In this document: positions 1-64,000 of the stretch, in pieces
Layout: every line of letters starts with the position of its first letter
How positions within the stretch are numbered: position 1 is the first letter of the stretch
Source: Campylobacterales bacterium
Lineage (GTDB): Bacteria; Campylobacterota; Campylobacteria; Campylobacterales; Sulfurimonadaceae
Reading direction: 5' to 3'
Assembly: GCA_026390075.1 (NCBI GenBank)
Contig: JAPLGP010000033.1
Coordinates: forward strand, 1 to 64,000
DNA: 64,000 nucleotides
Made by a program: the position numbers and the translations under genes
The notes under the pieces: model-generated
Databases searched by the model: none
What the model saw: the letters and a program-made list of their open reading frames with translations, nothing else
Told to the model about the DNA's origin: nothing

Positions 1-82
1 ATCAGGAATCATCAATTCAGACATTTATAAGTTTGGAGCTAAATCTTCAAATAAAATAGTAGAAAAACAAGAGGTGGTTTAA
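1..82 (+). CDS. Possible 3' end of an unidentified gene (partial)
   Basis: The frame starting at base 2 is open for 26 codons and ends in TAA at 80-82. The tail, ending in Lys-Gln-Glu-Val-Val, is of protein-like composition. The rest of the gene lies outside the window, so no family can be named. It would converge on the maf gene. The 225 bases between them (83-307) hold only a weak hairpin with arms TGCCG/CGGCA near 273-291 and no gene I can support. The open stretch is short enough to be chance. Confidence 0.3.
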   Translation, partial: SGIINSDIYKFGAKSSNKIVEKQEVV

Positions 83-307
83 GTTTCAGAATGTAACTTT
101 TTTTTAATTTACCTGCCCAATTTTAGAGTTCGTTTGACAATGAGAGAGAGGAGATTGTTTTCGATTTCTATTATGGTCATGAATTATATGCCTTATGATG
201 ATTCTTTGTTATAAAAAAATTTATCTATTCTATCCAAATCTACATAAGAGTTTTAAGATTTTTTACGAAATTATGCCGTTGATATCGGCACAGTAGAGAG
301 TTATGAG

Positions 308-2278
308 TTAGCTTAGGTTGAGTACAACTTTTAGAGAATCTATATATTCGTTTATCATTCTCATAAGTGCTTTCGTAAACATTTCATTGATATCTTGTGC
401 GGTTTTATCCTCGTTTAAAAGCCCTTTCGTATTGAAAAAATCAAATATAAATGTGTACATAAATTTGCAATATTCTTGAAAAATAAGAGATAAATCATAT
501 GCAGTTGGTGAGGTATCGTTTGAGAGTTTATAAAAGATATTTACTAAAGAGTGTAAAAACTCATCACTTGTTTCAAAGTGATAAAATTGTTGTGAAATGA
601 TTACATTTTTTAACTCTAAAGCATAATTGAGCCTTTGATGAAGCACTGAAATTTCAAGTTCTGTTATTTCATTTGAACAATTTTTTGTAAAGATAGTTTT
701 TAACTCAGATGCTAAAATATTTTTATCAATCAGTTGCAATAAATTTGTCTCAACACTCTCTATATTTTTTGCAGTAGTGCTTAAAAATTTAGCTCCACTA
801 CTGAGATTATAAATATGTAAATCCTCTTTTTTAAACCATTGAGATGCTGCATTTATAGACTCTATGGAAAGTGCATATTCAGGTGTTGTATAAACTTGAG
901 GCTCAAAATTTCCATCAACTTTTATAACACTGTTTTTAAATTCCATCACATCATCATGTCTATTTGAATTTTCTAAATCAAGTGTCTGAACATACTCATG
1001 CCCTTCAGAGTGTGTTGCACCTGTTTGACTATCAAGTGCCAAATCAAGTCCAAGCAGATAAAGCTCTCTTACCCTAAGTCCAAGAAGCAAAAGGTAAGTA
1101 GTTGAACCTACACATGCAGCACTTAAATTGCCAATACCTTGCTTGTATGATGTTCCATTCTCATAAAAAAAGACATGCTCTTTATTGAGCATCTTTACAA
1201 TAGAATCAGGTGTTCTAGCAGATAAAAAGAAAATGGTTTGCTTCAAAAAATCCAATGATTTTAACTTTGTAAAATGTGTTGCACTTGTTTCAAATCCATC
1301 CATATGCGTAACGACATCTGGAATGATTCCCTCTTTTTCTATAGTATTTAAAACAGAAGACAGGGCTACAATAAAAAATCTTTCTTGATTGTTTTTTAGC
1401 CACTCCATGTTTTTTTTCAAAGATGGTCCTGCTGCTAGTAATAAAACAGGCTTGTTTGTCAAGGAGGTGTTTTCATAAGAGTCCAATATATTTAAAAAAT
1501 TGTATTTTTCACTCATAAATTTTAGAGGAGCTAAATATTGAGTGAGAATATCTTTGTAAAAAAATACATTTTGGCTTTGCGAAACAACTCTGACATGGAA
1601 CTCTTTAATTTTTTCTTCACTATGACTTAGCATGTGGAAAAATTTAATGTAATGATTGAGAAAAAAATTATTGTTTATAAATGCCTGAGCTGGGAAGACA
1701 AACTCCTCATTAGATTCAAAAACACTAAAAAAAAGTTGAGATTTTTTTGCTATCTCATAATATGGAGTGACAAATAAAGAGAGTTTAAAGAGTTCTAAAT
1801 CATCTTCAATTATAAAGTAATTTTGCGCTTTTATTTTTTCATGTACTTCATTTATATGCGTTCCAAGTCCTACGCCGAAAAAAACAAACTTGTTAATTCT
1901 TTTAAACTCTTGTTCTCTTGGCATGTGGGATTTTATATATTGAAGAGTTGAGGCTACATCAATCAAATAACCACTTTCATCCTCCAGCGGAAATATTTTA
2001 AAAGTTTCAAATACATTCTCATTTTTTTTAAAACTGATGCTTTTACTTACGGTTTTCGCATAAGCAAAACTGTCTGAGTTATAGAGTATTTTATTATTTA
2101 AGGATTCTATAACCTCAAAATAGTTTTCTTTATTTATAAGCTCATATCTGTTTTGATAGAGATTTTGCTCTATCGCAGATTCGAGTGCCGATAGTTTTTC
2201 AAAAACTTTTTTTTGGTTTTCTTCAAAATATAAAATATTTTGCTCAAATGTATGAACCATTTTCTCTTTAGTCAACAA
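308..2278 (-). CDS. Motility accessory factor (Maf) family, DUF115 flagellin glycosyltransferase candidate
   Basis: 656 residues. The central part has the DUF115/MptE-like hallmarks of Maf proteins: a glycine-rich stretch 'LLLAAGPSLKKN', then 'VVTHMDGF', and 'LLGLDLAL' followed by 'THSEGH'. Maf proteins of Campylobacter and relatives are thought to transfer pseudaminic or legionaminic acid to flagellin Ser/Thr in the cytoplasm. It is the last gene of the pse operon and overlaps the end of pseI by 11 bases, so it is probably translationally coupled. The downstream side shows no strong terminator. The family call is firm; the acceptor and donor sugar are inferred from the neighbours. Confidence 0.88.
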   Translation of the reverse strand: MLTKEKMVHTFEQNILYFEENQKKVFEKLSALESAIEQNLYQNRYELINKENYFEVIESLNNKILYNSDSFAYAKTVSKSISFKKNENVFETFKIFPLEDESGYLIDVASTLQYIKSHMPREQEFKRINKFVFFGVGLGTHINEVHEKIKAQNYFIIEDDLELFKLSLFVTPYYEIAKKSQLFFSVFESNEEFVFPAQAFINNNFFLNHYIKFFHMLSHSEEKIKEFHVRVVSQSQNVFFYKDILTQYLAPLKFMSEKYNFLNILDSYENTSLTNKPVLLLAAGPSLKKNMEWLKNNQERFFIVALSSVLNTIEKEGIIPDVVTHMDGFETSATHFTKLKSLDFLKQTIFFLSARTPDSIVKMLNKEHVFFYENGTSYKQGIGNLSAACVGSTTYLLLLGLRVRELYLLGLDLALDSQTGATHSEGHEYVQTLDLENSNRHDDVMEFKNSVIKVDGNFEPQVYTTPEYALSIESINAASQWFKKEDLHIYNLSSGAKFLSTTAKNIESVETNLLQLIDKNILASELKTIFTKNCSNEITELEISVLHQRLNYALELKNVIISQQFYHFETSDEFLHSLVNIFYKLSNDTSPTAYDLSLIFQEYCKFMYTFIFDFFNTKGLLNEDKTAQDINEMFTKALMRMINEYIDSLKVVLNLS

Positions 2279-3308
2279 TGTGTTCCCACTTTAATGCGGT
2301 TGCAAATTCAACATCTTGTGAAAATTTTTTCCCTAAGATTTGATGAAAATATTTTGGATGAAGCCCGTATGCTGGTCGTACACTTTTGATATTTTCTTCA
2401 CTAATAACATCGCCTTTTTTGACATCCCGAGAGATATATAAACTTCTGCTAAAGCGTCTTGAATGCTTAAGTTTTTGATTCATCGAATAGTCAACCTTGC
2501 CAAGCAGTTTTTCAACATCTCGGATAGCATGAATCATTTGTGAGAACTCATTTTTGTCCAAAGAAAAATCTGCATCTGCGCCCCCAATTGTCTTGTCAAG
2601 GATGAAATGTTTTTCTATCACTTTAGCCCCAAGTGTGACCGCTGCAATGGGTGCAACAATTCCTAAAGTATGATCTGAAAAACCGCTGATAACTCCAAAA
2701 GTTTGAGCAAGGTTAGGAATTGTTTTAAGGTTCGCATCTTCAAGGGGCGCGGGATAAGCACTTGTACATTTTAAGAGAATAATTTTATCATTGCCTTGAC
2801 TATGGCAAATATCCACAGCATCTTGAATCTCCTCAATCATCGCTATTCCTGTTGAGATGATGATAGGTTTTTGTTTGGATGCGGCGTATCGAATGAGTTC
2901 ATAATCAGTAATTTCAAAAGAGGCAATCTTGTAAGCGATTGGATTAAATTGTTCTAAAAAATCAATTGCACTTTTGTCAAAAGGGGTTGAGAAGATATCT
3001 ATTCCAAGCTCTTTCGCATACTCAAAAAGCTCTTTATGCCACTCCCAGGGTGTGTAAGCTTCTTTATAAAGTTCATAGAGACTTTTGTCATCCCAGAGCG
3101 TTCCACCTTTTATGATAAAATCCTCTTTTGTGGAGTTTAAAGTCAGTGTGTCGGCTGTATAAGTTTGAAGTTTAATAGCGTTCGCTCCAATTTCATACGC
3201 GGCTTTTATGCTCTCTTTTGCATTTTGGAGTGAACCGTTATGATTTGCACTTAGTTCAGCAATGATATATGTACCATCTTTTTCTAAATCAAAATTACCT
3301 ATTTTCAT
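2268..3308 (-). CDS. pseI: Pseudaminic acid synthase PseI (NeuB family)
   Basis: 346 residues from the ATG at 3308. A GTG four codons upstream is also open, but the ribosome-binding stretch GGAAG lies between the two, which favours the ATG. The N-terminal TIM barrel shows 'IIAELSANHNGS', 'AIKLQTYTADT', 'FSTPFD' and 'IEKHFILD'. The last ~70 residues form the SAF (antifreeze-like) domain of NeuB enzymes. PseI condenses phosphoenolpyruvate with the 6-deoxy diacetamido altrose released by PseG to give pseudaminic acid. Placement beside pseF and pseG distinguishes it from sialic or legionaminic acid synthases. It overlaps the wbqC-like gene. Confidence 0.92.
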   Translation of the reverse strand: MKIGNFDLEKDGTYIIAELSANHNGSLQNAKESIKAAYEIGANAIKLQTYTADTLTLNSTKEDFIIKGGTLWDDKSLYELYKEAYTPWEWHKELFEYAKELGIDIFSTPFDKSAIDFLEQFNPIAYKIASFEITDYELIRYAASKQKPIIISTGIAMIEEIQDAVDICHSQGNDKIILLKCTSAYPAPLEDANLKTIPNLAQTFGVISGFSDHTLGIVAPIAAVTLGAKVIEKHFILDKTIGGADADFSLDKNEFSQMIHAIRDVEKLLGKVDYSMNQKLKHSRRFSRSLYISRDVKKGDVISEENIKSVRPAYGLHPKYFHQILGKKFSQDVEFATALKWEHIVD

Positions 3309-4017
3309 ATTTTCTTCCACTTTTAATAATCTCTAAACTTTTCTCAAACCCTTCATTATACAACAAATCAAAAATTCCAATAAAGGGAATAAACTGACTT
3401 CCTAACTGGTTGTATGTTGGGTGCTGATAGCTTTGATAGGCTATATCGACCCCATCATCTGAAAACTTTTGCATAAGAGGTTCAAGGTAATCTTTCGCGC
3501 TAGATGGTGACACATAACTGTTTGTTTGAAAAAATTTGCACACATCTAAAACTAAATCGCCTTTTTTACTCATTTGCTGGTAAGGAGTTTGTGAAAGTAG
3601 AATTATTTTTGTATTTATCCCAATTTTGAGTGCTATTTTTTGGATAATGTTACAATTATATTCACTTAAATAGGGTGTTTCAAAAAAAAGAAGTTCATAA
3701 AGAAAGGGATGCACTTGTGTAAAAAAACTACTTTTTTTATAATTTTGTTCAAGAGTTTTGATGAGTTTTGTTTTAAAATCATATTTTCTAAAATCTAGCA
3801 AAGCATCTTTGATAAGGAGTTCACTTTTAGAACTACTTTTTTGAATCGGTAGAGAAAAAAGATACTCTTTTTCGGAAATTTTGAGTTTATTTCTTGTTTG
3901 CCAACTCTGTTGATTGAGCTGGACTGTATCTAAAAATACAAAAGTATCAACATAATCAATCAAATCAAAATACCCTATCCAAGGGTTAAAAGTAGGTTGC
4001 ATCAGGGCTAACTTCAA
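3295..4017 (-). CDS. WbqC-like family protein
   Basis: 240 residues. The start 'MKLALMQPTFNPWIGYFDLI' and the following 'DTVQLNQQSWQTRNKLK' are typical of the WbqC-like family found in O-antigen and flagellar sugar clusters. Its biochemical function is not established, although it is suspected to take part in modified nonulosonic or amino-sugar decoration. It starts within the ATGA-type overlap with the methyltransferase stop and overlaps pseI at its 3' end. It therefore belongs to the same transcript and probably modifies the same glycan. Confidence 0.8.
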   Translation of the reverse strand: MKLALMQPTFNPWIGYFDLIDYVDTFVFLDTVQLNQQSWQTRNKLKISEKEYLFSLPIQKSSSKSELLIKDALLDFRKYDFKTKLIKTLEQNYKKSSFFTQVHPFLYELLFFETPYLSEYNCNIIQKIALKIGINTKIILLSQTPYQQMSKKGDLVLDVCKFFQTNSYVSPSSAKDYLEPLMQKFSDDGVDIAYQSYQHPTYNQLGSQFIPFIGIFDLLYNEGFEKSLEIIKSGRKYENR

Positions 4018-4685
4018 TTGATTTTACCCCAAAGGATAAGGTCGGAGTTTAAGATAATTTGTCCATCTTGAAGGTTTTGCTGGTCTGACTCAAAAACGGA
4101 GTAATCTTGAAGATTAAGTAATTCTTTTAAAATCTCTACAATTTCAAGTGAATTATAAAAAGTAATCTGTGCATTATCTTCCCCCGTGAGACTATTTTTA
4201 GGCATTTGATAACAGTTAAAGCCAAGTTTTTCACCTCTGCCAAAGCGAAAATCTTTTGGAGTTCTTAGGCGTATGTAGAGCATTGCACTCTTTTTAATAA
4301 GTTTGTTTGCTACGATATCTTGTAAAAATATTTTCAAATCATCCTTTGAAATATAGTAAATTATTGAGGGCAATAAAAGAACATCTGCGAGGAGATTGTG
4401 ATGAGATTTTACAAATTCTCGCATATCATCTTGATAAAATTCGTACTTAGTTTGACTCTTCATCTGCTCAAAATTTGAATTTGCATAACTTATAAGAGTA
4501 GAATCAAAATCTACTCCTATGACCTCGTTGTCATATTCGTAAGGGAGCATCAAATTACTTGCATTGCCACAGCCAAACTCTAAAAATTTCAGAGAGCTTT
4601 TTTTCTCAAGTGAGTTTTTGAAAAAAAATTTTGTAAAATACTCATCTGGAAATTTTAAACCTTTTATATCCTTGATTGAAATCAT
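4014..4685 (-). CDS. Class I SAM-dependent methyltransferase in the pse operon
   Basis: 223 residues. SAM-binding motif I 'FLEFGCGNASNL' and acidic motif 'VIGVDFDSTLI' lie in the first third, with a Rossmann-fold pattern after them. The start overlaps the pseG stop by 4 bases and the stop overlaps wbqC by 4. Position suggests it methylates a pseudaminic acid derivative or precursor, but the substrate cannot be read from sequence. No PseH-type GNAT acetyltransferase is seen in the operon, and this gene occupies the place next to pseG where one might be expected. It is not itself an acetyltransferase. Confidence 0.8.
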   Translation of the reverse strand: MISIKDIKGLKFPDEYFTKFFFKNSLEKKSSLKFLEFGCGNASNLMLPYEYDNEVIGVDFDSTLISYANSNFEQMKSQTKYEFYQDDMREFVKSHHNLLADVLLLPSIIYYISKDDLKIFLQDIVANKLIKKSAMLYIRLRTPKDFRFGRGEKLGFNCYQMPKNSLTGEDNAQITFYNSLEIVEILKELLNLQDYSVFESDQQNLQDGQIILNSDLILWGKIN

Positions 4686-5596
4686 CTGTTTATCCTTTTT
4701 TGTAACTTGATTTTGAGTGTTTTTGCATTGAATCTTTTTTGTATGAAATATCGTTTATGTTTTAAATACTGCGCCATATATACTTGATTTGAAGCTATTT
4801 GAACTGCTATAAAATCAAGCTTCATAAACACAGCCTCATTTGCACTCACGCTTGGAGTAATGATACCTAGATTTGCCTCAGCCATCAGTTGTGCCATTTT
4901 GGTGGTGTTGATATGAAGTGCAACCCATTTTTTATTTTTTGCATAATTTTGGAGTTTTTTTAGGTTCTTATTTGCAGTTGTTGTGACAAGATTTACTTCT
5001 ATATTTTTAAATTTCTTGAGTATCTCCAATAATTTTATATTAAGATTGGTGTTATCCGTTCCACCCATGGCAATAAGAATTTTATATTTTAAATGTCTAT
5101 TTTTATATTTTATAGCTTTTTTTTCTTCATGAAATTCATCTCTCAAAAGTGTATAATTACTTCCACAGCGAAGTTCACAAGAACTTGGAACTAAATTTTT
5201 ATAGCGTTTAGGATTTGCACATATGTTATGATTTAAAAGTATGTCGCAATTATGTTTTTCGTAAGTGTCATCAAAGACTAAAATCTTTACATCAACATTT
5301 TTTTTTATAAAGTTTTCAAACGCATAGTCAATGCCGTAATGGTCAATTACCAACATATCCACATGCCGAGTATTTATAATTTCTAAAAGTTCTTCTTTCG
5401 CATTCGAATTTAAATTTATTAGTTCATATCCTGCTTCGATTATTTTATGATTTATATTTCCGAGAAGTGCTTGCGTTGCAAAAAGAATCTTGGCATGTGG
5501 ATATTGTTCTTGCAATTGTGATGCTAAAACCAAATCACGCATAATGTGACCTGTTCCTAGAGTGCTTGAAGAATCTGCACGGATTAAAATATTCAT
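4682..5596 (-). CDS. pseG: UDP-2,4-diacetamido-2,4,6-trideoxy-beta-L-altropyranose hydrolase PseG
   Basis: 304 residues. The N terminus 'RADSSSTLGTGHIMRD' carries the family's conserved GxGHxxR motif with His17, the catalytic base known from Campylobacter PseG. Later 'ILIAMGGTDNTNLN' and 'GIITPSVSANEAVFM' match the MurG-like C-terminal UDP-binding half. PseG removes UDP to release the free sugar used by PseI. It is unusually Lys/Asn/Ile rich at the C terminus. It overlaps pseF by 4 bases. Two copies of the GGCATGTGG motif lie inside the gene. Confidence 0.92.
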   Translation of the reverse strand: MNILIRADSSSTLGTGHIMRDLVLASQLQEQYPHAKILFATQALLGNINHKIIEAGYELINLNSNAKEELLEIINTRHVDMLVIDHYGIDYAFENFIKKNVDVKILVFDDTYEKHNCDILLNHNICANPKRYKNLVPSSCELRCGSNYTLLRDEFHEEKKAIKYKNRHLKYKILIAMGGTDNTNLNIKLLEILKKFKNIEVNLVTTTANKNLKKLQNYAKNKKWVALHINTTKMAQLMAEANLGIITPSVSANEAVFMKLDFIAVQIASNQVYMAQYLKHKRYFIQKRFNAKTLKIKLQKRINR

Positions 5597-6285
5597 TTTA
5601 AGTTTTGCACCGCTTCATACATCAATTCAGCTCTTGTCCAATCTTCAAGCGTGTCTATATCTTGGACTAAATAACGAGGCAATACAATAGGTATGCTCTC
5701 TTTACCAAACATAATATCTGAACTTTGCCCTATTTTACTCCAATAAAATTGTCCTGCATCTTGATACGCCTCTTCTAAATCTTGACTTCTTGTGTTGTAA
5801 TATTGTGGAGTGAACATCTCACATCTTCCATTTTCATTCACTTTAAAAGTTCTTTGTATTGGAAAAGGCATAGTTGTCGCAGAAAAAGTGTTGATGGCAT
5901 TTGAGTTTTTTAATGTCTCAAAGCCTTCTATTAAATATTTTTTATCTAAAAAAGGAGCAGTTGCGTAGATTGTGCAAACATACTCATAACTTTCATTATT
6001 TTCTTCTAGCCATTTTAGGGCATGTACTATTACCTCATCACTGCTTGTAAAATCATCCGACAACTCTTTTGGTCGCATAAATGGAACTTCTGCCCCATAT
6101 TTTCGTGCGATATCTGCTATCTCTTCATCATCCGTTGAGACAATCACTTTTTCAAAAAGTTCACTTTTGAGAGCAACTTCAATAGAATACGCAATAAGCG
6201 GTTTTCCAAAAAAATCTTTTATATTTTTTCGTGGAATCCGTTTGCTTCCGCCTCTGGCTGGAATAATCGCTACTGCCTTAGCCAT
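5593..6285 (-). CDS. pseF: Pseudaminic acid cytidylyltransferase PseF
   Basis: 230 residues. The nucleotide-binding signature 'IIPARGGSKRIPRKNIK' at the N terminus and 'TDDEEIADIA' are characteristic of CMP-nonulosonate synthetases. PseF activates pseudaminic acid with CTP for transfer by Maf. Length is normal for the family. The start overlaps the stop of the upstream glycosyltransferase gene by 8 bases, so coupling is likely. Identification as PseF rather than NeuA/PtmB rests on its place between pseB/pseC and pseG/pseI. Confidence 0.92.
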   Translation of the reverse strand: MAKAVAIIPARGGSKRIPRKNIKDFFGKPLIAYSIEVALKSELFEKVIVSTDDEEIADIARKYGAEVPFMRPKELSDDFTSSDEVIVHALKWLEENNESYEYVCTIYATAPFLDKKYLIEGFETLKNSNAINTFSATTMPFPIQRTFKVNENGRCEMFTPQYYNTRSQDLEEAYQDAGQFYWSKIGQSSDIMFGKESIPIVLPRYLVQDIDTLEDWTRAELMYEAVQNLK

Positions 6286-7429
6286 GTTTTATCCTTTGTA
6301 CAACTTCTTCGAGTACACCACTCCAATCATGCGGTTTGCTTTGGCGAATGAGTGTGAAATTTTTGTACCAGTTGCTCTGCTCCTCTACTAATCCCCATCG
6401 CCAATCTGGATGGTACTTCAAAAGTGCAAAACTTTTTTTGCCTAATGCTCCTGCGAGATGCAAAAAGGAGGTGTCAATACTGACAATCACATCCATACTC
6501 TCAATCATAAGTGCTGTGTCATAAAAATCTTTGATTTGGCTTCCCAAGTTTGTAATACCTTGTTTTTTTAAAAGAATATCATCCGCTTCACTTCGCTCGT
6601 ACTGGAGACAATAGAGTTTAACATCTGGAATTTGTTCAAGATACTCTAGCATCAAAGAGAGTTCAATGGAGCGATTTTTTACCGCATCAACCCCTTGCGA
6701 ACCTTGATAGTTAAATCCGATTTTTAGTACATCACTTTTGTTCAAGTCATGTTTTATGCGAAAATTTTGCAAATCTTGTGCATCGACATGCAGATATTTT
6801 TCGCCAAAAGGGATAGTCTCATAAGTCGTGCCAAAGAGATAAGGTGCTTCTAAAAGTGGAGTGTTGTAATCAAAAGTGATATTGCTTTGTGGGGTGATAA
6901 ATGTAACATTAGAATAACTCAGTGCAAAAAGTTTGTGCATCGACTCAGGTACATACACCAAAAGTTTTGCTCCCGTCTCTTCAAAGTGAGGAAGATAACG
7001 AATGAAATTTATAGTATCTCCAAAGCCTTGTTCATGGCTGATATAGAGTGTTTTTCCTCTTAAATCTTCATTGCCTTGGAGTTGTGTTGGCGGATAAGCT
7101 ACTCCACCGAGTTTGTTGCCACGAATGTGTTCATGGTGACGCGTACGGTAGTAAACAAACCCCTCTGCATACTTTTTTTGCAAAAGCAGTAAGTGTGCAT
7201 AGTTGTAAATCGCTTGAATGTAGTTTGAATCTACTTGATTGGCGGCGAGATAACACTCCGCTGCTTCATTTAAAAGATTTTGAACAAAAAAACAAGTGCC
7301 AAGATTTGTGTATGCTACTGCATTAGAAGGATTTAACTCTAAGACCTGAAGATAACTCTCTCTTGCATTTGCATAATCCTCATCCTTGTAATAGTGTGTT
7401 GCAAGAACAAGTAGCTCTTGTGCATCCAT
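6278..7429 (-). CDS. TPR-containing glycosyltransferase-like protein
   Basis: 383 residues. The first ~100 residues are two to three tetratricopeptide repeats ('YTNLGTCFFVQNLLNEAAECYLAA'). The rest resembles the ADP-heptose (GT9)/Spy-like GT-B fold, with 'YISHEQGFGDTINFIRYLP' and 'VSIDTSFLHLAGALGKKSFAL'. Such TPR-GT proteins are common in flagellar glycosylation islands. It may add a sugar or help present flagellin to Maf. It lies between pseC and pseF with overlapping ends (1 and 8 bases). Function is inferred from fold and context only. Confidence 0.75.
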   Translation of the reverse strand: MDAQELLVLATHYYKDEDYANARESYLQVLELNPSNAVAYTNLGTCFFVQNLLNEAAECYLAANQVDSNYIQAIYNYAHLLLLQKKYAEGFVYYRTRHHEHIRGNKLGGVAYPPTQLQGNEDLRGKTLYISHEQGFGDTINFIRYLPHFEETGAKLLVYVPESMHKLFALSYSNVTFITPQSNITFDYNTPLLEAPYLFGTTYETIPFGEKYLHVDAQDLQNFRIKHDLNKSDVLKIGFNYQGSQGVDAVKNRSIELSLMLEYLEQIPDVKLYCLQYERSEADDILLKKQGITNLGSQIKDFYDTALMIESMDVIVSIDTSFLHLAGALGKKSFALLKYHPDWRWGLVEEQSNWYKNFTLIRQSKPHDWSGVLEEVVQRIKHG

Positions 7430-8562
7430 CAGAAACTACACTCTTTTTGTGCATATTTTTTTATGATACTCAAGAGAGTGTTTGCAACATATTTTGCATC
7501 ATCTAGGCTCATTTGTTGATGGCATGGGATAGATATTTCTGAGAGATAAAAATTATTTGCAACAGAGAGTGAAACTGCACCAAACCTTTCTTTATAAAAA
7601 CTGTTTTGATAGATTGGCTTGTAATGAACTTGCACACCAAGTTTCTGTGCTTGTAAATCTTTAAAAATATCTTCTTTGAAGCAGTGCAACTCTGGATTTA
7701 GAAGAATCGGGTAAAGATGTCTTGAAGAGATGTTGGCATGTGGAATTTTTTGAGTTAAAAATAATTTCTCATTTTGAAATCTTTCATCATAATAAAATGC
7801 TATCTCATTTCTTCGTTTTATGAAACTATCCAATTTTTTCATTTGGGTTACACCCAGAGAAGCTGCTATTTCTGTCATTCTGAAGTTATGCCCAAGGCTA
7901 ATCATATCCGAGTTCCAGAGCTCTTTTTTAACCATTCCGTGTGAGCGAAAAAGCCTTAGCTTCGCAGCATACTCATCATTGTCTGTAACAACTGCTCCAC
8001 CTTCGCCAGTTGTGATAGGTTTTATTGCATGAAAACTAAAGATTGTCATGTCGGCAAATGAGCCTATTTTTTTTTCATCCACACTTGAGCCAAGTGCATG
8101 CGAAGCATCTTGAATCAAAAGGAGATTATGCTTTTTTGCTATAAATTTGATTGTTTCTATTTCAATAGGTTTTCCTGCAAAATCAACAGCAACAATAGCT
8201 TTTGTTTTTGGAGTTATAAGTTTCTCAATCAACGCTTCATCTATGTTTCCATCCGCTTTTACATCGCACCAAACAGGTTTTGCACCTAAGGCTACAAACA
8301 TATTAGAAGTGGCTACAAAACTTATTGGGGTTGTAATGATTTCATCACCTTCGTCTATTCCACATGCCGAGTATGCACCAAAAAGAGCTGAAGTTGCGGA
8401 GTTAAATACAATGGCATGTTTAGCACCAGTATAGTCACATAGAGCTTTTTCAAACTCTTCTACTTTTTTACCCTGCGTTAAAAAAGGACTTTTTAAAACT
8501 TCTAAAACTCCTTGTATATCATCATCTTCTATACACTGAGTTGAATAATCAAATTTAGCCAT
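7429..8562 (-). CDS. pseC: UDP-4-amino-4,6-dideoxy-N-acetyl-beta-L-altrosamine transaminase PseC
   Basis: 377 residues of a DegT/DnrJ/EryC1 aminotransferase. The PLP lysine is Lys181 in 'FSFHAIKPITTGEGG', with 'QDASHALGS' upstream. It aminates the 4-keto product of PseB using glutamate. Length and motifs match PseC of Helicobacter and Campylobacter. It begins directly after pseB with no gap and shares its last base with the next gene's first, consistent with one transcript. Two GGCATGTGG motif copies fall inside, one in each orientation. Confidence 0.92.
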   Translation of the reverse strand: MAKFDYSTQCIEDDDIQGVLEVLKSPFLTQGKKVEEFEKALCDYTGAKHAIVFNSATSALFGAYSACGIDEGDEIITTPISFVATSNMFVALGAKPVWCDVKADGNIDEALIEKLITPKTKAIVAVDFAGKPIEIETIKFIAKKHNLLLIQDASHALGSSVDEKKIGSFADMTIFSFHAIKPITTGEGGAVVTDNDEYAAKLRLFRSHGMVKKELWNSDMISLGHNFRMTEIAASLGVTQMKKLDSFIKRRNEIAFYYDERFQNEKLFLTQKIPHANISSRHLYPILLNPELHCFKEDIFKDLQAQKLGVQVHYKPIYQNSFYKERFGAVSLSVANNFYLSEISIPCHQQMSLDDAKYVANTLLSIIKKYAQKECSF

Positions 8563-9585
<1,023 letters not shown>

Positions 9586-9631
9586 TTATTATTTTAGTAA
9601 TAATAGCAAAAATAGTACCATTAAATTTTTA

Positions 9632-9668
9632 TTGCATAGGATAAATAAATTATATAATTAGTCGATTT
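9632..9668 (+). promoter_or_regulatory. Candidate fliD promoter region
   Basis: Two overlapping candidates lie upstream of fliD. A sigma70-like pair has TTGCAT at 9632-9637 and TATAAT at 9653-9658. A flagellar sigma28-like -10 (CGATTT, 9663-9668) is preceded by an A/T-rich TAAATAAA at 9642. Late flagellar genes of Campylobacterota commonly use FliA, so the second is attractive. No sigma54 GG-N10-GC element is apparent. This is pattern matching only. Confidence 0.4.
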
Positions 9669-9721
9669 ACTACTTAAGAAAAAATGATAATAATGAAAGA
9701 TTATTGACAAAAGGATTCACG

Positions 9722-11089
9722 ATGGGTATTAGTTCATTAGGTACAGGTTCGAGTATTTTAACGCAAAGTGTTTTGGATCAGTTGAGAGCTGCGGATGATA
9801 CGCAGAGAGTTAAACCGATAACGCTGGATATAGCGAATGAAGGCGATAAGCAGAGCAGTTTAAAAGTTTTAGCTGCAAGTATGAAAAACTTCAGTGACAG
9901 TATTAATGAATTAAAAAGTCCGACCCTCTTTAACGCTAGAGCTGCTTCTGTTAGTGGCACATCTGTTGAGGTTACAGCGGCTGAAAATAGTGACATCCAG
10001 GCATTTAGTTTAAATGTAACTAATATAGCTACAAAACAGATTGAACAGTCGGGTTCTTTTGCGGCTAAAACAGATACCATAGCAAACGGTGCTGGTTCTA
10101 TGAAGTTAAATATAGCAGGTGCTGATTACACAATTAATTATGATGCTTCTACAACCTTAGACGGTTTAAAAACTCTTATTAATACTGCAGCAGGTACTAA
10201 AGTGAATGCTACAGTCGCTCAAATAGGGAGTGCAGATTTTCGTTTAATTCTTAGTTCTGTTGATACTGGGTCAACGCAAAATATCACTATGACAGATAAT
10301 AGTGTTGCTCTTAAAGATGCAAGATTAACTACAGGAGTGGCTCCAATTCAAACAGGAGTAGATGCTAATTTTACATTTAATGGGGTTACTGTGACTCGCA
10401 GTAGCAATCAAGTGAATGATTTAGTAACAGGATATGGCATAAAACTAAAAGCACCAGGTGCTTCAGATGTAAGTGTTACGCAAGACCGTACAGCTCTCAC
10501 GACAAAAGTTGATAGTTTTGTTGAAAAATATAACTCAATCATTGCTGAACTGACTAAACAAACTAAATCGAGTACAGACAGTACTGTTAGGGGTATTTTT
10601 TCTGGAGACAGTAGCATAAAAAATATGAAAAGTGTAATTCAAAATATGATAGAGAGTGTGTCAGGTGGAGTAGGAAGGATGGAGGATTTTGGCTTTAGTG
10701 TTGATAGAAGTGGAGTAATGAGCGTTGATAAAACTGTACTAAACACTAAACTAGACGCAAATATAGCAAATGTCAAAGCTTTTTTTTCTGGTGGTGCTTA
10801 TACGAAAGCAGATTCGAGTGTTGTAACTCTCACTGGTGCATTTACAGGTTTTTATGATATAGCTAATGGATATGCTAAATCTGGTGGCGGGATAGCACAG
10901 ATAGATACTGCTCTCTCGGATGGCATAACTGCTCTGAATGATAGAAAAACTGCCGCTACTGCAAGCCTTGATGCCAAGTATGAAATAATGAAAAAACAAT
11001 ATACTGCTTATGACGCAATGATTGCTAAAATTAACAATGCATCGTCTATGTTTAAGCAAATGACTACAACGAGTAGTACAGGGGCGTAA
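9722..11089 (+). CDS. fliD: Flagellar filament cap protein FliD
   Basis: 455 residues from the ATG at 9722, preceded by AAAGGA at about 9708-9714; an in-frame TTG at 9704 lacks such a site. The N terminus 'MGISSLGTGSSILTQSVLDQL' and central 'DASTTLDGLKTLINTA' match FliD N- and C-terminal domains, and the last ~100 residues are a coiled coil ('YEIMKKQYTAYDAMIAKINN'). FliD caps the growing filament and promotes flagellin folding. The gene is low in Cys and rich in Ser/Thr/Ala, as expected for an exported axial protein. It is followed by fliS, and the divergent pse operon glycosylates the filament. Confidence 0.93.
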   Translation: MGISSLGTGSSILTQSVLDQLRAADDTQRVKPITLDIANEGDKQSSLKVLAASMKNFSDSINELKSPTLFNARAASVSGTSVEVTAAENSDIQAFSLNVTNIATKQIEQSGSFAAKTDTIANGAGSMKLNIAGADYTINYDASTTLDGLKTLINTAAGTKVNATVAQIGSADFRLILSSVDTGSTQNITMTDNSVALKDARLTTGVAPIQTGVDANFTFNGVTVTRSSNQVNDLVTGYGIKLKAPGASDVSVTQDRTALTTKVDSFVEKYNSIIAELTKQTKSSTDSTVRGIFSGDSSIKNMKSVIQNMIESVSGGVGRMEDFGFSVDRSGVMSVDKTVLNTKLDANIANVKAFFSGGAYTKADSSVVTLTGAFTGFYDIANGYAKSGGGIAQIDTALSDGITALNDRKTAATASLDAKYEIMKKQYTAYDAMIAKINNASSMFKQMTTTSSTGA

Positions 11090-11184
11090 TTAAACTTTGA
11101 GTCAAAAAAGCTAAAGGAAATAGCGGATGAACCGATATACTTTGCATGAATGAATTTAACGAAAACAACAAAAAAGGATCTGAT

Positions 11185-11559
11185 ATGTATGGTAATGTAG
11201 CTCATAATATTTATGCACAAAATAATCTTGGAATAGAATCTCCGGCGAAATTGATTGAGATGTTATATGAGGGTATTCTTCGTTTTAACGCTCAAGCAAA
11301 AAAAGCTATGAAAGACAGAGATGTTGAAAAAAGAGTCTATTGGACAAATCGTTCTATCGCTATCATCACGGAGCTTATTGCTATTTTAGATATGTCTCAG
11401 GGGGGAGTTGCTAAGTATTTGGATGGTCTTTATAATTATCAAATTCAACTCTTAACAACAGCTGGTTTTAAAAATGATATCTCTAAATTTGATGAAGTAA
11501 GCAATGTATTTAAAGTTCTTCTAGATGCATGGAGAGATACTACAAATGTGGCTCACTAA
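11185..11559 (+). CDS. fliS: Flagellin export chaperone FliS
   Basis: 124 residues from the ATG at 11185 (MYGNVAHNIY), which has AAAAAGGATC just upstream; the frame is open 13 codons further but without a ribosome site. The sequence 'AKLIEMLYEGILRFNAQAKKAM' and 'LAILDM...GGVAKYLDGLYNYQIQLL' are standard FliS helices. FliS binds the C terminus of flagellin in the cytoplasm and prevents premature polymerisation. It follows fliD by 95 bases and overlaps the next gene by 14. Confidence 0.92.
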   Translation: MYGNVAHNIYAQNNLGIESPAKLIEMLYEGILRFNAQAKKAMKDRDVEKRVYWTNRSIAIITELIAILDMSQGGVAKYLDGLYNYQIQLLTTAGFKNDISKFDEVSNVFKVLLDAWRDTTNVAH

Positions 11560-11800
11560 GCTCAAAATAGCCATTATAGAAAAAGATGCAGACTCCTTAG
11601 ATAAGTTGTTGGATAATATTCCTCAGCTTGAAGATGAAAAAGAGATAGAAGAGGCGGTTTATCTTTTAGAAGAAGCTAAAAACTTAGTAACTCATTTAAA
11701 AGATGAAACAGCGCATTCCATGAAACAGATAAAAAAAAACTTAGAATTCTTGCGTTCGACTGATATTCCTACATCTCTTTCATTTGACATGATGTCATAA
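11546..11800 (+). CDS. FliT-like small flagellar protein (putative)
   Basis: 84 residues from the ATG at 11546 inside the end of fliS. It is almost entirely helical and charged ('DNIPQLEDEKEIEEAVYLLEEAKNLVTHLK'). Its place directly after fliD-fliS, as in many fliDST operons, and its size suggest a FliT-type chaperone for FliD. Sequence similarity to classical FliT cannot be asserted by eye. Its stop overlaps the stop of the convergent SDR gene by 6 bases. Confidence 0.6.
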   Translation: MWLTKLKIAIIEKDADSLDKLLDNIPQLEDEKEIEEAVYLLEEAKNLVTHLKDETAHSMKQIKKNLEFLRSTDIPTSLSFDMMS

Positions 11801-12490
11801 CTTCTTTTTAGAAATTCCGAAATTTAAACTTCTTAGGGTGTAGTCGGTTACAACTGCACCTTTTCGCATCCTTAAAATATGTTCAACTGCATCTGCTATG
11901 TCTGAAACTAAAAGTTTTTCTTCCTCTCTATCACTTGGTTCAAACCTGAGCGTATCATAAAAATTGCTCTGCGTCATATCAGGATTTATGTTTGTTATAC
12001 TCAACCCACTTTTTCGAGTCTCTTCAAAAAGTGAATCACTAAAGGCTTTTAAACCCGCTTTTGTAGCACTATAAACCCCCGCAAATTTACTCGCTCGCAA
12101 GGCTTCTATGGAGTTTATGTTTATGAGATAGCCGTTATTTTGCTTTAAATCTCTAAGAAGGGCATTTGTGAGAAGCATCGGTGCTGTAAGATTTAAAAAA
12201 GTCATATCAGAGATAACTCTCGTACTAAGTTCCTCATGCGGTTCAAACCGACCAAATCCAGCACAGTTAACCAGCATGTGGACAGTTGTATTTTGCAGAG
12301 TTCCACATGCCAAGAGTGTTGAGACTTCATCGGACAAATCTGCTTGAAGCGGAGTAAAATTTTCACTAAAAAAATCCTCTTTTTTAACACTTCTACTAAT
12401 ACCGATAACTCCATATCCAAGAGATAAAAGTCTCAGAGATATGGCTTTACCAATGCCACTGCTTGCACCTGTTACAACTGCTGTTTTCAT
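11795..12490 (-). CDS. Short-chain dehydrogenase/reductase (SDR)
   Basis: 231 residues. It has the classical SDR NAD(P) motif 'VTGASSGIGKAI' at the N terminus, 'LVNCAGFG' (NNAG-like), and the catalytic 'VYSATKAGLKAF' with a YxxxK pair. The substrate is not identifiable. The gene is single and divergent from the HAD phosphatase gene, with 34 bases between starts. One GGCATGTGG copy falls inside. Confidence 0.85.
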   Translation of the reverse strand: MKTAVVTGASSGIGKAISLRLLSLGYGVIGISRSVKKEDFFSENFTPLQADLSDEVSTLLACGTLQNTTVHMLVNCAGFGRFEPHEELSTRVISDMTFLNLTAPMLLTNALLRDLKQNNGYLININSIEALRASKFAGVYSATKAGLKAFSDSLFEETRKSGLSITNINPDMTQSNFYDTLRFEPSDREEEKLLVSDIADAVEHILRMRKGAVVTDYTLRSLNFGISKKKL

Positions 12491-12524
12491 TCACATATCC
12501 TTATACTTTCGCTATACTTTCTCT

Positions 12525-13343
12525 ATGAAAAATATATATATCACAGACCTTGACCATACATTTTTGAGAAATGATTTATCTCTAAGCGATTATACTAAAA
12601 CTATTTGGAATGCAAAAGCAGACACCGCTTTACTTAGTGTTGCAACGGCCAGAACTTACAAAAAAACAGTACAGTTTTTACAAGGTATTCATATCAATAT
12701 CCCGATGATACTTCTTGATGGTGCGTTGATTGCAACAATCGATAAAAAAATAATTGACACCAAATTTATCACTAAAGAAGTTGCAGACACTATCATAGAT
12801 GAGGGTGGAAAATTTGGAATTTATCCTTTTGTTTTAGCTTTAGCGGATCAAAATCTGAGTGAAGCTTTTTTGTACTCAAATATTTTAAACACACACCAGA
12901 AGAGTGTTTTAACACGCTATTCAAAAGATGATAATTTAAAAGAGTGTAAAAATCTCCGAGCAATGGATGATAATTTTAAAATAGTTTATATGGGCGAAGA
13001 GAAGTTATTAAGATCTCTTGAAATCCATCTAAAACAAATATTTGGCGAGAGTTTAAAATTTATTTTAGCACCTGAAGCCTATGTTGGATGCTACTTTTTA
13101 ACAGTTTTGCATAAAAATGCAGACAAATCTCATGGTATTTTGAGCGTGAGCGAATATAGCGGTTTTGAGCTTTCAAAGCTCACTGTTTTTGGCGACAACT
13201 TCAATGATTTAGGAATGTTTGAGTTGGCAAAAACAGCAGTCGCCGTAGCAAATGCACAAGAAGAGGTAAAAAAATATGCCGATATCGTTCTGCCTCACAC
13301 AAACGATGAAGATGCAGTAGCAAAATATTTACAAGGGATTTAA
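12525..13343 (+). CDS. HAD superfamily hydrolase, Cof-type (IIB)
   Basis: 272 residues from the ATG at 12525; the open frame extends upstream across the SDR start but that part is a shadow. Motif I is 'DLDHTFLRND', where the usual DxD second Asp is replaced by His-Thr in 'DLDHT' (first two Asp retained). Motif IV is 'VFGDNFNDLGMF'. The large C2B cap places it among Cof/SPP-like sugar phosphatases. It abuts the sugar transporter gene by one base, suggesting a sugar-phosphate role. It does not look like the MupP (MurNAc-6-P phosphatase) class of HAD proteins. Confidence 0.8.
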   Translation: MKNIYITDLDHTFLRNDLSLSDYTKTIWNAKADTALLSVATARTYKKTVQFLQGIHINIPMILLDGALIATIDKKIIDTKFITKEVADTIIDEGGKFGIYPFVLALADQNLSEAFLYSNILNTHQKSVLTRYSKDDNLKECKNLRAMDDNFKIVYMGEEKLLRSLEIHLKQIFGESLKFILAPEAYVGCYFLTVLHKNADKSHGILSVSEYSGFELSKLTVFGDNFNDLGMFELAKTAVAVANAQEEVKKYADIVLPHTNDEDAVAKYLQGI

Positions 13344-13344
13344 T

Positions 13345-14616
13345 TTGAAAAAGCATACAACAATTCTGCCGATGATAATTATCGGGACACTTTTTTTTAT
13401 CTTTGGTTTTGTCACTTGGCTTAACGGTTCGCTCATCCCTTTTTTAAAAGTTATCTGTGATTTGAGTGAATTCCAATCCCTTTTCGTTACCTTTGCTTTT
13501 TACATCGCCTACACATTTATGGCTTTTCCTATGTCTTTTATCCTTGAAAAAACAGGCTACAAAAACGCCATGGCGATTGGTCTTGGCATCATGGTAATTG
13601 GAAGTCTCATCTTTATTCCTGCGGCTTTGGGAGCAAACTTTGCACTCTTTTTACTCGCACTTTTTACACTTGGCACGGGGCTTACAATCCTTCAAACTGC
13701 CTCAAATCCCTATGTAGTTCTCATCGGTCCGATTGAGAGTGCTGCGATGCGCATAAGCATCATGGGGCTTATAAATAAAGGTGCTGGAGTATTTGTTCCT
13801 CTCATTTTTACAGCTTTTATTCTCTCCGATATTCCAAATTTACTTTATGCCGACCTTTCATACGAACAGATTGATGCTCTGGCACAAAGATTGGTACTTC
13901 CTTATATAATTATGGCGATTGTTTTAAGTGGGCTTATAGTTTTAGTAAAATTTTCATCTCTTCCTGAAATTGATGTTTCACACCATGACGACCATGACGA
14001 CAAAGAGAGTATATTTCATTTCCCTCGCGTTGTTCTTGGAGCTGTTGCACTCTTTTTTTATGTCGGCATAGAAGTTATTGCGGGAGATACAATAGGGCTT
14101 TACGGACAAAGTTTAGGAATGGAGAACGCAACAGCTCTTACCTCCTATACTATGGTTTTTATGGTTTTTGGCTACATCATAGGCGTTTTGTTTATCCCTA
14201 AATTTCTCTCTCAAAAAGTAGCTTTGATGGGTTCTTCCATACTAGGAATTTTATTTTTACTAGGCGTTGCATTTAGCTCGAACGAGAGTAGTAGTGTTTC
14301 CTCTGTATTATGGGGCTGGAGCAGTATTGGCACACTTCCAAATTCAGTTACTTTTATAGCCCTGCTTGGTTTTGCAAATGCACTTGTTTGGCCAAGTATC
14401 TGGCCTTTGGCACTTGAAGGACTAGGAAAATACACAGCACAAGGAAGTGCCTTACTTATCACGGCGATTGCAGGAGGAGCGCTTCTTCCACTCCTTTTTG
14501 GACGCATTTCACAGTTAAGTGGAGATATGCAATTTTCTTATTTAATCGGTGTTGTTTGTTATATTTTCATACTTTTATATGCTCTGAAATGGCATAAAAT
14601 CAACTCTTGGAAATAA
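13345..14616 (+). CDS. MFS sugar transporter, FHS (GluP/FucP) family
   Basis: 423 residues, about 12 predicted membrane segments, starting at a TTG one base after the HAD gene. The pattern 'LFFIFGFVTWLNGSLIPFLK' at the N terminus and 'LTILQTASNPYVVLIGP' are hallmarks of the fucose/galactose/glucose:H+ symporter family, such as Brucella and Helicobacter GluP. It likely imports a hexose, and the downstream mutarotase-like gene fits this. Such transport is of interest in a presumed autotroph. Confidence 0.85.
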   Translation: MKKHTTILPMIIIGTLFFIFGFVTWLNGSLIPFLKVICDLSEFQSLFVTFAFYIAYTFMAFPMSFILEKTGYKNAMAIGLGIMVIGSLIFIPAALGANFALFLLALFTLGTGLTILQTASNPYVVLIGPIESAAMRISIMGLINKGAGVFVPLIFTAFILSDIPNLLYADLSYEQIDALAQRLVLPYIIMAIVLSGLIVLVKFSSLPEIDVSHHDDHDDKESIFHFPRVVLGAVALFFYVGIEVIAGDTIGLYGQSLGMENATALTSYTMVFMVFGYIIGVLFIPKFLSQKVALMGSSILGILFLLGVAFSSNESSSVSSVLWGWSSIGTLPNSVTFIALLGFANALVWPSIWPLALEGLGKYTAQGSALLITAIAGGALLPLLFGRISQLSGDMQFSYLIGVVCYIFILLYALKWHKINSWK

Positions 14617-14617
14617 A

Positions 14618-15451
14618 ATGATAGAGTTCAAAGAGCTAGAAAATGGCTTTGAATATATAGAAGTCAAAAACGGTGCGGCATGTGGAAAGATTGCACTTCA
14701 AGGAGGACATCTTTTTCATTTTGCGAGAAATGGTGAAGAGCCGATTTTGTGGCTGAGTGATACAAGCGATTTTAAAATCGGCACGGCAATAAGAGGTGGA
14801 GTTCCCATCTGTTGGCCCTCTTTTGGGATGAACAATCCAGATTTACCGCAACATGGTTTTGCAAGAGTTGGCATGTGGAAACTAGAAAATTCAAAAGAGA
14901 TAGACGCAAACACCACACAAATCACTCTTGTTTTAAATGACACACAAGAGAGCCTTGGCATGTGGAATTATAAATTTGAATTAGAACTAAAAATTACGAT
15001 TTCCGACAAACTCACAATGGAACTCACAACAACAAACCTTGATGAGAAGCCTTTTAAACTCACTCAAGCACTTCACACCTATTTTCAAATATCAGATATC
15101 TCAAATATAACCATCAAAGGTCTCTCTGGCAAACCTTATCTTGATGCTTTAACAAACAAAGTATGCCAACAAAATGGCGATATTACATTTGAGCAAGAGG
15201 TAGATTGTGTCTATCAAGAAGTGGATAACAAAATTTTATTAGTAGATAAAAACCGTACAATTACCATACAAAATAAAGGTTCATCTTCGGTTGTCGTATG
15301 GAATCCATGGATACAAAAGTGCAAAAGAATGAGCGCAATAGAAAATGATGCGTATAAAGAGTTTGTCTGCATCGAATCTGCAAATGCCTATGATGATTTT
15401 AAAATTCTACTTCCACATGCCAAACATACACTCAAAGCGGTTATTTACTAA
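14618..15451 (+). CDS. D-hexose-6-phosphate mutarotase (YeaD-like aldose epimerase)
   Basis: 277 residues of a galactose-mutarotase-like beta-sandwich: 'GGHLFHFAR', 'AIRGGVPICWPSFG', 'LPQHGFAR' (His of the active site) and 'VVWNPWIQKCKRM'. The family interconverts alpha and beta anomers of hexose 6-phosphates. It starts one base after the transporter stop. The gene is the richest here in the GGCATGTGG motif: four copies at 14677, 14870, 14957 and 15413. Its 3' end overlaps the convergent transglycosylase gene by 11 bases. Confidence 0.85.
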   Translation: MIEFKELENGFEYIEVKNGAACGKIALQGGHLFHFARNGEEPILWLSDTSDFKIGTAIRGGVPICWPSFGMNNPDLPQHGFARVGMWKLENSKEIDANTTQITLVLNDTQESLGMWNYKFELELKITISDKLTMELTTTNLDEKPFKLTQALHTYFQISDISNITIKGLSGKPYLDALTNKVCQQNGDITFEQEVDCVYQEVDNKILLVDKNRTITIQNKGSSSVVVWNPWIQKCKRMSAIENDAYKEFVCIESANAYDDFKILLPHAKHTLKAVIY

Positions 15452-16409
15452 TTTCCTTGTGTGCATTTTGTGCTAATGTTAAAATCATAAGCGCATAATC
15501 CGATGAATTGTTATAACCCATAAGTTTTTTCACATACTCTTTTAAATAACCAACTTCAGCCGTTTCACATCTAAAACAGGTATAGCTTTGATTACTTTTT
15601 TCACTCTTTTCATACACAAAAGAGCTATTTTTATGCGTAGAACTAAATTGTTTCCACTCTTTTTCAATCTCTGCTATATTTGGCATTTTATCCCAATCTA
15701 TAAGCTTGGTAAACGAAGCTCTTTTGTTTAAAAAATTACTGGTTGAGACGATAGCATCTTCCATTTTATTCAAATCACCCACTTTTGCTTGATACCCATC
15801 GATATAACAAAAATTTTCTGGTAAAAACTGTGGTATTCCTACATTCCCAGCTTGCGAGCAAGGATAATTACACTCTCCCGCAGGAATTCCTTTTTTATAA
15901 CAATAGCGCATGAGATTTATCATTCTTTCTTTGCCAGCATCTGAAATCGATTTCTTTTTCGCACTCTTTTTTGTTCCTGTATTATTAAAAACGGCTAAAA
16001 GATTCGTTGCAGGTTTGAATTTTCCAAGCTTAGACTCATGCATCAAAATAACTGCAACAACTTCACGATTTACACCATATTTTTTTTCAGCATGGTCATA
16101 CACTTCTTGGTACTCATCCAAATGACGACCTAGTTCACTTCTGTGTTTGGATACTTTACTTTTAATTTTTTTTGCATTTTTCACTTCAACTTTTTTATTT
16201 TTTTTAGGTGTATAAACAATGCTTGTTTCCTCTGCTTTTTTTGTTTTAAAATTTTTGAGGAAAAATTCGTTTGCAAATGCAGAGGAAACACCATTTTTGA
16301 GGGCTTTTTGACATATTTCTTTATAAGTTTTATTTTCAATATCACAATTCTTAGAAGCTGCAAAAATTTGTGTTGTTACCAATAGTAGCAATACAACAAC
16401 TTTTATCAT
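15441..16409 (-). CDS. Lytic murein transglycosylase, MltB-like
   Basis: 322 residues with a signal peptide ('KVVVLLLLVTTQIFAAS', cleavage about residue 18). It has a Lys-rich low-complexity linker (about 60-85) and an SLT/MltB-type catalytic region with 'VILMHESKLGKF' (catalytic Glu in HESK) and 'QAGNVGIPQFLPENF'. It cleaves glycan strands to 1,6-anhydroMurNAc products in the periplasm. The adjacent upstream amgK-murU genes recycle MurNAc, so the three may form a cell-wall turnover unit. They run in the same direction with 5 bases between this gene and murU. Confidence 0.8.
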   Translation of the reverse strand: MIKVVVLLLLVTTQIFAASKNCDIENKTYKEICQKALKNGVSSAFANEFFLKNFKTKKAEETSIVYTPKKNKKVEVKNAKKIKSKVSKHRSELGRHLDEYQEVYDHAEKKYGVNREVVAVILMHESKLGKFKPATNLLAVFNNTGTKKSAKKKSISDAGKERMINLMRYCYKKGIPAGECNYPCSQAGNVGIPQFLPENFCYIDGYQAKVGDLNKMEDAIVSTSNFLNKRASFTKLIDWDKMPNIAEIEKEWKQFSSTHKNSSFVYEKSEKSNQSYTCFRCETAEVGYLKEYVKKLMGYNNSSDYALMILTLAQNAHKEISK

Positions 16410-16414
16410 ATCTT

Positions 16415-17068
16415 TTACCTATTTATGAATTCGAGTCTTTCAACAGTGCCAATATCATGCCAAATTCCATGATATAAAGCACCGCTCACTTCTGATTTTT
16501 CAATAGTCTTGCGTAGAAGCGGAGCTAATGCAGACTTGCCGTACTCCATTTTATCAAAAATTTTTGGATTATAGTAACCGATTCCTGAAAAGGTATATTT
16601 TTTCTCTACTTCATTAACTACCAAAGAGCCATCCAAACCAAAATCTCCTTGTGGATTATGTTCAGGATTTGGCACTAAAATAAGATGGGCTAGTTTTTCA
16701 CCCAAATCAAAATTTGCATCAAAATCGTAGTCACAAAAAACATCGCCATTGACAACTAAAAAAGGCTCATCCCCTAAAAGAGGAAGTGCTTTGATAATCC
16801 CACCTGCACTCTCTAACCCACCCTCTTGTTGTTCGTCTGAGTATTTTATTTCCACAAGCCAAGTTGAACCATCACCAAGAAATTCAGAAATTTTATACCC
16901 CAAATGTGCGATATTTATGATTATTTCTTTAAATCCACATGCCGCTAATTTTTCCACATGCCAAACAATGAGAGGTTTGCCACGCACTTCCAACAGAGGT
17001 TTTGGAAGTGTGTCGGTCAAAGGACGCATTCGCTCCCCACGACCAGCTGCTAGAATCATCGCTTTCAT
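16415..17068 (-). CDS. murU: N-acetylmuramate-1-phosphate uridylyltransferase MurU (putative)
   Basis: 217 residues. The nucleotidyltransferase signature 'MILAAGRGERMRPLTDTLPKPLLEVRGKP' runs from residue 4, with 'VVNGDVFCDYD' following. Alone this would be called a sugar-1-phosphate nucleotidyltransferase. The 4-base overlap with an AmgK-type kinase gene identifies it as the MurU partner known from Pseudomonas, making UDP-MurNAc from MurNAc-1-P. Two GGCATGTGG motifs 19 bases apart lie at 16935 and 16954. Confidence 0.8.
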   Translation of the reverse strand: MKAMILAAGRGERMRPLTDTLPKPLLEVRGKPLIVWHVEKLAACGFKEIIINIAHLGYKISEFLGDGSTWLVEIKYSDEQQEGGLESAGGIIKALPLLGDEPFLVVNGDVFCDYDFDANFDLGEKLAHLILVPNPEHNPQGDFGLDGSLVVNEVEKKYTFSGIGYYNPKIFDKMEYGKSALAPLLRKTIEKSEVSGALYHGIWHDIGTVERLEFINR

Positions 17069-18045
17069 AACAAATTTCCGTCATTTTCACTCTCGACACG
17101 GGAATCTAGCTCACACTTTTCTAACATCTTCGCCAACTCTTTTGTCTCATCGTAGCGACTTGCCGTGTCAAGAACATACTTTAAAGTAAGCGGAATATCT
17201 TTTAAATAGCCATCCTTGCCATCACGCAAAAAAAGCCGAGAGAATATTCCAAGCACTTTTATATGTCTTTGCAAACCCATAAAATCAAACCATTTTATGA
17301 AAGTTTTATCATCCGTTTGTAACCCTTTTTTATCACGAAACTCTAAGACCAATTTAAGGGTTTTCTCTCTTGGAAATTCGATATAACAATCCTTTAAAAG
17401 CGAAACCAAATCATAAGTAATTGCTCCATTCATAGCATCCTGATAATCAATCACACCAATCTTATTTTGAGGTGTGAGCATAATGTTGCGTGAGTGAAAA
17501 TCACGATGTACAAAAACGCCTTGAGGCTGTTCAAGCACGACATCTGAAATAGCGTCAAGCAAAGTTTTAATAAGCTCTTTTTGAGTTTGTGTGAGCGTGA
17601 GAGAGAGCAACTTCTCCAAGTACCAATCCTGCATCAAATCCATTTCCACATGCAGAAATTTTTTGTCATAAAGCGGCAATCCTGAGACTTCCGCTTTTTG
17701 CATTGAGACAATCGTATCGATAGCATCGCTATAAAGTGTTTTATAATTTTCGTCATTTAAAACATTCAAATAGTGAACATTCCCAAAATCTTTGAGTATC
17801 AAAAACCCCTCTTCAAGGTTTCGCTCCAAGATAGATGGTGCATTGACCCCAGCATCCAAAAGCCTCTGCGTCACATCCAAAAATGGAACTAAAGAGTGTT
17901 TCTCAAGCGAAGAATCCATCAACAAAACACTCTGATTTTCAAATGAAAGTCTATAATACTTTCTAAAACTAGCATCCGCCGAAGCCACCGCCACACTATG
18001 ATTTTTATACTCTGTTGTTTGTAACCATTTGCTAAATTTGTACAT
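17065..18045 (-). CDS. amgK: Anomeric MurNAc/GlcNAc kinase AmgK (aminoglycoside phosphotransferase family)
   Basis: 326 residues. The N terminus 'ASADASFRKYYRL' and the kinase loop 'GVFVHRDFHSRNIMLTPQNKIGVIDYQDAM' (HxDxxxxN and DxxD) fit the aminoglycoside phosphotransferase-like AmgK family. AmgK phosphorylates MurNAc at C1 for MurU, bypassing de novo UDP-MurNAc synthesis and fosfomycin's target. It is coupled to murU by a 4-base overlap. The related recycling genes anmK and nagZ are 13-17 kb away. Confidence 0.8.
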   Translation of the reverse strand: MYKFSKWLQTTEYKNHSVAVASADASFRKYYRLSFENQSVLLMDSSLEKHSLVPFLDVTQRLLDAGVNAPSILERNLEEGFLILKDFGNVHYLNVLNDENYKTLYSDAIDTIVSMQKAEVSGLPLYDKKFLHVEMDLMQDWYLEKLLSLTLTQTQKELIKTLLDAISDVVLEQPQGVFVHRDFHSRNIMLTPQNKIGVIDYQDAMNGAITYDLVSLLKDCYIEFPREKTLKLVLEFRDKKGLQTDDKTFIKWFDFMGLQRHIKVLGIFSRLFLRDGKDGYLKDIPLTLKYVLDTASRYDETKELAKMLEKCELDSRVESENDGNLL

Positions 18046-18111
18046 ATATTTTTCCGCCTAAAATGAAATGTTTATTTGTTCTACCTAACTTTGAATATTT
18101 TACCTTTCGCT

Positions 18112-18893
18112 TCAATTTGTTTTTTTCATAAAAGTTTGATGCAACTTGTTAAATTCTTTGAGAAAATGAATCCTATTAAAAATAAGATGTGATTTTATTA
18201 GTAATATATAGGTTGAAAAAGCGAATATAAACTCTTTATAGTTGTTTGAATTAAAATTCAATGTTTCTTCTTGACCTTCTGAAGATAATTTAAATTCAAT
18301 TGACGGTAGTTCAAAGTTATATTTAACAGAAAAGCATAATTTATAATCTTTTATTAAAAGTTTTTCTTCGTCTGAACTAAAGTCTATTTCATGATAAATA
18401 GAAAAGCTAAGAAGGAACCATTCTATTGAGCTTATTAAAGCAAAAGTTAAATCATAAAATGTTGCTATCTTATTTTCATCTGGTACATAATATTCATGTT
18501 CAATTTTATTTCTAATAGTATTTAATTTTTCAAATGACCTAGAACTAATCAATCCAAGCTCATTCACGAAGTCTAATTTTTTAGGAACATTACTAGAATA
18601 TTTTTTTTATCATTTAGACTTAAAACATGCAATAAAGTATCTAACTCACATTCGAGTGCTCTTTTTAAGTTGCTAACAGTATTAATTTTACTAACTTGAC
18701 TAACATGAGAACTATCTTTACCTGCAAATTCTAGATAATCTTGAGGGGTTAGGTCATAATTAGGAAAATTCATATCTGAAGTACCACCCGTCCCTCCCAT
18801 TTCTAAATTTTCAAAATTATGATTTAAGTATTGTGTAAGTTTTTCAATTTTATTTTCCACTTTTTTCTTCCAAACTATATTTTTTATAAACAT
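18112..18893 (-). pseudogene. HEPN-domain gene split by a frameshift at an A8 tract
   Basis: Two reading frames fit one protein. The first (18893 to about 18600) begins at the ATG 'MFIKNIVWKKK' and reads 'LLHVLSLNDKK'. The second (about 18600 to 18112) reads 'KKLDFVNELGLISSRSFEKLNTIRNKIEHEY'. They join if one A is added to the run of eight A on the coding strand (eight T at 18601-18608). The second part holds the HEPN nuclease motif R-N-x-x-x-H (RNKIEH). It starts 8 bases inside the end of dinD. The break may be a real mutation, a phase-variable tract, ribosomal slippage or a sequencing error. Function unknown; HEPN proteins are often RNases in toxin or defence systems. Confidence 0.65.
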
Positions 18894-18900
18894 TATACAC

Positions 18901-19749
18901 CTATTTCTTAGGCAACCTACTCTCTTCAATAAGTTTTTTCTCATCAGATTTTACTTTTCTTTGAAGCTTTTGCAAATCTTGTGAGGGTGGTAACTCTTCT
19001 GGTTTTATACCGCTATCTTCCAATAATTTTCTTACATTTGCATTATTGCCTACATGTTCATCGGTTATGGAGCTTTCTCCGTGAAGATTTTTTTGTTTTA
19101 CATTATGATTAGTTATTTCTGTAGCTAGGTTTTTGGCTGTTATGGTCACTGTCGGTAAAAAATCTGCCAAAACTCTATTTTTAGATACCCCAAGTCTATT
19201 TTTCATATCTTGCGTATTGTATCCGCCAAAAAGAGCACTATCACCTTTGGAACGGATGCGACCAAAGCCTTGATTGTCAACACCTCTTTCATAAATATTT
19301 TTTGAAAGTTCTGTTTCCGAGTCTCTTAGTTTTGCTCTGGCTTCAAGCCTATTTTCTAACTCTATTCTTTGTTCAATAAGTTCTTGTTTTCTTGTTTGCA
19401 ATGCAAAATATGTTTGAGCAAACGCTATTTCTTGTTTTGAACTATCCCCATTTTGAGCTATAAGATAACAAGCATAACGAGTGAGTACAATATCTTTTAT
19501 CTCTCTTGACGCACCGAAGCCTAATCCAACCATTTTTCCCACATGGCGAAAATGGTCTGAGAGTTCAATTTTAGAGTTTTCACAAGCTTTCTGGGCTTTG
19601 TCTATTACATTTTGGAATTTGTCCCAACTTTGATATCCAAGCATTTTCTGCAAATCTCTCGCATACCAAAACTCTACATTTGAATCTTCTAAAATATTTG
19701 AAATAGCATTGAAATTATTTTGAAGGTTTATTATCAACTCTTTGTCCAT
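18901..19749 (-). CDS. dinD: DNA damage-inducible protein D (DinD)
   Basis: 282 residues. The N-terminal BRO-N-like part reads 'VEFWYARDLQKMLGYQSWDKFQNVIDKA', followed by 'DHFRHVGKMVGLGFGASREIKDIVLTRYACYLIAQNGD' and 'IYERGVDNQGFGRIRSKGD', all typical of DinD. In E. coli DinD is SOS-induced and inhibits RecA strand exchange. In other bacteria it often sits in accessory islands. It overlaps the start of the HEPN gene. No convincing LexA site is seen in the 160 bases upstream. Confidence 0.88.
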   Translation of the reverse strand: MDKELIINLQNNFNAISNILEDSNVEFWYARDLQKMLGYQSWDKFQNVIDKAQKACENSKIELSDHFRHVGKMVGLGFGASREIKDIVLTRYACYLIAQNGDSSKQEIAFAQTYFALQTRKQELIEQRIELENRLEARAKLRDSETELSKNIYERGVDNQGFGRIRSKGDSALFGGYNTQDMKNRLGVSKNRVLADFLPTVTITAKNLATEITNHNVKQKNLHGESSITDEHVGNNANVRKLLEDSGIKPEELPPSQDLQKLQRKVKSDEKKLIEESRLPKK

Positions 19750-19910
19750 GGCTTCGCCTTTTTTAAAGTAAGTTCTATTATTCTAAACATTCTACATAAA
19801 ATAATTTTTAATTCTCAAAAAAATTGCAATTTGCCATAGAAACTTTACTTGAATAATAAATTTTCACCTGTACTGTAAAATTTATCGAGGAAATACCCTT
19901 GATACCAACA

Positions 19911-20771
19911 CTATTTACTCTGACGGGAAAGCCAATTATATACGCCTGTTCCAACAATTAGCAATGTAACCCCAATGACTAAATAAAAAGCATTGATAAG
20001 TTTGCTGTAATCATCCAAAACGATTTTAAATACCGCCATCAACGACTCTATTGACAAAGCGATGATGATAGATGTCAAGAATTTACTTAAAGTTTTACTT
20101 TGCAAATCAGTGCCATAGTTAAATGTTTTAAAAAGAATGTCATTTTCTATAATAGTTTTTGCCAAGTCGTAGATGGCAAGTCCGATAGTAATAGAGATAA
20201 TTGAAGTAAATATCTCATGCATTACATCCTGCGTTGAGCTTTGAGAAACTAGCATGTGGAAAAATATATACCCGCCATAAAGAATCAAAAAAACAGATAC
20301 GACACCCAGCAGTATTCCACCACCGCCCATGATATAGGTATTTATTCTCTCAAAAGCGCTGTTATGCTCAATCAGGCGAAGTTCTTCAAGAAGTTTTAAC
20401 AAATCAAAATCTACGATAATATACTCATCATTATGGCGTTTTACCGCTGTAAGCGTAGGCAATCCTGTGACATGATGAAGATATGGATTACTAATATGAA
20501 CAGGCTCTTCTTCAAAACTTACCCATTTAAAATAAAATGATTTGTCTGCTCCATCGCGACTCTCATCTCTATACTTTCTGCCAATACATGGGGTTGATTG
20601 AACAAAAGAGGCATTGACCCCGTAAATGATTTCAGCGGCTTTTTCAAAGTCGAAAATACGATGTAAATCTTTATCATCACTTGAAAGAGGGTGAAAATTT
20701 TCCATTGTATTACGAACATAGTATTGAACACTATTTTTATTCTCGCTATAAATACTGATAACTCGTTTCAT
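19911..20771 (-). CDS. Membrane protein of unknown function, four C-terminal membrane segments
   Basis: 286 residues. The first ~145 residues are soluble and contain a short 'HISNPYLHHVTGLPTLTAVKRHNDEYIIVDFDLLKLLEELRLI' region resembling part of a sensory Cache-type domain. Four hydrophobic helices follow (about 150-170, 185-205, 228-248 and 258-280) with 'GLAIYDLAKTIIENDIL', faintly like PsiE membrane domains. I do not recognise the full architecture. It stands alone with about 160 bases on the dinD side and 100 on the other, so is probably its own transcript. Confidence 0.6.
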   Translation of the reverse strand: MKRVISIYSENKNSVQYYVRNTMENFHPLSSDDKDLHRIFDFEKAAEIIYGVNASFVQSTPCIGRKYRDESRDGADKSFYFKWVSFEEEPVHISNPYLHHVTGLPTLTAVKRHNDEYIIVDFDLLKLLEELRLIEHNSAFERINTYIMGGGGILLGVVSVFLILYGGYIFFHMLVSQSSTQDVMHEIFTSIISITIGLAIYDLAKTIIENDILFKTFNYGTDLQSKTLSKFLTSIIIALSIESLMAVFKIVLDDYSKLINAFYLVIGVTLLIVGTGVYNWLSRQSK

Positions 20772-20858
20772 AAGAATTCTCCTATCAGTGAATTTTTGTA
20801 CATTTTATAACACCCTTAGGATTAAAAGCACTCTAATAAATAGAGATAATAGTTATAT

Positions 20859-21073
20859 TTAAGAATGTAAAATTAAGCTTTTAATCGTATCATCTTTGAA
20901 AGCAATAAACAGCCCTGCTCTTTTTCTATCAACTTTGTGAGTTGCCCTTTTGCAAAAGGAGTTGTGACAAAACCATTCTTTTTATCTTCCTCTTTTATGA
21001 AATCTATCTGATACCTAAAATGAAGTTCTAAAACTTTATCTATATCACCGTGTTCTGCAATTTTGAGTTTCAT
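20859..21073 (-). pseudogene. Truncated, frameshifted GNAT acetyltransferase remnant
   Basis: The first ~50 codons read 'MKLKIAEHGDIDKVLELHFRYQ' and 'TTPFAKGQLTKLIEKEQG', the N terminus of a GNAT N-acetyltransferase. After 'EKEQG' the frame degrades to a Leu/Lys tail. The neighbouring frame continues as 'LFIAFKDDTIKS', which is what the family has next, and stops at 20859. So there is a one-base shift near 20917 plus loss of the acetyl-CoA-binding half. It is a decayed gene inside the accessory block. Confidence 0.65.
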
Positions 21074-21108
21074 TTATACACTCTCACATAATTGAGCATT
21101 ATAGTCAA

Positions 21109-21702
21109 TCATAAGACTTGTCGTAAATAGCCAAAAATTTCTTTCGAATATTTACCATGTTGTTCTATTTTTCTTCCATCTAAATGTGTCAATATTTTAA
21201 AAGAGTGTTGCCCTTTACCATACTCGCCTTTTGATGTGTTTTTCGTAGCTTTTTTTAGTCCATCATAAAGTTGTTTTTTATCTATCGCTTCACGATTTAT
21301 ATTTTTTGGTAATTTCGAAGCATCAAAATTTTGTCCAAAAAAATCTTCAACGCCTGTCGTATCAGCCAAAAACCATGATTCCATACAAACAACCATAAAA
21401 AATATATTTTCTTCAGTACCTAACTTTGTCCAACTATCTCTCAAAACTACATGTTCCCATTTTGTTGATGCAGATACTATATCTTCACTATCCACAAGCA
21501 ATAAAACTGTTTCACCACTCTTTATATTTTTAAATGCTGTTGCAAAATCAGAGTAAGCTTCATTCCTACTTCCACTTGCTACAATTTTTAGTTGCTTTCC
21601 ATCTAGTCCAGAACTTTGGAAAAGCAATTTAAATCCTTGTCTTAGTTCACTCTTGAGATATTTTGTCTTACCTCCACCCTCGATGTAGATAGTAGTCTTC
21701 AA
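21109..21702 (-). CDS. DUF4276-like (TOPRIM-like) partner of AAA ATPase
   Basis: 197 residues. It begins 'TTIYIEGGGKTKYLKSELRQGF' (an acidic EGG...YL start as in OLD/TOPRIM-like nucleases) and has 'VLLLVDSED' with the expected acidic cluster, then 'VCMESWFLAD', typical of the DUF4276 family. Such proteins follow RecF/OLD-like ATPases in phage-defence pairs. It overlaps the ATPase stop by 4 bases (ATGA), so the two are translated together. Nuclease activity is inferred, not shown. Confidence 0.7.
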   Translation of the reverse strand: MKTTIYIEGGGKTKYLKSELRQGFKLLFQSSGLDGKQLKIVASGSRNEAYSDFATAFKNIKSGETVLLLVDSEDIVSASTKWEHVVLRDSWTKLGTEENIFFMVVCMESWFLADTTGVEDFFGQNFDASKLPKNINREAIDKKQLYDGLKKATKNTSKGEYGKGQHSFKILTHLDGRKIEQHGKYSKEIFGYLRQVL

Positions 21703-22877
21703 AATCTATTGCCCCCTATCTCACCTTTACTCCAAAGTTCACCTAAAGAGTACTGCTCTAGCCAATCTTTTAAATCATCTTTTTTGAGTCTTTTCATTAC
21801 CGTATGACCATCTTCATTGTCGCACACTATTACATCTTCTGGGGTATTACTCAAAGCATCTATAATGACATCTGAATGTGTCGTCACAATTATTTGCGTC
21901 TCCTCTGATACCTCTTTGAGAATTTCTGCAATAGTAGGTAAAATATCTGGATGGAGTCCAAGTTCAGGCTCTTCAATACAAAGCAGTGATGGCTTACTTG
22001 GACTGTACATAATTGCTAATAAAGAAAGATATCTAAGTGTCCCATCCGAGAGTCTAGTAGCAGGTATATGATAATTACTTTCAGTAAAAAATATTTGAAC
22101 TGTCCCACCCTCTATACTCACTCCATAATCCTCAAATCTTGGATACAAGAGTTGTAATTTTTCAATCAATTTCTTTTTTAAAGATGGATACATTGTAATT
22201 TTGTTTAAGACTAATCCTAAATTTTGATAATTCTCTTCTAAAAAGTCATTTTTTCCATCCGCTTTTTGTGGTTGTCTTGGCATAGAGTATCTTCCAAATG
22301 TCCACTCTCGATATATCCTTATTTTTTGGTATTCTCGCCCCAAATGTGTTATTTCAGGATATTGATCGGGATCTTTTCTTTGTGAGAGTATAGATTGTTC
22401 AGGATCTATATCTATTCTTTCAAGTGTTCTTCTTTCACCATTAATATTAAGCACAGGATGATTATTTTGAAATTTATAATAAAAATATGGTTCAGGTGAT
22501 CGATTATAAGGTTTACTATCTTCGATGCGCTCATCTTGAAGGTCAAATTTATTGCCCACTTCACCAAACGACAATGAGTGTTTTATAGGTATATCATGTT
22601 TTGTATTTTTAACAGAAGAAGTAACTACTTCAATACTGGCTACAGGAGATTTTGTTCCTTTATGCAACCAAACAGAAATACCACCACTATCTTTTACAGG
22701 TGAAGCCAAATATCCAGGAGCAGATTGAAGCAGACTTATTGCCTCAATAAAATTTGATTTTCCAGAACCGTTTGCACCAATAAACACATTAAGGCTTTTT
22801 AACTCTAACTCGACCCCTGTTTCGTCAAATGAGAGAAGATTTTTGATTTTGATTTTTTCTAGCAGGTTATTACTCAT
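21699..22877 (-). CDS. AAA family ATPase (RecF/OLD-like), defence-pair ATPase
   Basis: 392 residues. Walker A is 'FIGANGSGKSNFIEAI' near residue 35, the signature-like 'RLSDGTLRYLSLLAIMY' comes late, Walker B is 'LLCIEEPELGLHPDILP', and the switch is 'IVTTHSDVIIDAL'. This is the AAA_15/AAA_21 class of SMC-like single-chain ATPases. With the coupled DUF4276 protein it resembles the ATPase-TOPRIM logic of AbiL, PARIS and OLD-type anti-phage systems. Gene order is ATPase first, effector second. Confidence 0.8.
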   Translation of the reverse strand: MSNNLLEKIKIKNLLSFDETGVELELKSLNVFIGANGSGKSNFIEAISLLQSAPGYLASPVKDSGGISVWLHKGTKSPVASIEVVTSSVKNTKHDIPIKHSLSFGEVGNKFDLQDERIEDSKPYNRSPEPYFYYKFQNNHPVLNINGERRTLERIDIDPEQSILSQRKDPDQYPEITHLGREYQKIRIYREWTFGRYSMPRQPQKADGKNDFLEENYQNLGLVLNKITMYPSLKKKLIEKLQLLYPRFEDYGVSIEGGTVQIFFTESNYHIPATRLSDGTLRYLSLLAIMYSPSKPSLLCIEEPELGLHPDILPTIAEILKEVSEETQIIVTTHSDVIIDALSNTPEDVIVCDNEDGHTVMKRLKKDDLKDWLEQYSLGELWSKGEIGGNRF

Positions 22878-22944
22878 AGATACTCTTTCTTTTATTATTT
22901 CAGTAAACTGTAGATTATATCATTTTTTTCTAATATACTTTTAG

Positions 22945-23529
22945 TCATTCTTCCCTTATTTCCTTGTTGATTGATTCGTACGCTATTAAAATCTTCTTCC
23001 TCTCTATTCCCCATCTATATCCGCTCATCGCTCCGCTTTTTGCGATAACCCTATGGCAAGGAATGAGATAACCTATATTATTCTTACCAATAGCACTCGC
23101 AACCGCTCGAACCGCTTTTGGTTTTTCAATAAAATTCGCCATATCTTGGTAAGTTGCAACCACGCCGTTTGGTAGATTTAAGAGTGCCCTCCAGACATTG
23201 ACTTGAAAGTTTGTCCCTTTCACTAAAAGGTTATATTTTTTGTTTTTGATGAAAATATTTTCGAGATATTCATGTGCTTTGTCATCATTATGAAGAAAGT
23301 TTGCATTTTCCCAAAGCTCTTGAAACCTGCCAAATATCAGTTCTTTGTTGTTGTCTATAAATCCAAAATAGCAGATTCCTTTCTCCGTAAAACCAATCAA
23401 AGCTTCACCAAAAGGAGTATCTGAATAACCGTAAATGATAAGAACATCTTTGCCCTTTTCCCGCCACTCTTTTGGCGTTACACCTATAAGATAATTATCT
23501 GATAAATCAAAGTTAGACAAAGAGCTCAT
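22945..23529 (-). CDS. ogt: Methylated-DNA--protein-cysteine methyltransferase (Ogt)
   Basis: 194 residues. The C-terminal half has the alkyl-acceptor motif 'IPCHRVIAKSGAMSGYRWGIERKK' and the DNA-binding wing 'VWRALLNLPNGVVATYQDMA' with 'AVASAIGKN'. It repairs O6-alkylguanine by self-alkylation. The N-terminal ~85 residues are a degenerate ribonuclease-H-like domain, as in Ada/Ogt. A stand-alone AraC-type DNA-binding gene lies two genes upstream. In Ada these are fused, but a link is speculative. Confidence 0.9.
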   Translation of the reverse strand: MSSLSNFDLSDNYLIGVTPKEWREKGKDVLIIYGYSDTPFGEALIGFTEKGICYFGFIDNNKELIFGRFQELWENANFLHNDDKAHEYLENIFIKNKKYNLLVKGTNFQVNVWRALLNLPNGVVATYQDMANFIEKPKAVRAVASAIGKNNIGYLIPCHRVIAKSGAMSGYRWGIERKKILIAYESINKEIREE

Positions 23530-23607
23530 TCACAAACCTTCCCTGAATTTTGTAAAAGTATAACTCAAAGATGAGACAGATACAATCCAGAAGTTGCTAA
23601 TTTCACA

Positions 23608-24381
23608 TTAAACGTTATCTCTCTTTGCCATAAAAATCGAAATCGGATAGGAGAAATATATTTTACCATTCTTGACATGGGTATTCGTACCTAAAGTATC
23701 TGCATTTACATCTTTTTTGAATATTTCTTGTATCTTGTTTTTATCTCCCTCATGTGGAAATGAAGCATTTAACTGTTCTTCCAACTCTACCTCGACTTCA
23801 TAACTGCTTATCTTATGCTCCGACAATCTTGCATCTGCAAACAAATTCTCAAACTCTTTTTTACTCAAAGCTTTCGTATGAGAAGGGTCGCGCAATCTTT
23901 CCATCTCATTGAATACTTTTTCAAACTGCTTTTCAAGTGCTACATCGACAACCATTACTTTGCCGCCTTTTTTACAAACTCTTATCATCTCTTCAAAAAC
24001 TTTTTTAACATCCAAAAAATGGTGAAAACTGTAGCGGGTAACGACAATGTCAAAACTCTCATCGTCATAAGGCAATGCCTCAACATCACCTATTTCAAAA
24101 TGGATATTTGTTAAATTTTCTTCGTTTTGTTTTTTGTGAGCCTGTTTTAGCATCTCTTGCGTGATGTCCAAACCTATAACTTCTTTTGCGATTTTCGCAA
24201 ATCCACATGCCATAATTCCGGTTCCACATGCCATATCCAAAACTCTATCTTGTTTTGAAACTTCACTCATTTTTATGAGTGTATCTACCGAATCGTAATG
24301 CCCTTGTATTTTTGTAAAAGACACAGCCTGCTTTGAAAACTGCTCGACTATTTTTTCATTATGCTTTTGTTTTTCCTGCAT
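23608..24381 (-). CDS. Class I SAM-dependent methyltransferase (UbiE-like)
   Basis: 257 residues. It has motif I 'VLDMACGTGIMACGFA', 'VIGLDITQEML', 'IGDVEALPYDDESFDIVVTRYSFHHF' and a post-motif 'CKKGGKVMVVDVAL'. It is a Methyltransf_11-type enzyme of unknown substrate, possibly small-molecule or detoxification. Two GGCATGTGG copies 21 bases apart (24203 and 24224) lie at the motif I codons, encoding 'ACGTG' and 'MACG'. It follows the AraC-like gene by 73 bases. Confidence 0.8.
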   Translation of the reverse strand: MQEKQKHNEKIVEQFSKQAVSFTKIQGHYDSVDTLIKMSEVSKQDRVLDMACGTGIMACGFAKIAKEVIGLDITQEMLKQAHKKQNEENLTNIHFEIGDVEALPYDDESFDIVVTRYSFHHFLDVKKVFEEMIRVCKKGGKVMVVDVALEKQFEKVFNEMERLRDPSHTKALSKKEFENLFADARLSEHKISSYEVEVELEEQLNASFPHEGDKNKIQEIFKKDVNADTLGTNTHVKNGKIYFSYPISIFMAKRDNV

Positions 24382-24454
24382 AAAACACTCCTATAGTTAA
24401 ATTCTCATAATTATAGGAGTTATGAGAAATAAAGTCTTGGACAAAATGAACATT

Positions 24455-24787
24455 TTATGAAAATATATTTTTCTGATACTCTTTAGGCGTCAACTGAAAG
24501 ACCCGCTTAAAAGAGCGGTTGAGATGACTTTGGTCAAAAAAACCGCTCATATGTGCTACTTCGGTAATTGAAATGTTTTTACAAAGCAACTCTTTTGCTA
24601 GGTGTACTTTTTTATTTAGTATATAAGCGTGAATAGGCAAACCGAATTTTTGCTTGAATACTCTTAACAAATGAACGACACTTATTTCCACATGCCAAGA
24701 TATATCTTCAAGCAATACCTCTTCTAAAAAATTATCGTCTATATATTTTGCTATTTTGCCTGCTAAATCAAAACTACTTTTATTCAT
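24455..24787 (-). CDS. AraC-family DNA-binding domain protein (short)
   Basis: 110 residues, essentially only the double helix-turn-helix of AraC proteins ('LLRVFKQKFGLPIHAYILNKKVHLAKELL' and 'ITEVAHMSGFFDQSHLNRSFKRVFQLTPKEY'). The usual N-terminal ligand-binding half is missing, and the 64 bases before the next gene cannot encode it. It may be a natural stand-alone regulator or a truncated one. A GGCATGTGG copy encodes 'SWHVEI' near residue 30. Confidence 0.7.
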   Translation of the reverse strand: MNKSSFDLAGKIAKYIDDNFLEEVLLEDISWHVEISVVHLLRVFKQKFGLPIHAYILNKKVHLAKELLCKNISITEVAHMSGFFDQSHLNRSFKRVFQLTPKEYQKNIFS

Positions 24788-24851
24788 GCTGATGACTTTT
24801 ATCGCAACTCGTTACATGTGAGAGATAACGAAGTTCTAAAATGGAAGTTTT

Positions 24852-25475
24852 TTAACTTTGAATATTTTGTTTTTCATCTATTATTAATAACATCAACTCA
24901 ACTGTTGATTTGTCTTTTTCCTTATCTCTTTGCATAAGCTTTTGAACGACTTTTTGTTTTCTCTCGTCTGAGAGATTTTGTCCGGCTTTGACTTTCAAAC
25001 TTGTAGTTTGCGGTTTTAGCGCATAGACTCCTGTTTCTTCCAGTGCTTTAGTGTAGATGGGATTATCCACACTTATCGTATCATAACCGCCCTCACTTTG
25101 GAGCTTTTGCATCATGGCTTCTAGTATCTGCGCTTTTTCACCGGCGTCGTTAATTGTACTCACTTCTCCATAAATATGTACCGAAGTAAAAAACTGTGTC
25201 GCAGGGTAAGCTGCTCGGGTATTGCTAAAATATGATGGAATCATGGCATAAGGTTGGATAGCTAAAAACGATGCCTGAGCATTACTTTTTATAGCTTCAA
25301 CTTTTCTCCCTTCTTTGGCACCATGAAAACAGACCATATCATTATACAGTACAAAATTTATCGCAACGCCGTAAGGTTCATTATCGCTCAAAAGCGATAA
25401 CACACCGTATTCGCACTCGTCAAGCACTTTTTTTACAGCTTCTTTGTCAGTTACTTCAAATTCTTTTCTTCTCAT
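24852..25475 (-). CDS. Pyridoxamine 5'-phosphate oxidase-like flavoprotein (NimA/YddH-type)
   Basis: 207 residues. 'MRRKEFEVTDKEAVKKVLDECEYGVLSLLSDNEPYGVAINFVLYNDMVCFHGAKEGRKV' is typical of the FMN-binding split-barrel nitroimidazole-resistance (Nim)-like family. The reaction is uncertain (FMN- or heme-linked reduction of small molecules). It is divergent from a MocR regulator gene with 90 bases between starts, so is the likely target of that regulator. Confidence 0.8.
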   Translation of the reverse strand: MRRKEFEVTDKEAVKKVLDECEYGVLSLLSDNEPYGVAINFVLYNDMVCFHGAKEGRKVEAIKSNAQASFLAIQPYAMIPSYFSNTRAAYPATQFFTSVHIYGEVSTINDAGEKAQILEAMMQKLQSEGGYDTISVDNPIYTKALEETGVYALKPQTTSLKVKAGQNLSDERKQKVVQKLMQRDKEKDKSTVELMLLIIDEKQNIQS

Positions 25476-25565
25476 GGTTTTCCTTTATGTAAATTTTTAT
25501 GCTATTATACTTTCAAACTGTACTTGATGTAAGTGCCAAATTATTTTATATTTAAGGGGTCAGAT

Positions 25566-26954
25566 ATGTATCTGCTTGATGCTGCTTTAACAAAACCTTT
25601 ACATGTACAACTCTATGAGTCATTGAAAAACGACATCATCACAAATCTTCATGCAGGAGATAAACTCTCCTCTATCCGCCGACTTGCACAGGAATACAAG
25701 ATAAGTAAAAATACTGTGGAATCAGCTTATGCACAGCTTTATGCAGAAGGATATATTGAGAGTCGTACAAAGAGTGGCTACTATGTTATAGAAGCCGAAC
25801 ATGAGATATTCACAAGCGCACAAACCGATAATGATATAAAGCAAAATGATGTACAATCGTATCTGTACGACTTCTTTCCTGCGAGACTTGCAAAAGACTC
25901 ATTTCCTCTCAAACTTTGGAAACGTCTGTTTGTAAAAGCAGTTGATAATACACTTGATTTTGGAGCGTATCCAAATGGTCAGGGAGAAGTAGGATTGCGC
26001 ACGCAGATTGCACACTATTTGACAGAGTCCAGAGGGGTACAGTGTAAAGTCGAACAAGTCGTCGTGCTCAACGGTTTTGCAAATACCATGAGTTTGGTAG
26101 CAAAGATGTTAAAAAAAGAGTTCAAAATATTTGCAATGGAACATCCCGGATACCATGTTGCTCGCAAAGTCTTTGAAGATTTTGAATACAAAATAAAAAA
26201 CATTGAAGTCGATGAAAATGGATTGTCAATCGAGCGACTTGAAGACTCGGATGCGCGACTTGTCTATATTACCCCTTCACATCAATACCCGACAGGCGTT
26301 TCGATGCCGATTGCCAACAGACTCAAACTGCTCAATTGGGCAAAACTGCATGAGGGCTACATCATAGAGGATGATTATGACAGCGAACTGAGTTATCGCA
26401 ACCGCCCTATACCCTCACTCCAAGGTTTGGACAATGATGATAGAGTTATCTATGTAGGAACCTTTTCAAAATCACTCTCCCCGGCACTTCGTGTAAGTTA
26501 TATGGTTTTACCGTTTAGACTTATTCCTGAATATAAAAAGCTTTTTGATTCTAAAATTCCAAGTGTATCTCTTAGCACACAAAAGACATTGGAACTGTTT
26601 ATGAGCGAAGGACATTGGCAAAGACACTTAAGAAAAATTAGAACACTCAACCGCAAAAAACATGACCTTATGAAAGAAGCATTAAAAAACAAGCTCAAAA
26701 ATACAATGAAGATTATTAGCCAAGGCGGTGGTTTATCCATTTTTATTCAGCCTGCATGTAAGCTTGACTGGGAGAAAATGAAAGTTGAGGCTAAAAATGC
26801 AAAATTGAACATTTACTATGCCAAAGAGCGTTCAAATTGTGAATTTGAAGGTTTATTTATTGGATTTGGAGGTTTGGAAGAGACACAAATCTCTCAAGCG
26901 ATAGAAACATTTGCTAAAGTATGGTTTGCGTGTATCAATGTGCAAGAAGTTTGA
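25566..26954 (+). CDS. MocR/GabR-type PLP-dependent transcriptional regulator
   Basis: 462 residues from the ATG at 25566, preceded by AAGGGG; an upstream in-frame ATG at 25533 has no ribosome site. There is an N-terminal GntR winged helix ('LHVQLYESLKNDIITNLHAGDKLSSIRRLAQEYKISKNTVESAY') and a C-terminal aminotransferase-like domain with 'IIEDDYDSEL' and the PLP-lysine motif 'GTFSKSLSPALRVSY'. Such proteins usually control a divergent gene, here the pyridoxamine oxidase-like gene. An imperfect ACTT-N5-AAGT repeat (25522-25534) between them is a possible operator. Confidence 0.87.
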   Translation: MYLLDAALTKPLHVQLYESLKNDIITNLHAGDKLSSIRRLAQEYKISKNTVESAYAQLYAEGYIESRTKSGYYVIEAEHEIFTSAQTDNDIKQNDVQSYLYDFFPARLAKDSFPLKLWKRLFVKAVDNTLDFGAYPNGQGEVGLRTQIAHYLTESRGVQCKVEQVVVLNGFANTMSLVAKMLKKEFKIFAMEHPGYHVARKVFEDFEYKIKNIEVDENGLSIERLEDSDARLVYITPSHQYPTGVSMPIANRLKLLNWAKLHEGYIIEDDYDSELSYRNRPIPSLQGLDNDDRVIYVGTFSKSLSPALRVSYMVLPFRLIPEYKKLFDSKIPSVSLSTQKTLELFMSEGHWQRHLRKIRTLNRKKHDLMKEALKNKLKNTMKIISQGGGLSIFIQPACKLDWEKMKVEAKNAKLNIYYAKERSNCEFEGLFIGFGGLEETQISQAIETFAKVWFACINVQEV

Positions 26955-27016
26955 CCTAAAATTGAACTAAAATATTATTTCTATATCACCAACAAAAATT
27001 GCGTTCAGAGAAAGTT

Positions 27017-27655
27017 TCATTGTAAATCTTTTGTAAAAGTCGCCGTAAACGAGATTTTATTTCCGAAAAAATCTTTTTTTACAAATCCGGCATTATTTGC
27101 CAAAGCCGATACACTTTTATAGCCCATAAAGTGAGGGTCTGCAATAATTTCTGTAATTGATAGAATCCCATCATCCCTTAATGCTGTATAAATCTCTTGA
27201 AGCAAACTGTTTTTATCTACAATCTCTCCTAAAACGGTTACAAGCAAAGCCCTGTCATATTTCTTTACACCCAATTTGTTTTCACCTGCCGCACCGTTTA
27301 TGTATTCGATATTTTCTACATGTGCTTTTTTCGCTTTTGCTCTGACTTTTTCAAGCATAGCAAACTGAATATCAAAAGCCGTCACCAATCCTTGCTCGCC
27401 AACTTTTTGTGCAAGAGGAATCGTAAGTCTCCCAGATCCGCACCCAAAATCCAACACTCTCATCGAAGGATGAATATCCAAATAAGAAATAACAGATTTT
27501 GCACTACTATTTTTAAAAAAAGGATTGTTTATTTCTACAAGCCATCCAAGCCATGCAGGACAAGGAATTGTATGTCTGTTTGAATAAAGTCTCCAAACAA
27601 ATGATACAACTATGACACTCAAAACAAATGCCGTAATCCAGAGAAATATGTTCAT
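27017..27655 (-). CDS. Membrane-anchored SAM-dependent methyltransferase
   Basis: 212 residues. One N-terminal membrane helix (about 3-22) precedes motif I 'VLDFGCGSGRLTIPLA' and 'VTAFDIQFAML'. The substrate is unknown. It is the last of four minus-strand genes (AhpD-like, isochorismatase-like, flavin oxidase-like, this one) that run close together from the TetR operator region, and is separated from its upstream gene by 5 bases. Confidence 0.75.
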   Translation of the reverse strand: MNIFLWITAFVLSVIVVSFVWRLYSNRHTIPCPAWLGWLVEINNPFFKNSSAKSVISYLDIHPSMRVLDFGCGSGRLTIPLAQKVGEQGLVTAFDIQFAMLEKVRAKAKKAHVENIEYINGAAGENKLGVKKYDRALLVTVLGEIVDKNSLLQEIYTALRDDGILSITEIIADPHFMGYKSVSALANNAGFVKKDFFGNKISFTATFTKDLQ

Positions 27656-27660
27656 GTTTA

Positions 27661-28212
27661 TTATTCTCCCAACAGATTGATTTTTCGAAATTCACTCAAA
27701 TTAGGCGGAACACCATTTTTCATATTATATTCATCAATTTTTTTGTCACGCTCACCATTTACACACCACTCTCTAAGTTCTGAACGCTCACCTTTGTAGT
27801 TAAAATATGGCACACTCATCCCACAACTGTGTTCGACGCAGTAGATATAAAGTTTGATAAATCTTCTCACACCTTCAAAGTTCTGCTTTGGAAAAAGTTT
27901 TTGCGCTGCTTGATCACTTTTATCAATAAGTTCACCTTTGCAAAAAAGCCTTAAAATTCGTGGTTTACCTTCAAATGCACTAAACATAATAGTTACTTCA
28001 CCCTCAGCTTCTATATCTCGCGCCGTTCTATTGCCACTTCCAACATAGTCCATAAAAATAGCTTCATTGTCGCTTGTAACTCGAAAACAGTCATAACCTC
28101 TCGGGCTTAAATTTACCTCGCCACCATTACTCGCACTTGCTATGAAAAAAAGGTGCTGATTTTTAATAAATTCTTTATCAATTTGACTTAATTTTTCATA
28201 TCTTTGACCCAT
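27661..28212 (-). CDS. Pyridoxamine 5'-phosphate oxidase family protein
   Basis: 183 residues. 'FFIASASNGGEVNLSPRGYDCFRV' and 'IFMDYVGSGNRTARDIEAEGEVTIMFSAFEGKPRILRLFCKGE' match the PNPOx-like FMN-binding split-barrel family (MSMEG/DUF-type general oxidases). A bona fide PdxH is unlikely; the role is unknown. It overlaps the upstream isochorismatase gene by 17 bases, so is co-transcribed. Confidence 0.8.
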   Translation of the reverse strand: MGQRYEKLSQIDKEFIKNQHLFFIASASNGGEVNLSPRGYDCFRVTSDNEAIFMDYVGSGNRTARDIEAEGEVTIMFSAFEGKPRILRLFCKGELIDKSDQAAQKLFPKQNFEGVRRFIKLYIYCVEHSCGMSVPYFNYKGERSELREWCVNGERDKKIDEYNMKNGVPPNLSEFRKINLLGE

Positions 28213-28825
28213 TATTGTCTCCTACTTTCTCTATCCATTCTTGTGCACTTAACACATAACTAAATCGTGCTGCCTGATGTACCAAAATAGCTCTGTGAAG
28301 CTCCTCGGCACTTACTTTCCCTGCATTATTCTCAAAGCCGAGTGTTGCCGTAGCATCCGACATAAACTCCACATTATAACCCAAATGCATCGCGTACTTG
28401 GCAGTGGAATCACAGCAAAACTGTGTCATATAACCGCTGATGACTACCGTGTCAATCTCATTTTTTTCAAGCCACTCTTGCAAATCTGTACCGACAAATG
28501 CGCTTGGATAGTTCTTCTCCACATAAAGCTCTGGTTCTATATTTTTCACGCTCTCATGAAGTTTCCAGCCGTCTGTTCCTTTTAAAAATGCTGTTGCATT
28601 TTTGTTCAGCAGAGTATGTTGAATCATTACAACGGGAATGTCATGTAACTTTGCCGTCTCAATAAGAGATAAAATATTCGGCAGTGTGTTTTGCGGATAA
28701 CAGACAGGAAGCTTGCCCGTAAAATATTCGTTTTGCACATCTATCACAAACAGTGCGCGCTTTTTTATCTCTTTGCCCGTACCATCATAGCGACCTATAA
28801 AGACTGTCTCACACATATTTTTCAA
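28196..28825 (-). CDS. Isochorismatase-family cysteine hydrolase
   Basis: 209 residues. 'ALFVIDVQNEYFTG' (catalytic Asp), 'EKNYPSAFVGTDL' (Lys) and 'VVISGYMTQFCCDSTAKYAMHLGYNV' (Cys nucleophile) give the Asp-Lys-Cys triad. The family hydrolyses amides or enol ethers (nicotinamidase, isochorismatase, YcaC-like). The substrate is open. The frame may start at either of two ATGs three codons apart. It overlaps the AhpD-like gene by 17 bases. Confidence 0.82.
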   Translation of the reverse strand: MKNMCETVFIGRYDGTGKEIKKRALFVIDVQNEYFTGKLPVCYPQNTLPNILSLIETAKLHDIPVVMIQHTLLNKNATAFLKGTDGWKLHESVKNIEPELYVEKNYPSAFVGTDLQEWLEKNEIDTVVISGYMTQFCCDSTAKYAMHLGYNVEFMSDATATLGFENNAGKVSAEELHRAILVHQAARFSYVLSAQEWIEKVGDNNGSKI

Positions 28826-29342
28826 TCTTGAATGTATTAAAAATAATGTCGGTTGCGAGCATTCTTGTTGCGTGATTTACTGCATCTAAAATATCTTTGT
28901 CCTCCCACTGCATCTCACGAAGTGCATCCAAATCATCCGCATTTACGGCATGTGGATTTCGGATGGCTTTGATGGCAATTTTTAGCATCGCAATTTCTCT
29001 CTCGGACAGATTCGCTTTGTCTATATCTTGGCGCATTTCTTGGACTTGCTCGTACGTCCAGCCTGCCATATTGATAAGCATTGCCGTGTTAAAGTCTACG
29101 CAAAATTCACAATCTTCACCGCTAGAGACCAAAACACGAATGGCTGCAAGCAGAGGCATTGAAAGTGTCGAATGGCTCATATAGTATTTGATAAATTCCA
29201 TCTGCTGACGCAACAGCTCTGGGCTTACACTAAAAAGCTTTGCATTGTTTCCTATACTTCCTCTCATAGAGAGAATAATCTCATAAAGTTTTGCTAACTC
29301 ACCTGTTGCTTCTTCTAGTTCGTATGTTTTAATAAGTGGCAT
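28809..29342 (-). CDS. Carboxymuconolactone decarboxylase/AhpD-like protein
   Basis: 177 residues with the all-helical AhpD-like fold and redox motif CxxC in 'SSGEDCEFCVDFNTAMLI'. These proteins act as alkylhydroperoxidase-like or thiol oxidoreductase enzymes. It is the first gene of the operon divergent from the TetR regulator, and a palindromic operator starts 23 bases upstream of its ATG. This suggests a stress- or electrophile-inducible detoxification operon. Confidence 0.82.
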   Translation of the reverse strand: MPLIKTYELEEATGELAKLYEIILSMRGSIGNNAKLFSVSPELLRQQMEFIKYYMSHSTLSMPLLAAIRVLVSSGEDCEFCVDFNTAMLINMAGWTYEQVQEMRQDIDKANLSEREIAMLKIAIKAIRNPHAVNADDLDALREMQWEDKDILDAVNHATRMLATDIIFNTFKIEKYV

Positions 29343-29364
29343 GAAATTTCCTTAGATTTACAAG

Positions 29365-29380
29365 TTGACTGCTCGGTCAA
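29365..29380. promoter_or_regulatory. Palindromic operator 1 (TetR-type)
   Basis: TTGACTGCTCGGTCAA, arms TTGAC/GTCAA around six bases, close to the AhpD-like gene start. It shares its arms, length and spacing with the second site 34 bases away. It is probably bound by the divergently encoded TetR protein. Confidence 0.7.
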
Positions 29381-29398
29381 GTAGAATAATAATATAAT

Positions 29399-29414
29399 TT
29401 GACCAATTAGTCAA
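29399..29414. promoter_or_regulatory. Palindromic operator 2 (TetR-type)
   Basis: TTGACCAATTAGTCAA, a second copy of the same 16-base palindrome design, 24 bases before the tetR ATG. It is placed to allow autorepression of the regulator together with control of the leftward operon. Confidence 0.7.
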
Positions 29415-29438
29415 GTGCAATATGCTATAATTTTAATT

Positions 29439-30014
29439 ATGAAAGAAACGACAAGACAAAAACTTATAGACGCAGCATTTGAAGAGATATACTCTTACGG
29501 TTACCAAGGTTCAGCCTTGGCTGATATTTTGAAAAAAGCAGGTGTTCACAAAGGCTCGATGTATCACTACTTCGGCAATAAAAAAGAGATGTCGCTAATA
29601 GCGATACAAGAAAAAATATCTGCTAGAAATTTTGCAAAATATAATAAAATACTTGAACTCAATAGTGGATATTTAGAAGAACTTATAAAGAGTATCAAAG
29701 ATACGACTCAAAGAGATTTCAAACGCGGATGTCCCATAGCGAACATCGTACAGGAGATGTCCAATCTTGATGAAGATTTTAACAATACTATGAAATCAAT
29801 TTATGAAGAGTTTAGAAGATACGTAAGAAATATTCTTGACCTAGCTATTGAGACAAAAGAGATGAAAACCTGTGACACGAAAAAAATGGCACTTTTTATC
29901 ACTTCTACATTGGAAGGGGCAATTTTATCTGCAAAAGCAAGTGGAAATGCTCAAGATTATATTGATACGATAGAAGTACTTGAAAGCTATTTAAGAAAAT
30001 TTATAAATGACTAA
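29439..30014 (+). CDS. TetR/AcrR family transcriptional regulator
   Basis: 191 residues from the ATG at 29439 (MKETTRQKLID); the frame opens 8 codons earlier, inside the region after operator 2. The N-terminal HTH is 'AAFEEIYSYGYQGSALADILKKAGVHKGSMYHYFGNKKEM'. The C-terminal ligand domain has 'FKRGCPIANIVQEMS' with a Cys, seen in TetR proteins that sense quinones or electrophiles. It is divergent from the AhpD-like operon and most likely its repressor. Confidence 0.88.
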   Translation: MKETTRQKLIDAAFEEIYSYGYQGSALADILKKAGVHKGSMYHYFGNKKEMSLIAIQEKISARNFAKYNKILELNSGYLEELIKSIKDTTQRDFKRGCPIANIVQEMSNLDEDFNNTMKSIYEEFRRYVRNILDLAIETKEMKTCDTKKMALFITSTLEGAILSAKASGNAQDYIDTIEVLESYLRKFIND

Positions 30015-30071
30015 TTATTTTTAAAATACTCTAAAACAACTCTTGATAAAACAGAGCAGCATCCTCACGCC

Positions 30072-31145
30072 TTATTTCAGTAAAAATTCACTTCTTACTT
30101 TTTCTTCTCCATTGATGAGAATGGAAATATAATGTTTCCCAACATAATGCTTTCGTGTTGTCATATTTTTAAAACTCTGTTTTTTTAAAAAATTTTTTGA
30201 CAATGATTTTATCTCATTTTGACTTACCATAAAAACTTTTTTATTATGATTTTTATTCGACTTGAAGTACTCTATCAAGTATTCAACCCTTACATTGCCG
30301 ATTGCCTCTTTCGCTCTGAGTTCAAATGAAAAGGTAAGCACATCGTCTAAATTTACTACTTCATCATGTCTGAAATTTATAATATCCACATGCTCTGATT
30401 TTCCAAAATTAAAAAGTTTCAAGATAGTTTTGTTCCCTTGTTTTAGCAAAGTTCGAGAGCCATGTTTGCAAATCCAATCCAACTCTTTTGATACACCAAG
30501 ATTATTTTTGACAAATTCCTGCACCAAAACAGGGTTGTCTTTTGAAATATCATTAAGATTATTTGCTACCGATTTTCTAACATAAAGGCTTGTGTCATTT
30601 TTCAAAAGCTCTATTATCTCAAATACTTTTGAAGGATTTTTTTTAAACTTTACCAGTGCAACAGCCCAAGGAAGTTTCGGACGACACCCCTCAGATGCAA
30701 GTCTTCGCAGATGTTCATTTTGACTTTTTGCCCAAATTTTCATTTGAAACATAGTCTGTTCTTCATATTTTAAAATAAATTGTCGCACAGCAAATTCACT
30801 GCTCGATTCAATGGTAAAAACTTCCAAAGCACACATCGAGTTTTCAAAATCATTAAGTCCAAACACTTCCACAAAATCCTGAAAAAACATCGCTTCAAAG
30901 GAGTGAAAATCTTTTGAAATAGATTTGAGTACAGCTAGTTGTTCTTCATACGCAAAGGGTAAAAATTCGCCCAATTTTAGGGCAATATGTCGCATCCGCC
31001 CTTTAAGCTCCAACTGATTCCACATGCCAAAAAAGATAGAATGCATAAAATTTTCATCATCAAAACTTTCATAGTTCTCTTTTATTTTAAGAGCTAAATT
31101 TTGTATATACTCTTTTGTATAAACATTTTTCAGTAATTCTGCCAT
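30072..31145 (-). CDS. DNA alkylation repair protein (AlkD/HEAT-like)
   Basis: 357 residues from the ATG at 31145 (MAELLKNVYTKEY). The start 10 codons upstream lies inside anmK and is less likely. HEAT-like repeats with 'LRRLASEGCRPKLPWAVALVKFKKNPSKVFEIIELLKNDTSLYVRKSVANNLNDISKDNP' match the AlkC/AlkD group of 3-methyladenine glycosylase-like proteins. It follows anmK by 13 bases. The association with cell-wall recycling genes is probably positional. Confidence 0.8.
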   Translation of the reverse strand: MAELLKNVYTKEYIQNLALKIKENYESFDDENFMHSIFFGMWNQLELKGRMRHIALKLGEFLPFAYEEQLAVLKSISKDFHSFEAMFFQDFVEVFGLNDFENSMCALEVFTIESSSEFAVRQFILKYEEQTMFQMKIWAKSQNEHLRRLASEGCRPKLPWAVALVKFKKNPSKVFEIIELLKNDTSLYVRKSVANNLNDISKDNPVLVQEFVKNNLGVSKELDWICKHGSRTLLKQGNKTILKLFNFGKSEHVDIINFRHDEVVNLDDVLTFSFELRAKEAIGNVRVEYLIEYFKSNKNHNKKVFMVSQNEIKSLSKNFLKKQSFKNMTTRKHYVGKHYISILINGEEKVRSEFLLK

Positions 31146-31158
31146 CAAAAATCCTCTA

Positions 31159-32241
31159 TCAGAGATACACTCCACCCAAAACTGAATTTTCCCTAGCTCC
31201 TGTCACAGAACTTAGTTCCACTTTTTCATTATGCACTCTTTTATACGCCAACCATGCAAATGCCATGGCTTCTAGGAAGTCGCTGCTTACTCCGTAGTCA
31301 TCACTTTTTGCCACTTCTATTTTGCAAAGTTCTTGTAACCTTTGCATCAAAAAGCTGTTTTTTGCTCCGCCGCCGCAGACTAAAAGTAAATCTGTTGGAG
31401 TGTTTAAAACTTCATTTGCGATACTTTTTGCGGTAAGTTCTAGGAGTGTTCTTTGGATATCTTCTTCTTTTATAGTTTGAAAAATTGGTAAATGTGATGC
31501 GAGCCAAGTTGCGTTGAAATACTCTCGTCCTGTACTTTTTGGAGGCAGTTTTTGGAAATACTCATCACTCAAAAAACTTTTTAAAAGTGTTTCATTCACA
31601 TTTCCACATGCCGCAAATTTTCCATCTTTGTCAAAGGATAGATTTTTACACTCTTGAATCCAATAATCCATCAAAACATTGCCCACACCCGTATCGAAGC
31701 CACGAAGTTTGCCCTCTAAAAATGTGATATTTGCCATTCCACCGATGTTTACGACTGCTGTTTTTCGTCCTAATGAGCCAAAAACTTCTTTGTGAAATGC
31801 AGGGGCAAAAGGTGCACCCTGACCGCCAAGTGCGACATCTTTGCGTCTAAAGTCACACACCACACTGATATTTGTTTTAGCTGTGATGGCATGTGGATTG
31901 CCAAGTTGCATCGAAAAAGGGAAGTCGCCATTTGGTTGATGCCAAAGTGTTTGACCGTGAAGTCCTATCGCGGTAATATCTTTTGGATTTATATTTTTTT
32001 CTTCTATAAAAGTTTGAATAACTCGTGCGTAGAGTTCACCCAAGCGAGTATCAAGACGACCTATAAATTCAAGTGTTATGGGTGTGTTGATTGCATGTAA
32101 AATATCTTTTTTGAGCTCTTTTTCAAAGAGATATTCTAACGAGAAAAGGAGTTTACAACTCTTTGAATCTATCTCACAAAGTACAACATCCACGCCATCA
32201 AGACTCGTTCCGCTCATCACACCAATGTAGAGTTCAGACAT
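31159..32241 (-). CDS. anmK: Anhydro-N-acetylmuramic acid kinase AnmK
   Basis: 360 residues. 'YIGVMSGTSLDGVDVVLCEID' at the N terminus, 'HGQTLWHQP', 'VNIGGMANITFLEG', 'GFDTGVGNVLMD' and 'LLVCGGGAKNSFLM' are AnmK signatures. It cleaves the 1,6-anhydro bond and phosphorylates to MurNAc-6-P. It overlaps the symporter gene by 8 bases and lies in an operon with nagZ, which makes its substrate. Two GGCATGTGG copies are inside. Confidence 0.93.
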   Translation of the reverse strand: MSELYIGVMSGTSLDGVDVVLCEIDSKSCKLLFSLEYLFEKELKKDILHAINTPITLEFIGRLDTRLGELYARVIQTFIEEKNINPKDITAIGLHGQTLWHQPNGDFPFSMQLGNPHAITAKTNISVVCDFRRKDVALGGQGAPFAPAFHKEVFGSLGRKTAVVNIGGMANITFLEGKLRGFDTGVGNVLMDYWIQECKNLSFDKDGKFAACGNVNETLLKSFLSDEYFQKLPPKSTGREYFNATWLASHLPIFQTIKEEDIQRTLLELTAKSIANEVLNTPTDLLLVCGGGAKNSFLMQRLQELCKIEVAKSDDYGVSSDFLEAMAFAWLAYKRVHNEKVELSSVTGARENSVLGGVYL

Positions 32242-33703
32242 CTTTTGCTCGCAACTGCATCACGCCAAATGCGACAACCGTGCCGATAACCATCTGCCAT
32301 GCGAAGTCTATGTTTATCCCAAATATATAGGGCTGAAGAGCAAGTACACTCAAGAATCCAGCGGACAGAGCAAAGGGAACCGTTTTAGCATTGCCACGCT
32401 TTGTGAAAATAGCTGAGAAGTAAACACCCAAAAGCCCTGTGTAGGCAAATGCCATCACTCCAAGAGCAAAACTGATGAGGGAAAGGTCACTGTATCTCTG
32501 CCAAAAGTAACTCACCATCGCCATGAGCGAAAGAGCAAGAGCGAAAAAAAGCACCGCAACTCTTGAAGCTCTCACAAAATGCATCTCTTCCACAACTTTA
32601 GATTTTAACTTCCACGGTTTGTAAATATCTTCAACCGCAACCGAAGCCATCGCCCCCAAAACAGAGTTCGTGCTTGAGAGCGTCACTGCAATCGCTCCCA
32701 CTGTAACAATCGCACGCAATCCATCGGGCATTTCATTTAAAATATAGTACATAAAAATGGTTATTTTTTCGCCCTCAAAGTTTTGGTTCACTCCGCCTTG
32801 AAGATAAAAAAGATAGAGCAAAACTCCAATGGTTAAAAAGACAAGAACAACGGGAATTGTAAGTAAAATGGAGAGAATGAGCGACTTCGCCGCCTCTTTT
32901 TTATCTTTACAACACAAAACTCTTTGTGTCATATCTTGGTCAAGCCCAAATGCGGCGATGTTAAGAAGTAACCAGCCACTTAAAAGCCCAAAAATATTGA
33001 ACTTTCCATCGAAGGAAGTGTCGATAAATCCCAGTTTATTATGCTCTTGGAGCGTAGCTAAAATATCCACATGCTCTAAAGAATTAAAGAGAAATAGCAT
33101 CACAGCAATCGCCGCTCCGATGTACACGATGCCTTGAATGACATCACTAAAAATGATAGATTTTATCCCACCGAAGTAAGTGTAACCCAAAGAACCAAGC
33201 ATTAAGATAATGATAGAAAAAGCCACATGCCCAAAGAGTATATCCCCAAAAAGTATCATGCTAATAGCGATAGAACCGATGTAAAGCCTCGCTCCACTCG
33301 CCAAAATGCGTCCCACCAAAAACATAACTCCAGCCTGTTTTTTTGCACTCTCACCGTAGCGTATTTGCAAAAGTTCATAAACCGTTACGGCTTTCATCTC
33401 ATAAAATCTTGGCACAAGCACAAATGCGACAAAAATAACAGCAAATAAACCTGAAAAGTAGAAGCCTATGAAAGTGAAATCATGAGCGTAAGAGTACTCA
33501 GGAACACCCAAAAAAGTTGCAGCGGACTGAGAAGTTGTCAGCACTGAAATAGCAACCGCTAACATCGGCATAGAGTTTGAGCCTAGAAAATAGTCCCTTG
33601 TAGAGGTAATTTTCGTGCGACTTAAAATCGTAGAGGAGACACCAAGAAGTAAAAAGTAAGCGACAAAAATGACCCAGTCAAGAGATGAAAAGGCACTATT
33701 CAT
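32234..33703 (-). CDS. Sodium:solute symporter (SSS family)
   Basis: 489 residues with about 13 membrane segments. 'RDYFLGSNSMPMLAVAISVLTTSQSAATFLGVPEYSY' is the SSS (SLC5-like) N-terminal pattern, and 'GLDQDMTQRVLCCKDKKEA' is also typical. It sits between nagZ and anmK with overlapping ends (4 and 8 bases). A likely cargo is therefore a cell-wall sugar such as GlcNAc-anhMurNAc, anhMurNAc or GlcNAc. This is inferred from context only. No AmpG permease is present in this operon. Confidence 0.83.
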   Translation of the reverse strand: MNSAFSSLDWVIFVAYFLLLGVSSTILSRTKITSTRDYFLGSNSMPMLAVAISVLTTSQSAATFLGVPEYSYAHDFTFIGFYFSGLFAVIFVAFVLVPRFYEMKAVTVYELLQIRYGESAKKQAGVMFLVGRILASGARLYIGSIAISMILFGDILFGHVAFSIIILMLGSLGYTYFGGIKSIIFSDVIQGIVYIGAAIAVMLFLFNSLEHVDILATLQEHNKLGFIDTSFDGKFNIFGLLSGWLLLNIAAFGLDQDMTQRVLCCKDKKEAAKSLILSILLTIPVVLVFLTIGVLLYLFYLQGGVNQNFEGEKITIFMYYILNEMPDGLRAIVTVGAIAVTLSSTNSVLGAMASVAVEDIYKPWKLKSKVVEEMHFVRASRVAVLFFALALSLMAMVSYFWQRYSDLSLISFALGVMAFAYTGLLGVYFSAIFTKRGNAKTVPFALSAGFLSVLALQPYIFGINIDFAWQMVIGTVVAFGVMQLRAKDV

Positions 33704-34800
33704 AGACTCATCTTCTTTTGAAGCAACTCAATTCGTTTGTTTGATTCTAAAATTCTGGCATGTGGAATTGCACCATTTTTTACCTGTGTATAAATTGTCT
33801 CAACAAGTGCATCCAAATCTTGAGAGCCAAGTTGATTTCCAAAAAGAAGCATGTCCACACCCGCATTTATCGCCAGTGTTACCGTCTCTTTGAGAGAAAA
33901 ATTTTCTGAGATTGCTTTCATTTGCAAATCGTCACTCACGATAACACCGCTATATTTCATCTCTTGACGCAGAAGTTTTGTATTGACATTGTAAGAGAGT
34001 GTTGCTGGGTATTTTTCATCTAAATGCGAGTTAAAAACATGTGCCGTCATTATCATTTCCACATGCCCAAAGCTAATGAGTGTTTGGTAAGGCTCTAACT
34101 CTTTTTTACTCCATGTCTCAGTCACATCTACAAAACCTTGATGTGAATCACCAAGTGATGAGCCATGCCCTGGGAAGTGTTTTAGGACACTCACAACACC
34201 CTCTTTTTTTTGGGCTTCTATGAGAATTTTTGCGTAGTTACTCACTTGCTCACTTGTGCTTCCATAGGAGCGTTCAAGCCCGACTATAACGCTGTTTTTT
34301 GGATTCAGTGCTAAGTCCACAACGGGAGCAAAGTTACAGTTTATACCATTTTCTCGTATCATCTTTGCCATTATTTCATAAGTTTCTTTGGCATGTGGAA
34401 TGCCTTGCTCAGAAATGTTTTTCGCCGATGGAATTTCGCTAAATCCATAGGAAGGTTTGAGTCGTGCTACTTTTCCGCCCTCTTGGTCGATGGAGATAAA
34501 AAGCGGTTTTTTTGCGAATGATTTTAACTTAGTTGTGAGTTCTTTAAGCTGTTCTGGTGAACTAATATTTTTCGTTTTGTTTCTATCGTTATAAAAACGG
34601 TCAAACAAAATTACTCCGCCGAGCTCATACTTTTGTATTTGTTGCACTATTTTTGAATTTTCATCAATTTTTTCATCATCAAAACCGACAATGAGCATGT
34701 GACCTATCATTTTTTTAAGGTTTTCATCTTTTGATGAGATGGCATCTGCACCGAGAAAATGGGCATCAAGAAGAAGTAAAAAGAGTAAAATAAATTTCAC
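33700..34800 (-). CDS. nagZ: Beta-N-acetylhexosaminidase, glycoside hydrolase family 3 (NagZ-like)
   Basis: 366 residues. It has an N-terminal signal-like segment ('KFILLFLLLLDAHFLG'), 'FISIDQEGGKVARLKP', the GH3 NagZ motif 'VLKHFPGHGSSLGDSHQG' (catalytic His/Asp pair) and 'VSDDLQMKAI'. NagZ removes GlcNAc from GlcNAc-anhMurNAc. The apparent signal peptide would place it in the periplasm, unlike the cytoplasmic NagZ of E. coli. That would make anhMurNAc itself the imported sugar and fits the linked symporter and AnmK. Confidence 0.88.
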   Translation of the reverse strand: MKFILLFLLLLDAHFLGADAISSKDENLKKMIGHMLIVGFDDEKIDENSKIVQQIQKYELGGVILFDRFYNDRNKTKNISSPEQLKELTTKLKSFAKKPLFISIDQEGGKVARLKPSYGFSEIPSAKNISEQGIPHAKETYEIMAKMIRENGINCNFAPVVDLALNPKNSVIVGLERSYGSTSEQVSNYAKILIEAQKKEGVVSVLKHFPGHGSSLGDSHQGFVDVTETWSKKELEPYQTLISFGHVEMIMTAHVFNSHLDEKYPATLSYNVNTKLLRQEMKYSGVIVSDDLQMKAISENFSLKETVTLAINAGVDMLLFGNQLGSQDLDALVETIYTQVKNGAIPHARILESNKRIELLQKKMSL

Positions 34801-35351
34801 AAGGAAACCTTTGTTTGAATTAAAGAGTTTATAACATCTATTGCATTAAAAATCAGCGATTTTGTCCCCTCTTTTGTCACTTTTTCTGGCTCAAAATGGT
34901 CGGAAACAACTTTAAAAATAAAAATATTTTTAATAGCTGGAGAGTGAATCACAGCCTCATAAAAGCCAAAAGATTCCATGTCAACTATCTCGTATTTTGC
35001 TTCTTTTTGCTCTTCGTCACGGCATGTGAGAATTGCTGGAAGCTCTTGATGGAGTAAATAAATTTTGTTTTCATACTCAATTGCACCGATTTCTATGAGG
35101 GAGCCAATTTTGTATTTTTTATCCGCTCCACAGATACCGACATTGATATAAATATCCTCATCGGTTATGTCGAAATGGTTGATTAAAGTTTGTGTAGCAA
35201 ACATCGCATTTTTCACACCTAAACCGCTGATAATAAGTATTATATTTTTACTTATAAATGTAGTAAAAGTACCCAAACTACTTTTTTGAAGTTTATATTT
35301 TTCTACGAAAGCCTGAGCCTCAGGTTTGAGAGCGACTACTATGTATGTCAT
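34797..35351 (-). CDS. Nucleoside phosphorylase-like protein (MTA/SAH nucleosidase-type)
   Basis: 184 residues, shorter than the usual ~230. 'MTYIVVALKPEAQAFVEKYKL', 'LIISGLGVKNAMFATQTLI', 'INVGICGADKKYKIGSL' and 'EIVDMESFGFYEAV' (purine/ribose-binding ME motif) place it in the PNP/UDP phosphorylase superfamily. It overlaps nagZ by 4 bases as first gene of the recycling operon. The substrate is not clear. Confidence 0.75.
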   Translation of the reverse strand: MTYIVVALKPEAQAFVEKYKLQKSSLGTFTTFISKNIILIISGLGVKNAMFATQTLINHFDITDEDIYINVGICGADKKYKIGSLIEIGAIEYENKIYLLHQELPAILTCRDEEQKEAKYEIVDMESFGFYEAVIHSPAIKNIFIFKVVSDHFEPEKVTKEGTKSLIFNAIDVINSLIQTKVSL

Positions 35352-35567
35352 AGATACAACTTTTTTTAAGTACTAAAGCAACTACCATTCCTAGCTTACT
35401 CTAAAAGAAATAGCTAAATTATTTAAACTTTTTCTATTTAATTATTTGCTTATTTATTTCTAAAGCATTAAAAGTTATAATAAGACCAATTAAAGACATT
35501 TTCGATACTTTCAAAGAGTTTTTAAATATTGTCTTAATCATAAAATATTACTTGGATACCAATAAAG

Positions 35568-36968
35568 ATGAAAATAGCACCTCTTCCACATGATGAACAA
35601 GAACGCTTAAACGAGCTTAGAAAATATGGTATTTTAGATACCGAACCGGAAGCTATCTTTGAAAGTATGGTGCAACTCGCGACATACATTTGCCAAACTC
35701 CTATAGCAGCAATCAGTTTAGTAGATGAAAATCGACAATGGTTCAAAGCAATCAAAGGCATAGACGCAAAAGAAACTTCGCGCGATGTTGCATTTTGTGC
35801 ACATGCAATTTTACAAGATGTTGCCATGGTTGTACCTGACGCGTTGTTGGATGAACGCTTTTTTGACAATCCTTTAGTCGTTGATGGTCCTAAAATTCGT
35901 TTTTACGCAGGTGTTCCTTTGGTCACTCCTAGTGGATTTCACTTAGGTACATTATGCGTCATTGATACACAGCCAAAAGAAATTGCACAAGAGCAACTCG
36001 ATGCAGTAAAAACTCTTGCAGATAGTGTTATGGCACATCTTGACTTAAGATTATCGCACAAAGAAATACGCAAATATGTAGATGATTTGCAGTTATCTGC
36101 CACAATCTTTGAAACTGCGAGTGAGGGCATTGTTGTCACAGATGAGAATAATTGCTTCATTACAGTGAATCCAGCTTTTACTGCAACAACGGGTTATACA
36201 CTTGATGAAGTTATCGGAAAACCACCAGGTATATTGCGTTCTGGAAAACAGAGTAAAGAGTTTTATGATGACATGTGGAATAACCTGAACACTCTTGGTT
36301 CTTGGGATGGAGAGTTATGGAACAAACGCAAAAACGGTGAGTATTATGCGGAGTGGCTCTCTATAAAAGTGGTATTAAATAGTGATGGATCGAAGCGTAT
36401 GTATCTTGCTATTTTTTCAGATATTACTGAACGAAAACAAGCTGATGAAATCATTTGGAGACAAGCAAATTATGACTTGCTAACCAAATTACCAAACCGA
36501 CGACTCTTTAGCGATAGACTTGAACATGAAATAAAAATAGCACATCGTACGAGTAATTCACTTGCACTTCTCTTTATCGACCTAGATTATTTTAAGCAAA
36601 TCAATGACACACTTGGACATGATATTGGGGATTTACTATTGGTACAAGCAACTGAGAGAATCAGTAAATCCGTCCGTGAATCTGACACAATCGCTCGAAT
36701 GGGTGGAGATGAGTTTACAGCTATACTTCCACAAATAGACTCAGCGGAAGACGCTTATAGAGTTACGCAGGCTATCATCGAAAAATTTGTTCAACCATTT
36801 GATTTAAACGGAAATATAATAACAATTTCGGCTAGTATCGGACTAGCTATCTATCCTAAAGATGCAATGGATAGCAAAGAATTACTGCAAAATGCTGATA
36901 AAGCAATGTATGAAGCAAAAAGACAGGGGCGCAATCGCTTCTGCTCCTATCAAGAACTTAATGATTAA
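35568..36968 (+). CDS. GAF-PAS-GGDEF diguanylate cyclase
   Basis: 466 residues, no signal or membrane segment. There is a GAF domain (about 25-160, 'ISLVDENRQWFKAIKG'), a PAS with PAC (about 175-295, 'GIVVTDENNCFITVNPAF'), and a GGDEF domain (about 300-466) with intact 'ARMGGDEFTAIL' and an upstream RESD matching the RxxD inhibitory site. It therefore probably makes c-di-GMP with product feedback. It is monocistronic, ending in a strong terminator. Confidence 0.9.
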   Translation: MKIAPLPHDEQERLNELRKYGILDTEPEAIFESMVQLATYICQTPIAAISLVDENRQWFKAIKGIDAKETSRDVAFCAHAILQDVAMVVPDALLDERFFDNPLVVDGPKIRFYAGVPLVTPSGFHLGTLCVIDTQPKEIAQEQLDAVKTLADSVMAHLDLRLSHKEIRKYVDDLQLSATIFETASEGIVVTDENNCFITVNPAFTATTGYTLDEVIGKPPGILRSGKQSKEFYDDMWNNLNTLGSWDGELWNKRKNGEYYAEWLSIKVVLNSDGSKRMYLAIFSDITERKQADEIIWRQANYDLLTKLPNRRLFSDRLEHEIKIAHRTSNSLALLFIDLDYFKQINDTLGHDIGDLLLVQATERISKSVRESDTIARMGGDEFTAILPQIDSAEDAYRVTQAIIEKFVQPFDLNGNIITISASIGLAIYPKDAMDSKELLQNADKAMYEAKRQGRNRFCSYQELND

Positions 36969-36993
36969 GTGAGAGCTACTCTCACTTTTTTTT
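36967..36993 (+). terminator. Rho-independent terminator after the GGDEF gene
   Basis: A nine-base stem AAGTGAGAG / CTCTCACTT with a three-base loop (CTA) is followed directly by a run of T. It overlaps the stop codon region of the diguanylate cyclase gene. Confidence 0.85.
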
Positions 36994-37077
36994 AAGCTCC
37001 ACAACTTTTTAATAAAACTCTTTAATAAAAGATACTATAATCAACACCATTAAAAGTTAAAAAAGGAACCAAAACAG

Positions 37078-37545
37078 ATGTCTTATCTTCCAAATACTCT
37101 GAACTCATTTTGGCTCTGGAGAGAAGTATCTTCAAAACTTGGTGTATCAAATCCAGTGTATAAATACTGGAAAAATACACCAAATTTAAAACTAAATAAT
37201 AAATATATTTTTATACAAAAAGAGACTTTGCCTGAAAAATATGCCTTCGTTGAACCTTCATTAACAGACCTCTCAGGGCATCTTCCAATCAAATACGCTT
37301 CGGATAGACTTCATGTAAATGAGCATGTGTTCTCTTACGACAAAATGAAGCTTTATAAAGAGTTTGAGTACAAATTTGTAGAAGATGTTAAGTTTGTAAA
37401 CATTAAAAAGTTTTTTATAGAAAATGGCATCAGAGTAGGAAAAAACTCCATCATTCAACTAGGAAAAATGAAAGATTTAGAGATAACTCCAAACGCAACA
37501 TTTTATAATCTCAAAAATGACTATGGCATAGTTGTTTACGAGTAA
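37078..37545 (+). CDS. Conserved-looking hypothetical protein
   Basis: 155 residues, preceded by AAAAGGAACC. It has no signal peptide, membrane segment or motif I recognise. It is rich in aromatic and Lys/Asn residues ('FWLWREVSSKLGVSNPVYKYWK'). It overlaps or abuts a TPR gene and leads a run of plus-strand housekeeping genes (TPR, rnhA, rnc, aroC), so may be co-transcribed with them. Confidence 0.6.
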   Translation: MSYLPNTLNSFWLWREVSSKLGVSNPVYKYWKNTPNLKLNNKYIFIQKETLPEKYAFVEPSLTDLSGHLPIKYASDRLHVNEHVFSYDKMKLYKEFEYKFVEDVKFVNIKKFFIENGIRVGKNSIIQLGKMKDLEITPNATFYNLKNDYGIVVYE

Positions 37546-37549
37546 TGTT

Positions 37550-38596
37550 TTGAACACTTTTTTTATAGAATTTCGAGACCCGCTTTTCTCAATCATTATC
37601 TTTTTTGCCCTCGTTTTTATAATCACTTTTTTTTCTTACTGGTGGGGAAGATATAAACGAAAAGAAGATTACAGACACCTTGACACTTTTTTGAAACAGT
37701 TTCGTTCTCTTCCATCTCAAAAAGAGCTCAAAGGGCTCATTACAAAAGGTGAGTTACCTGAAAAATCTTGGTTACTTTTGGCACATTCTTACTATAAAAG
37801 TGGTGATTATGAAAAAAGCATAGAGATTTATAATGAAATGCTCAAAGTTGGAGACAAATCAAATTATAAAGAGACGATGTTTTTACTCGGACGGACTTAT
37901 TTTAGAGCGGGATTTCTCGAAAGGGCAAAAAATATTTTTTTAGAAATTTTAAAAAACAATCCACGAACACCACAAGCACTCACTTATCTGCTTTTAGTGT
38001 ATGAATATATGAAAGACTACAACTCTGCCTTAGAAGTTTTAGACTCTTTGGATGAGTTAAAAAAAGATATTTTAAGCGACAGTGCCTATATAAAATCTTT
38101 GGCGATTATCAATGATATCCACATGCCAATCAACTCCAAAATAGAAAATTTACTTGATATTTATAAGCACACCTACCAGCTTACCTATTTGGTTTACGAA
38201 TATCTTTTTAGAGTAAATCCTAAAGTGGCATGGGGAAATTTTAACAGTGCAAATGCTAATTTACTTACAGATGTGCTGTGGCGTCTTAAAAAAGAAGATT
38301 TAGATTTGGATATAATTCGCCAAAATGGCTATTTAAGTGAGTTATACACAGCGCGTGGCGATGTTGATTTTGCGACAAAAAGTTCTATTTTTGAGTTCGA
38401 TGTTCTCATTAACCTAAAAAAAGAGTGCTGCGCTTCACTCAATTTTGAATATATTTGTAACAACTGTAAACAAGTTTACCCTTTTGGTTTTAGCAGATGC
38501 AGCAATTGCCACTCTATAAATACGCAAAGTATTGAATCTATTTTAAGTAAAAATTATCAAAGGGATTTTAGTGAAGAAAATAACTCTTTTCAGTGA
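37550..38596 (+). CDS. TPR protein with N-terminal membrane anchor and C-terminal zinc ribbon (LapB-like)
   Basis: 348 residues from a TTG at 37550; another TTG at 37532 lies inside the previous gene. One N-terminal membrane helix ('SIIIFFALVFIITFFSYWWGRY') precedes several TPR units (about 70-200) and a C-terminal four-Cys ribbon 'CNNCKQ...CSNCHS'. This is the layout of LapB/YciM, which guides LpxC turnover and LPS assembly in E. coli. Homology is suggested by architecture only. It overlaps rnhA by 26 bases. Confidence 0.72.
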   Translation: MNTFFIEFRDPLFSIIIFFALVFIITFFSYWWGRYKRKEDYRHLDTFLKQFRSLPSQKELKGLITKGELPEKSWLLLAHSYYKSGDYEKSIEIYNEMLKVGDKSNYKETMFLLGRTYFRAGFLERAKNIFLEILKNNPRTPQALTYLLLVYEYMKDYNSALEVLDSLDELKKDILSDSAYIKSLAIINDIHMPINSKIENLLDIYKHTYQLTYLVYEYLFRVNPKVAWGNFNSANANLLTDVLWRLKKEDLDLDIIRQNGYLSELYTARGDVDFATKSSIFEFDVLINLKKECCASLNFEYICNNCKQVYPFGFSRCSNCHSINTQSIESILSKNYQRDFSEENNSFQ

Positions 38597-39008
38597 TGGA
38601 AGTGCCCTTGGAAATCCAGGACCAGGCGGTTTTGGAACTATCTTAAAATTTGGAGAGAATGAAAAAATAATTGTTGGCTCAGAAGAACATACAACCAACA
38701 ATAGAATGGAGTTACTTGGCGTAATTGAGGGTTTAAGAGCTTTAAAAGAGCCTTGTCATGTAGATATTATCTCTGACTCTTCTTATGTGATTAAAGGGAT
38801 AAATGAGTGGTTAAAAGCTTGGATACAAAGAGATTTTGCTAAAGTAAAAAATCCAGATTTATGGAGATTGTACATAGAAGTTTCGACTGGGCATAAAGTA
38901 AATGGTATTTGGGTACGAGGTCATAATGGGCATGTGGAAAATGAAAGATGCGATAAACTGGCTCGTGATGAAGCCGAAAAAATTAAAGAGTTGATAAAAA
39001 GAGGATAA
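38571..39008 (+). CDS. rnhA: Ribonuclease HI
   Basis: 145 residues from a GTG. Catalytic residues are visible in '[16 protein letters not shown]' (Asp), '[15 protein letters not shown]' (Glu), '[12 protein letters not shown]' (Asp) and '[21 protein letters not shown]' (His, Asp). It degrades RNA in RNA/DNA hybrids. The GGCATGTGG motif encodes the Gly-His-Val-Glu of the last motif. It lies 2 bases before rnc. Confidence 0.95.
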
Positions 39009-39010
39009 AA

Positions 39011-39691
39011 ATGAGTAACAATATAGAGGTTTTAGAAAAAACTTTAAATTACAGTTTTAAAGATAAAAAGCTCATTATCGAAGCGCTGACACATAAAAGT
39101 TATAAACAGCCCTACGATAATGAGCGATTGGAATTTTTAGGCGATGCTGTTTTAGATTTAATTGTCGGTGAATATCTTTTTACAAAGTTTTTAAAGTCAG
39201 ACGAGGGAAAACTCTCTAAAATCAGAGCTTCTCTTGTAAATGAAGCTGGTTTTGATAAATTGGCTAGGTCAATAAATCTTGGAGAACATATTTTTCTCTC
39301 AAATGCTGAAGAAAATAATGGAGGAAGAGATAAAGCGTCTCTTTTATCCAATGCTTTTGAAGCAATAATTGGAGCTATTTATCTCGAATCTGGGCTTAAA
39401 GTTGCGAATGATATTGCAATAGATTTAATCGAAAAGAATCATGATGATATCTCTTTAGATTCGCTTTTTAGGGATTATAAAACATCACTTCAAGAACTTA
39501 CACAAGCGAGATTTGGAATAACTCCTGAGTATAATGTTATAGCGAGCCGTGGACCTGACCATAAAAAAGAGTTTGAACTTGCTGTTGTCATAGAAGGCAA
39601 AGAGTATGCAAGAGCCATTGGAAAAAGTAAAAAAATTGCGCAACAAGAGGCAGCACAAATGGCTCTTGAACTTTTAAAGAAGGAAAAGTAG
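39011..39691 (+). CDS. rnc: Ribonuclease III
   Basis: 226 residues. The catalytic signature '[21 protein letters not shown]' lies near residue 37, with a C-terminal double-stranded RNA-binding domain ('[15 protein letters not shown]' to '[13 protein letters not shown]'). It processes rRNA and structured RNAs. The stop shares a base with the aroC start (GTG at 39691), the same rnhA-rnc-aroC order seen in several Campylobacterota. Confidence 0.95.
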
Positions 39692-40764
39692 TGAATAGTT
39701 TTGGACAAAAATTAAGATTTAGTACTTTTGGTGAATCACATGGAACTGCGATTGGCTGTTTAGTTGATGGCGTACCCGCTGGACTTTTTATAGATGAAGA
39801 ATATATTCAAAGTGAACTAGACCGTAGAAAACCTGGCAAAAGTGAATTTGAAACAGCGAGAAAAGAAGATGACAAAGTAGAAATACTGAGTGGTGTTTTT
39901 GAGGGCAAAAGTACAGGTACGCCCATAGCTATGATTATTTATAACACAAATCAAAAATCAAAAGACTACTCCAACATCAAAGATGTTTTTCGACCTGGAC
40001 ATGCAGATTTTACCTATTTTCATAAATATGGCATAAGAGATTATCGTGGGGGCGGTCGCTCATCTGCGAGAGAAACAGCTGCGAGAGTTGCAGCTGGAGC
40101 GATTGCAAAGCTGATGTTAGGCACTTTGAACATAGAAATACTCAGCGGAATAAGTGAAATTCATGGGATAAAAGCAGATAAGTTTGATTATCCACATGCC
40201 AAGAGTAGTATTATTTACGCACTCGATGCAGACAAAGAAGAAGCGCAAAAAGAGGCAATTTTAACTGCTAAAAATAACCATGATTCAGTTGGCGGAGTTT
40301 CAAGAGTTGTTATTAAAGGCGTACCGATGGGCTTAGGTCAGCCACTTTACTATAAACTTGACGGAGTTTTAGCAGATGCAATGATGGGCATAAATGCAGT
40401 CAAAGCAGTTGAAATAGGCGATGGCATTCTAAGCAGTTCTCTCCTTGGCTCACAAAATAATGATGAGATAAGAAACAGTGGATTTGTAACAAATCACTCA
40501 GGCGGAATTCTTGGTGGAATTAGCAATGGCGATGATATAATTGTAAATGTTTACTTTAAACCAACCCCGTCGATATTTAAAGAGCAAAAAACTATAACGA
40601 GTGAAAATGAAGAAGTTGATTTTTCACTCAAGGGCAGACATGACCCTTGTGTTGCCATTCGGGGGACGGTTGTTTGTGAAGCGATGGCTGCGTTAGTCAT
40701 CGCCGATATGTTACTTTTAAATATGGGCTCAAATATGAGTGGCATTTATAAATATTATACTTAG
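39691..40764 (+). CDS. aroC: Chorismate synthase
   Basis: 357 residues. 'STFGESHGTAIGCLVDGVPAG' at the N terminus, 'GGGRSSARETAARVAAGAIAK' and 'RHDPCVAIRG' are AroC signatures. It converts EPSP to chorismate with reduced FMN. It starts at a GTG overlapping the rnc stop. One GGCATGTGG copy encodes 'PHAK'. Confidence 0.95.
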   Translation: MNSFGQKLRFSTFGESHGTAIGCLVDGVPAGLFIDEEYIQSELDRRKPGKSEFETARKEDDKVEILSGVFEGKSTGTPIAMIIYNTNQKSKDYSNIKDVFRPGHADFTYFHKYGIRDYRGGGRSSARETAARVAAGAIAKLMLGTLNIEILSGISEIHGIKADKFDYPHAKSSIIYALDADKEEAQKEAILTAKNNHDSVGGVSRVVIKGVPMGLGQPLYYKLDGVLADAMMGINAVKAVEIGDGILSSSLLGSQNNDEIRNSGFVTNHSGGILGGISNGDDIIVNVYFKPTPSIFKEQKTITSENEEVDFSLKGRHDPCVAIRGTVVCEAMAALVIADMLLLNMGSNMSGIYKYYT

Positions 40765-40772
40765 GAGACGAG

Positions 40773-41192
40773 ATGTTATCAGGAATATATAAAGACACAA
40801 AATCAGCAGAGTGGTACTTTCCAGCAGACTCATATATCTTGAGTGAAACAGATTCTAAGGGCATTATCCTTTATGCAAATGATTTGTTTTGTGAGTTAGC
40901 TGGTTATAAGATAAATGAACTTATCGGTGAACCGCATAATATTCTCAGACACAGCGATATGCCAAAGGTAGCATTTAAAAGTTTGTGGGATGATGTTCAA
41001 TCCAAAGGTTTTTGGACGGGAATAGTAAAGAACAAGAGAAAAGATGGTGCTTACTACTGGGTTCATGCGACTGTTTTAAAAAAAGTAAATTCTAATGGGG
41101 ACATTACATATCTCTCCATTCGAAGAGTTCCAAACAGAAAAGATGTAGAAGCTTGTATTGAACTTTATGATAAGTTAAAAAGTGCTGAGTAG
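40773..41192 (+). CDS. Single-domain PAS protein (Aer/CetB-like)
   Basis: 139 residues consisting of one PAS domain: 'ILSETDSKGIILYANDLFCELAGY', 'GEPHNILRHSDMPKVAFKSLWDDVQSKGFWTGIVKNKRKDGAYYWVHATV'. This is the FAD-type PAS of Aer and of CetB, which pairs with the CetA transducer for energy taxis in Campylobacter. No CetA-like gene is next to it. It follows aroC by 8 bases and is closed by a repeat-built hairpin. Confidence 0.82.
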   Translation: MLSGIYKDTKSAEWYFPADSYILSETDSKGIILYANDLFCELAGYKINELIGEPHNILRHSDMPKVAFKSLWDDVQSKGFWTGIVKNKRKDGAYYWVHATVLKKVNSNGDITYLSIRRVPNRKDVEACIELYDKLKSAE

Positions 41193-41193
41193 C

Positions 41194-41221
41194 TTGGCAT
41201 GTGAAAATTTCCACATGCCAA
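41194..41221. terminator. Hairpin built from two facing GGCATGTGG-type motifs
   Basis: A 28-base near-perfect palindrome directly after the PAS gene. TTGGCATGTG (41194-41203) pairs with CACATGCCAA (41212-41221) and AAA pairs with TTT in the centre, with a single A/C mismatch. It is in a tail-to-tail interval, where Neisseria and Haemophilus uptake sequences also form terminators. The left arm has the motif with one base missing. Confidence 0.7.
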
Positions 41222-41290
41222 AGAATTTAAAAAGTAAACTCTGAATTTTCTATAATATTTGTTGACATGAAATGTCTATCGGTTTCAAGT

Positions 41291-41315
41291 TATATGCTGA
41301 AACACTCAGCATATA
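41291..41315 (-). terminator. Hairpin downstream of the cytochrome c gene
   Basis: Perfect ten-base stem TATATGCTGA / TCAGCATATA around a five-base loop, 8 bases beyond the cytochrome stop on the minus strand. It lacks a long T run, so termination strength is uncertain; it may also protect the mRNA 3' end. Confidence 0.6.
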
Positions 41316-41323
41316 TACTTAAA

Positions 41324-41665
41324 TTATTTTAAGCCTTGAACATATTCAGAAACAGCATCAATTTCATCCCAAGAAAGTTCAGTAAGTCTGTCTTTCATCT
41401 GAGCGCCATAACCATATTTGTTAATACTTCCATATCTATAGTCTTTTAACTCTTTTGCATGTTTAACTTTATCCATGCCAGCAATTGCAATAGACCCTTG
41501 AAAAGCAATCTTTTCACCTTTCTCACCATGACATGACGAACATTGTTTCTTATAAATCGCTGCACCATTTGCTGGCAACAATAAACCTGATTTATATACT
41601 GTTGCACTATCTGCTGCAATTAAAGTAACACTTGCTACTAATACAGAAAGAATAATCTTTTTCAT
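41324..41665 (-). CDS. Periplasmic monoheme cytochrome c (c553 type)
   Basis: 113 residues. There is a signal peptide ('ILSVLVASVTLIAADS', cleavage about residue 18), heme motif C42-S-S-C45-H46, and a distal Met in 'GYGAQMKDRL'. It is a soluble electron carrier, likely between quinol or sulfur oxidising enzymes and a terminal oxidase or denitrification enzymes. The gene is single and divergent from the DUF2231-like gene. Confidence 0.88.
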   Translation of the reverse strand: MKKIILSVLVASVTLIAADSATVYKSGLLLPANGAAIYKKQCSSCHGEKGEKIAFQGSIAIAGMDKVKHAKELKDYRYGSINKYGYGAQMKDRLTELSWDEIDAVSEYVQGLK

Positions 41666-41842
41666 TTTGAAACCTCAAATAATTAAATTTATCTATTATT
41701 ATAATCATAAAATCTTTAATTATCTAAAAAAATATCTTTCTACTAGTTAACTTTATAATAAAATGTTACTTTACAACATTTAAATAAACTTTTTGAATTG
41801 AATGTTATAATTTGATAAATTTATAACACACAAGGATTTATT

Positions 41843-42445
41843 ATGATGTTACATCCAGCTACAGCCCACTTTGCAATGGTTTTACCAATTGTTGCTTCAG
41901 TTTTCGGACTTATATACCTTTTTACAAGAAGTGAAGGGATGTCTCAAATTTCATCACGGATTACACTTTTTGCAGCACTTGCGATGATTGGTGTTTGGTA
42001 CACAGGGAATGAGGCCGGTCCATTAATTTATGATTTTTTAAGTACGCAAGGACAACATGAACTACTTGAACACAAATCACTCGGGCTTTATTTAGCAATA
42101 GCAATGGGTGTCATTGCTCTTTTAAAAATAGCTGGTTGCAAAATGAAAAAATTTATGCTTGAAGCAATCGCGGTAATTTTACTTGTTGCTGTCACAATAA
42201 TAACTTTATTTCAAGGTAAAATGGGCGGAGAATTAGTTTACAATTACGGCATGCCATTTAAATCACATACGATAGAAAAGATGCTAAAAAAGGCTTCTGT
42301 AAGTGCGGGAGAATCTGAAGAATCCGATAAAAAGGTAGAGCTTTATGAAGATGCTATTGATGAAATAGATTCCTTGTCACAAAAAGTAGATAAAATTTAT
42401 GGAAACCCATTAACACAAGAAGTACAAACTAAGGTAAAAGAGTAG
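41843..42445 (+). CDS. DUF2231-like integral membrane protein
   Basis: 200 residues. 'MLHPATAHFAMVLPIVASVFGLIYLFTRS' is the conserved His-containing start of the DUF2231 family, thought to be heme- or redox-related membrane proteins. Four membrane helices span about residues 12-125; the C-terminal 60 residues are charged and soluble. ATG at 41843 or 41846, preceded by AAGGA. TATAAT at 41806-41811 is a likely -10. Confidence 0.75.
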   Translation: MMLHPATAHFAMVLPIVASVFGLIYLFTRSEGMSQISSRITLFAALAMIGVWYTGNEAGPLIYDFLSTQGQHELLEHKSLGLYLAIAMGVIALLKIAGCKMKKFMLEAIAVILLVAVTIITLFQGKMGGELVYNYGMPFKSHTIEKMLKKASVSAGESEESDKKVELYEDAIDEIDSLSQKVDKIYGNPLTQEVQTKVKE

Positions 42446-42461
42446 TATTGCTCATTAAAAT

Positions 42462-42824
42462 ATGCAGAATATAAAATTACAATTACACAAAGAATTAGAA
42501 AATTATATTGACTCTAAGGCTGAATTTTCACCTTATTATCCTGGCATGTGCATTCTTACTTCAAATCTCTATAAAGAGCAGCTAAAAGAAATTTTAAAGC
42601 TTTTAGAAGAAGAAAACATGTCTAATGCAAAAAGTTTTGAGTTGTATCTTGATACCGTTATAATTAATATGCAAACTAAGGTTAAAAAGTATAAACAATC
42701 CATTTATTTTGATGATGAAAATATAAAAGATATAGAAAATCAAGGTTGTTCTATACCATTTTATATTGATGAAAAAAAGAAAGTTTATGTTCTTTTAGGC
42801 TTATTAAACACTAAGGTAGAATAG
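42462..42824 (+). CDS. Hypothetical protein
   Basis: 120 residues, Lys/Glu/Asn rich, helical at the N terminus, no signal or membrane segment. 'PYYPGMCILTSNLYKEQLKEILKLLEEENM' and 'SIPFYIDEKKKVYVLLGLL' show no family I know. It follows the DUF2231-like gene by 16 bases and is probably co-transcribed. Confidence 0.5.
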   Translation: MQNIKLQLHKELENYIDSKAEFSPYYPGMCILTSNLYKEQLKEILKLLEEENMSNAKSFELYLDTVIINMQTKVKKYKQSIYFDDENIKDIENQGCSIPFYIDEKKKVYVLLGLLNTKVE

Positions 42825-42978
42825 TAATAATCAAAACTTTGGCATAGACTTATTTGAATTTAAAGTTGTGCCATTTGTAAAAGATGTGTAAAATTGCTAT
42901 CTATTTAGTTTTTTTATTTTTAAATACTTTTATTTAAGTCTGAAATTAAATATTTTACGATAATGTACAGTCGAATGG

Positions 42979-42984
42979 TATAAA
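42979..42984 (+). promoter_or_regulatory. Candidate -10 element for the SQR gene
   Basis: TATAAA preceded by GG (extended -10-like), 24 bases before the SQR ATG, with the ribosome site AAAGGATA between. The -35 region is A/T rich without a clear consensus, as is normal in Campylobacterota. Confidence 0.4.
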
Positions 42985-43008
42985 TTAATTAAGTACAAAA
43001 GGATAAAC

Positions 43009-44484
43009 ATGGATTATAAATATATTAATAATATGTTAGCAGAGATGGACAAAGATTTATCTTCAAAAGGTCTCAGTAGAAGAGATGCTATGAAGTTAGC
43101 AGGTATTTCTGGAGCAAGTCTTATAATGGGCGGTGCTTCTAGTGCTGAAGCATCTACTGAACAGGCTCCAGCTGTTTCGACTGCAAAAGGTAAAATAGTA
43201 ATTGTTGGTGGTGGTCTTGCAGGTATGTCAACTGCTGCAAGATTAACGCTTAATCTTGCAAACCCTGATATTACAGTTATTGAACCTCAAGCTTTATCAG
43301 TATCTTACCAGCCTGGGCAAACTCTAGTCGCTGCTGGTATTTGGAAGGAAAGCGATATTGCTTATAATAGAGATGATTTTGTTCCAAAGGGTGTAAAAAT
43401 TATCAAAGATAAAGTAATAGGATTTGATCCAAATCACAATAGCGTAACAACGGCTAGTGGCGAAACAGTTTCTTACGACTATTTGATTGTGGCGACTGGC
43501 TTACAGCTTGATTTTGAGAGAATTAAGGGCTTAGAGGCAGCTGGTAGGGCTTATTCTTCTGGTGACAATTCAAAACTTCTTAAAGTTTTGGGCGACAATG
43601 GTGTATGCTCGATATATACTGCCGAGGGCGCTACTAAAACTTGGGAGCAATTGCAAAAATATGTAGCTCAGGCGAAATCTGGGAAGAAAACACAATTTGT
43701 ATTTACAGATCCAGACACACCGGTTAAATGTGGTGGAGCTCCTAAAAAGATTGTTTATCTTACGAATTCTAGACTTAAAGAAGCTGGCGCAAGAGAAAAT
43801 GCGGAACTTACCTATTATCCGAGCGGTGGAGCAATGTTTGGTGTCCCCGAATTCCATGACGCTATTTTAGAACAATTTAAAAGAGAAGGTTTTAAGTGGC
43901 ATTATAGACATAACCTAATAGAAGTAGAGCTTGAGAATAAAATTGCTGTTTTTGATTCTAAATGGCAAGAAAAAGGTGGATGGGATCCTGTAATGAAGGA
44001 GTTTGAGGTTATTGGCAAGCATGAGAAACTAAGAGTTCCTTATGATTTTTTACATATCACTCCTCCACAAATAGCTCCAAGAGAAGTAGGAGATTCTGAT
44101 ATAGGTTCAGCTGCGGGTTGGGTACCGGTAAATAAAGAGACTCTTCAACATATTAAATTTCCAAATATATTCGCTATTGGGGATATTGCTCAGCTGCCAA
44201 TGGGTAAAACAGGTGGTTCTATAAGAAAACAATATAAGGTTCTTGTAGATAACTTGATAGCTAAAATGGAAGGCAAAAAATTGCCATCTAAATATGCGGG
44301 TTATACTGTTTGTCCATTGATAACAAGTATTGGCACTGTTATGTTGGCCGAGTTTGATTGGACTGTTAAGCCAACACCTTCGTTTCCACTTGATCCACTA
44401 GTTGAGAGATGGGTATATTGGTTGATGAAAGTATATGCTCTTAAGCCTATGACAATGTACGGGATGCTCTCTGGGAGAGCATAA
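43009..44484 (+). CDS. sqr: Sulfide:quinone oxidoreductase, type II-like, Tat-exported
   Basis: 491 residues. A Tat signal 'SRRDAMKLAGISGASLIMGG' lies at residues 23-42. FAD motif 'VIVGGGLAGMS' is at about 64. Catalytic cysteines match type II SQR: Cys241 in 'PVKCGGAPKKIVYL' and Cys435 in 'GYTVCPLIT'. 'VCSIYTAEGATKTWEQL', 'HITPP' and 'LAEFDW' also agree with the type II (SQOR/Pseudomonas-like) group. It oxidises sulfide to polysulfide and reduces quinone. The Tat signal implies a periplasm-facing enzyme. A C-terminal amphipathic stretch probably binds the membrane. Confidence 0.85.
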   Translation: MDYKYINNMLAEMDKDLSSKGLSRRDAMKLAGISGASLIMGGASSAEASTEQAPAVSTAKGKIVIVGGGLAGMSTAARLTLNLANPDITVIEPQALSVSYQPGQTLVAAGIWKESDIAYNRDDFVPKGVKIIKDKVIGFDPNHNSVTTASGETVSYDYLIVATGLQLDFERIKGLEAAGRAYSSGDNSKLLKVLGDNGVCSIYTAEGATKTWEQLQKYVAQAKSGKKTQFVFTDPDTPVKCGGAPKKIVYLTNSRLKEAGARENAELTYYPSGGAMFGVPEFHDAILEQFKREGFKWHYRHNLIEVELENKIAVFDSKWQEKGGWDPVMKEFEVIGKHEKLRVPYDFLHITPPQIAPREVGDSDIGSAAGWVPVNKETLQHIKFPNIFAIGDIAQLPMGKTGGSIRKQYKVLVDNLIAKMEGKKLPSKYAGYTVCPLITSIGTVMLAEFDWTVKPTPSFPLDPLVERWVYWLMKVYALKPMTMYGMLSGRA

Positions 44485-44489
44485 TTTAT

Positions 44490-44515
44490 AAGAAAAGGAA
44501 AAATTTCCTTTTCTT
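44490..44515 (+). terminator. Stem-loop after the SQR gene
   Basis: Palindromic AAGAAAAGGAAA (44490-44501) and TTTCCTTTTCTT (44504-44515), 5 bases after the stop. The inner pairs open to form the loop. T-rich sequence follows. Confidence 0.6.
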
Positions 44516-44623
44516 ACTCTCACTTTTTTATTCTTTCACAAAACAAGAGAATCGCTTTTTGCTTTAGCAAAAATGTTTCTTTAGAAAATTTTAAATAAAT
44601 TTTTTTATATTCAGGATTTTTAT

Positions 44624-45055
44624 ATGCAAGTAAAATTTGAGTTTGTTATCTATAATGAGGCTCTTGATAAATTTGAACAAGATGGCAATGTACATCTTTT
44701 TGAGTTGGACGATGAACAAACACAAACCTATAATCTTTTAAAAAATACAGATTTATATTTGTATAATTGGTTCAAAGAGTCTGCATTTTTTTTAAATTGG
44801 ATAAAAGAAGAGGTATATCCTCAAAGTATAGGCAAAAAGATAGCAATTAGTGAAATAAATGATATTAGCTTTATAAGATTTTATTTTTTTAAAGTCACCA
44901 GCGGCGATATCCATTATGAGTATTTCAAGAAGCTTTTCAATATTTTTCATGAGTTGAATTGGCAGGAAAGAGAAGAATTTGGTGAAGAGATTTTAAAGCA
45001 CCTTATGGTTAAGCGACAAGAACTTATAATCGAGCTAAAAAAAGATGTTATTTAA
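44624..45055 (+). CDS. Hypothetical protein
   Basis: 143 residues, acidic and aromatic-rich ('TQTYNLLKNTDLYLYNWFKESAFFLNWIKEEVYP'), no signal or membrane segment. I do not recognise it. It lies alone between the SQR gene and a small membrane protein gene. The weak ribosome site (CAGGATTT) and codon use like its neighbours support a real gene. Confidence 0.5.
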   Translation: MQVKFEFVIYNEALDKFEQDGNVHLFELDDEQTQTYNLLKNTDLYLYNWFKESAFFLNWIKEEVYPQSIGKKIAISEINDISFIRFYFFKVTSGDIHYEYFKKLFNIFHELNWQEREEFGEEILKHLMVKRQELIIELKKDVI

Positions 45056-45258
45056 GGTGAAGGTGGAGTGATTTTCAACTTAATGAAAATAATTTAAAAA
45101 CCTCTAAGTAGAAATTTTATTTTTAAATCTCTATTACGAGTACTAAACAAATAGCTTGTTTTTCTGCCCTATAATTAATGTCAACGCGTACTAAACTCAA
45201 TTGCATAATCAAATATAACATAAGATAAAACTACAAGAACAACATAAAAGAAGGCAAA

Positions 45259-45504
45259 ATGGTAGAAAAATTTAAACTTATAATAAAAAAAGAGATTCTT
45301 ATTTATTTGTTTACACTCTTGGCATTGGCACTGATAATGCATAGTGACTTATTGAGTGATCCATTTTTAAGGTTGCAAAATATATATGAAAAAGGAAACT
45401 TTACTCATCCTTTTTTGTACTCTTTTGTCATCTATAGCACAATTTTAATTCTTAGAAAAACTATAGATTTTATAATAGGCATATTTGAAAAAAAAACTCA
45501 TTAA
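45259..45504 (+). CDS. Small two-helix membrane protein
   Basis: 81 residues, two predicted membrane helices (about 13-29 and 50-72) separated by a short loop, basic N and C termini. Preceded by AGAAGG. No family recognised. 200 bases on its left hold no gene. Confidence 0.45.
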   Translation: MVEKFKLIIKKEILIYLFTLLALALIMHSDLLSDPFLRLQNIYEKGNFTHPFLYSFVIYSTILILRKTIDFIIGIFEKKTH

Positions 45505-45604
45505 ACTTCTCTTAAAATTCATATGTAGAACTCTTACTTTTCCATAAAAGCCATTACTTATAGTGGTTTTAAACTCCTCTGAGTTTAGCGAAATAGTCGT
45601 TAAT

Positions 45605-45718
45605 ATGCAAATTATAACATTAGACTTACCTCATTCTTTTATCATAGCCCTAATGTATGGAATATCTATACCAATAATTTTTGCTACTTTTTTGATTGTT
45701 TTTTATTTATTGGTTTAG
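45605..45718 (+). CDS. Possible 37-residue single-helix membrane peptide
   Basis: ATG at 45605, TAG at 45716. The residues after 'MQIITLDLPHSF' are almost all hydrophobic ('YGISIPIIFATFLIVFYLLV'), as in small subunits of respiratory complexes or toxins. No clear ribosome site, so it may be chance or a remnant. Confidence 0.25.
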   Translation: MQIITLDLPHSFIIALMYGISIPIIFATFLIVFYLLV

Positions 45719-45766
45719 TAAAAGTATAAAGTAAATTGGATAATTACTATCTAATTTGTTATAAGA

Positions 45767-45838
45767 AAAAATGATTATTTAAGCACCAGAAATTTTCATT
45801 AAGACAAAAATGATTATTTAAGCACCAGAAATTTTCAT
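45767..45838. repeat. 33-base direct repeat, two copies
   Basis: Copies at 45767-45799 and 45806-45838 are identical, separated by six bases (TAAGAC), giving a 39-base period. Each contains GATTATTTAAGCACCAGAAA. No open frame covers them. Closely repeated ends of this kind occur at the termini of IS21-type elements, but no transposase is nearby. Confidence 0.85.
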
Positions 45839-45997
45839 CGCGTCTATTTATTCATTGCGCCTTTTAAGTTATTAAAAAACACTATGATACCTAGTTTTAG
45901 TTTTAAAAAGCATGTACCAATTAGTAACATATTTGTCTCAAATCCCTTTATATATTATTATTTTTAAAACAGCACTTAATATTTATTGTAAAAAGGG

Positions 45998-46003
45998 TAT
46001 AAT
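45998..46003 (+). promoter_or_regulatory. Candidate -10 element for the sox operon
   Basis: TATAAT preceded by GGG, 80 bases upstream of the soxC start, with A/T-rich upstream sequence and T-rich sequence after. No convincing -35. It likely drives soxC to the second DUF302 gene, as gaps inside that run are short. Confidence 0.45.
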
Positions 46004-46083
46004 TTTTTTCGTGCCAACTTTGTGATAAAAATATCCAGAGTTAAAAAATTGAAAAAAAATAAGTAAATTACAAAGGAGAAGAT

Positions 46084-47388
46084 GTGGATAAAATATCCAA
46101 AATAGAAGAATTAAACTCTCTTAGCAGAAGAGATTTTTTTAAGAAAACTGCATCTGTGAGTGCTGTTGCTGCTGCGGCTATTTTGTCGCCAAGCTCGTTA
46201 TTTGCAGATGATGAAAATATCGTACACCATACGCAATGGGGAACTACTTTAGGAAATGAACTAAATGAGAATCCCTATGGATTACCATCAAAATATGAGC
46301 ATAATGTTGTAAGAAGAACATCAAGTCTTATGTCATCTGCTGGGGATATGCATGCTGCGGTATCTATGACGCCACTTCATGAACTTAAAGGTATAATTAC
46401 CCCTAATGGTTTACATTTTACTCGAACACACAATGGTATAGCTCAGATTGATCCAAACAAGTATAGACTAATGATTCATGGACTTGTAGATAAGCCAATA
46501 GTTCTTACTTTGGAACAGTTGAAGAGATATCCAAGCGAAAGTAGAATTCACTTTTTAGAATGTCCTTCAAATGGAGCTGGCGAGTGGAAAGGTCCACAGT
46601 TCAATTCTTTGCAATTTTTAAAAGGAATGATGAGCGCTTCAGAGTGGACAGGAGTTCGTCTGAAGACTATTCTTGATGAGCTTGGTCTTAAGCCAACGGC
46701 TAAATGGATGCTGGCAGAGGGTAGTGATGGTTCTGAGATGGGAAGGAGTGTTCCCGTTGAGAAAGTTTTAGACGACGCTATGATAGTTTGGGGACAAAAT
46801 GGTGAAGCTCTTCGTCCAGAGCAAGGTTATCCAGTTCGTTTATTACTTCCAGGTTGGGAAGCAAATCTTTGTGTTAAATGGCTAAAAAGACTGGAATTCA
46901 GTGATAAGCCATGGTATGCGAAAGAAGAGACCTCTAAATATACTGCTTTAACGGCAAGTGGAAGAGCGATACAACACTTTTATGCACTCGAAGTAAACTC
47001 TGTTATTACATCACCTTGTCCTGAAAGACCGTGGAGTGATCTTATAGGAGGTGAATTGGTTGAAATTGAAGGTTTAGCATGGAGTGGTCATGGAACGATT
47101 ACAAATGTTGACATTAGTTTAGATGGTGGAAAAAACTGGGTTGAAGCAAAACTAAAAGGTTTAGTTCTTCCAAAATCTTGGACCAGATTCTCTTATATGC
47201 ATAAATATGTAAAAGAACCATTGTTGCTTCAAAGCCGTGCTGTTGATGATAGTAAAAATGTTCAGCCAACAGTAAATCAAGAAAAAGCAGTTATGGGTGT
47301 TGAGGGCGTTTATCACAGAAACTCAATTTGTACTTGGGAAGTTACTTTAAAAGGGGAGGTGAATAATGTTCAAGTTAGATCTATATAA
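46084..47388 (+). CDS. soxC: SoxC sulfane dehydrogenase molybdopterin subunit
   Basis: 434 residues from GTG after AAAGGAGA. The Tat signal 'LSRRDFFKKTASVSAVAAAAIL' is at 13-34. The sulfite oxidase-type Mo-pterin domain has Cys160 in 'IHFLECPSNGAGEWKG' as the molybdenum ligand, 'VWGQNGEALRPEQGYPVRLLLPGWEANLCVKWL', and a C-terminal dimerisation domain. With SoxD it oxidises SoxY-bound sulfane sulfur by six electrons. It overlaps soxD by 23 bases. moaC and mobA lie 8-9 kb downstream. Confidence 0.93.
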   Translation: MDKISKIEELNSLSRRDFFKKTASVSAVAAAAILSPSSLFADDENIVHHTQWGTTLGNELNENPYGLPSKYEHNVVRRTSSLMSSAGDMHAAVSMTPLHELKGIITPNGLHFTRTHNGIAQIDPNKYRLMIHGLVDKPIVLTLEQLKRYPSESRIHFLECPSNGAGEWKGPQFNSLQFLKGMMSASEWTGVRLKTILDELGLKPTAKWMLAEGSDGSEMGRSVPVEKVLDDAMIVWGQNGEALRPEQGYPVRLLLPGWEANLCVKWLKRLEFSDKPWYAKEETSKYTALTASGRAIQHFYALEVNSVITSPCPERPWSDLIGGELVEIEGLAWSGHGTITNVDISLDGGKNWVEAKLKGLVLPKSWTRFSYMHKYVKEPLLLQSRAVDDSKNVQPTVNQEKAVMGVEGVYHRNSICTWEVTLKGEVNNVQVRSI

Positions 47389-48541
47389 GTTAATAACAAC
47401 AAGTGTTGCTTTGGTGTTAAGCTCAACTCTTCTTTATGGGGGAAGCGACACAAGTACTCTTCCTGGAAAATATATTTCCAAGATGGGAGCTGTTGACGGG
47501 GGTGTTATATATCCAAGAAAAAATGGTACTTACGCTGCTTATCGTTATAATGAACAAAGCACTAAAGGTGTAAATTTTGGTCGAATCCCAACTGCTAATG
47601 AATTGAAAGCTTGGGATGTAGATATAATGCCAGATGGTACTGGTTTACCTGAAGGTGAAGGTTCAGTTTCAGATGGTGATGAGCTTTACGAAAAGCAGTG
47701 TGCTTCTTGTCATGGTGAGTTTGGTGCTGGTGGTCATGGTTATCCAACATTAACAGGCGGAAATCAAGAAAAATTGCCAAATGGAGTGATTAAAACTCTT
47801 ACTAATCAAAGAATAGAACCAGGGATGGAAGCTCCAAAAAGAACCATTGGTACATACTGGCCAAAGGCTACTACACTTATTTGGTATATTAGAGATGCTA
47901 TGCCATATGCACATCCAAAAAGCTTAACAAACAATGATATATATGCCATTACTGCATACTTGCTAGCACAAGATAATATTGTTATTGATGGCAAAAAAAT
48001 GGATAGTGAGTATGTATTAAATAAAGAAAAATTAATGAAGATAAAAATGCCTAATGAAAATGGCTTTTATCCAAATATAGACGGTCCAGATGGAGTTGAG
48101 AATGTAAGAAAATTCTTTTCTGATCGTGCTAAAAATATTGGTGCTGGTACGCGTTGTATGAAAGATTGTAAAGATCTAAGTGCTACGGGAAAAGAACCTA
48201 CGATAATGAAAATAGACAATGAAATCACAGATGTTGTACCTCCATACACAACAGTTAGAGATTTGCCACCTGAAGTGGAAAACAAGCTTGTATCAAAAGC
48301 TGAAAAAATGTATAATGACGCATGTAAGCTTTGCCACAGTAGCGATAAAATGGGTGCTCCAGTGATTGGAGATATAGAAGCATGGAACAAAGTTACACAA
48401 AAAGGTTTTGACAAGGTTGTGCATAATGCAATCGATGGTGTAGGCGGAATGCCTCCTAAGGGTGGCTTTGAAAACTTTACAAACAGTGAAGTTCAAATGA
48501 TAGTTGAATTTATGATAGACTCAAGTAAGAAAAAACATTAA
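47366..48541 (+). CDS. soxD: SoxD diheme cytochrome c subunit
   Basis: 391 residues, signal peptide at the N terminus. Two CxxCH motifs: C112-A-S-C115-H116 and C320-K-L-C323-H324, one per cytochrome domain, as in SoxD. The intervening region has two further Cys ('CMKDC', 264 and 268) that may form a disulfide. It accepts electrons from SoxC and passes them to soluble cytochromes. Confidence 0.9.
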   Translation: MFKLDLYKLITTSVALVLSSTLLYGGSDTSTLPGKYISKMGAVDGGVIYPRKNGTYAAYRYNEQSTKGVNFGRIPTANELKAWDVDIMPDGTGLPEGEGSVSDGDELYEKQCASCHGEFGAGGHGYPTLTGGNQEKLPNGVIKTLTNQRIEPGMEAPKRTIGTYWPKATTLIWYIRDAMPYAHPKSLTNNDIYAITAYLLAQDNIVIDGKKMDSEYVLNKEKLMKIKMPNENGFYPNIDGPDGVENVRKFFSDRAKNIGAGTRCMKDCKDLSATGKEPTIMKIDNEITDVVPPYTTVRDLPPEVENKLVSKAEKMYNDACKLCHSSDKMGAPVIGDIEAWNKVTQKGFDKVVHNAIDGVGGMPPKGGFENFTNSEVQMIVEFMIDSSKKKH

Positions 48542-48557
48542 ATATAAGGAAAATAAA

Positions 48558-49016
48558 ATGGATAGAAGAAAATTTATAGGCGTAAGTGTTGCAGCAGTTG
48601 CTGCACTTATTGCCCCAGTAACGGATTTAAAAGCGGTAGACTTTAGAGCTACTACACCAAAAGCATTTGCTGCAGAACATGTTCCTGAAGCAATTAAAGA
48701 AATGTTTGGCACAGGTGGATTGAAACAGACTGATAAAATCAAATTTACAGCACCAAAACTTGCTGAAAACGGTGGATCAATTCCAGTTACTATTGAGAGT
48801 GATTTAGACCTTGAGTCTATTGCAATCTTTCAAGATGCAAATCCAAGAAGTACCACAGCGGTATTTACTGTGCCAAGTGGTGCGATTATCAATTATGAGT
48901 TTAGAATAAAATTGAGAAAAACAGCAGTAGTTACAATCGTAGCTAAAGGAAGAGATGGTGTATTATATACAACATCTAAAGAGATAGATGTTTCAATTGG
49001 CGGATGTGGTGGTTGA
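48558..49016 (+). CDS. soxY: SoxY sulfur carrier protein
   Basis: 152 residues. The Tat-like start 'MDRRKFIGVSVAAVAALIAP' and the carrier tail Gly-Gly-Cys-Gly-Gly at residues 148-152 (the swinging arm whose Cys holds the substrate) are decisive. It works as a heterodimer with SoxZ, encoded next. Pairing with soxCD rather than soxXA/soxB suggests it belongs to the second sox locus typical of Sulfurimonas-like bacteria. Confidence 0.95.
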   Translation: MDRRKFIGVSVAAVAALIAPVTDLKAVDFRATTPKAFAAEHVPEAIKEMFGTGGLKQTDKIKFTAPKLAENGGSIPVTIESDLDLESIAIFQDANPRSTTAVFTVPSGAIINYEFRIKLRKTAVVTIVAKGRDGVLYTTSKEIDVSIGGCGG

Positions 49017-49075
49017 TTTATCTCCACCAATAACAATACAAAATAAAAAAATAAAATAAAATAAAAGGTAATAAA

Positions 49076-49375
49076 ATGGCAAACATGAAAATTAAAGCAA
49101 AAGAAAAAGATGGCATTGTAGGCGTAAAAGCAATGTTTACAAGTGTGATGGCAGATAAAGAAGAAGCAGAGAAAAAGAAAATAGTGTCAGAGTACATTGC
49201 TCAAATCATTGCAAAAAACAATGGAGTTGTGGTGTTTGAAGTAACAGCTAGTGGATTTATGTCTGAAAACCCTCTTTTTAAGTTTTCATATAAAGGCAAA
49301 GTAGGCGATACCCTAGAAATAACAACAACGGATAACAGTGGAAAAACAGAGACGGGTACAGAAAAAGTTAGTTAA
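49076..49375 (+). CDS. soxZ: SoxZ sulfur carrier partner
   Basis: 99 residues, no signal peptide, so exported bound to SoxY by the Tat route. 'MANMKIKAKEKDGIVGVKAMFTSVM' and 'NPLFKFSYKGKVGDTLEITTTDNSG' match SoxZ. Ribosome site AAAAGGTAAT precedes the ATG. Length is normal. Confidence 0.93.
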   Translation: MANMKIKAKEKDGIVGVKAMFTSVMADKEEAEKKKIVSEYIAQIIAKNNGVVVFEVTASGFMSENPLFKFSYKGKVGDTLEITTTDNSGKTETGTEKVS

Positions 49376-49383
49376 GGATATTT

Positions 49384-50424
49384 ATGAAAATTAAATTAAT
49401 TGTTTTATTCTCAATAGTGGCATTTGTTTTGTCAATGCCATTTATCTTTAATAAAAGTGTTAAAATTACAGATGCGCATAAACTTGATGCTGATAATAAT
49501 TTTATACTTTATGAATGGGTACAGCCACGTGAAAGCATGGCTCCAGATTGGGACTATAACTTAAAGCCAGTAAAAGTGAGTGATAGAGTCTGGTGTTTCT
49601 TCGGTGCATTAGAAATGCCAACAAAAGAAAATGCTGGGGATATGTCGAACAGTTGTTACATTAAAGGTGATGATAGTTGGATAGCTTGGGATAGTGGTCC
49701 TTCATATAATTTTGCACAACAAGCTTATGCAGCTATGAGTAAAATTGCAAATCTTCCTGTTAAGACAGTTATAGTTAGTCATGAGCATGATGATCACTGG
49801 TTAGGAAATAACTATTATAAACAAGTTCATGGTGCTGAAATCATAGGGCCAGAATCTGTAAATGTTAACTATCACAAGGGTGATCAAACGAGAATGGTTA
49901 AAACTTTGTATCAAGATGCTATTAGAAAAACAGAACTAGTACCTGTTGATAAGTCATTTAAAGATACAACAAAATTTACTATCTCTGGTGTAAATATGGA
50001 ATATGTTCGTGTTGGATATGCACACTCTGAAGAAGATTGGTTCCTGTATTTGCCAAATGATAAAGTTGTTTTAGTTGCGGATGTAGTTATGAATGGAAGA
50101 GTTACTTCAAATAGAGATGGTATAGTTATTGGTCAAATTGAAGCACTTAAAGCGATAAAATCTAGAGATTGGAATCACTTAGTACCAGGTCATGGTTTTA
50201 TTACAGATAAAACAGCTGCTGATGAATCTATTCAATATTTTGATCTGACTAAAAAAAGAGTTTTACAAGCTGTTGAAGATGGTGTGACAGCAGATGATAT
50301 TACAAAAACTGTTACTCTTGAAGAGTTTAGAGAAAAAAGTTTATATTACCTTCTTAGTCCACAAAATGTATTTAGAGCTTATGAAGAGCTGGAAATGTAT
50401 AACGGCGATGAAGATACCAAATAA
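49384..50424 (+). CDS. MBL-fold metallo-hydrolase (SoxH/quinoprotein relay-like)
   Basis: 346 residues, N-terminal signal/anchor helix. The metallo-beta-lactamase metal motif H133-E-H135-D-D137-H138 in 'VSHEHDDHWLGN', followed by 'YAHSEEDWFLYLPNDKVVLVADVV' and 'HLVPGHG'. In sox clusters such periplasmic proteins (SoxH, or relatives with persulfide dioxygenase or thioesterase folds) have unproven roles. It begins 8 bases after soxZ and is clearly in the operon. Confidence 0.82.
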   Translation: MKIKLIVLFSIVAFVLSMPFIFNKSVKITDAHKLDADNNFILYEWVQPRESMAPDWDYNLKPVKVSDRVWCFFGALEMPTKENAGDMSNSCYIKGDDSWIAWDSGPSYNFAQQAYAAMSKIANLPVKTVIVSHEHDDHWLGNNYYKQVHGAEIIGPESVNVNYHKGDQTRMVKTLYQDAIRKTELVPVDKSFKDTTKFTISGVNMEYVRVGYAHSEEDWFLYLPNDKVVLVADVVMNGRVTSNRDGIVIGQIEALKAIKSRDWNHLVPGHGFITDKTAADESIQYFDLTKKRVLQAVEDGVTADDITKTVTLEEFREKSLYYLLSPQNVFRAYEELEMYNGDEDTK

Positions 50425-50447
50425 AAATCATAATCTTTAAACTTAAG

Positions 50448-50897
50448 ATGATTAAAATTTTTATTTTATTGGTTTTTGTTTTCAGCATTAGTTATGCTGA
50501 AAATATTAAAATAGATGCAATTTTTAGCGAAGCAAAGAAATCTCATAAGCATGTGTTGATTTTTTTGCATAAGCCTAATTGTGGATATTGTGAGAGAATG
50601 ATTGATTTCACACTTGAAAATGAAAAAGTATCACTCAAAATAAAAAAAGACTTTATTTTTGTTGATATTAATATCGCAGATGCTGGAAAAGTTAGTTTTA
50701 AAAACTTTAAAGGAAGCAAACGAGACTTTGCAAAATTTTTAGGTTATGATTTTTACCCTAGCACAATATTTATAAGCAGCAATAAAGAAGTAGTATATTC
50801 ACAGCCAGGATATCAAGATGAAGATAAATATTTTAAGATTCTAAGTTATGTAGGCAGTTATTCTTATGAAGAGATGAGTATAGAAGAGTTTAAATAA
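50448..50897 (+). CDS. Periplasmic thioredoxin-like protein (SoxW/SoxS-like)
   Basis: 149 residues. Signal peptide 'KIFILLVFVFSISYAENI', and active site C45-G-Y-C48 in 'LHKPNCGYCERM'. The thioredoxin fold continues with cis-Pro in 'FYPSTIFI'. Sox clusters often carry SoxS or SoxW, which reduce and reactivate SoxY Cys. It follows the hydrolase by 23 bases. Confidence 0.82.
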   Translation: MIKIFILLVFVFSISYAENIKIDAIFSEAKKSHKHVLIFLHKPNCGYCERMIDFTLENEKVSLKIKKDFIFVDINIADAGKVSFKNFKGSKRDFAKFLGYDFYPSTIFISSNKEVVYSQPGYQDEDKYFKILSYVGSYSYEEMSIEEFK

Positions 50898-50909
50898 GTA
50901 AGGGTTTAT

Positions 50910-51344
50910 ATGTTAATAGTTGGAAAAGTTTTAGAGCTGTTTTATTCTTCAAATGATGGAAGAATAAACACAACAGAATTAGCTCTTGATAATAAGGGTG
51001 TTATTAAAGATAAATATTACAATAAAAATTTACAAAGATCAGTTTTGATAACTTCTCTGGATAGTTATAATTTGGCTAAGCAACATGGCATAAATGCGCC
51101 ATACAGCTCATTAGGTGAAAATATACTAATAGATTACAATCCATATTATTTAAAACCAGGTGCAAAAGTTATGATAGGTGAGCTTGTACTAGAAATTAGT
51201 CAAAATTGTACGCTTTGCGAAAGTCTTGCAAAGGTAGATGAAAAATTACCAAAAATACTTAAAGATGATAGAGGAATTTTTGCAAAGGTAATTAGCGGTG
51301 CAACTATTAAGAAAAGTGATTCTATTTATCTTTTAAATGAATAG
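50910..51344 (+). CDS. MOSC-domain protein
   Basis: 144 residues. 'GVIKDKYYNKNLQRSVLITSLDSYNLAKQHGI', 'SLGENILIDYNPYYLKPGAKVMIGELVLEISQNCTLCESLAKV' match MOSC (Moco sulfurase C-terminal-like) domains with the conserved Cys, here doubled as C-T-L-C. MOSC proteins carry sulfur or bind Mo-pterin, which suits a cluster with the Mo enzyme SoxC. No signal peptide. It overlaps the next frame by 8 bases. Confidence 0.8.
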   Translation: MLIVGKVLELFYSSNDGRINTTELALDNKGVIKDKYYNKNLQRSVLITSLDSYNLAKQHGINAPYSSLGENILIDYNPYYLKPGAKVMIGELVLEISQNCTLCESLAKVDEKLPKILKDDRGIFAKVISGATIKKSDSIYLLNE

Positions 51345-51378
51345 TAAAAGTTTTGTAATATCAAAAGAAGGAAAAGAA

Positions 51379-52317
51379 ATGAAGTTAATTATAAAGGGTT
51401 TAGTTACGATTTTTTTGCTTGTGATTGGAGTTGCCGCGAGTGCAGCACAAGATATTCAGATATATACAACTGATAATTCTGCGGGTAAAATTACTGGAGC
51501 TACAATAGAAAAAGCTTTTGCGGATGCAGGGTTTAATATCTCTGGGAACAATGATATGAATAAGGCTTTTGAATCAAAGTTTCAAAAAACAAATCATAAA
51601 ATGTATCGTCTCTTCACTCTTTATAAAAAAGACTTAGTTTTAGAATTAGTTAAAATATCTCCAAAAGCTGCACTATTCGCACCTCTAAGTATGTCTATAT
51701 ACATAAATAAAGATTCAAATGACATCTCAATTTCATCTCTATCAATAGATGGCATGGCAAAAATCACTGGTATCCCTACTGAAAATAAGCATATGATAGA
51801 GTATAGTAAACTTGTTATAGATACCCTTGCGAAAGCTCTGCCAAATGGTCACTTTGAAAAAATAACATATAAGCCGTTAGAAGCTAAGGGTGAGTTAGTA
51901 ACAACTTTCACAACAGAGATGAAAGCTCAAGGTGATGCTGTTCAAGATAAAATAGAGGGTATTCAGACTGAGCTAGAGGGTTCACTTGAAACTGTTGGAT
52001 TTGTTATAGCTGGATATAATAAACTTGGAAATGAGTTTAAAGAAGCTGGTTATGAAAAATATGATTTTTTTGATGCCTATTCTATTTGTAAACTTCCAGT
52101 TATATTTGAAGTAGCAAAAAACCATCCCGAAGCTGGTGCATTTGCTCCTTGTACTTTCTATATGTATAAAGAAAAAGGTTCTACAGTTGTAAATATGGCA
52201 TATCCATCAGTATATAACTGGATAAGCTCTTTAGCAATTGAAGATAAGCCATCTATAAAAGTACTCGAAGATGCGCAAGACCTTATGATAAAAGTAGTTA
52301 AAGAAGTAACAGAGTAA
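51379..52317 (+). CDS. Exported protein with two DUF302 domains
   Basis: 312 residues from the ATG at 51379 (MKLIIKGLV), preceded by AGAAGGAAAAG. The frame opens 14 codons earlier inside the MOSC gene but has no ribosome site. It has a signal peptide (about 1-24) and two similar ~125-residue units, each ending 'AALFAPLSMSIYIN' and 'AGAFAPCTFYMYK', the DUF302 pattern. The function of DUF302 is unknown. It occurs repeatedly with sulfur oxidation genes. Confidence 0.75.
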   Translation: MKLIIKGLVTIFLLVIGVAASAAQDIQIYTTDNSAGKITGATIEKAFADAGFNISGNNDMNKAFESKFQKTNHKMYRLFTLYKKDLVLELVKISPKAALFAPLSMSIYINKDSNDISISSLSIDGMAKITGIPTENKHMIEYSKLVIDTLAKALPNGHFEKITYKPLEAKGELVTTFTTEMKAQGDAVQDKIEGIQTELEGSLETVGFVIAGYNKLGNEFKEAGYEKYDFFDAYSICKLPVIFEVAKNHPEAGAFAPCTFYMYKEKGSTVVNMAYPSVYNWISSLAIEDKPSIKVLEDAQDLMIKVVKEVTE

Positions 52318-52337
52318 TAAAAAGAGAGGATGTCCAA

Positions 52338-53681
52338 ATGGCTATTTCAAGAAGAAAAGCTTTACAACTTTCAGGTCTATTTGTCGCAACAACTGCAGTG
52401 AGTGGATATGGCGAAGAGGACAAGATAAAGTCAGGTAATGTACCAAAAGCTAAACCAACTAATAGTGCACCGATTGCCAATGCGAAAGGTCCTAGAGTCG
52501 TTGTTGTTGGTGGTGGATGGTCTGGATTATCAATTGCGAAATATACAAAAATATTTGCTCCAAATGCTGATGTGATTCTGGTTGAGCAAAGGCATGAATT
52601 CGTTTCTTGTCCTCTGAGTAACTTATGGCTAGTAGATAAGATAAAGCTAGAGTATTTAACTCATGATTATCTTCAAGCTGCAAGAGAAAACAACTATACA
52701 TATTTTCATGCAACTGCCATTGGTTTAGATAGAGAGAATCGTCTTTTGCAGACTAGTGATGGTGATATTAGTTTTGACTATCTTGTTTTTGCACCTGGCA
52801 TTGATTATGACTACTCGCGTTGGACAAAAGATATAGCTTTTGAGACTAGATTAAGACAAGAGTATCCAGCTGGTTTTATACCTGGCTCTGAACATATTAG
52901 TCTAAGAAACAAGGTTCTAAACTTTAAAGGTGGAAACTTCATATTAACAGTTCCAAGTGGAAACTATAGGTGTCTTCCAGCGCCATATGAGAGAACTTGT
53001 CTTATTGCAGATTATTTTAAACAAAAAGGAATCAAAGCCAAAGTTATATTATTAGATGAAAATAATGCTATAACTATCAAGAAAAAAGGCTTTCAATCTG
53101 CTTTTGATGAGCTTTATAGTGATTATGTTGATTATCGTCCTAATACAGTTATCAAAAGAATTGACTTAGACAAGAAAATAGTAGAAACTGAGTTTGATGA
53201 AATTAGCTTCGAAGAAGCCGCATTTTATCCACATGTTCGAGGGGCTAAAATTTTAGAAAAAGTTGGTATAGCTAAAGATGGGCAAAATAAACTAGAAGGA
53301 AATATAAATCCTTTTACATATGAAGTAAATGGTGAAAAAGATATATATGTGACTGGAGATTCTAGACCAATGGGCTTTTCTAAGTCAGGGAATACTTCAA
53401 ACTCTGAAGGACATCATGTAGCCAAGTTAATAGCACAAAAGATTAATAGAACAGAAGAAATTAAATGGTACCCACCAACAACCACTTGTTTCTCTGCTGT
53501 TTCAATAAATCCTGAAAGGGCAATTTACATCTATACTCAATATGCTTATAACAAAACAGACGATACATTTGATTTTGCATCAACGAGTAGTAGTGAAGAC
53601 TGGAAAAAAGATGGAATTGCTAATGCAAATTCTATTTATGCTTGGGCTAATTCCTTGTATTTAGACATGTTTAGTAAATAA
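52338..53681 (+). CDS. fccB: Flavocytochrome c sulfide dehydrogenase flavoprotein (FccB/SoxF)
   Basis: 447 residues. Tat signal 'MAISRRKALQLSGLFVATTA'. FAD motif 'VVVVGGGWSGLS' at 54-65. Cys91 in 'VSCPLSN' aligns with the Cys that binds FAD covalently in FCSD. The redox pair is Cys212 ('NYRCLPAPYER') and Cys384 ('TTTCFSAV'). It oxidises sulfide and passes electrons to a cytochrome c subunit. No fccA/soxE gene adjoins it. A DUF302 gene follows by 17 bases instead. Confidence 0.88.
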   Translation: MAISRRKALQLSGLFVATTAVSGYGEEDKIKSGNVPKAKPTNSAPIANAKGPRVVVVGGGWSGLSIAKYTKIFAPNADVILVEQRHEFVSCPLSNLWLVDKIKLEYLTHDYLQAARENNYTYFHATAIGLDRENRLLQTSDGDISFDYLVFAPGIDYDYSRWTKDIAFETRLRQEYPAGFIPGSEHISLRNKVLNFKGGNFILTVPSGNYRCLPAPYERTCLIADYFKQKGIKAKVILLDENNAITIKKKGFQSAFDELYSDYVDYRPNTVIKRIDLDKKIVETEFDEISFEEAAFYPHVRGAKILEKVGIAKDGQNKLEGNINPFTYEVNGEKDIYVTGDSRPMGFSKSGNTSNSEGHHVAKLIAQKINRTEEIKWYPPTTTCFSAVSINPERAIYIYTQYAYNKTDDTFDFASTSSSEDWKKDGIANANSIYAWANSLYLDMFSK

Positions 53682-53698
53682 AATAAAAAAGGAAAAAA

Positions 53699-54289
53699 AT
53701 GAATTTAGTAAAGAACGGTTTAGCCATTATTGGTGGTATTATTATTGTAGGTCTGCTTTTCATGTTTGTAAAGTTTGACTTAGGTACAAGAATAGGTCAA
53801 GCTTCAAAATTAGACCCTCAGGCGATGGGTGCATATATGAAAATGGCTGATGGTGTTCTTACTACAGGTAACTCCGCAGAAGCTATGATTAGAAAAGTTA
53901 AAATTGATCCTAGTGTTTCTACTGATACAGTTGTAGAAGCAATGAAGAGCATAGCGACTGATGCCAATATGCTTCAAGTTGGAGATTCACATATGGCTGA
54001 AGAAAAAGACTATGAAGGTAAAAGACAAAGATACATTAGAATTCTTCATTACTGTAGTCCTGGTATAGCAAAAACATTTATTGATTATTCGGTAGCATAT
54101 GGTGCGTTTATGCCTTGTAGAATTCTTATTGTAGAGGATGATAAAGGAGATAGATGGCTGGTTACAATGGCAATGGAACTTATGCTTTTTGGTGGACACA
54201 CATTACCACCTGAAATGCTAGAAAAAGCCAACCATGTTAGATCCACTATGTATAAAATGATGGATTTAGGCGCTAAGGGCGATTTTTAG
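53699..54289 (+). CDS. Membrane-anchored DUF302 protein
   Basis: 196 residues. N-terminal membrane helix ('GLAIIGGIIIVGLLFMFV'), then one DUF302-like domain: 'YIRILHYCSPGIAKTFIDYSVAYGAFMPCRILIVED'. Conserved Cys-x-Pro and the acidic residues before 'MELMLFGGHTLPPEML' suggest cofactor or sulfur binding, unproven. It is the last gene of the sox run and is closed by a repeat-built hairpin. Confidence 0.75.
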   Translation: MNLVKNGLAIIGGIIIVGLLFMFVKFDLGTRIGQASKLDPQAMGAYMKMADGVLTTGNSAEAMIRKVKIDPSVSTDTVVEAMKSIATDANMLQVGDSHMAEEKDYEGKRQRYIRILHYCSPGIAKTFIDYSVAYGAFMPCRILIVEDDKGDRWLVTMAMELMLFGGHTLPPEMLEKANHVRSTMYKMMDLGAKGDF

Positions 54290-54320
54290 TGGCTAGAGAG
54301 ATATAGTTTTTTGAGAAACT

Positions 54321-54353
54321 ATTTCCACATGCCGACTCTTAACATGTGGAAAT
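54321..54353. terminator. Hairpin between convergent genes built from the GGCATGTGG motif
   Basis: Perfect eleven-base stem ATTTCCACATG (54321-54331) / CATGTGGAAAT (54343-54353), eleven-base loop. The left arm with the next two bases is a full motif copy and the right arm is a copy lacking its first two bases. It sits between the sox run and the convergent minus-strand gene, so can end both transcripts. Confidence 0.7.
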
Positions 54354-54364
54354 TATATAAATGA

Positions 54365-55426
54365 TTACTTTTCTTTAGGCTCTATTACATCTTTTGCAGT
54401 TTTTAGTGCACTTCCAAGTGCTGATTTAGCGACGCTCCAAGCTTGTTTTCCCATTCGTTTTGCTTCTTTAGCTGTTTGAGATTGCATAGCTTTTTCTCCT
54501 CTTCTTACAGCAGATTTTGCAAGTGTAGAAAATTTTTCTCTCATTACTTCTGCCGCTTCTTTTGAGATATGTACTAACTCCTCAAGGTCAAAATGCATAT
54601 TTTTATTAATATCTAAAAGAAGTTTTTTAATAGTCTCCGAACTCTCACTTGCTTGTGTTTGAATGACTTGAGAAAAGAGAGTATCTGTCTGGTTTAAATC
54701 TTCTATAATCGTGTCATAATCTTCGATGAGAATGTGTTTGGCTTCAACAGGCATAAAGACAAGTCTCTTCTTAAATCTATCAATAGAACGCACTAGACCG
54801 CTTCTCATTCCTTTAAGCGTAGAACCAAGTATTTCATCTGCTTTTGTTGGTGTTGCTTCTGCTATTTCTATAGCTGAGTGTAAAATCGTTGAAAGTATTT
54901 TTCTTACTCTTATCGTGTTAAGAGAGCCCTCTTTTATTGCTTCATAAGTTATTTCTTTGATTATCTCTTCAACCGTCTCTTTAATATCTCCATCTTGATC
55001 TTTTTCAAGTGCTGTGATAATTGCAGATTCCGTTATTTCACTCAGTAGGTCAAAAAGGTCAATGGATTGAAGTTTTACTTGGTGTAGTTTGGAGAGTGTT
55101 TGCACATCATCAGGATTTACCTGTATTTCCATTGCATTAAATACGGTATATTTTAGCTCTTGAAGTGCAGCTGACTTTCTCTCTAAATTTCGTTCAATTT
55201 GCTCTTTTTGAGCTAAAAGTTTTTCAACTTCATCATGTAACGCTTTCGTTTCAATATCAAGTATAGAAGTAGCTAAAGTTTTCATTTCATGTAAACTTAT
55301 ATCATGCGCATCTACATCCCACTCTTTCACAAGGTGATTTACTATATCCTCTACCCTTTCATTCACACTACTAAGACTTGTGTTATAAGAGAGTTTTAAA
55401 TCTCTCTGTAATTTTTCTAAATCCAT
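54365..55426 (-). CDS. Coiled-coil protein of unknown function
   Basis: 353 residues, helical throughout. A coiled coil lies at about 80-115 ('DEVEKLLAQKEQIERNLERKSAALQELK'). The C-terminal Lys/Ala-rich region ('AKRMGKQAWSVAKSALGSALKTAKDVI') resembles phasin or histone-H1-like tails. No signal or membrane segment. Resembles proteins annotated DUF6781 as far as I recall. It starts 23 bases before the DUF493 gene's end, in the same direction. Confidence 0.65.
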   Translation of the reverse strand: MDLEKLQRDLKLSYNTSLSSVNERVEDIVNHLVKEWDVDAHDISLHEMKTLATSILDIETKALHDEVEKLLAQKEQIERNLERKSAALQELKYTVFNAMEIQVNPDDVQTLSKLHQVKLQSIDLFDLLSEITESAIITALEKDQDGDIKETVEEIIKEITYEAIKEGSLNTIRVRKILSTILHSAIEIAEATPTKADEILGSTLKGMRSGLVRSIDRFKKRLVFMPVEAKHILIEDYDTIIEDLNQTDTLFSQVIQTQASESSETIKKLLLDINKNMHFDLEELVHISKEAAEVMREKFSTLAKSAVRRGEKAMQSQTAKEAKRMGKQAWSVAKSALGSALKTAKDVIEPKEK

Positions 55427-55449
55427 TATTGCTCCTTAATTTTATTGGG

Positions 55450-55719
55450 TTAAAGTACCATTTTAATATTTTGATGACTTTTTAGAGCCTCATAAATAAA
55501 ATTTCTATCATCCTCATTATGCACAAGTAAATCAAGGTTCATACTAATATATTTATTTGTTTTACTCACATTAGAGTGATTTAAACTGTGTTCTCTCTCT
55601 AAAATAACTTCATGAATCGCTTTTTGTATCGCTTCTTTTTCATGCCCAATAAGTTTATAGGACCAAGAACATGGATAAGTAAGCTCCAGTTTTACATCTT
55701 TATCGTTTATAATCTCCAC
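55450..55719 (-). CDS. DUF493 (YbeD-like) domain protein
   Basis: 89 residues. '[29 protein letters not shown]' and '[34 protein letters not shown]' match the small ferredoxin-like DUF493/YbeD family, which resembles regulatory ACT-like domains. Overlaps moaC by 20 bases, so co-translated. Role unknown. Confidence 0.82.
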
Positions 55720-56170
55720 TTTTGCCTCCTGCTTTTGTTTCTAGTTGTACATTGCGTATAATCATACCCTTATCTATGGCTTTTACCATATCATAAATTG
55801 TTAAAAGACCTATGCTCGTGCCTGTGAGTGCTTCCATTTCAACACCTGTTTGTCCAGTAAGTTTGGCAGTCAAAGTAAGCTTAAAACCTGGCAATTCTGG
55901 CAGTTCTTCTACATCACAGTTTATACCACTAAGATTAAGTGGATGGCACATAGGAATAAGTTCACTCGTTTTTTTAGCACCCATGATAGCTGCAATAACC
56001 GCAGTTTGAAGTACAGGACCTTTTTTAGTTGCATTGGTCACAATCGCATTATAAGCATCTTGGCTCATTTCTATGATACCACTAGCAACTGCAACTCTCG
56101 TTGTTTGAGTTTTATCACTTACATCAACCATTTTTGGTCTTTGATTTTCATCAAGGTGTGTTAAGTTCAT
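55700..56170 (-). CDS. moaC: Cyclic pyranopterin monophosphate synthase MoaC
   Basis: 156 residues. '[18 protein letters not shown]', '[29 protein letters not shown]' and '[28 protein letters not shown]' are full MoaC signatures. It makes cPMP in molybdenum cofactor synthesis, needed by SoxC and by nitrate or formate enzymes elsewhere. Followed by DUF493 and preceded by mobA. Confidence 0.95.
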
Positions 56171-56192
56171 AATCTTCTTCTTTTAGTTAAAT

Positions 56193-56789
56193 TTATTTGT
56201 TTATTATAGCATCAACTCTTGTCAGGGCTTCTTTATATTCATCAGGATTGTTTATATTTAAAAATGATTTTTCATCTTCAAAATATACAAAGTTTGTTTT
56301 TGAGTTTTTAAGTAAAAATCCAAGTTTATGGTTATCTGTTTGGAGCATGTGGGAAAATTCATTCTCAAGTGAACGGTGGTAGATGCCACACATAGGTTGC
56401 ATTCCACATGCCAAGATTGCGATTGTTGCATCGGCATGTGGATTATTTGAATCCTCTTTTAAAAGCTTTAAAATTATCTCTTTATCAACAAAAGGAGTAT
56501 CAACACTCAGGGCAAAAAAACTTTCTTCTTTTAACTCTTTAAAAATTGCAACAAATCCAGTGGTTGGAGCAAAAATAGCGTCGCTTGATACATCTTCTAT
56601 AAAGTTTGCATCAAAGTCAAATTTACTTTTACTTTTACATGAAATATATACACTTTTGAAAATTTTACTAAGTCGGGAGAGTTGAAATTCTGTGAGAGTT
56701 TTGAAATCGCCAAAGGGAAGAAGAGATTTATCTTCCCCCATTCTACTACTCTTGCCACCTGCAAAGATGACACAAGGAGTGTCTATCAT
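56193..56789 (-). CDS. mobA: Molybdenum cofactor guanylyltransferase MobA
   Basis: 198 residues. The start '[24 protein letters not shown]' is the GTP-binding MobA motif, with '[16 protein letters not shown]'. It attaches GMP to molybdopterin for bis-MGD enzymes, so serves enzymes other than SoxC, which uses unmodified pterin. Same direction as moaC, 22 bases apart. Two GGCATGTGG copies 29 bases apart lie inside, in opposite orientations. Confidence 0.9.
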
Positions 56790-56796
56790 AAAACTA

Positions 56797-57765
56797 TTAT
56801 TTAGTTTCTATTAGTTGTGCTTCAATTCTTCTGTTTTCTGCACGACCTTCTTTAGTTTTGTTGTTAGCTACAGGCTCTTTTTCACCTTTACCAACAGCGC
56901 TTACTCTATCAGCAGCAACACCATTTTTAACAATCATATCTTTTACAGCAGTAGCACGGTTTGTAGAAAGTTTATCATTATGAGCATCAGAAGCTGTACT
57001 ATCTGTATGACCTATAATTTGTGCTTTATACTGAGGTGCATTTTTTAAGAAAGTTGAAAATTTTTCTACACGAACAGTTGAATCTTTGTCAACTTTAGCA
57101 GAATCAGTTTCAAAGTTAATGTGTAAATTTACCTTTTCAGCTTTTACTTCAACTGGTGCTTTCACAACAGGAGCTGGAGCTACAACAGGAGCTTTCACAA
57201 CAGGAGCTGGAGCAGCTGCAACTGGCGCAGCTTTTGGCTCAGCGCCACCAAACGCGAAATTTAAACCAGCTAATACAGCTAAGTTGTTATCGTATCTGAA
57301 ATCATTACATTTCATCATATATACAGCTTCAAGTTTTAGAGCTAATTTGTCTGTGAATGGAACTTTTGCACCAACACCAGCATCTAAAAATCTGCTGTCT
57401 TCATTTCCTGAATAATGCTCACCTGAAGCTTCATAACCAATACCAATTTTAGCTAATGGAATTACCATACCTAATGAACCGTACTCATAAACACCATTTA
57501 ATGCTACACGGTACATAGGGTTTTGCTCAACACTAGGAACAATGTTTTGACTATTTGTTCTTGAGTAAAGTATTGAAAGTTCTGGCTTCAAGAAAAAGTC
57601 AAAACCATTGTATTGAAGTTCTGCTCCAAATACAGAGTGGTTTTTTATATCAAGATTTCCCTCAGTATAGTTGTACCCGATAACTGGAGTAAACTCGAAG
57701 TCATATTGTTTAGCCATTGCTAAAGTTCCTACTAAAAGTGCTGGTATTAAGATTAATCTTTTCAT
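56797..57765 (-). CDS. OmpA-family outer membrane protein
   Basis: 322 residues. Signal peptide '[17 protein letters not shown]', and an N-terminal beta-barrel (about 20-175). A Pro/Ala linker repeats 'APVVKAPV' (about 180-210). The C-terminal OmpA peptidoglycan-binding domain has '[29 protein letters not shown]' and '[13 protein letters not shown]'. It tethers the outer membrane to the wall. Monocistronic by spacing. Confidence 0.9.
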
Positions 57766-57845
57766 CTTATTTCCTTTTTGTTTTTAAATTTTCGGCATTA
57801 TAGCGAAATAAATCTATAATATCATTTAATGTTTATATCTAATAT

Positions 57846-59105
57846 CTATCTTGGGTCTGTAATGTAACCAGTTATCGCAGAAATAGCTGCAACTGCTGAG
57901 TTTGCCAAATATACTTTAGAGCTTCTGCTTCCCATACGACCAACAAAATTACGATTTGTTGTTGAAACGGCTACTTCATTATCACCTAAAATTCCCATGT
58001 ATCCACCTAAACAAGCACCACAAGTAGGATTACTCACAACCCCTCCAGCATCCACAATAATATCGATATATCCAAGTTTATTTGCTTCGCGGAGAATCAT
58101 TTGCGTTCCAGGAGTTACTATGAGACGCACATCTTGATGCACTTTTTTCCCTTTTAAAATCTCAGAAGCAACCTTCAAATCACTTAATCGACCATTTGTA
58201 CAACTTCCGATAAATGCTTGGTCGATTTTGATATGATCTTTTTGTGCTTGAACAACACTGTGACCATTGGATGGTAAAAATGGATAAGCAATAACAGGGT
58301 CAAGTTTCGCCACATCTATCTCTAATAGCATGTCATATTTTGCATCTGTATCTGAGTAATGAATTTTAGGCTCTCTTGCCAAGTTTTTATCACTTAAAAA
58401 TTCTTGTGTAATTGCATCATACGCAACAATTCCACTTTTAGCACCTGCTTCAATCGCCATATTACACATGCTAAATCTGTCATCCATTGTCAAATATTCA
58501 ATTGTACTTCCGGTAAACTCTAAAGTCTTATATAAAGCTCCATCTACCCCTATCATGCGGATAATTTCTAGGATGATATCTTTACCTGTTGTGTAAACGC
58601 CAGGTTTTCCACTCAAAACGACTTTAATAGATTCAGGAACTTTAAACCAGTTTCCACCACTTATCATGGCAAACGCTAAATCCGTTGAACCCATTCCAGT
58701 TGAGAATGCTCCAAGTGCACCGTGTGTACAAGTATGGCTGTCTGCACCGATAATCACATCTCCAGGAACTACAAGCCCTTTTTCAGGTAAAAGTGCATGT
58801 TCAATCCCCATATCTTTTTCATCAAAAAAGTTTTTAAGGTTATACTTTTTAGCAAAGTCACGAGAAATTCTAGCTTGATTTGCAGAAGCTATATCTTTTG
58901 CAGGGATAAAATGGTCAAGAACAATAGAAAAACCATCTGGATTTGCAAGTTTAGTCGCACCACTCTCCTCAAATGCATGGATAGAAATAGGAGTCGTGAT
59001 GTCATTTCCAATAACCATGTCGATGTTACAACGGATAATTTCACCCGCATATACTTTTTTTCCCACATGCTCAGAAAATATTTTTTCAGTTATAGTTTGT
59101 CCCAT
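57846..59105 (-). CDS. leuC: 3-isopropylmalate dehydratase large subunit
   Basis: 419 residues, the shorter LeuC type. Iron-sulfur cysteines are in 'IGSCTNGRLSDLK' and 'NPTCGACLGGYMG', with 'GADSHTCTHGALGAFSTGMGSTD' for the third. It acts in leucine synthesis with LeuD, which is not in the window. Related homoaconitase-type enzymes share these motifs, but leucine synthesis is most likely. Divergent from the rsuA-like gene. Confidence 0.9.
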   Translation of the reverse strand: MGQTITEKIFSEHVGKKVYAGEIIRCNIDMVIGNDITTPISIHAFEESGATKLANPDGFSIVLDHFIPAKDIASANQARISRDFAKKYNLKNFFDEKDMGIEHALLPEKGLVVPGDVIIGADSHTCTHGALGAFSTGMGSTDLAFAMISGGNWFKVPESIKVVLSGKPGVYTTGKDIILEIIRMIGVDGALYKTLEFTGSTIEYLTMDDRFSMCNMAIEAGAKSGIVAYDAITQEFLSDKNLAREPKIHYSDTDAKYDMLLEIDVAKLDPVIAYPFLPSNGHSVVQAQKDHIKIDQAFIGSCTNGRLSDLKVASEILKGKKVHQDVRLIVTPGTQMILREANKLGYIDIIVDAGGVVSNPTCGACLGGYMGILGDNEVAVSTTNRNFVGRMGSRSSKVYLANSAVAAISAITGYITDPR

Positions 59106-59235
59106 GGTAAGCCTTGATATTTAAAATAATTTTGCAATTATACCATTCAAGAGTTGAGAGTTCTATAATTTTAAAATATTCCACATGCCAAGACTTAACC
59201 AATAAGATGATATATTTTTCAAAAAAAGAGTGAAT

Positions 59236-59925
59236 ATGCAAAATAGTTACAAAAGAGTGGATGCGCACCTTTCGAGTTTGGGTTATTGTTCAAGAAGTGA
59301 AGCTAAAAAATTTTTAAACAAGGTTCTGGTTTGTATCAACGGGGTAAGAATTTTTGATACAACTAAAAAAGCGTATCATAATGATATTACAGTAGAAAAT
59401 GAAGCGTTGGATGCAGAATCTTTGGTTATTCTTATGAACAAACCAAGTGGTGTAGTTTGCTCCCATGAAGAGGAAAATGGGGTTCTTATTTATTCATTAT
59501 TGCCAGAAAGATTTCAAAAACGAAGCATTAAAATTTCTACTGTTGGCAGATTAGATAAAGATACAACTGGTGCTATTTTACTCACAGATGATGGTGCGCT
59601 CAATCATAAACTTACGAGTCCAAAAAGTGATATTTCAAAAATATATGAAGCTACACTTGCTCAAGCACTTCGAGGTGACGAAGCAGAGATATTTTTGAGT
59701 GGTACATTAATGCTTCATGGTGAAAAGAAGCCTCTTTTACCAGCAAAAATGGAAATAATTACTCCAACACTCGTAAGATTAGAAATTTGTGAGGGAAGAT
59801 ACCATCAAGTAAAAAGAATGTTTGGTGCAGTTTCAAATAAAGTTGTACAACTTCATCGTCTGAATTTTGGAGATTTTAGTGTTGAAGATTTAGAACCGTC
59901 TTGTTATAAAATTATAAATTTATGA
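59236..59925 (+). CDS. 16S/23S rRNA pseudouridine synthase (RsuA/RluB family)
   Basis: 229 residues from the ATG at 59236; a GTG two codons earlier is possible. N-terminal S4 domain ('RVDAHLSSLGYCSRSEAKKFL'), catalytic motif 'VGRLDKDTTGAILLTDDGAL' with Asp, and 'CEGRYHQVKRMFGAV'. It modifies U in rRNA. A lone GGCATGTGG motif lies 47 bases upstream. It ends in a bidirectional terminator. Confidence 0.92.
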   Translation: MQNSYKRVDAHLSSLGYCSRSEAKKFLNKVLVCINGVRIFDTTKKAYHNDITVENEALDAESLVILMNKPSGVVCSHEEENGVLIYSLLPERFQKRSIKISTVGRLDKDTTGAILLTDDGALNHKLTSPKSDISKIYEATLAQALRGDEAEIFLSGTLMLHGEKKPLLPAKMEIITPTLVRLEICEGRYHQVKRMFGAVSNKVVQLHRLNFGDFSVEDLEPSCYKIINL

Positions 59926-59928
59926 GTG

Positions 59929-59948
59929 AGAAGTGAGCTATCACTTCT
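59929..59948. terminator. Bidirectional terminator hairpin
   Basis: Perfect eight-base stem AGAAGTGA / TCACTTCT with loop GCTA, between the convergent rsuA-like and cheY-like genes. It overlaps the CheY stop codon by two bases. Confidence 0.7.
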
Positions 59949-60345
59949 AATCATCTATTAAATCATCATCGTCTTGTGCAACTTCTTTATCATAGATTGT
60001 AGCTATAGATTTAGCAAGTTTTTCTTCACTCACTGGCTTTAGAATATACCCTTTTGCCCCAGCTTTAAGAGAAGAAACTATCATTTCCTCTTGCCCATGA
60101 GAGGTTACCATGATGATATTCACATCTTTATCAAACTCTCTTATGTTTTTCACAGCTGTTATGCCATCCATATCAGGCATAGTAATGTCCATCGTTATCA
60201 AATCTGGTTTTAATTTTTTACAAGCATCTATCGCCTGAGCTCCACTTTGAGCTTCACCTACAACATTGTGTCCCAAACTCGTAATATATTTTCTTATATT
60301 CTTTCTTATTATTAAAGAATCATCTACAACTAAAATATTTAACAT
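59947..60345 (-). CDS. CheY-like response regulator
   Basis: 132 residues, a single receiver domain. Acid pocket 'VVDDS' (D8, D9), phosphorylation site Asp53 in 'LITMDITMPDMDG', and Lys in 'YILKPVSEE'. The C-terminal acidic 'DKEVAQDDDDLIDD' is unusual for CheY. It has no output domain. It ends the operon HK-cheX-cheY, one base after the CheX-like gene. Confidence 0.9.
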   Translation of the reverse strand: MLNILVVDDSLIIRKNIRKYITSLGHNVVGEAQSGAQAIDACKKLKPDLITMDITMPDMDGITAVKNIREFDKDVNIIMVTSHGQEEMIVSSLKAGAKGYILKPVSEEKLAKSIATIYDKEVAQDDDDLIDD

Positions 60346-60346
60346 C

Positions 60347-60874
60347 TCATAGTTCCTTAAAGTTTAATGTATCTGCAAAAGACTCTTTAGGTCCAATGAC
60401 CGTTAAAAGCATATCGCCAAATTCTGTTTTAATCGTTGCGGTCGCAATTTTAGAGCTTTTATGTTTAAAAAGAGATTTTGCTTCATATATTAAAATAGGA
60501 GGTGTTATACTTAGTGTTGTTCCATCCAATGGATTCGTGAGAGAATTTCCAACGATAGTATTGACGATTTCAGAAGAAACACTCTCTTTTACTTCATCTT
60601 TTTCATCTTCAGGAACTTCTTCGCCTTCCAAAAATGCTTCAACCAATTTATCAAGAAGTTCATCATCATAACTCATTGTGATGATAACTTGTATGCTTCC
60701 ACCTGTGCCAATCATCGCAGTATTTTTTTTAAGCTCTACTTGGTTTGGGCAAACAACCTCTAAATTATTGGAAGTTACACTTATGTGCATATCTTCTTTT
60801 AAAAAACTTATTGATCTCTCTAACATTGGTAACAAAATGTTTTCTTCTATTTGCCCAGCTTCGATGTTTTGCAT
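60347..60874 (-). CDS. CheX-like phosphatase domain protein
   Basis: 175 residues. The CheX/CheC-type phosphatase motif E-x(2)-N is visible in 'SVSSEIVNTIVGNSLT', with 'ITMSYDDELLDKLVEAFL'. CheX removes phosphate from CheY. It shares one base with the kinase stop, and the three genes form a compact phosphorelay: kinase, phosphatase, receiver. Confidence 0.8.
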   Translation of the reverse strand: MQNIEAGQIEENILLPMLERSISFLKEDMHISVTSNNLEVVCPNQVELKKNTAMIGTGGSIQVIITMSYDDELLDKLVEAFLEGEEVPEDEKDEVKESVSSEIVNTIVGNSLTNPLDGTTLSITPPILIYEAKSLFKHKSSKIATATIKTEFGDMLLTVIGPKESFADTLNFKEL

Positions 60875-63519
60875 TATATTTCTCCTTCTTGTGTTGGTAT
60901 TGTAAAAATAAATGTAGTTCCAAGATTTTTTTGCGTATTTATTTTTATAGTTCCACCAATTTTCTCAAGTTCTGCTTTCACTGCACTCATGCCGACTCCT
61001 CGCCCTGATGTTTCAGTGATTTCCTCTTTTGTAGAAAATTGTTCACTAAAAATAAAATTATAGATTTCCTCATCACTTAGTGAACTCACTTGCTGTTTTG
61101 TTATCATTCCTTCATTGAAGGCTTTTTCTAAGATTTTTTCTTTATCTATTCCAGAACCATCATCCGAGATAATAATTTCAATAATATTCCCTGTTTCTTT
61201 AAAGCTGCATGAGATTGTTCCCTCTGTATCTTTTTCATTTTCATCTCTTAGCTCAGGCGTTTCGATTCCATGGTCTATAGCATTTCTAAATACATGTATA
61301 AGAGATTTTACAAATGGTTTGATTTTGTCTGAAACTAATACATGGCTATCACCTATAATTTCAAATGAATAGATATGTTTTTCCAATTTTGTAGCTAATT
61401 GCTCTACTAAAGAAGGATAAGGTTTGAGCATTTGAAGTAAACTTTGATTAGACAAACTTGCTACTTCGGTAATAATTTCTTTTGCTTGTGGCGTTGTAAG
61501 ATTTGATTGCTCAAAGAGTTTAAAGATTTTATTTTCTAAAGTTTTAATGACAGATAGATTTATTTTAACAAAACTATGAGCGTTAAAAAACTCATCTCCT
61601 AAAATATTTTTGATAATATCAAGTTCCACATGCCAAGTAGATTTAAAATCATACTTGTTTAAAAGTGACAATAACTTTTCATTCGTATGCTTCGTTTCTT
61701 TTAGCATTGATGACAGTTCGCTCTCAATTGAGTGTAAAAAAATGACAATGTTAGGCATGTGGAGTTGAGCGAAAGCACCTTTAAAAGTATGGATAGTTCT
61801 ATAAATTTCATTGATGTTATAAAGAGATGTTTTACTCATATCTATCTGATTTTTGTAATTGTCCATAAACAGTTCATACTCTTTTTTTGTCTCAAAATAG
61901 ATATCGCTTTGCGTTACAACTTCAACAATCATTTTTAAAGTTGTTTGTTCTTTTTCCACTTTATTTTCAAGTTTCTTTTGCGCTGAAATATTTGTGATGA
62001 CTAACATAAGTTTCTCATCCCCAAGAAGCTTGTACTCTAGTTTGAGTGCTCTTTTATTTAAAATAATCTCTATTGGTAATAACGAAAGAAGGGAATGTTT
62101 AATAATATCATTGTCCATCTCGTTAATATCTAAAATCGTAGTTTGAAAGAACTCTTTTTTACTTTCATCTACAAACAATAAATCAGCTATATTTTTACCA
62201 GCTATATCTTCGCCTAAAAATCGTTTACACTCTGCCGAGTATTCATTATCAACTATAAAATCACAGCCAAAAGATAAAAATCCTTGCCCCGCGTTATCTA
62301 AAAGCGCACTTATTTTTTTAGTTTTTTCTTCAACTTTATATTCTAAGTTTGTGTTTAACTCGCTTATCTCTTCATGAAGTTTCGCACTAACTGCTATATT
62401 TTCTCTCAAAGAGTCTGCCATTTTTCCAAACTCATCATCTGTGTATATTGCAATGTCATTTGTATAATCTTTTTTACCTTGTAAAAATAAGAAAAAGCTC
62501 GACAACCCATCTTCAAATATTTTTAATGGTTGTGTCACAAGTTTTTTTACAGCTAACATAATGACAAGTGTTATAACTATTGCCATTGTCAAGATTCCAA
62601 GAAGAGACAAATAGATTAAAATATGTGATTTGTCTATAACACTATTTACAGCTAAGAGCGGTTTTGCCAAAATAATGACGCCAAGCTCTTTGTCCTGAAA
62701 ATCTTTTACTTTTACAAAAGTATAAAAATATTTTGTGCTTAATACATAGCTATTTTTGAAAAGTTTTTGCATATCAAGATTTTTTGCATCCCCTAAAAAA
62801 TCTTGATTTATAAACTTTTGAGAGATAATATAACTTTGAAATTTATCACCCTCAGTAAATAAAACTTTTTCACCCCCACTCATCATGTCGTTGACTTTTC
62901 CATCCATTAAAAGCAAAAAGCCTACACTCGTTTTATCAAAATCTTTTGCAATAGAATCTACACCTTGAATAAACTCCAAAGAACCTAAATGCTCTTCATT
63001 GTCGCCTATAATTGGTATAACTGACCTTAAATTGAGACCCACTCTTCCCGCTTCAAGGGATGTCACAGGATTAAGTGTTTTATTTACAGCTACAACAGTT
63101 GCTCTAAATGAACTTAAATCATCTCCATATTTTTCTGCTTCCCAATTTCTTAAAAATGATATATTATTTTTTGTATGAATTTGAACTTTAATATTCTGAA
63201 ATTCAGTATGCTCTTTCATTCTTATTGAAATATCTTTAAGTGATTCTATTGCATATTTTCTTTCATCTGTTTGCAGAGCAGTTTTTATTCTCTTATCATT
63301 GGCAATAGAAATAGCGTTTGTTATTCCTATTCTAACTTTGCAGTCCATCTTATAGTTTGCACTCTCTATAAGCTCTTTACTTGTACTTTGATAAACATCC
63401 TGTGTAATTTTTGTCCCATACCAAGAAAGCAGAAGAAATGATACAATCAAAGAAGCTAGGGAGATACCAATAATCGCTATATTTAACTTTGTACTGACTA
63501 ATAATGAACGCACAGACAA
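60874..63519 (-). CDS. Membrane CheA-like hybrid kinase (Cache-HAMP-PAS-Hpt-HATPase)
   Basis: 881 residues. Two membrane helices (about 14-33 and 300-322) flank a ~265-residue periplasmic Cache-type domain ('GRVGLNLRSVIPI'). HAMP and coiled coil (325-400), PAS-like (403-515), an Hpt domain with phospho-His577 in 'IYRTIHTFKGAFAQL', then a CheA-type ATPase ('HVFRNAIDHGIETPELRDENE', 'ISDDGSGID', 'SGRGVGMSAVK'). It ends without a CheW-like P5 domain, so is probably independent of chemoreceptor arrays. Two GGCATGTGG copies are inside. Confidence 0.85.
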   Translation of the reverse strand: MSVRSLLVSTKLNIAIIGISLASLIVSFLLLSWYGTKITQDVYQSTSKELIESANYKMDCKVRIGITNAISIANDKRIKTALQTDERKYAIESLKDISIRMKEHTEFQNIKVQIHTKNNISFLRNWEAEKYGDDLSSFRATVVAVNKTLNPVTSLEAGRVGLNLRSVIPIIGDNEEHLGSLEFIQGVDSIAKDFDKTSVGFLLLMDGKVNDMMSGGEKVLFTEGDKFQSYIISQKFINQDFLGDAKNLDMQKLFKNSYVLSTKYFYTFVKVKDFQDKELGVIILAKPLLAVNSVIDKSHILIYLSLLGILTMAIVITLVIMLAVKKLVTQPLKIFEDGLSSFFLFLQGKKDYTNDIAIYTDDEFGKMADSLRENIAVSAKLHEEISELNTNLEYKVEEKTKKISALLDNAGQGFLSFGCDFIVDNEYSAECKRFLGEDIAGKNIADLLFVDESKKEFFQTTILDINEMDNDIIKHSLLSLLPIEIILNKRALKLEYKLLGDEKLMLVITNISAQKKLENKVEKEQTTLKMIVEVVTQSDIYFETKKEYELFMDNYKNQIDMSKTSLYNINEIYRTIHTFKGAFAQLHMPNIVIFLHSIESELSSMLKETKHTNEKLLSLLNKYDFKSTWHVELDIIKNILGDEFFNAHSFVKINLSVIKTLENKIFKLFEQSNLTTPQAKEIITEVASLSNQSLLQMLKPYPSLVEQLATKLEKHIYSFEIIGDSHVLVSDKIKPFVKSLIHVFRNAIDHGIETPELRDENEKDTEGTISCSFKETGNIIEIIISDDGSGIDKEKILEKAFNEGMITKQQVSSLSDEEIYNFIFSEQFSTKEEITETSGRGVGMSAVKAELEKIGGTIKINTQKNLGTTFIFTIPTQEGEI

Positions 63520-63585
63520 CCCCTTAAGATAAAAAAATCTAATAATTATACTAAATAAAAATCTCTTTTTTATCTCTTTTTCATT

Positions 63586-64000
63586 TTATATAACGAAATT
63601 TAAGGCTTTTTTTGTGAAGTCAGTAGAACAAAAAAACATTGCAACAAAGACAGGATTTATTTTTACAAAATCATCTTCAATCGTCTCAAATGCTTTAAAA
63701 CTGAAGCCTCCACCATCCTTATGATTTTGAGGTGTTACTACAAATTCTATAGGAGCTAAAGTTTTAACCATATTCATAACGATTTTTTTCTTTTTTTCAC
63801 TTACTTTTTCTAGTATGTTAAAACTAGGTTCTTCCGCACTTCTATGCCCTACGAGTATCTCTTCTAAAACAGTTACTTTATCTTTAAACACTACTTTATT
63901 CCATTTGATGATACTATTTTCAGAAGCTATTTGTTTACCTGAAAACATAAGTGGATTTGGTTTTTTTGTTTTCATTGCTTCAATGAGAGCAAGAAGAAAA
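63586..64000 (-). CDS. Unidentified protein, 5' end beyond the window
   Basis: At least 138 codons. An ATG at 63975 is possible, but the frame stays open to the window edge with 'LLALIEA' before it, so the gene may be longer. 'EILVGHRSAEEPSFNILEKVSEKKKKIVMNMVKTLAPIEFVVTP' and 'CSTDFTKKALNFVI' do not match a family I know. Lies before the kinase operon by 66 bases in the same direction. Confidence 0.5.
   Translation of the reverse strand, partial: FLLALIEAMKTKKPNPLMFSGKQIASENSIIKWNKVVFKDKVTVLEEILVGHRSAEEPSFNILEKVSEKKKKIVMNMVKTLAPIEFVVTPQNHKDGGGFSFKAFETIEDDFVKINPVFVAMFFCSTDFTKKALNFVI

Follow-up and report, generated by a model that had tools for sequence, protein, structure and literature searches.

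What maintains a single nine-base word, GGCATGTGG, in genes of many kinds throughout one stretch of bacterial DNA? The stretch analyzed here (the window) comprises 64,000 nucleotides, bases 1–64,000 of contig 26, of a draft genome of 2,403,259 bases in 61 contigs (99.99% complete), whose host was taken as a member of the genus Sulfurimonas, phylum Campylobacterota. An earlier note on this DNA had likened the word to the DUS and USS of Neisseriaceae and Pasteurellaceae, and had counted 33 exact copies, 13 in one orientation and 20 in the other. Our recount gave the same numbers (13 on the forward and 20 on the reverse strand), with copies spanning positions 1920 to 61762. Judged from sequence comparisons, GGCATGTGG is probably a DNA uptake sequence of Sulfurimonas, and the evidence for and against this reading is presented below.

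Abundance and placement of the word

The chance expectation had been put at ∼0.1 copies, and 100 dinucleotide shuffles of the window agreed with it (mean 0.13, maximum 2). Among the 744 window 9-mers with at least 8 copies, GGCATGTGG was the most over-represented by ratio (33 copies vs. 0.21 expected under an order-2 Markov model). The word was not confined to the window: 1,427 copies (724 forward and 703 reverse) were present across the 2.40 Mb, when compared to 2 (1 + 1) for the reversed-pattern control. Under an order-3 model of ∼437 kb of the same genome, GGCATGTGG again had the top ratio, here among 9-mers counted 20 times or more (254 vs. 1.19), corresponding to a 213-fold excess for the 9-mer and a 528-fold excess for the 10-mer, GGCATGTGGA. 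In a set of 41 genome stretches, with 794,451 readable bases in total (L198, of 1,525 bases, reads N throughout), 473 copies were found, or one per 1.7 kb, and the runner-up 9-mer of equal composition, with 35 copies, overlaps GGCATGTGG.

The extended consensus in the own-genome sample was YTTGGCATGTGGAAnT. The flanks described in the earlier note were recovered, with T before the core at a frequency of 0.74, A after it at 0.94 and A at the next position at 0.76. The conserved block was ∼17 bases long, and conservation ended within ∼4 bases of the core. Weaker flanks around a core are also a feature of Pasteurellaceae USS. One-mismatch variants exceeded expectation at the outer positions 1, 2, 9 and 10 (150 vs. 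13.7 expected), and those at positions 3–8 together numbered 18 vs. 13.9 expected.

Most window copies, all of them exact matches, lie within open reading frames (ORFs). In reverse-strand ORFs they occupy 1920..1928 (+) in ORF 308-2278; 5359..5367 (-) and 5492..5500 (+) in ORF 4682-5596; 7735..7743 (+) and 8360..8368 (-) in ORF 7429-8562; 12303..12311 (-) in ORF 11795-12490; 16935..16943 (-) and, in tandem with it, 16954..16962 (-) in ORF 16415-17068; 24203..24211 (-) and, again in tandem, 24224..24232 (-) in ORF 23608-24381; 24688..24696 (-) in ORF 24455-24787; and 28947..28955 (+) in ORF 28809-29342. Further along the same strand follow 31020..31028 (-) in ORF 30072-31175; 31604..31612 (-) and 31888..31896 (+) in ORF 31159-32241; 33223..33231 (-) in ORF 32234-33703; 33757..33765 (+), 34059..34067 (-) and 34390..34398 (+) in ORF 33700-34800; 56404..56412 (-) and 56433..56441 (+), an inverted pair, in ORF 56193-56789; and 61626..61634 (-) and 61754..61762 (+) in ORF 60874-63519. 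Forward-strand ORFs hold the copies at 14677..14685 (+), 14870..14878 (+), 14957..14965 (+) and 15413..15421 (-) (all in ORF 14618-15451), 38119..38127 (-) (ORF 37532-38596), 38929..38937 (+) (ORF 38571-39008) and 40192..40200 (-) (ORF 39691-40764). The copies at 41211..41219 (-), 54325..54333 (-) and 59181..59189 (-) are not inside one ORF.

The claimed lack of strand bias extended to the 41 stretches, where the G-rich strand carried 244 copies and its complement 229 (p 0.52). The orientation of GGCATGTGG was unrelated to GC skew (rho 0.02) or to gene strand; GC skew and gene strand themselves showed a strong link (rho 0.80) across 40 of these stretches. This counts against an oriented signal of the Chi kind; Chi is strand-biased, as well as being short, over-represented and different from one species to the next. 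A Chi-like or segregation signal (AddAB/RecBCD or KOPS type), read inside the cell and enriched for repair or segregation, would fit a non-palindromic 8–10-mer that varies between species, and in being short, over-represented and variable GGCATGTGG does resemble Chi. It lacks the strand bias, however; its 213- and 528-fold excess is far above that of Chi; and its copies gather outside genes and in inverted pairs, which is not expected of an oriented signal. We regard a Chi-like or KOPS-like role as very unlikely.

The earlier note had also stated that copies sit in genes in different frames. In the 41 stretches, 343 of the 473 copies were within ORFs, 160 in the sense and 183 in the antisense direction, with all six frames used and 227 of 802 called ORFs occupied. 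The remaining 130 were not inside one ORF, when compared to 33.0 expected, an approximately four-fold enrichment outside genes. For a favored short peptide or codon pair as the origin of the word speaks the unequal use of frames: 120 of the 343 ORF copies read Pro-His-Ala in antisense frame 0. The use of all six frames and the excess outside ORFs nevertheless argue against a codon-biased word, as do orthologues from outside the clade that lack the word at protein identities of at least 55%, and codon or peptide bias appears scarcely credible as the source of GGCATGTGG.

Close pairs of GGCATGTGG (60 bases or less) were abundant in the 41 stretches, with 30 convergent, 23 divergent and 13 tandem pairs vs. 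16.6 expected in total. Of the 53 inverted pairs, 36 were not inside one ORF and lay at most 100 bases from a 3′ end. Inverted pairs at gene ends are also known for Neisseriaceae DUS. The hairpin pairs at gene ends that the earlier note had described were thus borne out over the 41 stretches, but were weaker within the window than it had stated. Within the window, just one exact inverted pair has its copies 60 bases or less apart, 56404-56441, and it is inside an ORF. The only pair right past a gene end, a terminator-like inverted pair without assigned strand at 41196..41219, begins 3 bases past the stop of ORF 40773-41192; its left arm has one mismatch and its right arm is the exact copy at 41211..41219. 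The predicted RNA fold of this pair has an energy of -16.5 kcal/mol (z -4.47). Paired copies near stop codons may also serve as transcription terminators.

Conservation and change of sites among orthologues

Sites of GGCATGTGG were compared among orthologues in the comEC neighborhood, with a minimum of 55% protein identity. When high-count species were compared with each other, 60.9% of 238 site-by-orthologue comparisons had an exact copy of the word, as against 8.1% identity for control windows of 9 bases drawn from those genes (6.0% when G+C-matched). Several comparisons draw on one site, so that they are not independent: 61 source sites underlie them, 49 of which were retained in one or more further high-count species and 18 in all. 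Retention was similar at low and high protein identity (57/88 at 55–65%, 30/52 and 50/83 in the following classes, and 4/11 at 85% and over), which indicates that it is not due to protein conservation.

In low-count members of the clade, the word was exact in 2.7% of 186 comparisons (control 3.8–6.5%), and 130 of 181 comparisons differed from it by one to three substitutions. Orthologues from outside the clade had no exact GGCATGTGG in 376 comparisons, 14 of which were gapped. Alignment gaps at the sites amounted to 0–3.7% by group. The alignment of orthologues without the motif, which had been proposed as a check, therefore revealed point substitutions in place and few gaps, showing that single-base changes both create and erode the sites where they stand. 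In two low-count genomes, G111 and G156, relic one-mismatch variants were spread over the word, with 10 of 23 at positions 3–8 vs. 18 of 168 in the host genome (Fisher p 0.0003).

These alignments also bear on a mobile element dispersed through the genome, or a repeat of the REP/MITE type, as the source of inserted copies of the word. The inverted pairs, able to form hairpins at gene ends, would suit such an origin. Such an element would have to be reconciled with a conserved block that is only ∼17 bases long and ends ∼4 bases from the core, with orthologues that differ by substitution and carry no insertion scars in close relatives, and with the 343 copies inside ORFs. We give insertion by such a repeat almost no weight.

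Distribution in the genus and other words

Across 135 genus genomes, the host included, GGCATGTGGA was present in 140 to 1,302 copies in 14 genomes, in 31 to 81 copies in five, and in 13 or fewer in the rest. A ComEC tree of 50 genomes contained 17 rows with 31 copies or more, and 16 of these formed one clade together with one low-count genome (support 91/90); the exception was a long-branch row, G035, placed outside the clade. Of 397 genomes sampled from the order, all at least 80% complete, 367 lay outside the genus, and none of these exceeded 11 copies. The search for the same peak in related genomes, as suggested beforehand, thus showed that GGCATGTGG marks one Sulfurimonas clade and that other words occur elsewhere in the genus. 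No clear further word system was detected in other families of the order, in 20 small samples of 7–20 kb from 19 genomes. Carriage of the word by phage was considered and rejected: two viral contigs contain a hairpin pair, but at 55–56% GC and with only 2 copies each these pairs were taken as chance.

Other top words appeared in some of 58 genus relatives, sampled over 3–80 kb. The word TACATGTA was present in 90–848 copies, and at more than twice the control, in 30 of the 135 genus genomes, and AAACGCAG in 146–2,331 copies, and at more than five times the control, in 29. The words were almost mutually exclusive, with only G155 passing two thresholds (36 copies of GGCATGTGGA and 271 of TACATGTA). 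When this genome is assigned to TACATGTA, the three words GGCATGTGG, TACATGTA and AAACGCAG account for 18, 30 and 29 genomes, respectively, or 77 of 135 in all. On the ComEC tree the three labels need 5 changes, when compared to a shuffled mean of 15.5.

The other words are also conserved among their own holders. In comparisons that again covered the comEC neighborhood, with pairs below 45% protein identity dropped, same-word relatives kept TACATGTA in 84 of 177 orthologue comparisons (control 6.4%) and AAACGCAG in 112 of 354 (control 14.4%). In other-word species, TACATGTA was found in 0 of 452 comparisons (control 4.2%) and AAACGCAG in 4 of 602 (control 7.9%). In small samples of 20–60 kb, there was no clear intergenic excess for TACATGTA (7 of 61 outside ORFs vs. 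3.9 expected) or for AAACGCAG (4 of 90 vs. 5.2 expected), and inverted pairs were few for both words in the samples, unlike GGCATGTGG. Within ORFs AAACGCAG was strand-balanced (45 and 41). The complete genome G065 holds 527 copies of TACATGTA genome-wide and none in its 20-kb sample. A weaker excess of AAACGCAG was seen in G071 (141 copies, strand-biased 111/30), G028, G007, G027 and G128, all outside the 29. Closer variants of GGCATGTGG were found as AGCATGTGGA in G036, GGCATGTGGGA in G101 and TTGGCATGT in G035, and further candidate words are CTCACGCAG (G068 and G071) and AGATGCTA (G144, G152 and G157), from one 20-kb sample each.

The word TACATGTA is a palindrome and in this differs from the uptake sequences known to us. 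A palindromic word is what a directly selected binding or modification site might look like, whether for a nucleoid-associated protein, a global regulator or a type I/III methylation-restriction mark of self, and turnover of methyltransferase or regulator specificity could yield clade-specific words. The distribution of GGCATGTGG over 227 of 802 ORFs in six frames, with ∼17 conserved positions, is however unlike that of regulator sites, and an enrichment of hundreds-fold is not normal for methylation sites. A site of this type is in our judgment unlikely.

Returning to biased DNA uptake, we lean towards the view that (i) Sulfurimonas evolved its own uptake-sequence system independently of Neisseriaceae and Pasteurellaceae; (ii) at least three unrelated and nearly exclusive words, GGCATGTGG, TACATGTA and AAACGCAG, together with the candidates CTCACGCAG and AGATGCTA, tag clades; and (iii) receptor specificity was rewritten several times, so that exchange is partitioned by dialect.

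Uptake machinery and known uptake sequences

A match to ComEC was found in 123 of the 135 genus genomes, and in 78 of the 79 with a completeness of 90% or more and a contamination of 5% or less, the exception being G156. Among word holders, the ComEC match was absent from G099 and G156. DprA was found in 127 of 135 genomes, G077 being the word holder without a match, and its presence did not discriminate word-bearing genomes. Loss of comEC was considered as the cause of word decay, but a link between the two could not be established. The absence from G156 was attributed to an assembly gap, because the comEC neighbors dnaB and glcD also have no real match there. An 8.1-kb insertion interrupts comEC in G111, where the word is present in 141 copies; its sister G150 (74% complete) has 140 copies and an intact comEC, and G078, also with comEC intact, has 71.

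The host genome encodes a secretin that scored over the MshL cut-off, with an adjoining GspE/PilB-family ATPase below both cut-offs, and GspE matches point to putative PilT-like ATPases. Genes of natural transformation (for ComEC, DprA and the MshL-type secretin) are thus present, as in known hosts of uptake sequences. The host genome also carries a T2SS. The T2SS-like operon (G000 C54/C38) was rejected as the uptake apparatus: in a check of 21 chosen genomes, no such GspD/GspE match was among the matches listed for the word holders G101, G099 and G129 (88, 71 and 75% complete), and the operon is thus not a consistent partner of the word.

Prepilin N-terminus matches numbered ten in the host genome, eight of them over the cut-off. 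A pilin pair lies ∼7 kb from comEC, and is near comEC in 11 relatives too. A FimT-like minor pilin with a conserved FDxxGRP motif is present in the host genome and in relatives, and some records name it a pilus assembly FimT family protein; the alignment left out the G083 copy. A PDB sequence search with the pilin matched the shared pilin N-terminus and one marginal toxin-family chain (E 0.12), which we took as chance. Legionella FimT is described as a DNA-binding minor pilin whose binding is consistent with a non-sequence-specific mode (PMC8897410). The Sulfurimonas proteins resemble it in being FimT/GspH-like minor pilins, but are without appreciable positive net charge (-10 to +3 in 12 proteins). 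In a comparison of 24 chosen genomes, which covered genomes with GGCATGTGG, TACATGTA or few word copies and no AAACGCAG genome, G096 (99% complete, 859 copies of the 10-mer) had no match to the FimT-like pilin. With this charge and no match in G096, the pilin appears to be a poor candidate for the receptor. The search for a ComP-like minor pilin, which the earlier note had proposed, yielded minor pilins in the host genome and no cognate receptor among the candidates.

For Neisseriaceae DUS, a CTG core, dialects and the minor pilin ComP as receptor are described (PMC3630211). Like them, GGCATGTGG is short and non-palindromic, occurs by the hundreds or thousands in both orientations, is conserved within species, and belongs to a set of dialects that follow phylogeny (PMC3630211). 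Unlike them, it is an unrelated word, CTG being absent from GGCATGTGG and its reverse complement, and Sulfurimonas belongs to another phylum, has several unrelated words in one genus, and yielded no ComP. Pasteurellaceae USS are reported to have a 9-base core at ∼one copy per 1–2 kb and to spread by molecular drive (PMC7811141, PMC12616744), and to evolve by point mutation (PMC7811141); ComN as their receptor is a prediction (PMC7811141, PMC12616744). GGCATGTGG shares with USS the 9-base core, a similar density and change of sites by point substitution, but is a different word in a different phylum. The USS words given in PMC3630211, AAGTGCGGT or ACAAGCGGT, did not figure among the leading words listed for the host-genome sample.

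The likeness that the earlier note drew to DUS and USS therefore stands at the level of sequence, where the predictions tested held for GGCATGTGG, whereas no link to comEC loss and no cognate receptor were found. Since the uptake sequences of Neisseria and Haemophilus show the same behavior as GGCATGTGG, the word is best explained by biased DNA uptake. In such a mechanism, GGCATGTGG would be a tag preferred by a type IV pilus uptake machinery, with a minor pilin as the putative reader of the word. Tagged kin DNA would be taken in and would then recombine into the chromosome, and repeated recombination of imported DNA could let the word accumulate genome-wide by molecular drive. Words specific to a clade would then work as dialects, favoring the exchange of DNA among kin.

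The earlier note knew of no described uptake sequence in Campylobacterota, and we found none in the open-access literature for the phylum or for Sulfurimonas, nor uptake or transformation data for Sulfurimonas. Members of this genus are free-living sulfur oxidizers and chemolithoautotrophs, and Pasteurellaceae are mucosal bacteria. PMC3630211 and PMC7811141 describe uptake sequences as a peculiarity of Neisseria and Pasteurellaceae, and put forward competition with the DNA of the host, in mucosal habitats, as one explanation. If the present reading is true, Sulfurimonas would represent a third independent origin, in free-living sulfur oxidizers, and biased uptake would need no host habitat. 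The presence of several words in one genus would provide a natural series on how a pilus reader gains or changes sequence specificity, and the genus could reveal whether dialects set species borders. The right word on donor DNA could then make these hard-to-manipulate bacteria transformable.

A word-free stretch and other genes of the window

The widest gap between copies of the uptake-like 9-mer in the sampled genome, 13.1 kb, spans window positions 41220-54324. A sulfur-oxidation cluster lies within this stretch (molybdopterin oxidoreductase, cytochromes c and flavocytochrome c sulfide dehydrogenase), and word-free DNA may have been acquired here recently.

Pseudaminic acid genes were found at positions 308-9573, with PseB and PseF scoring above the cut-off and a PseD-like product under it, and are adjoined by a FliD-like gene (9704-11089) that scored under the cut-offs of its models. 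The AAA ATPase encoded at 21699-22877 is kin to the MADS3 anti-phage ATPase, with a score far under the cut-off of the MADS3 model.

Other dispersed words and repeats

A second dispersed word, GTCATTGCGA(G), is enriched in several Sulfurimonas genomes (the own-genome, G078 and G143 samples) and is perhaps a piece of a longer repeat. The words GATACCGACAC and GTATCTGTGTCGG also stand out in the own-genome sample, and they probably derive from a repetitive coding gene.

Among the relatives, a unit containing GTATTGAAAC occurs ∼125 times within 8.3 kb of G056 (stretch L286) in a CRISPR-array-like arrangement. The CTACAACAGTAG-containing unit of G098, present 69 times within 20 kb (stretch L258), is probably part of a large repetitive gene.

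Competence gene and possible sub-dialects in related genomes

In the low-count sister species G111, comEC is interrupted by an 8.1-kb insertion (stretch L171, positions 1228-9352).

In the genus-wide samples, the palindromic word of other Sulfurimonas clades, TACATGTA, is flanked as CTACATGTAG in three genomes (G032, G062 and G006) and as TTACATGTAA in G011, G060 and G073. These two flank forms suggest that sub-dialects exist among the TACATGTA genomes.
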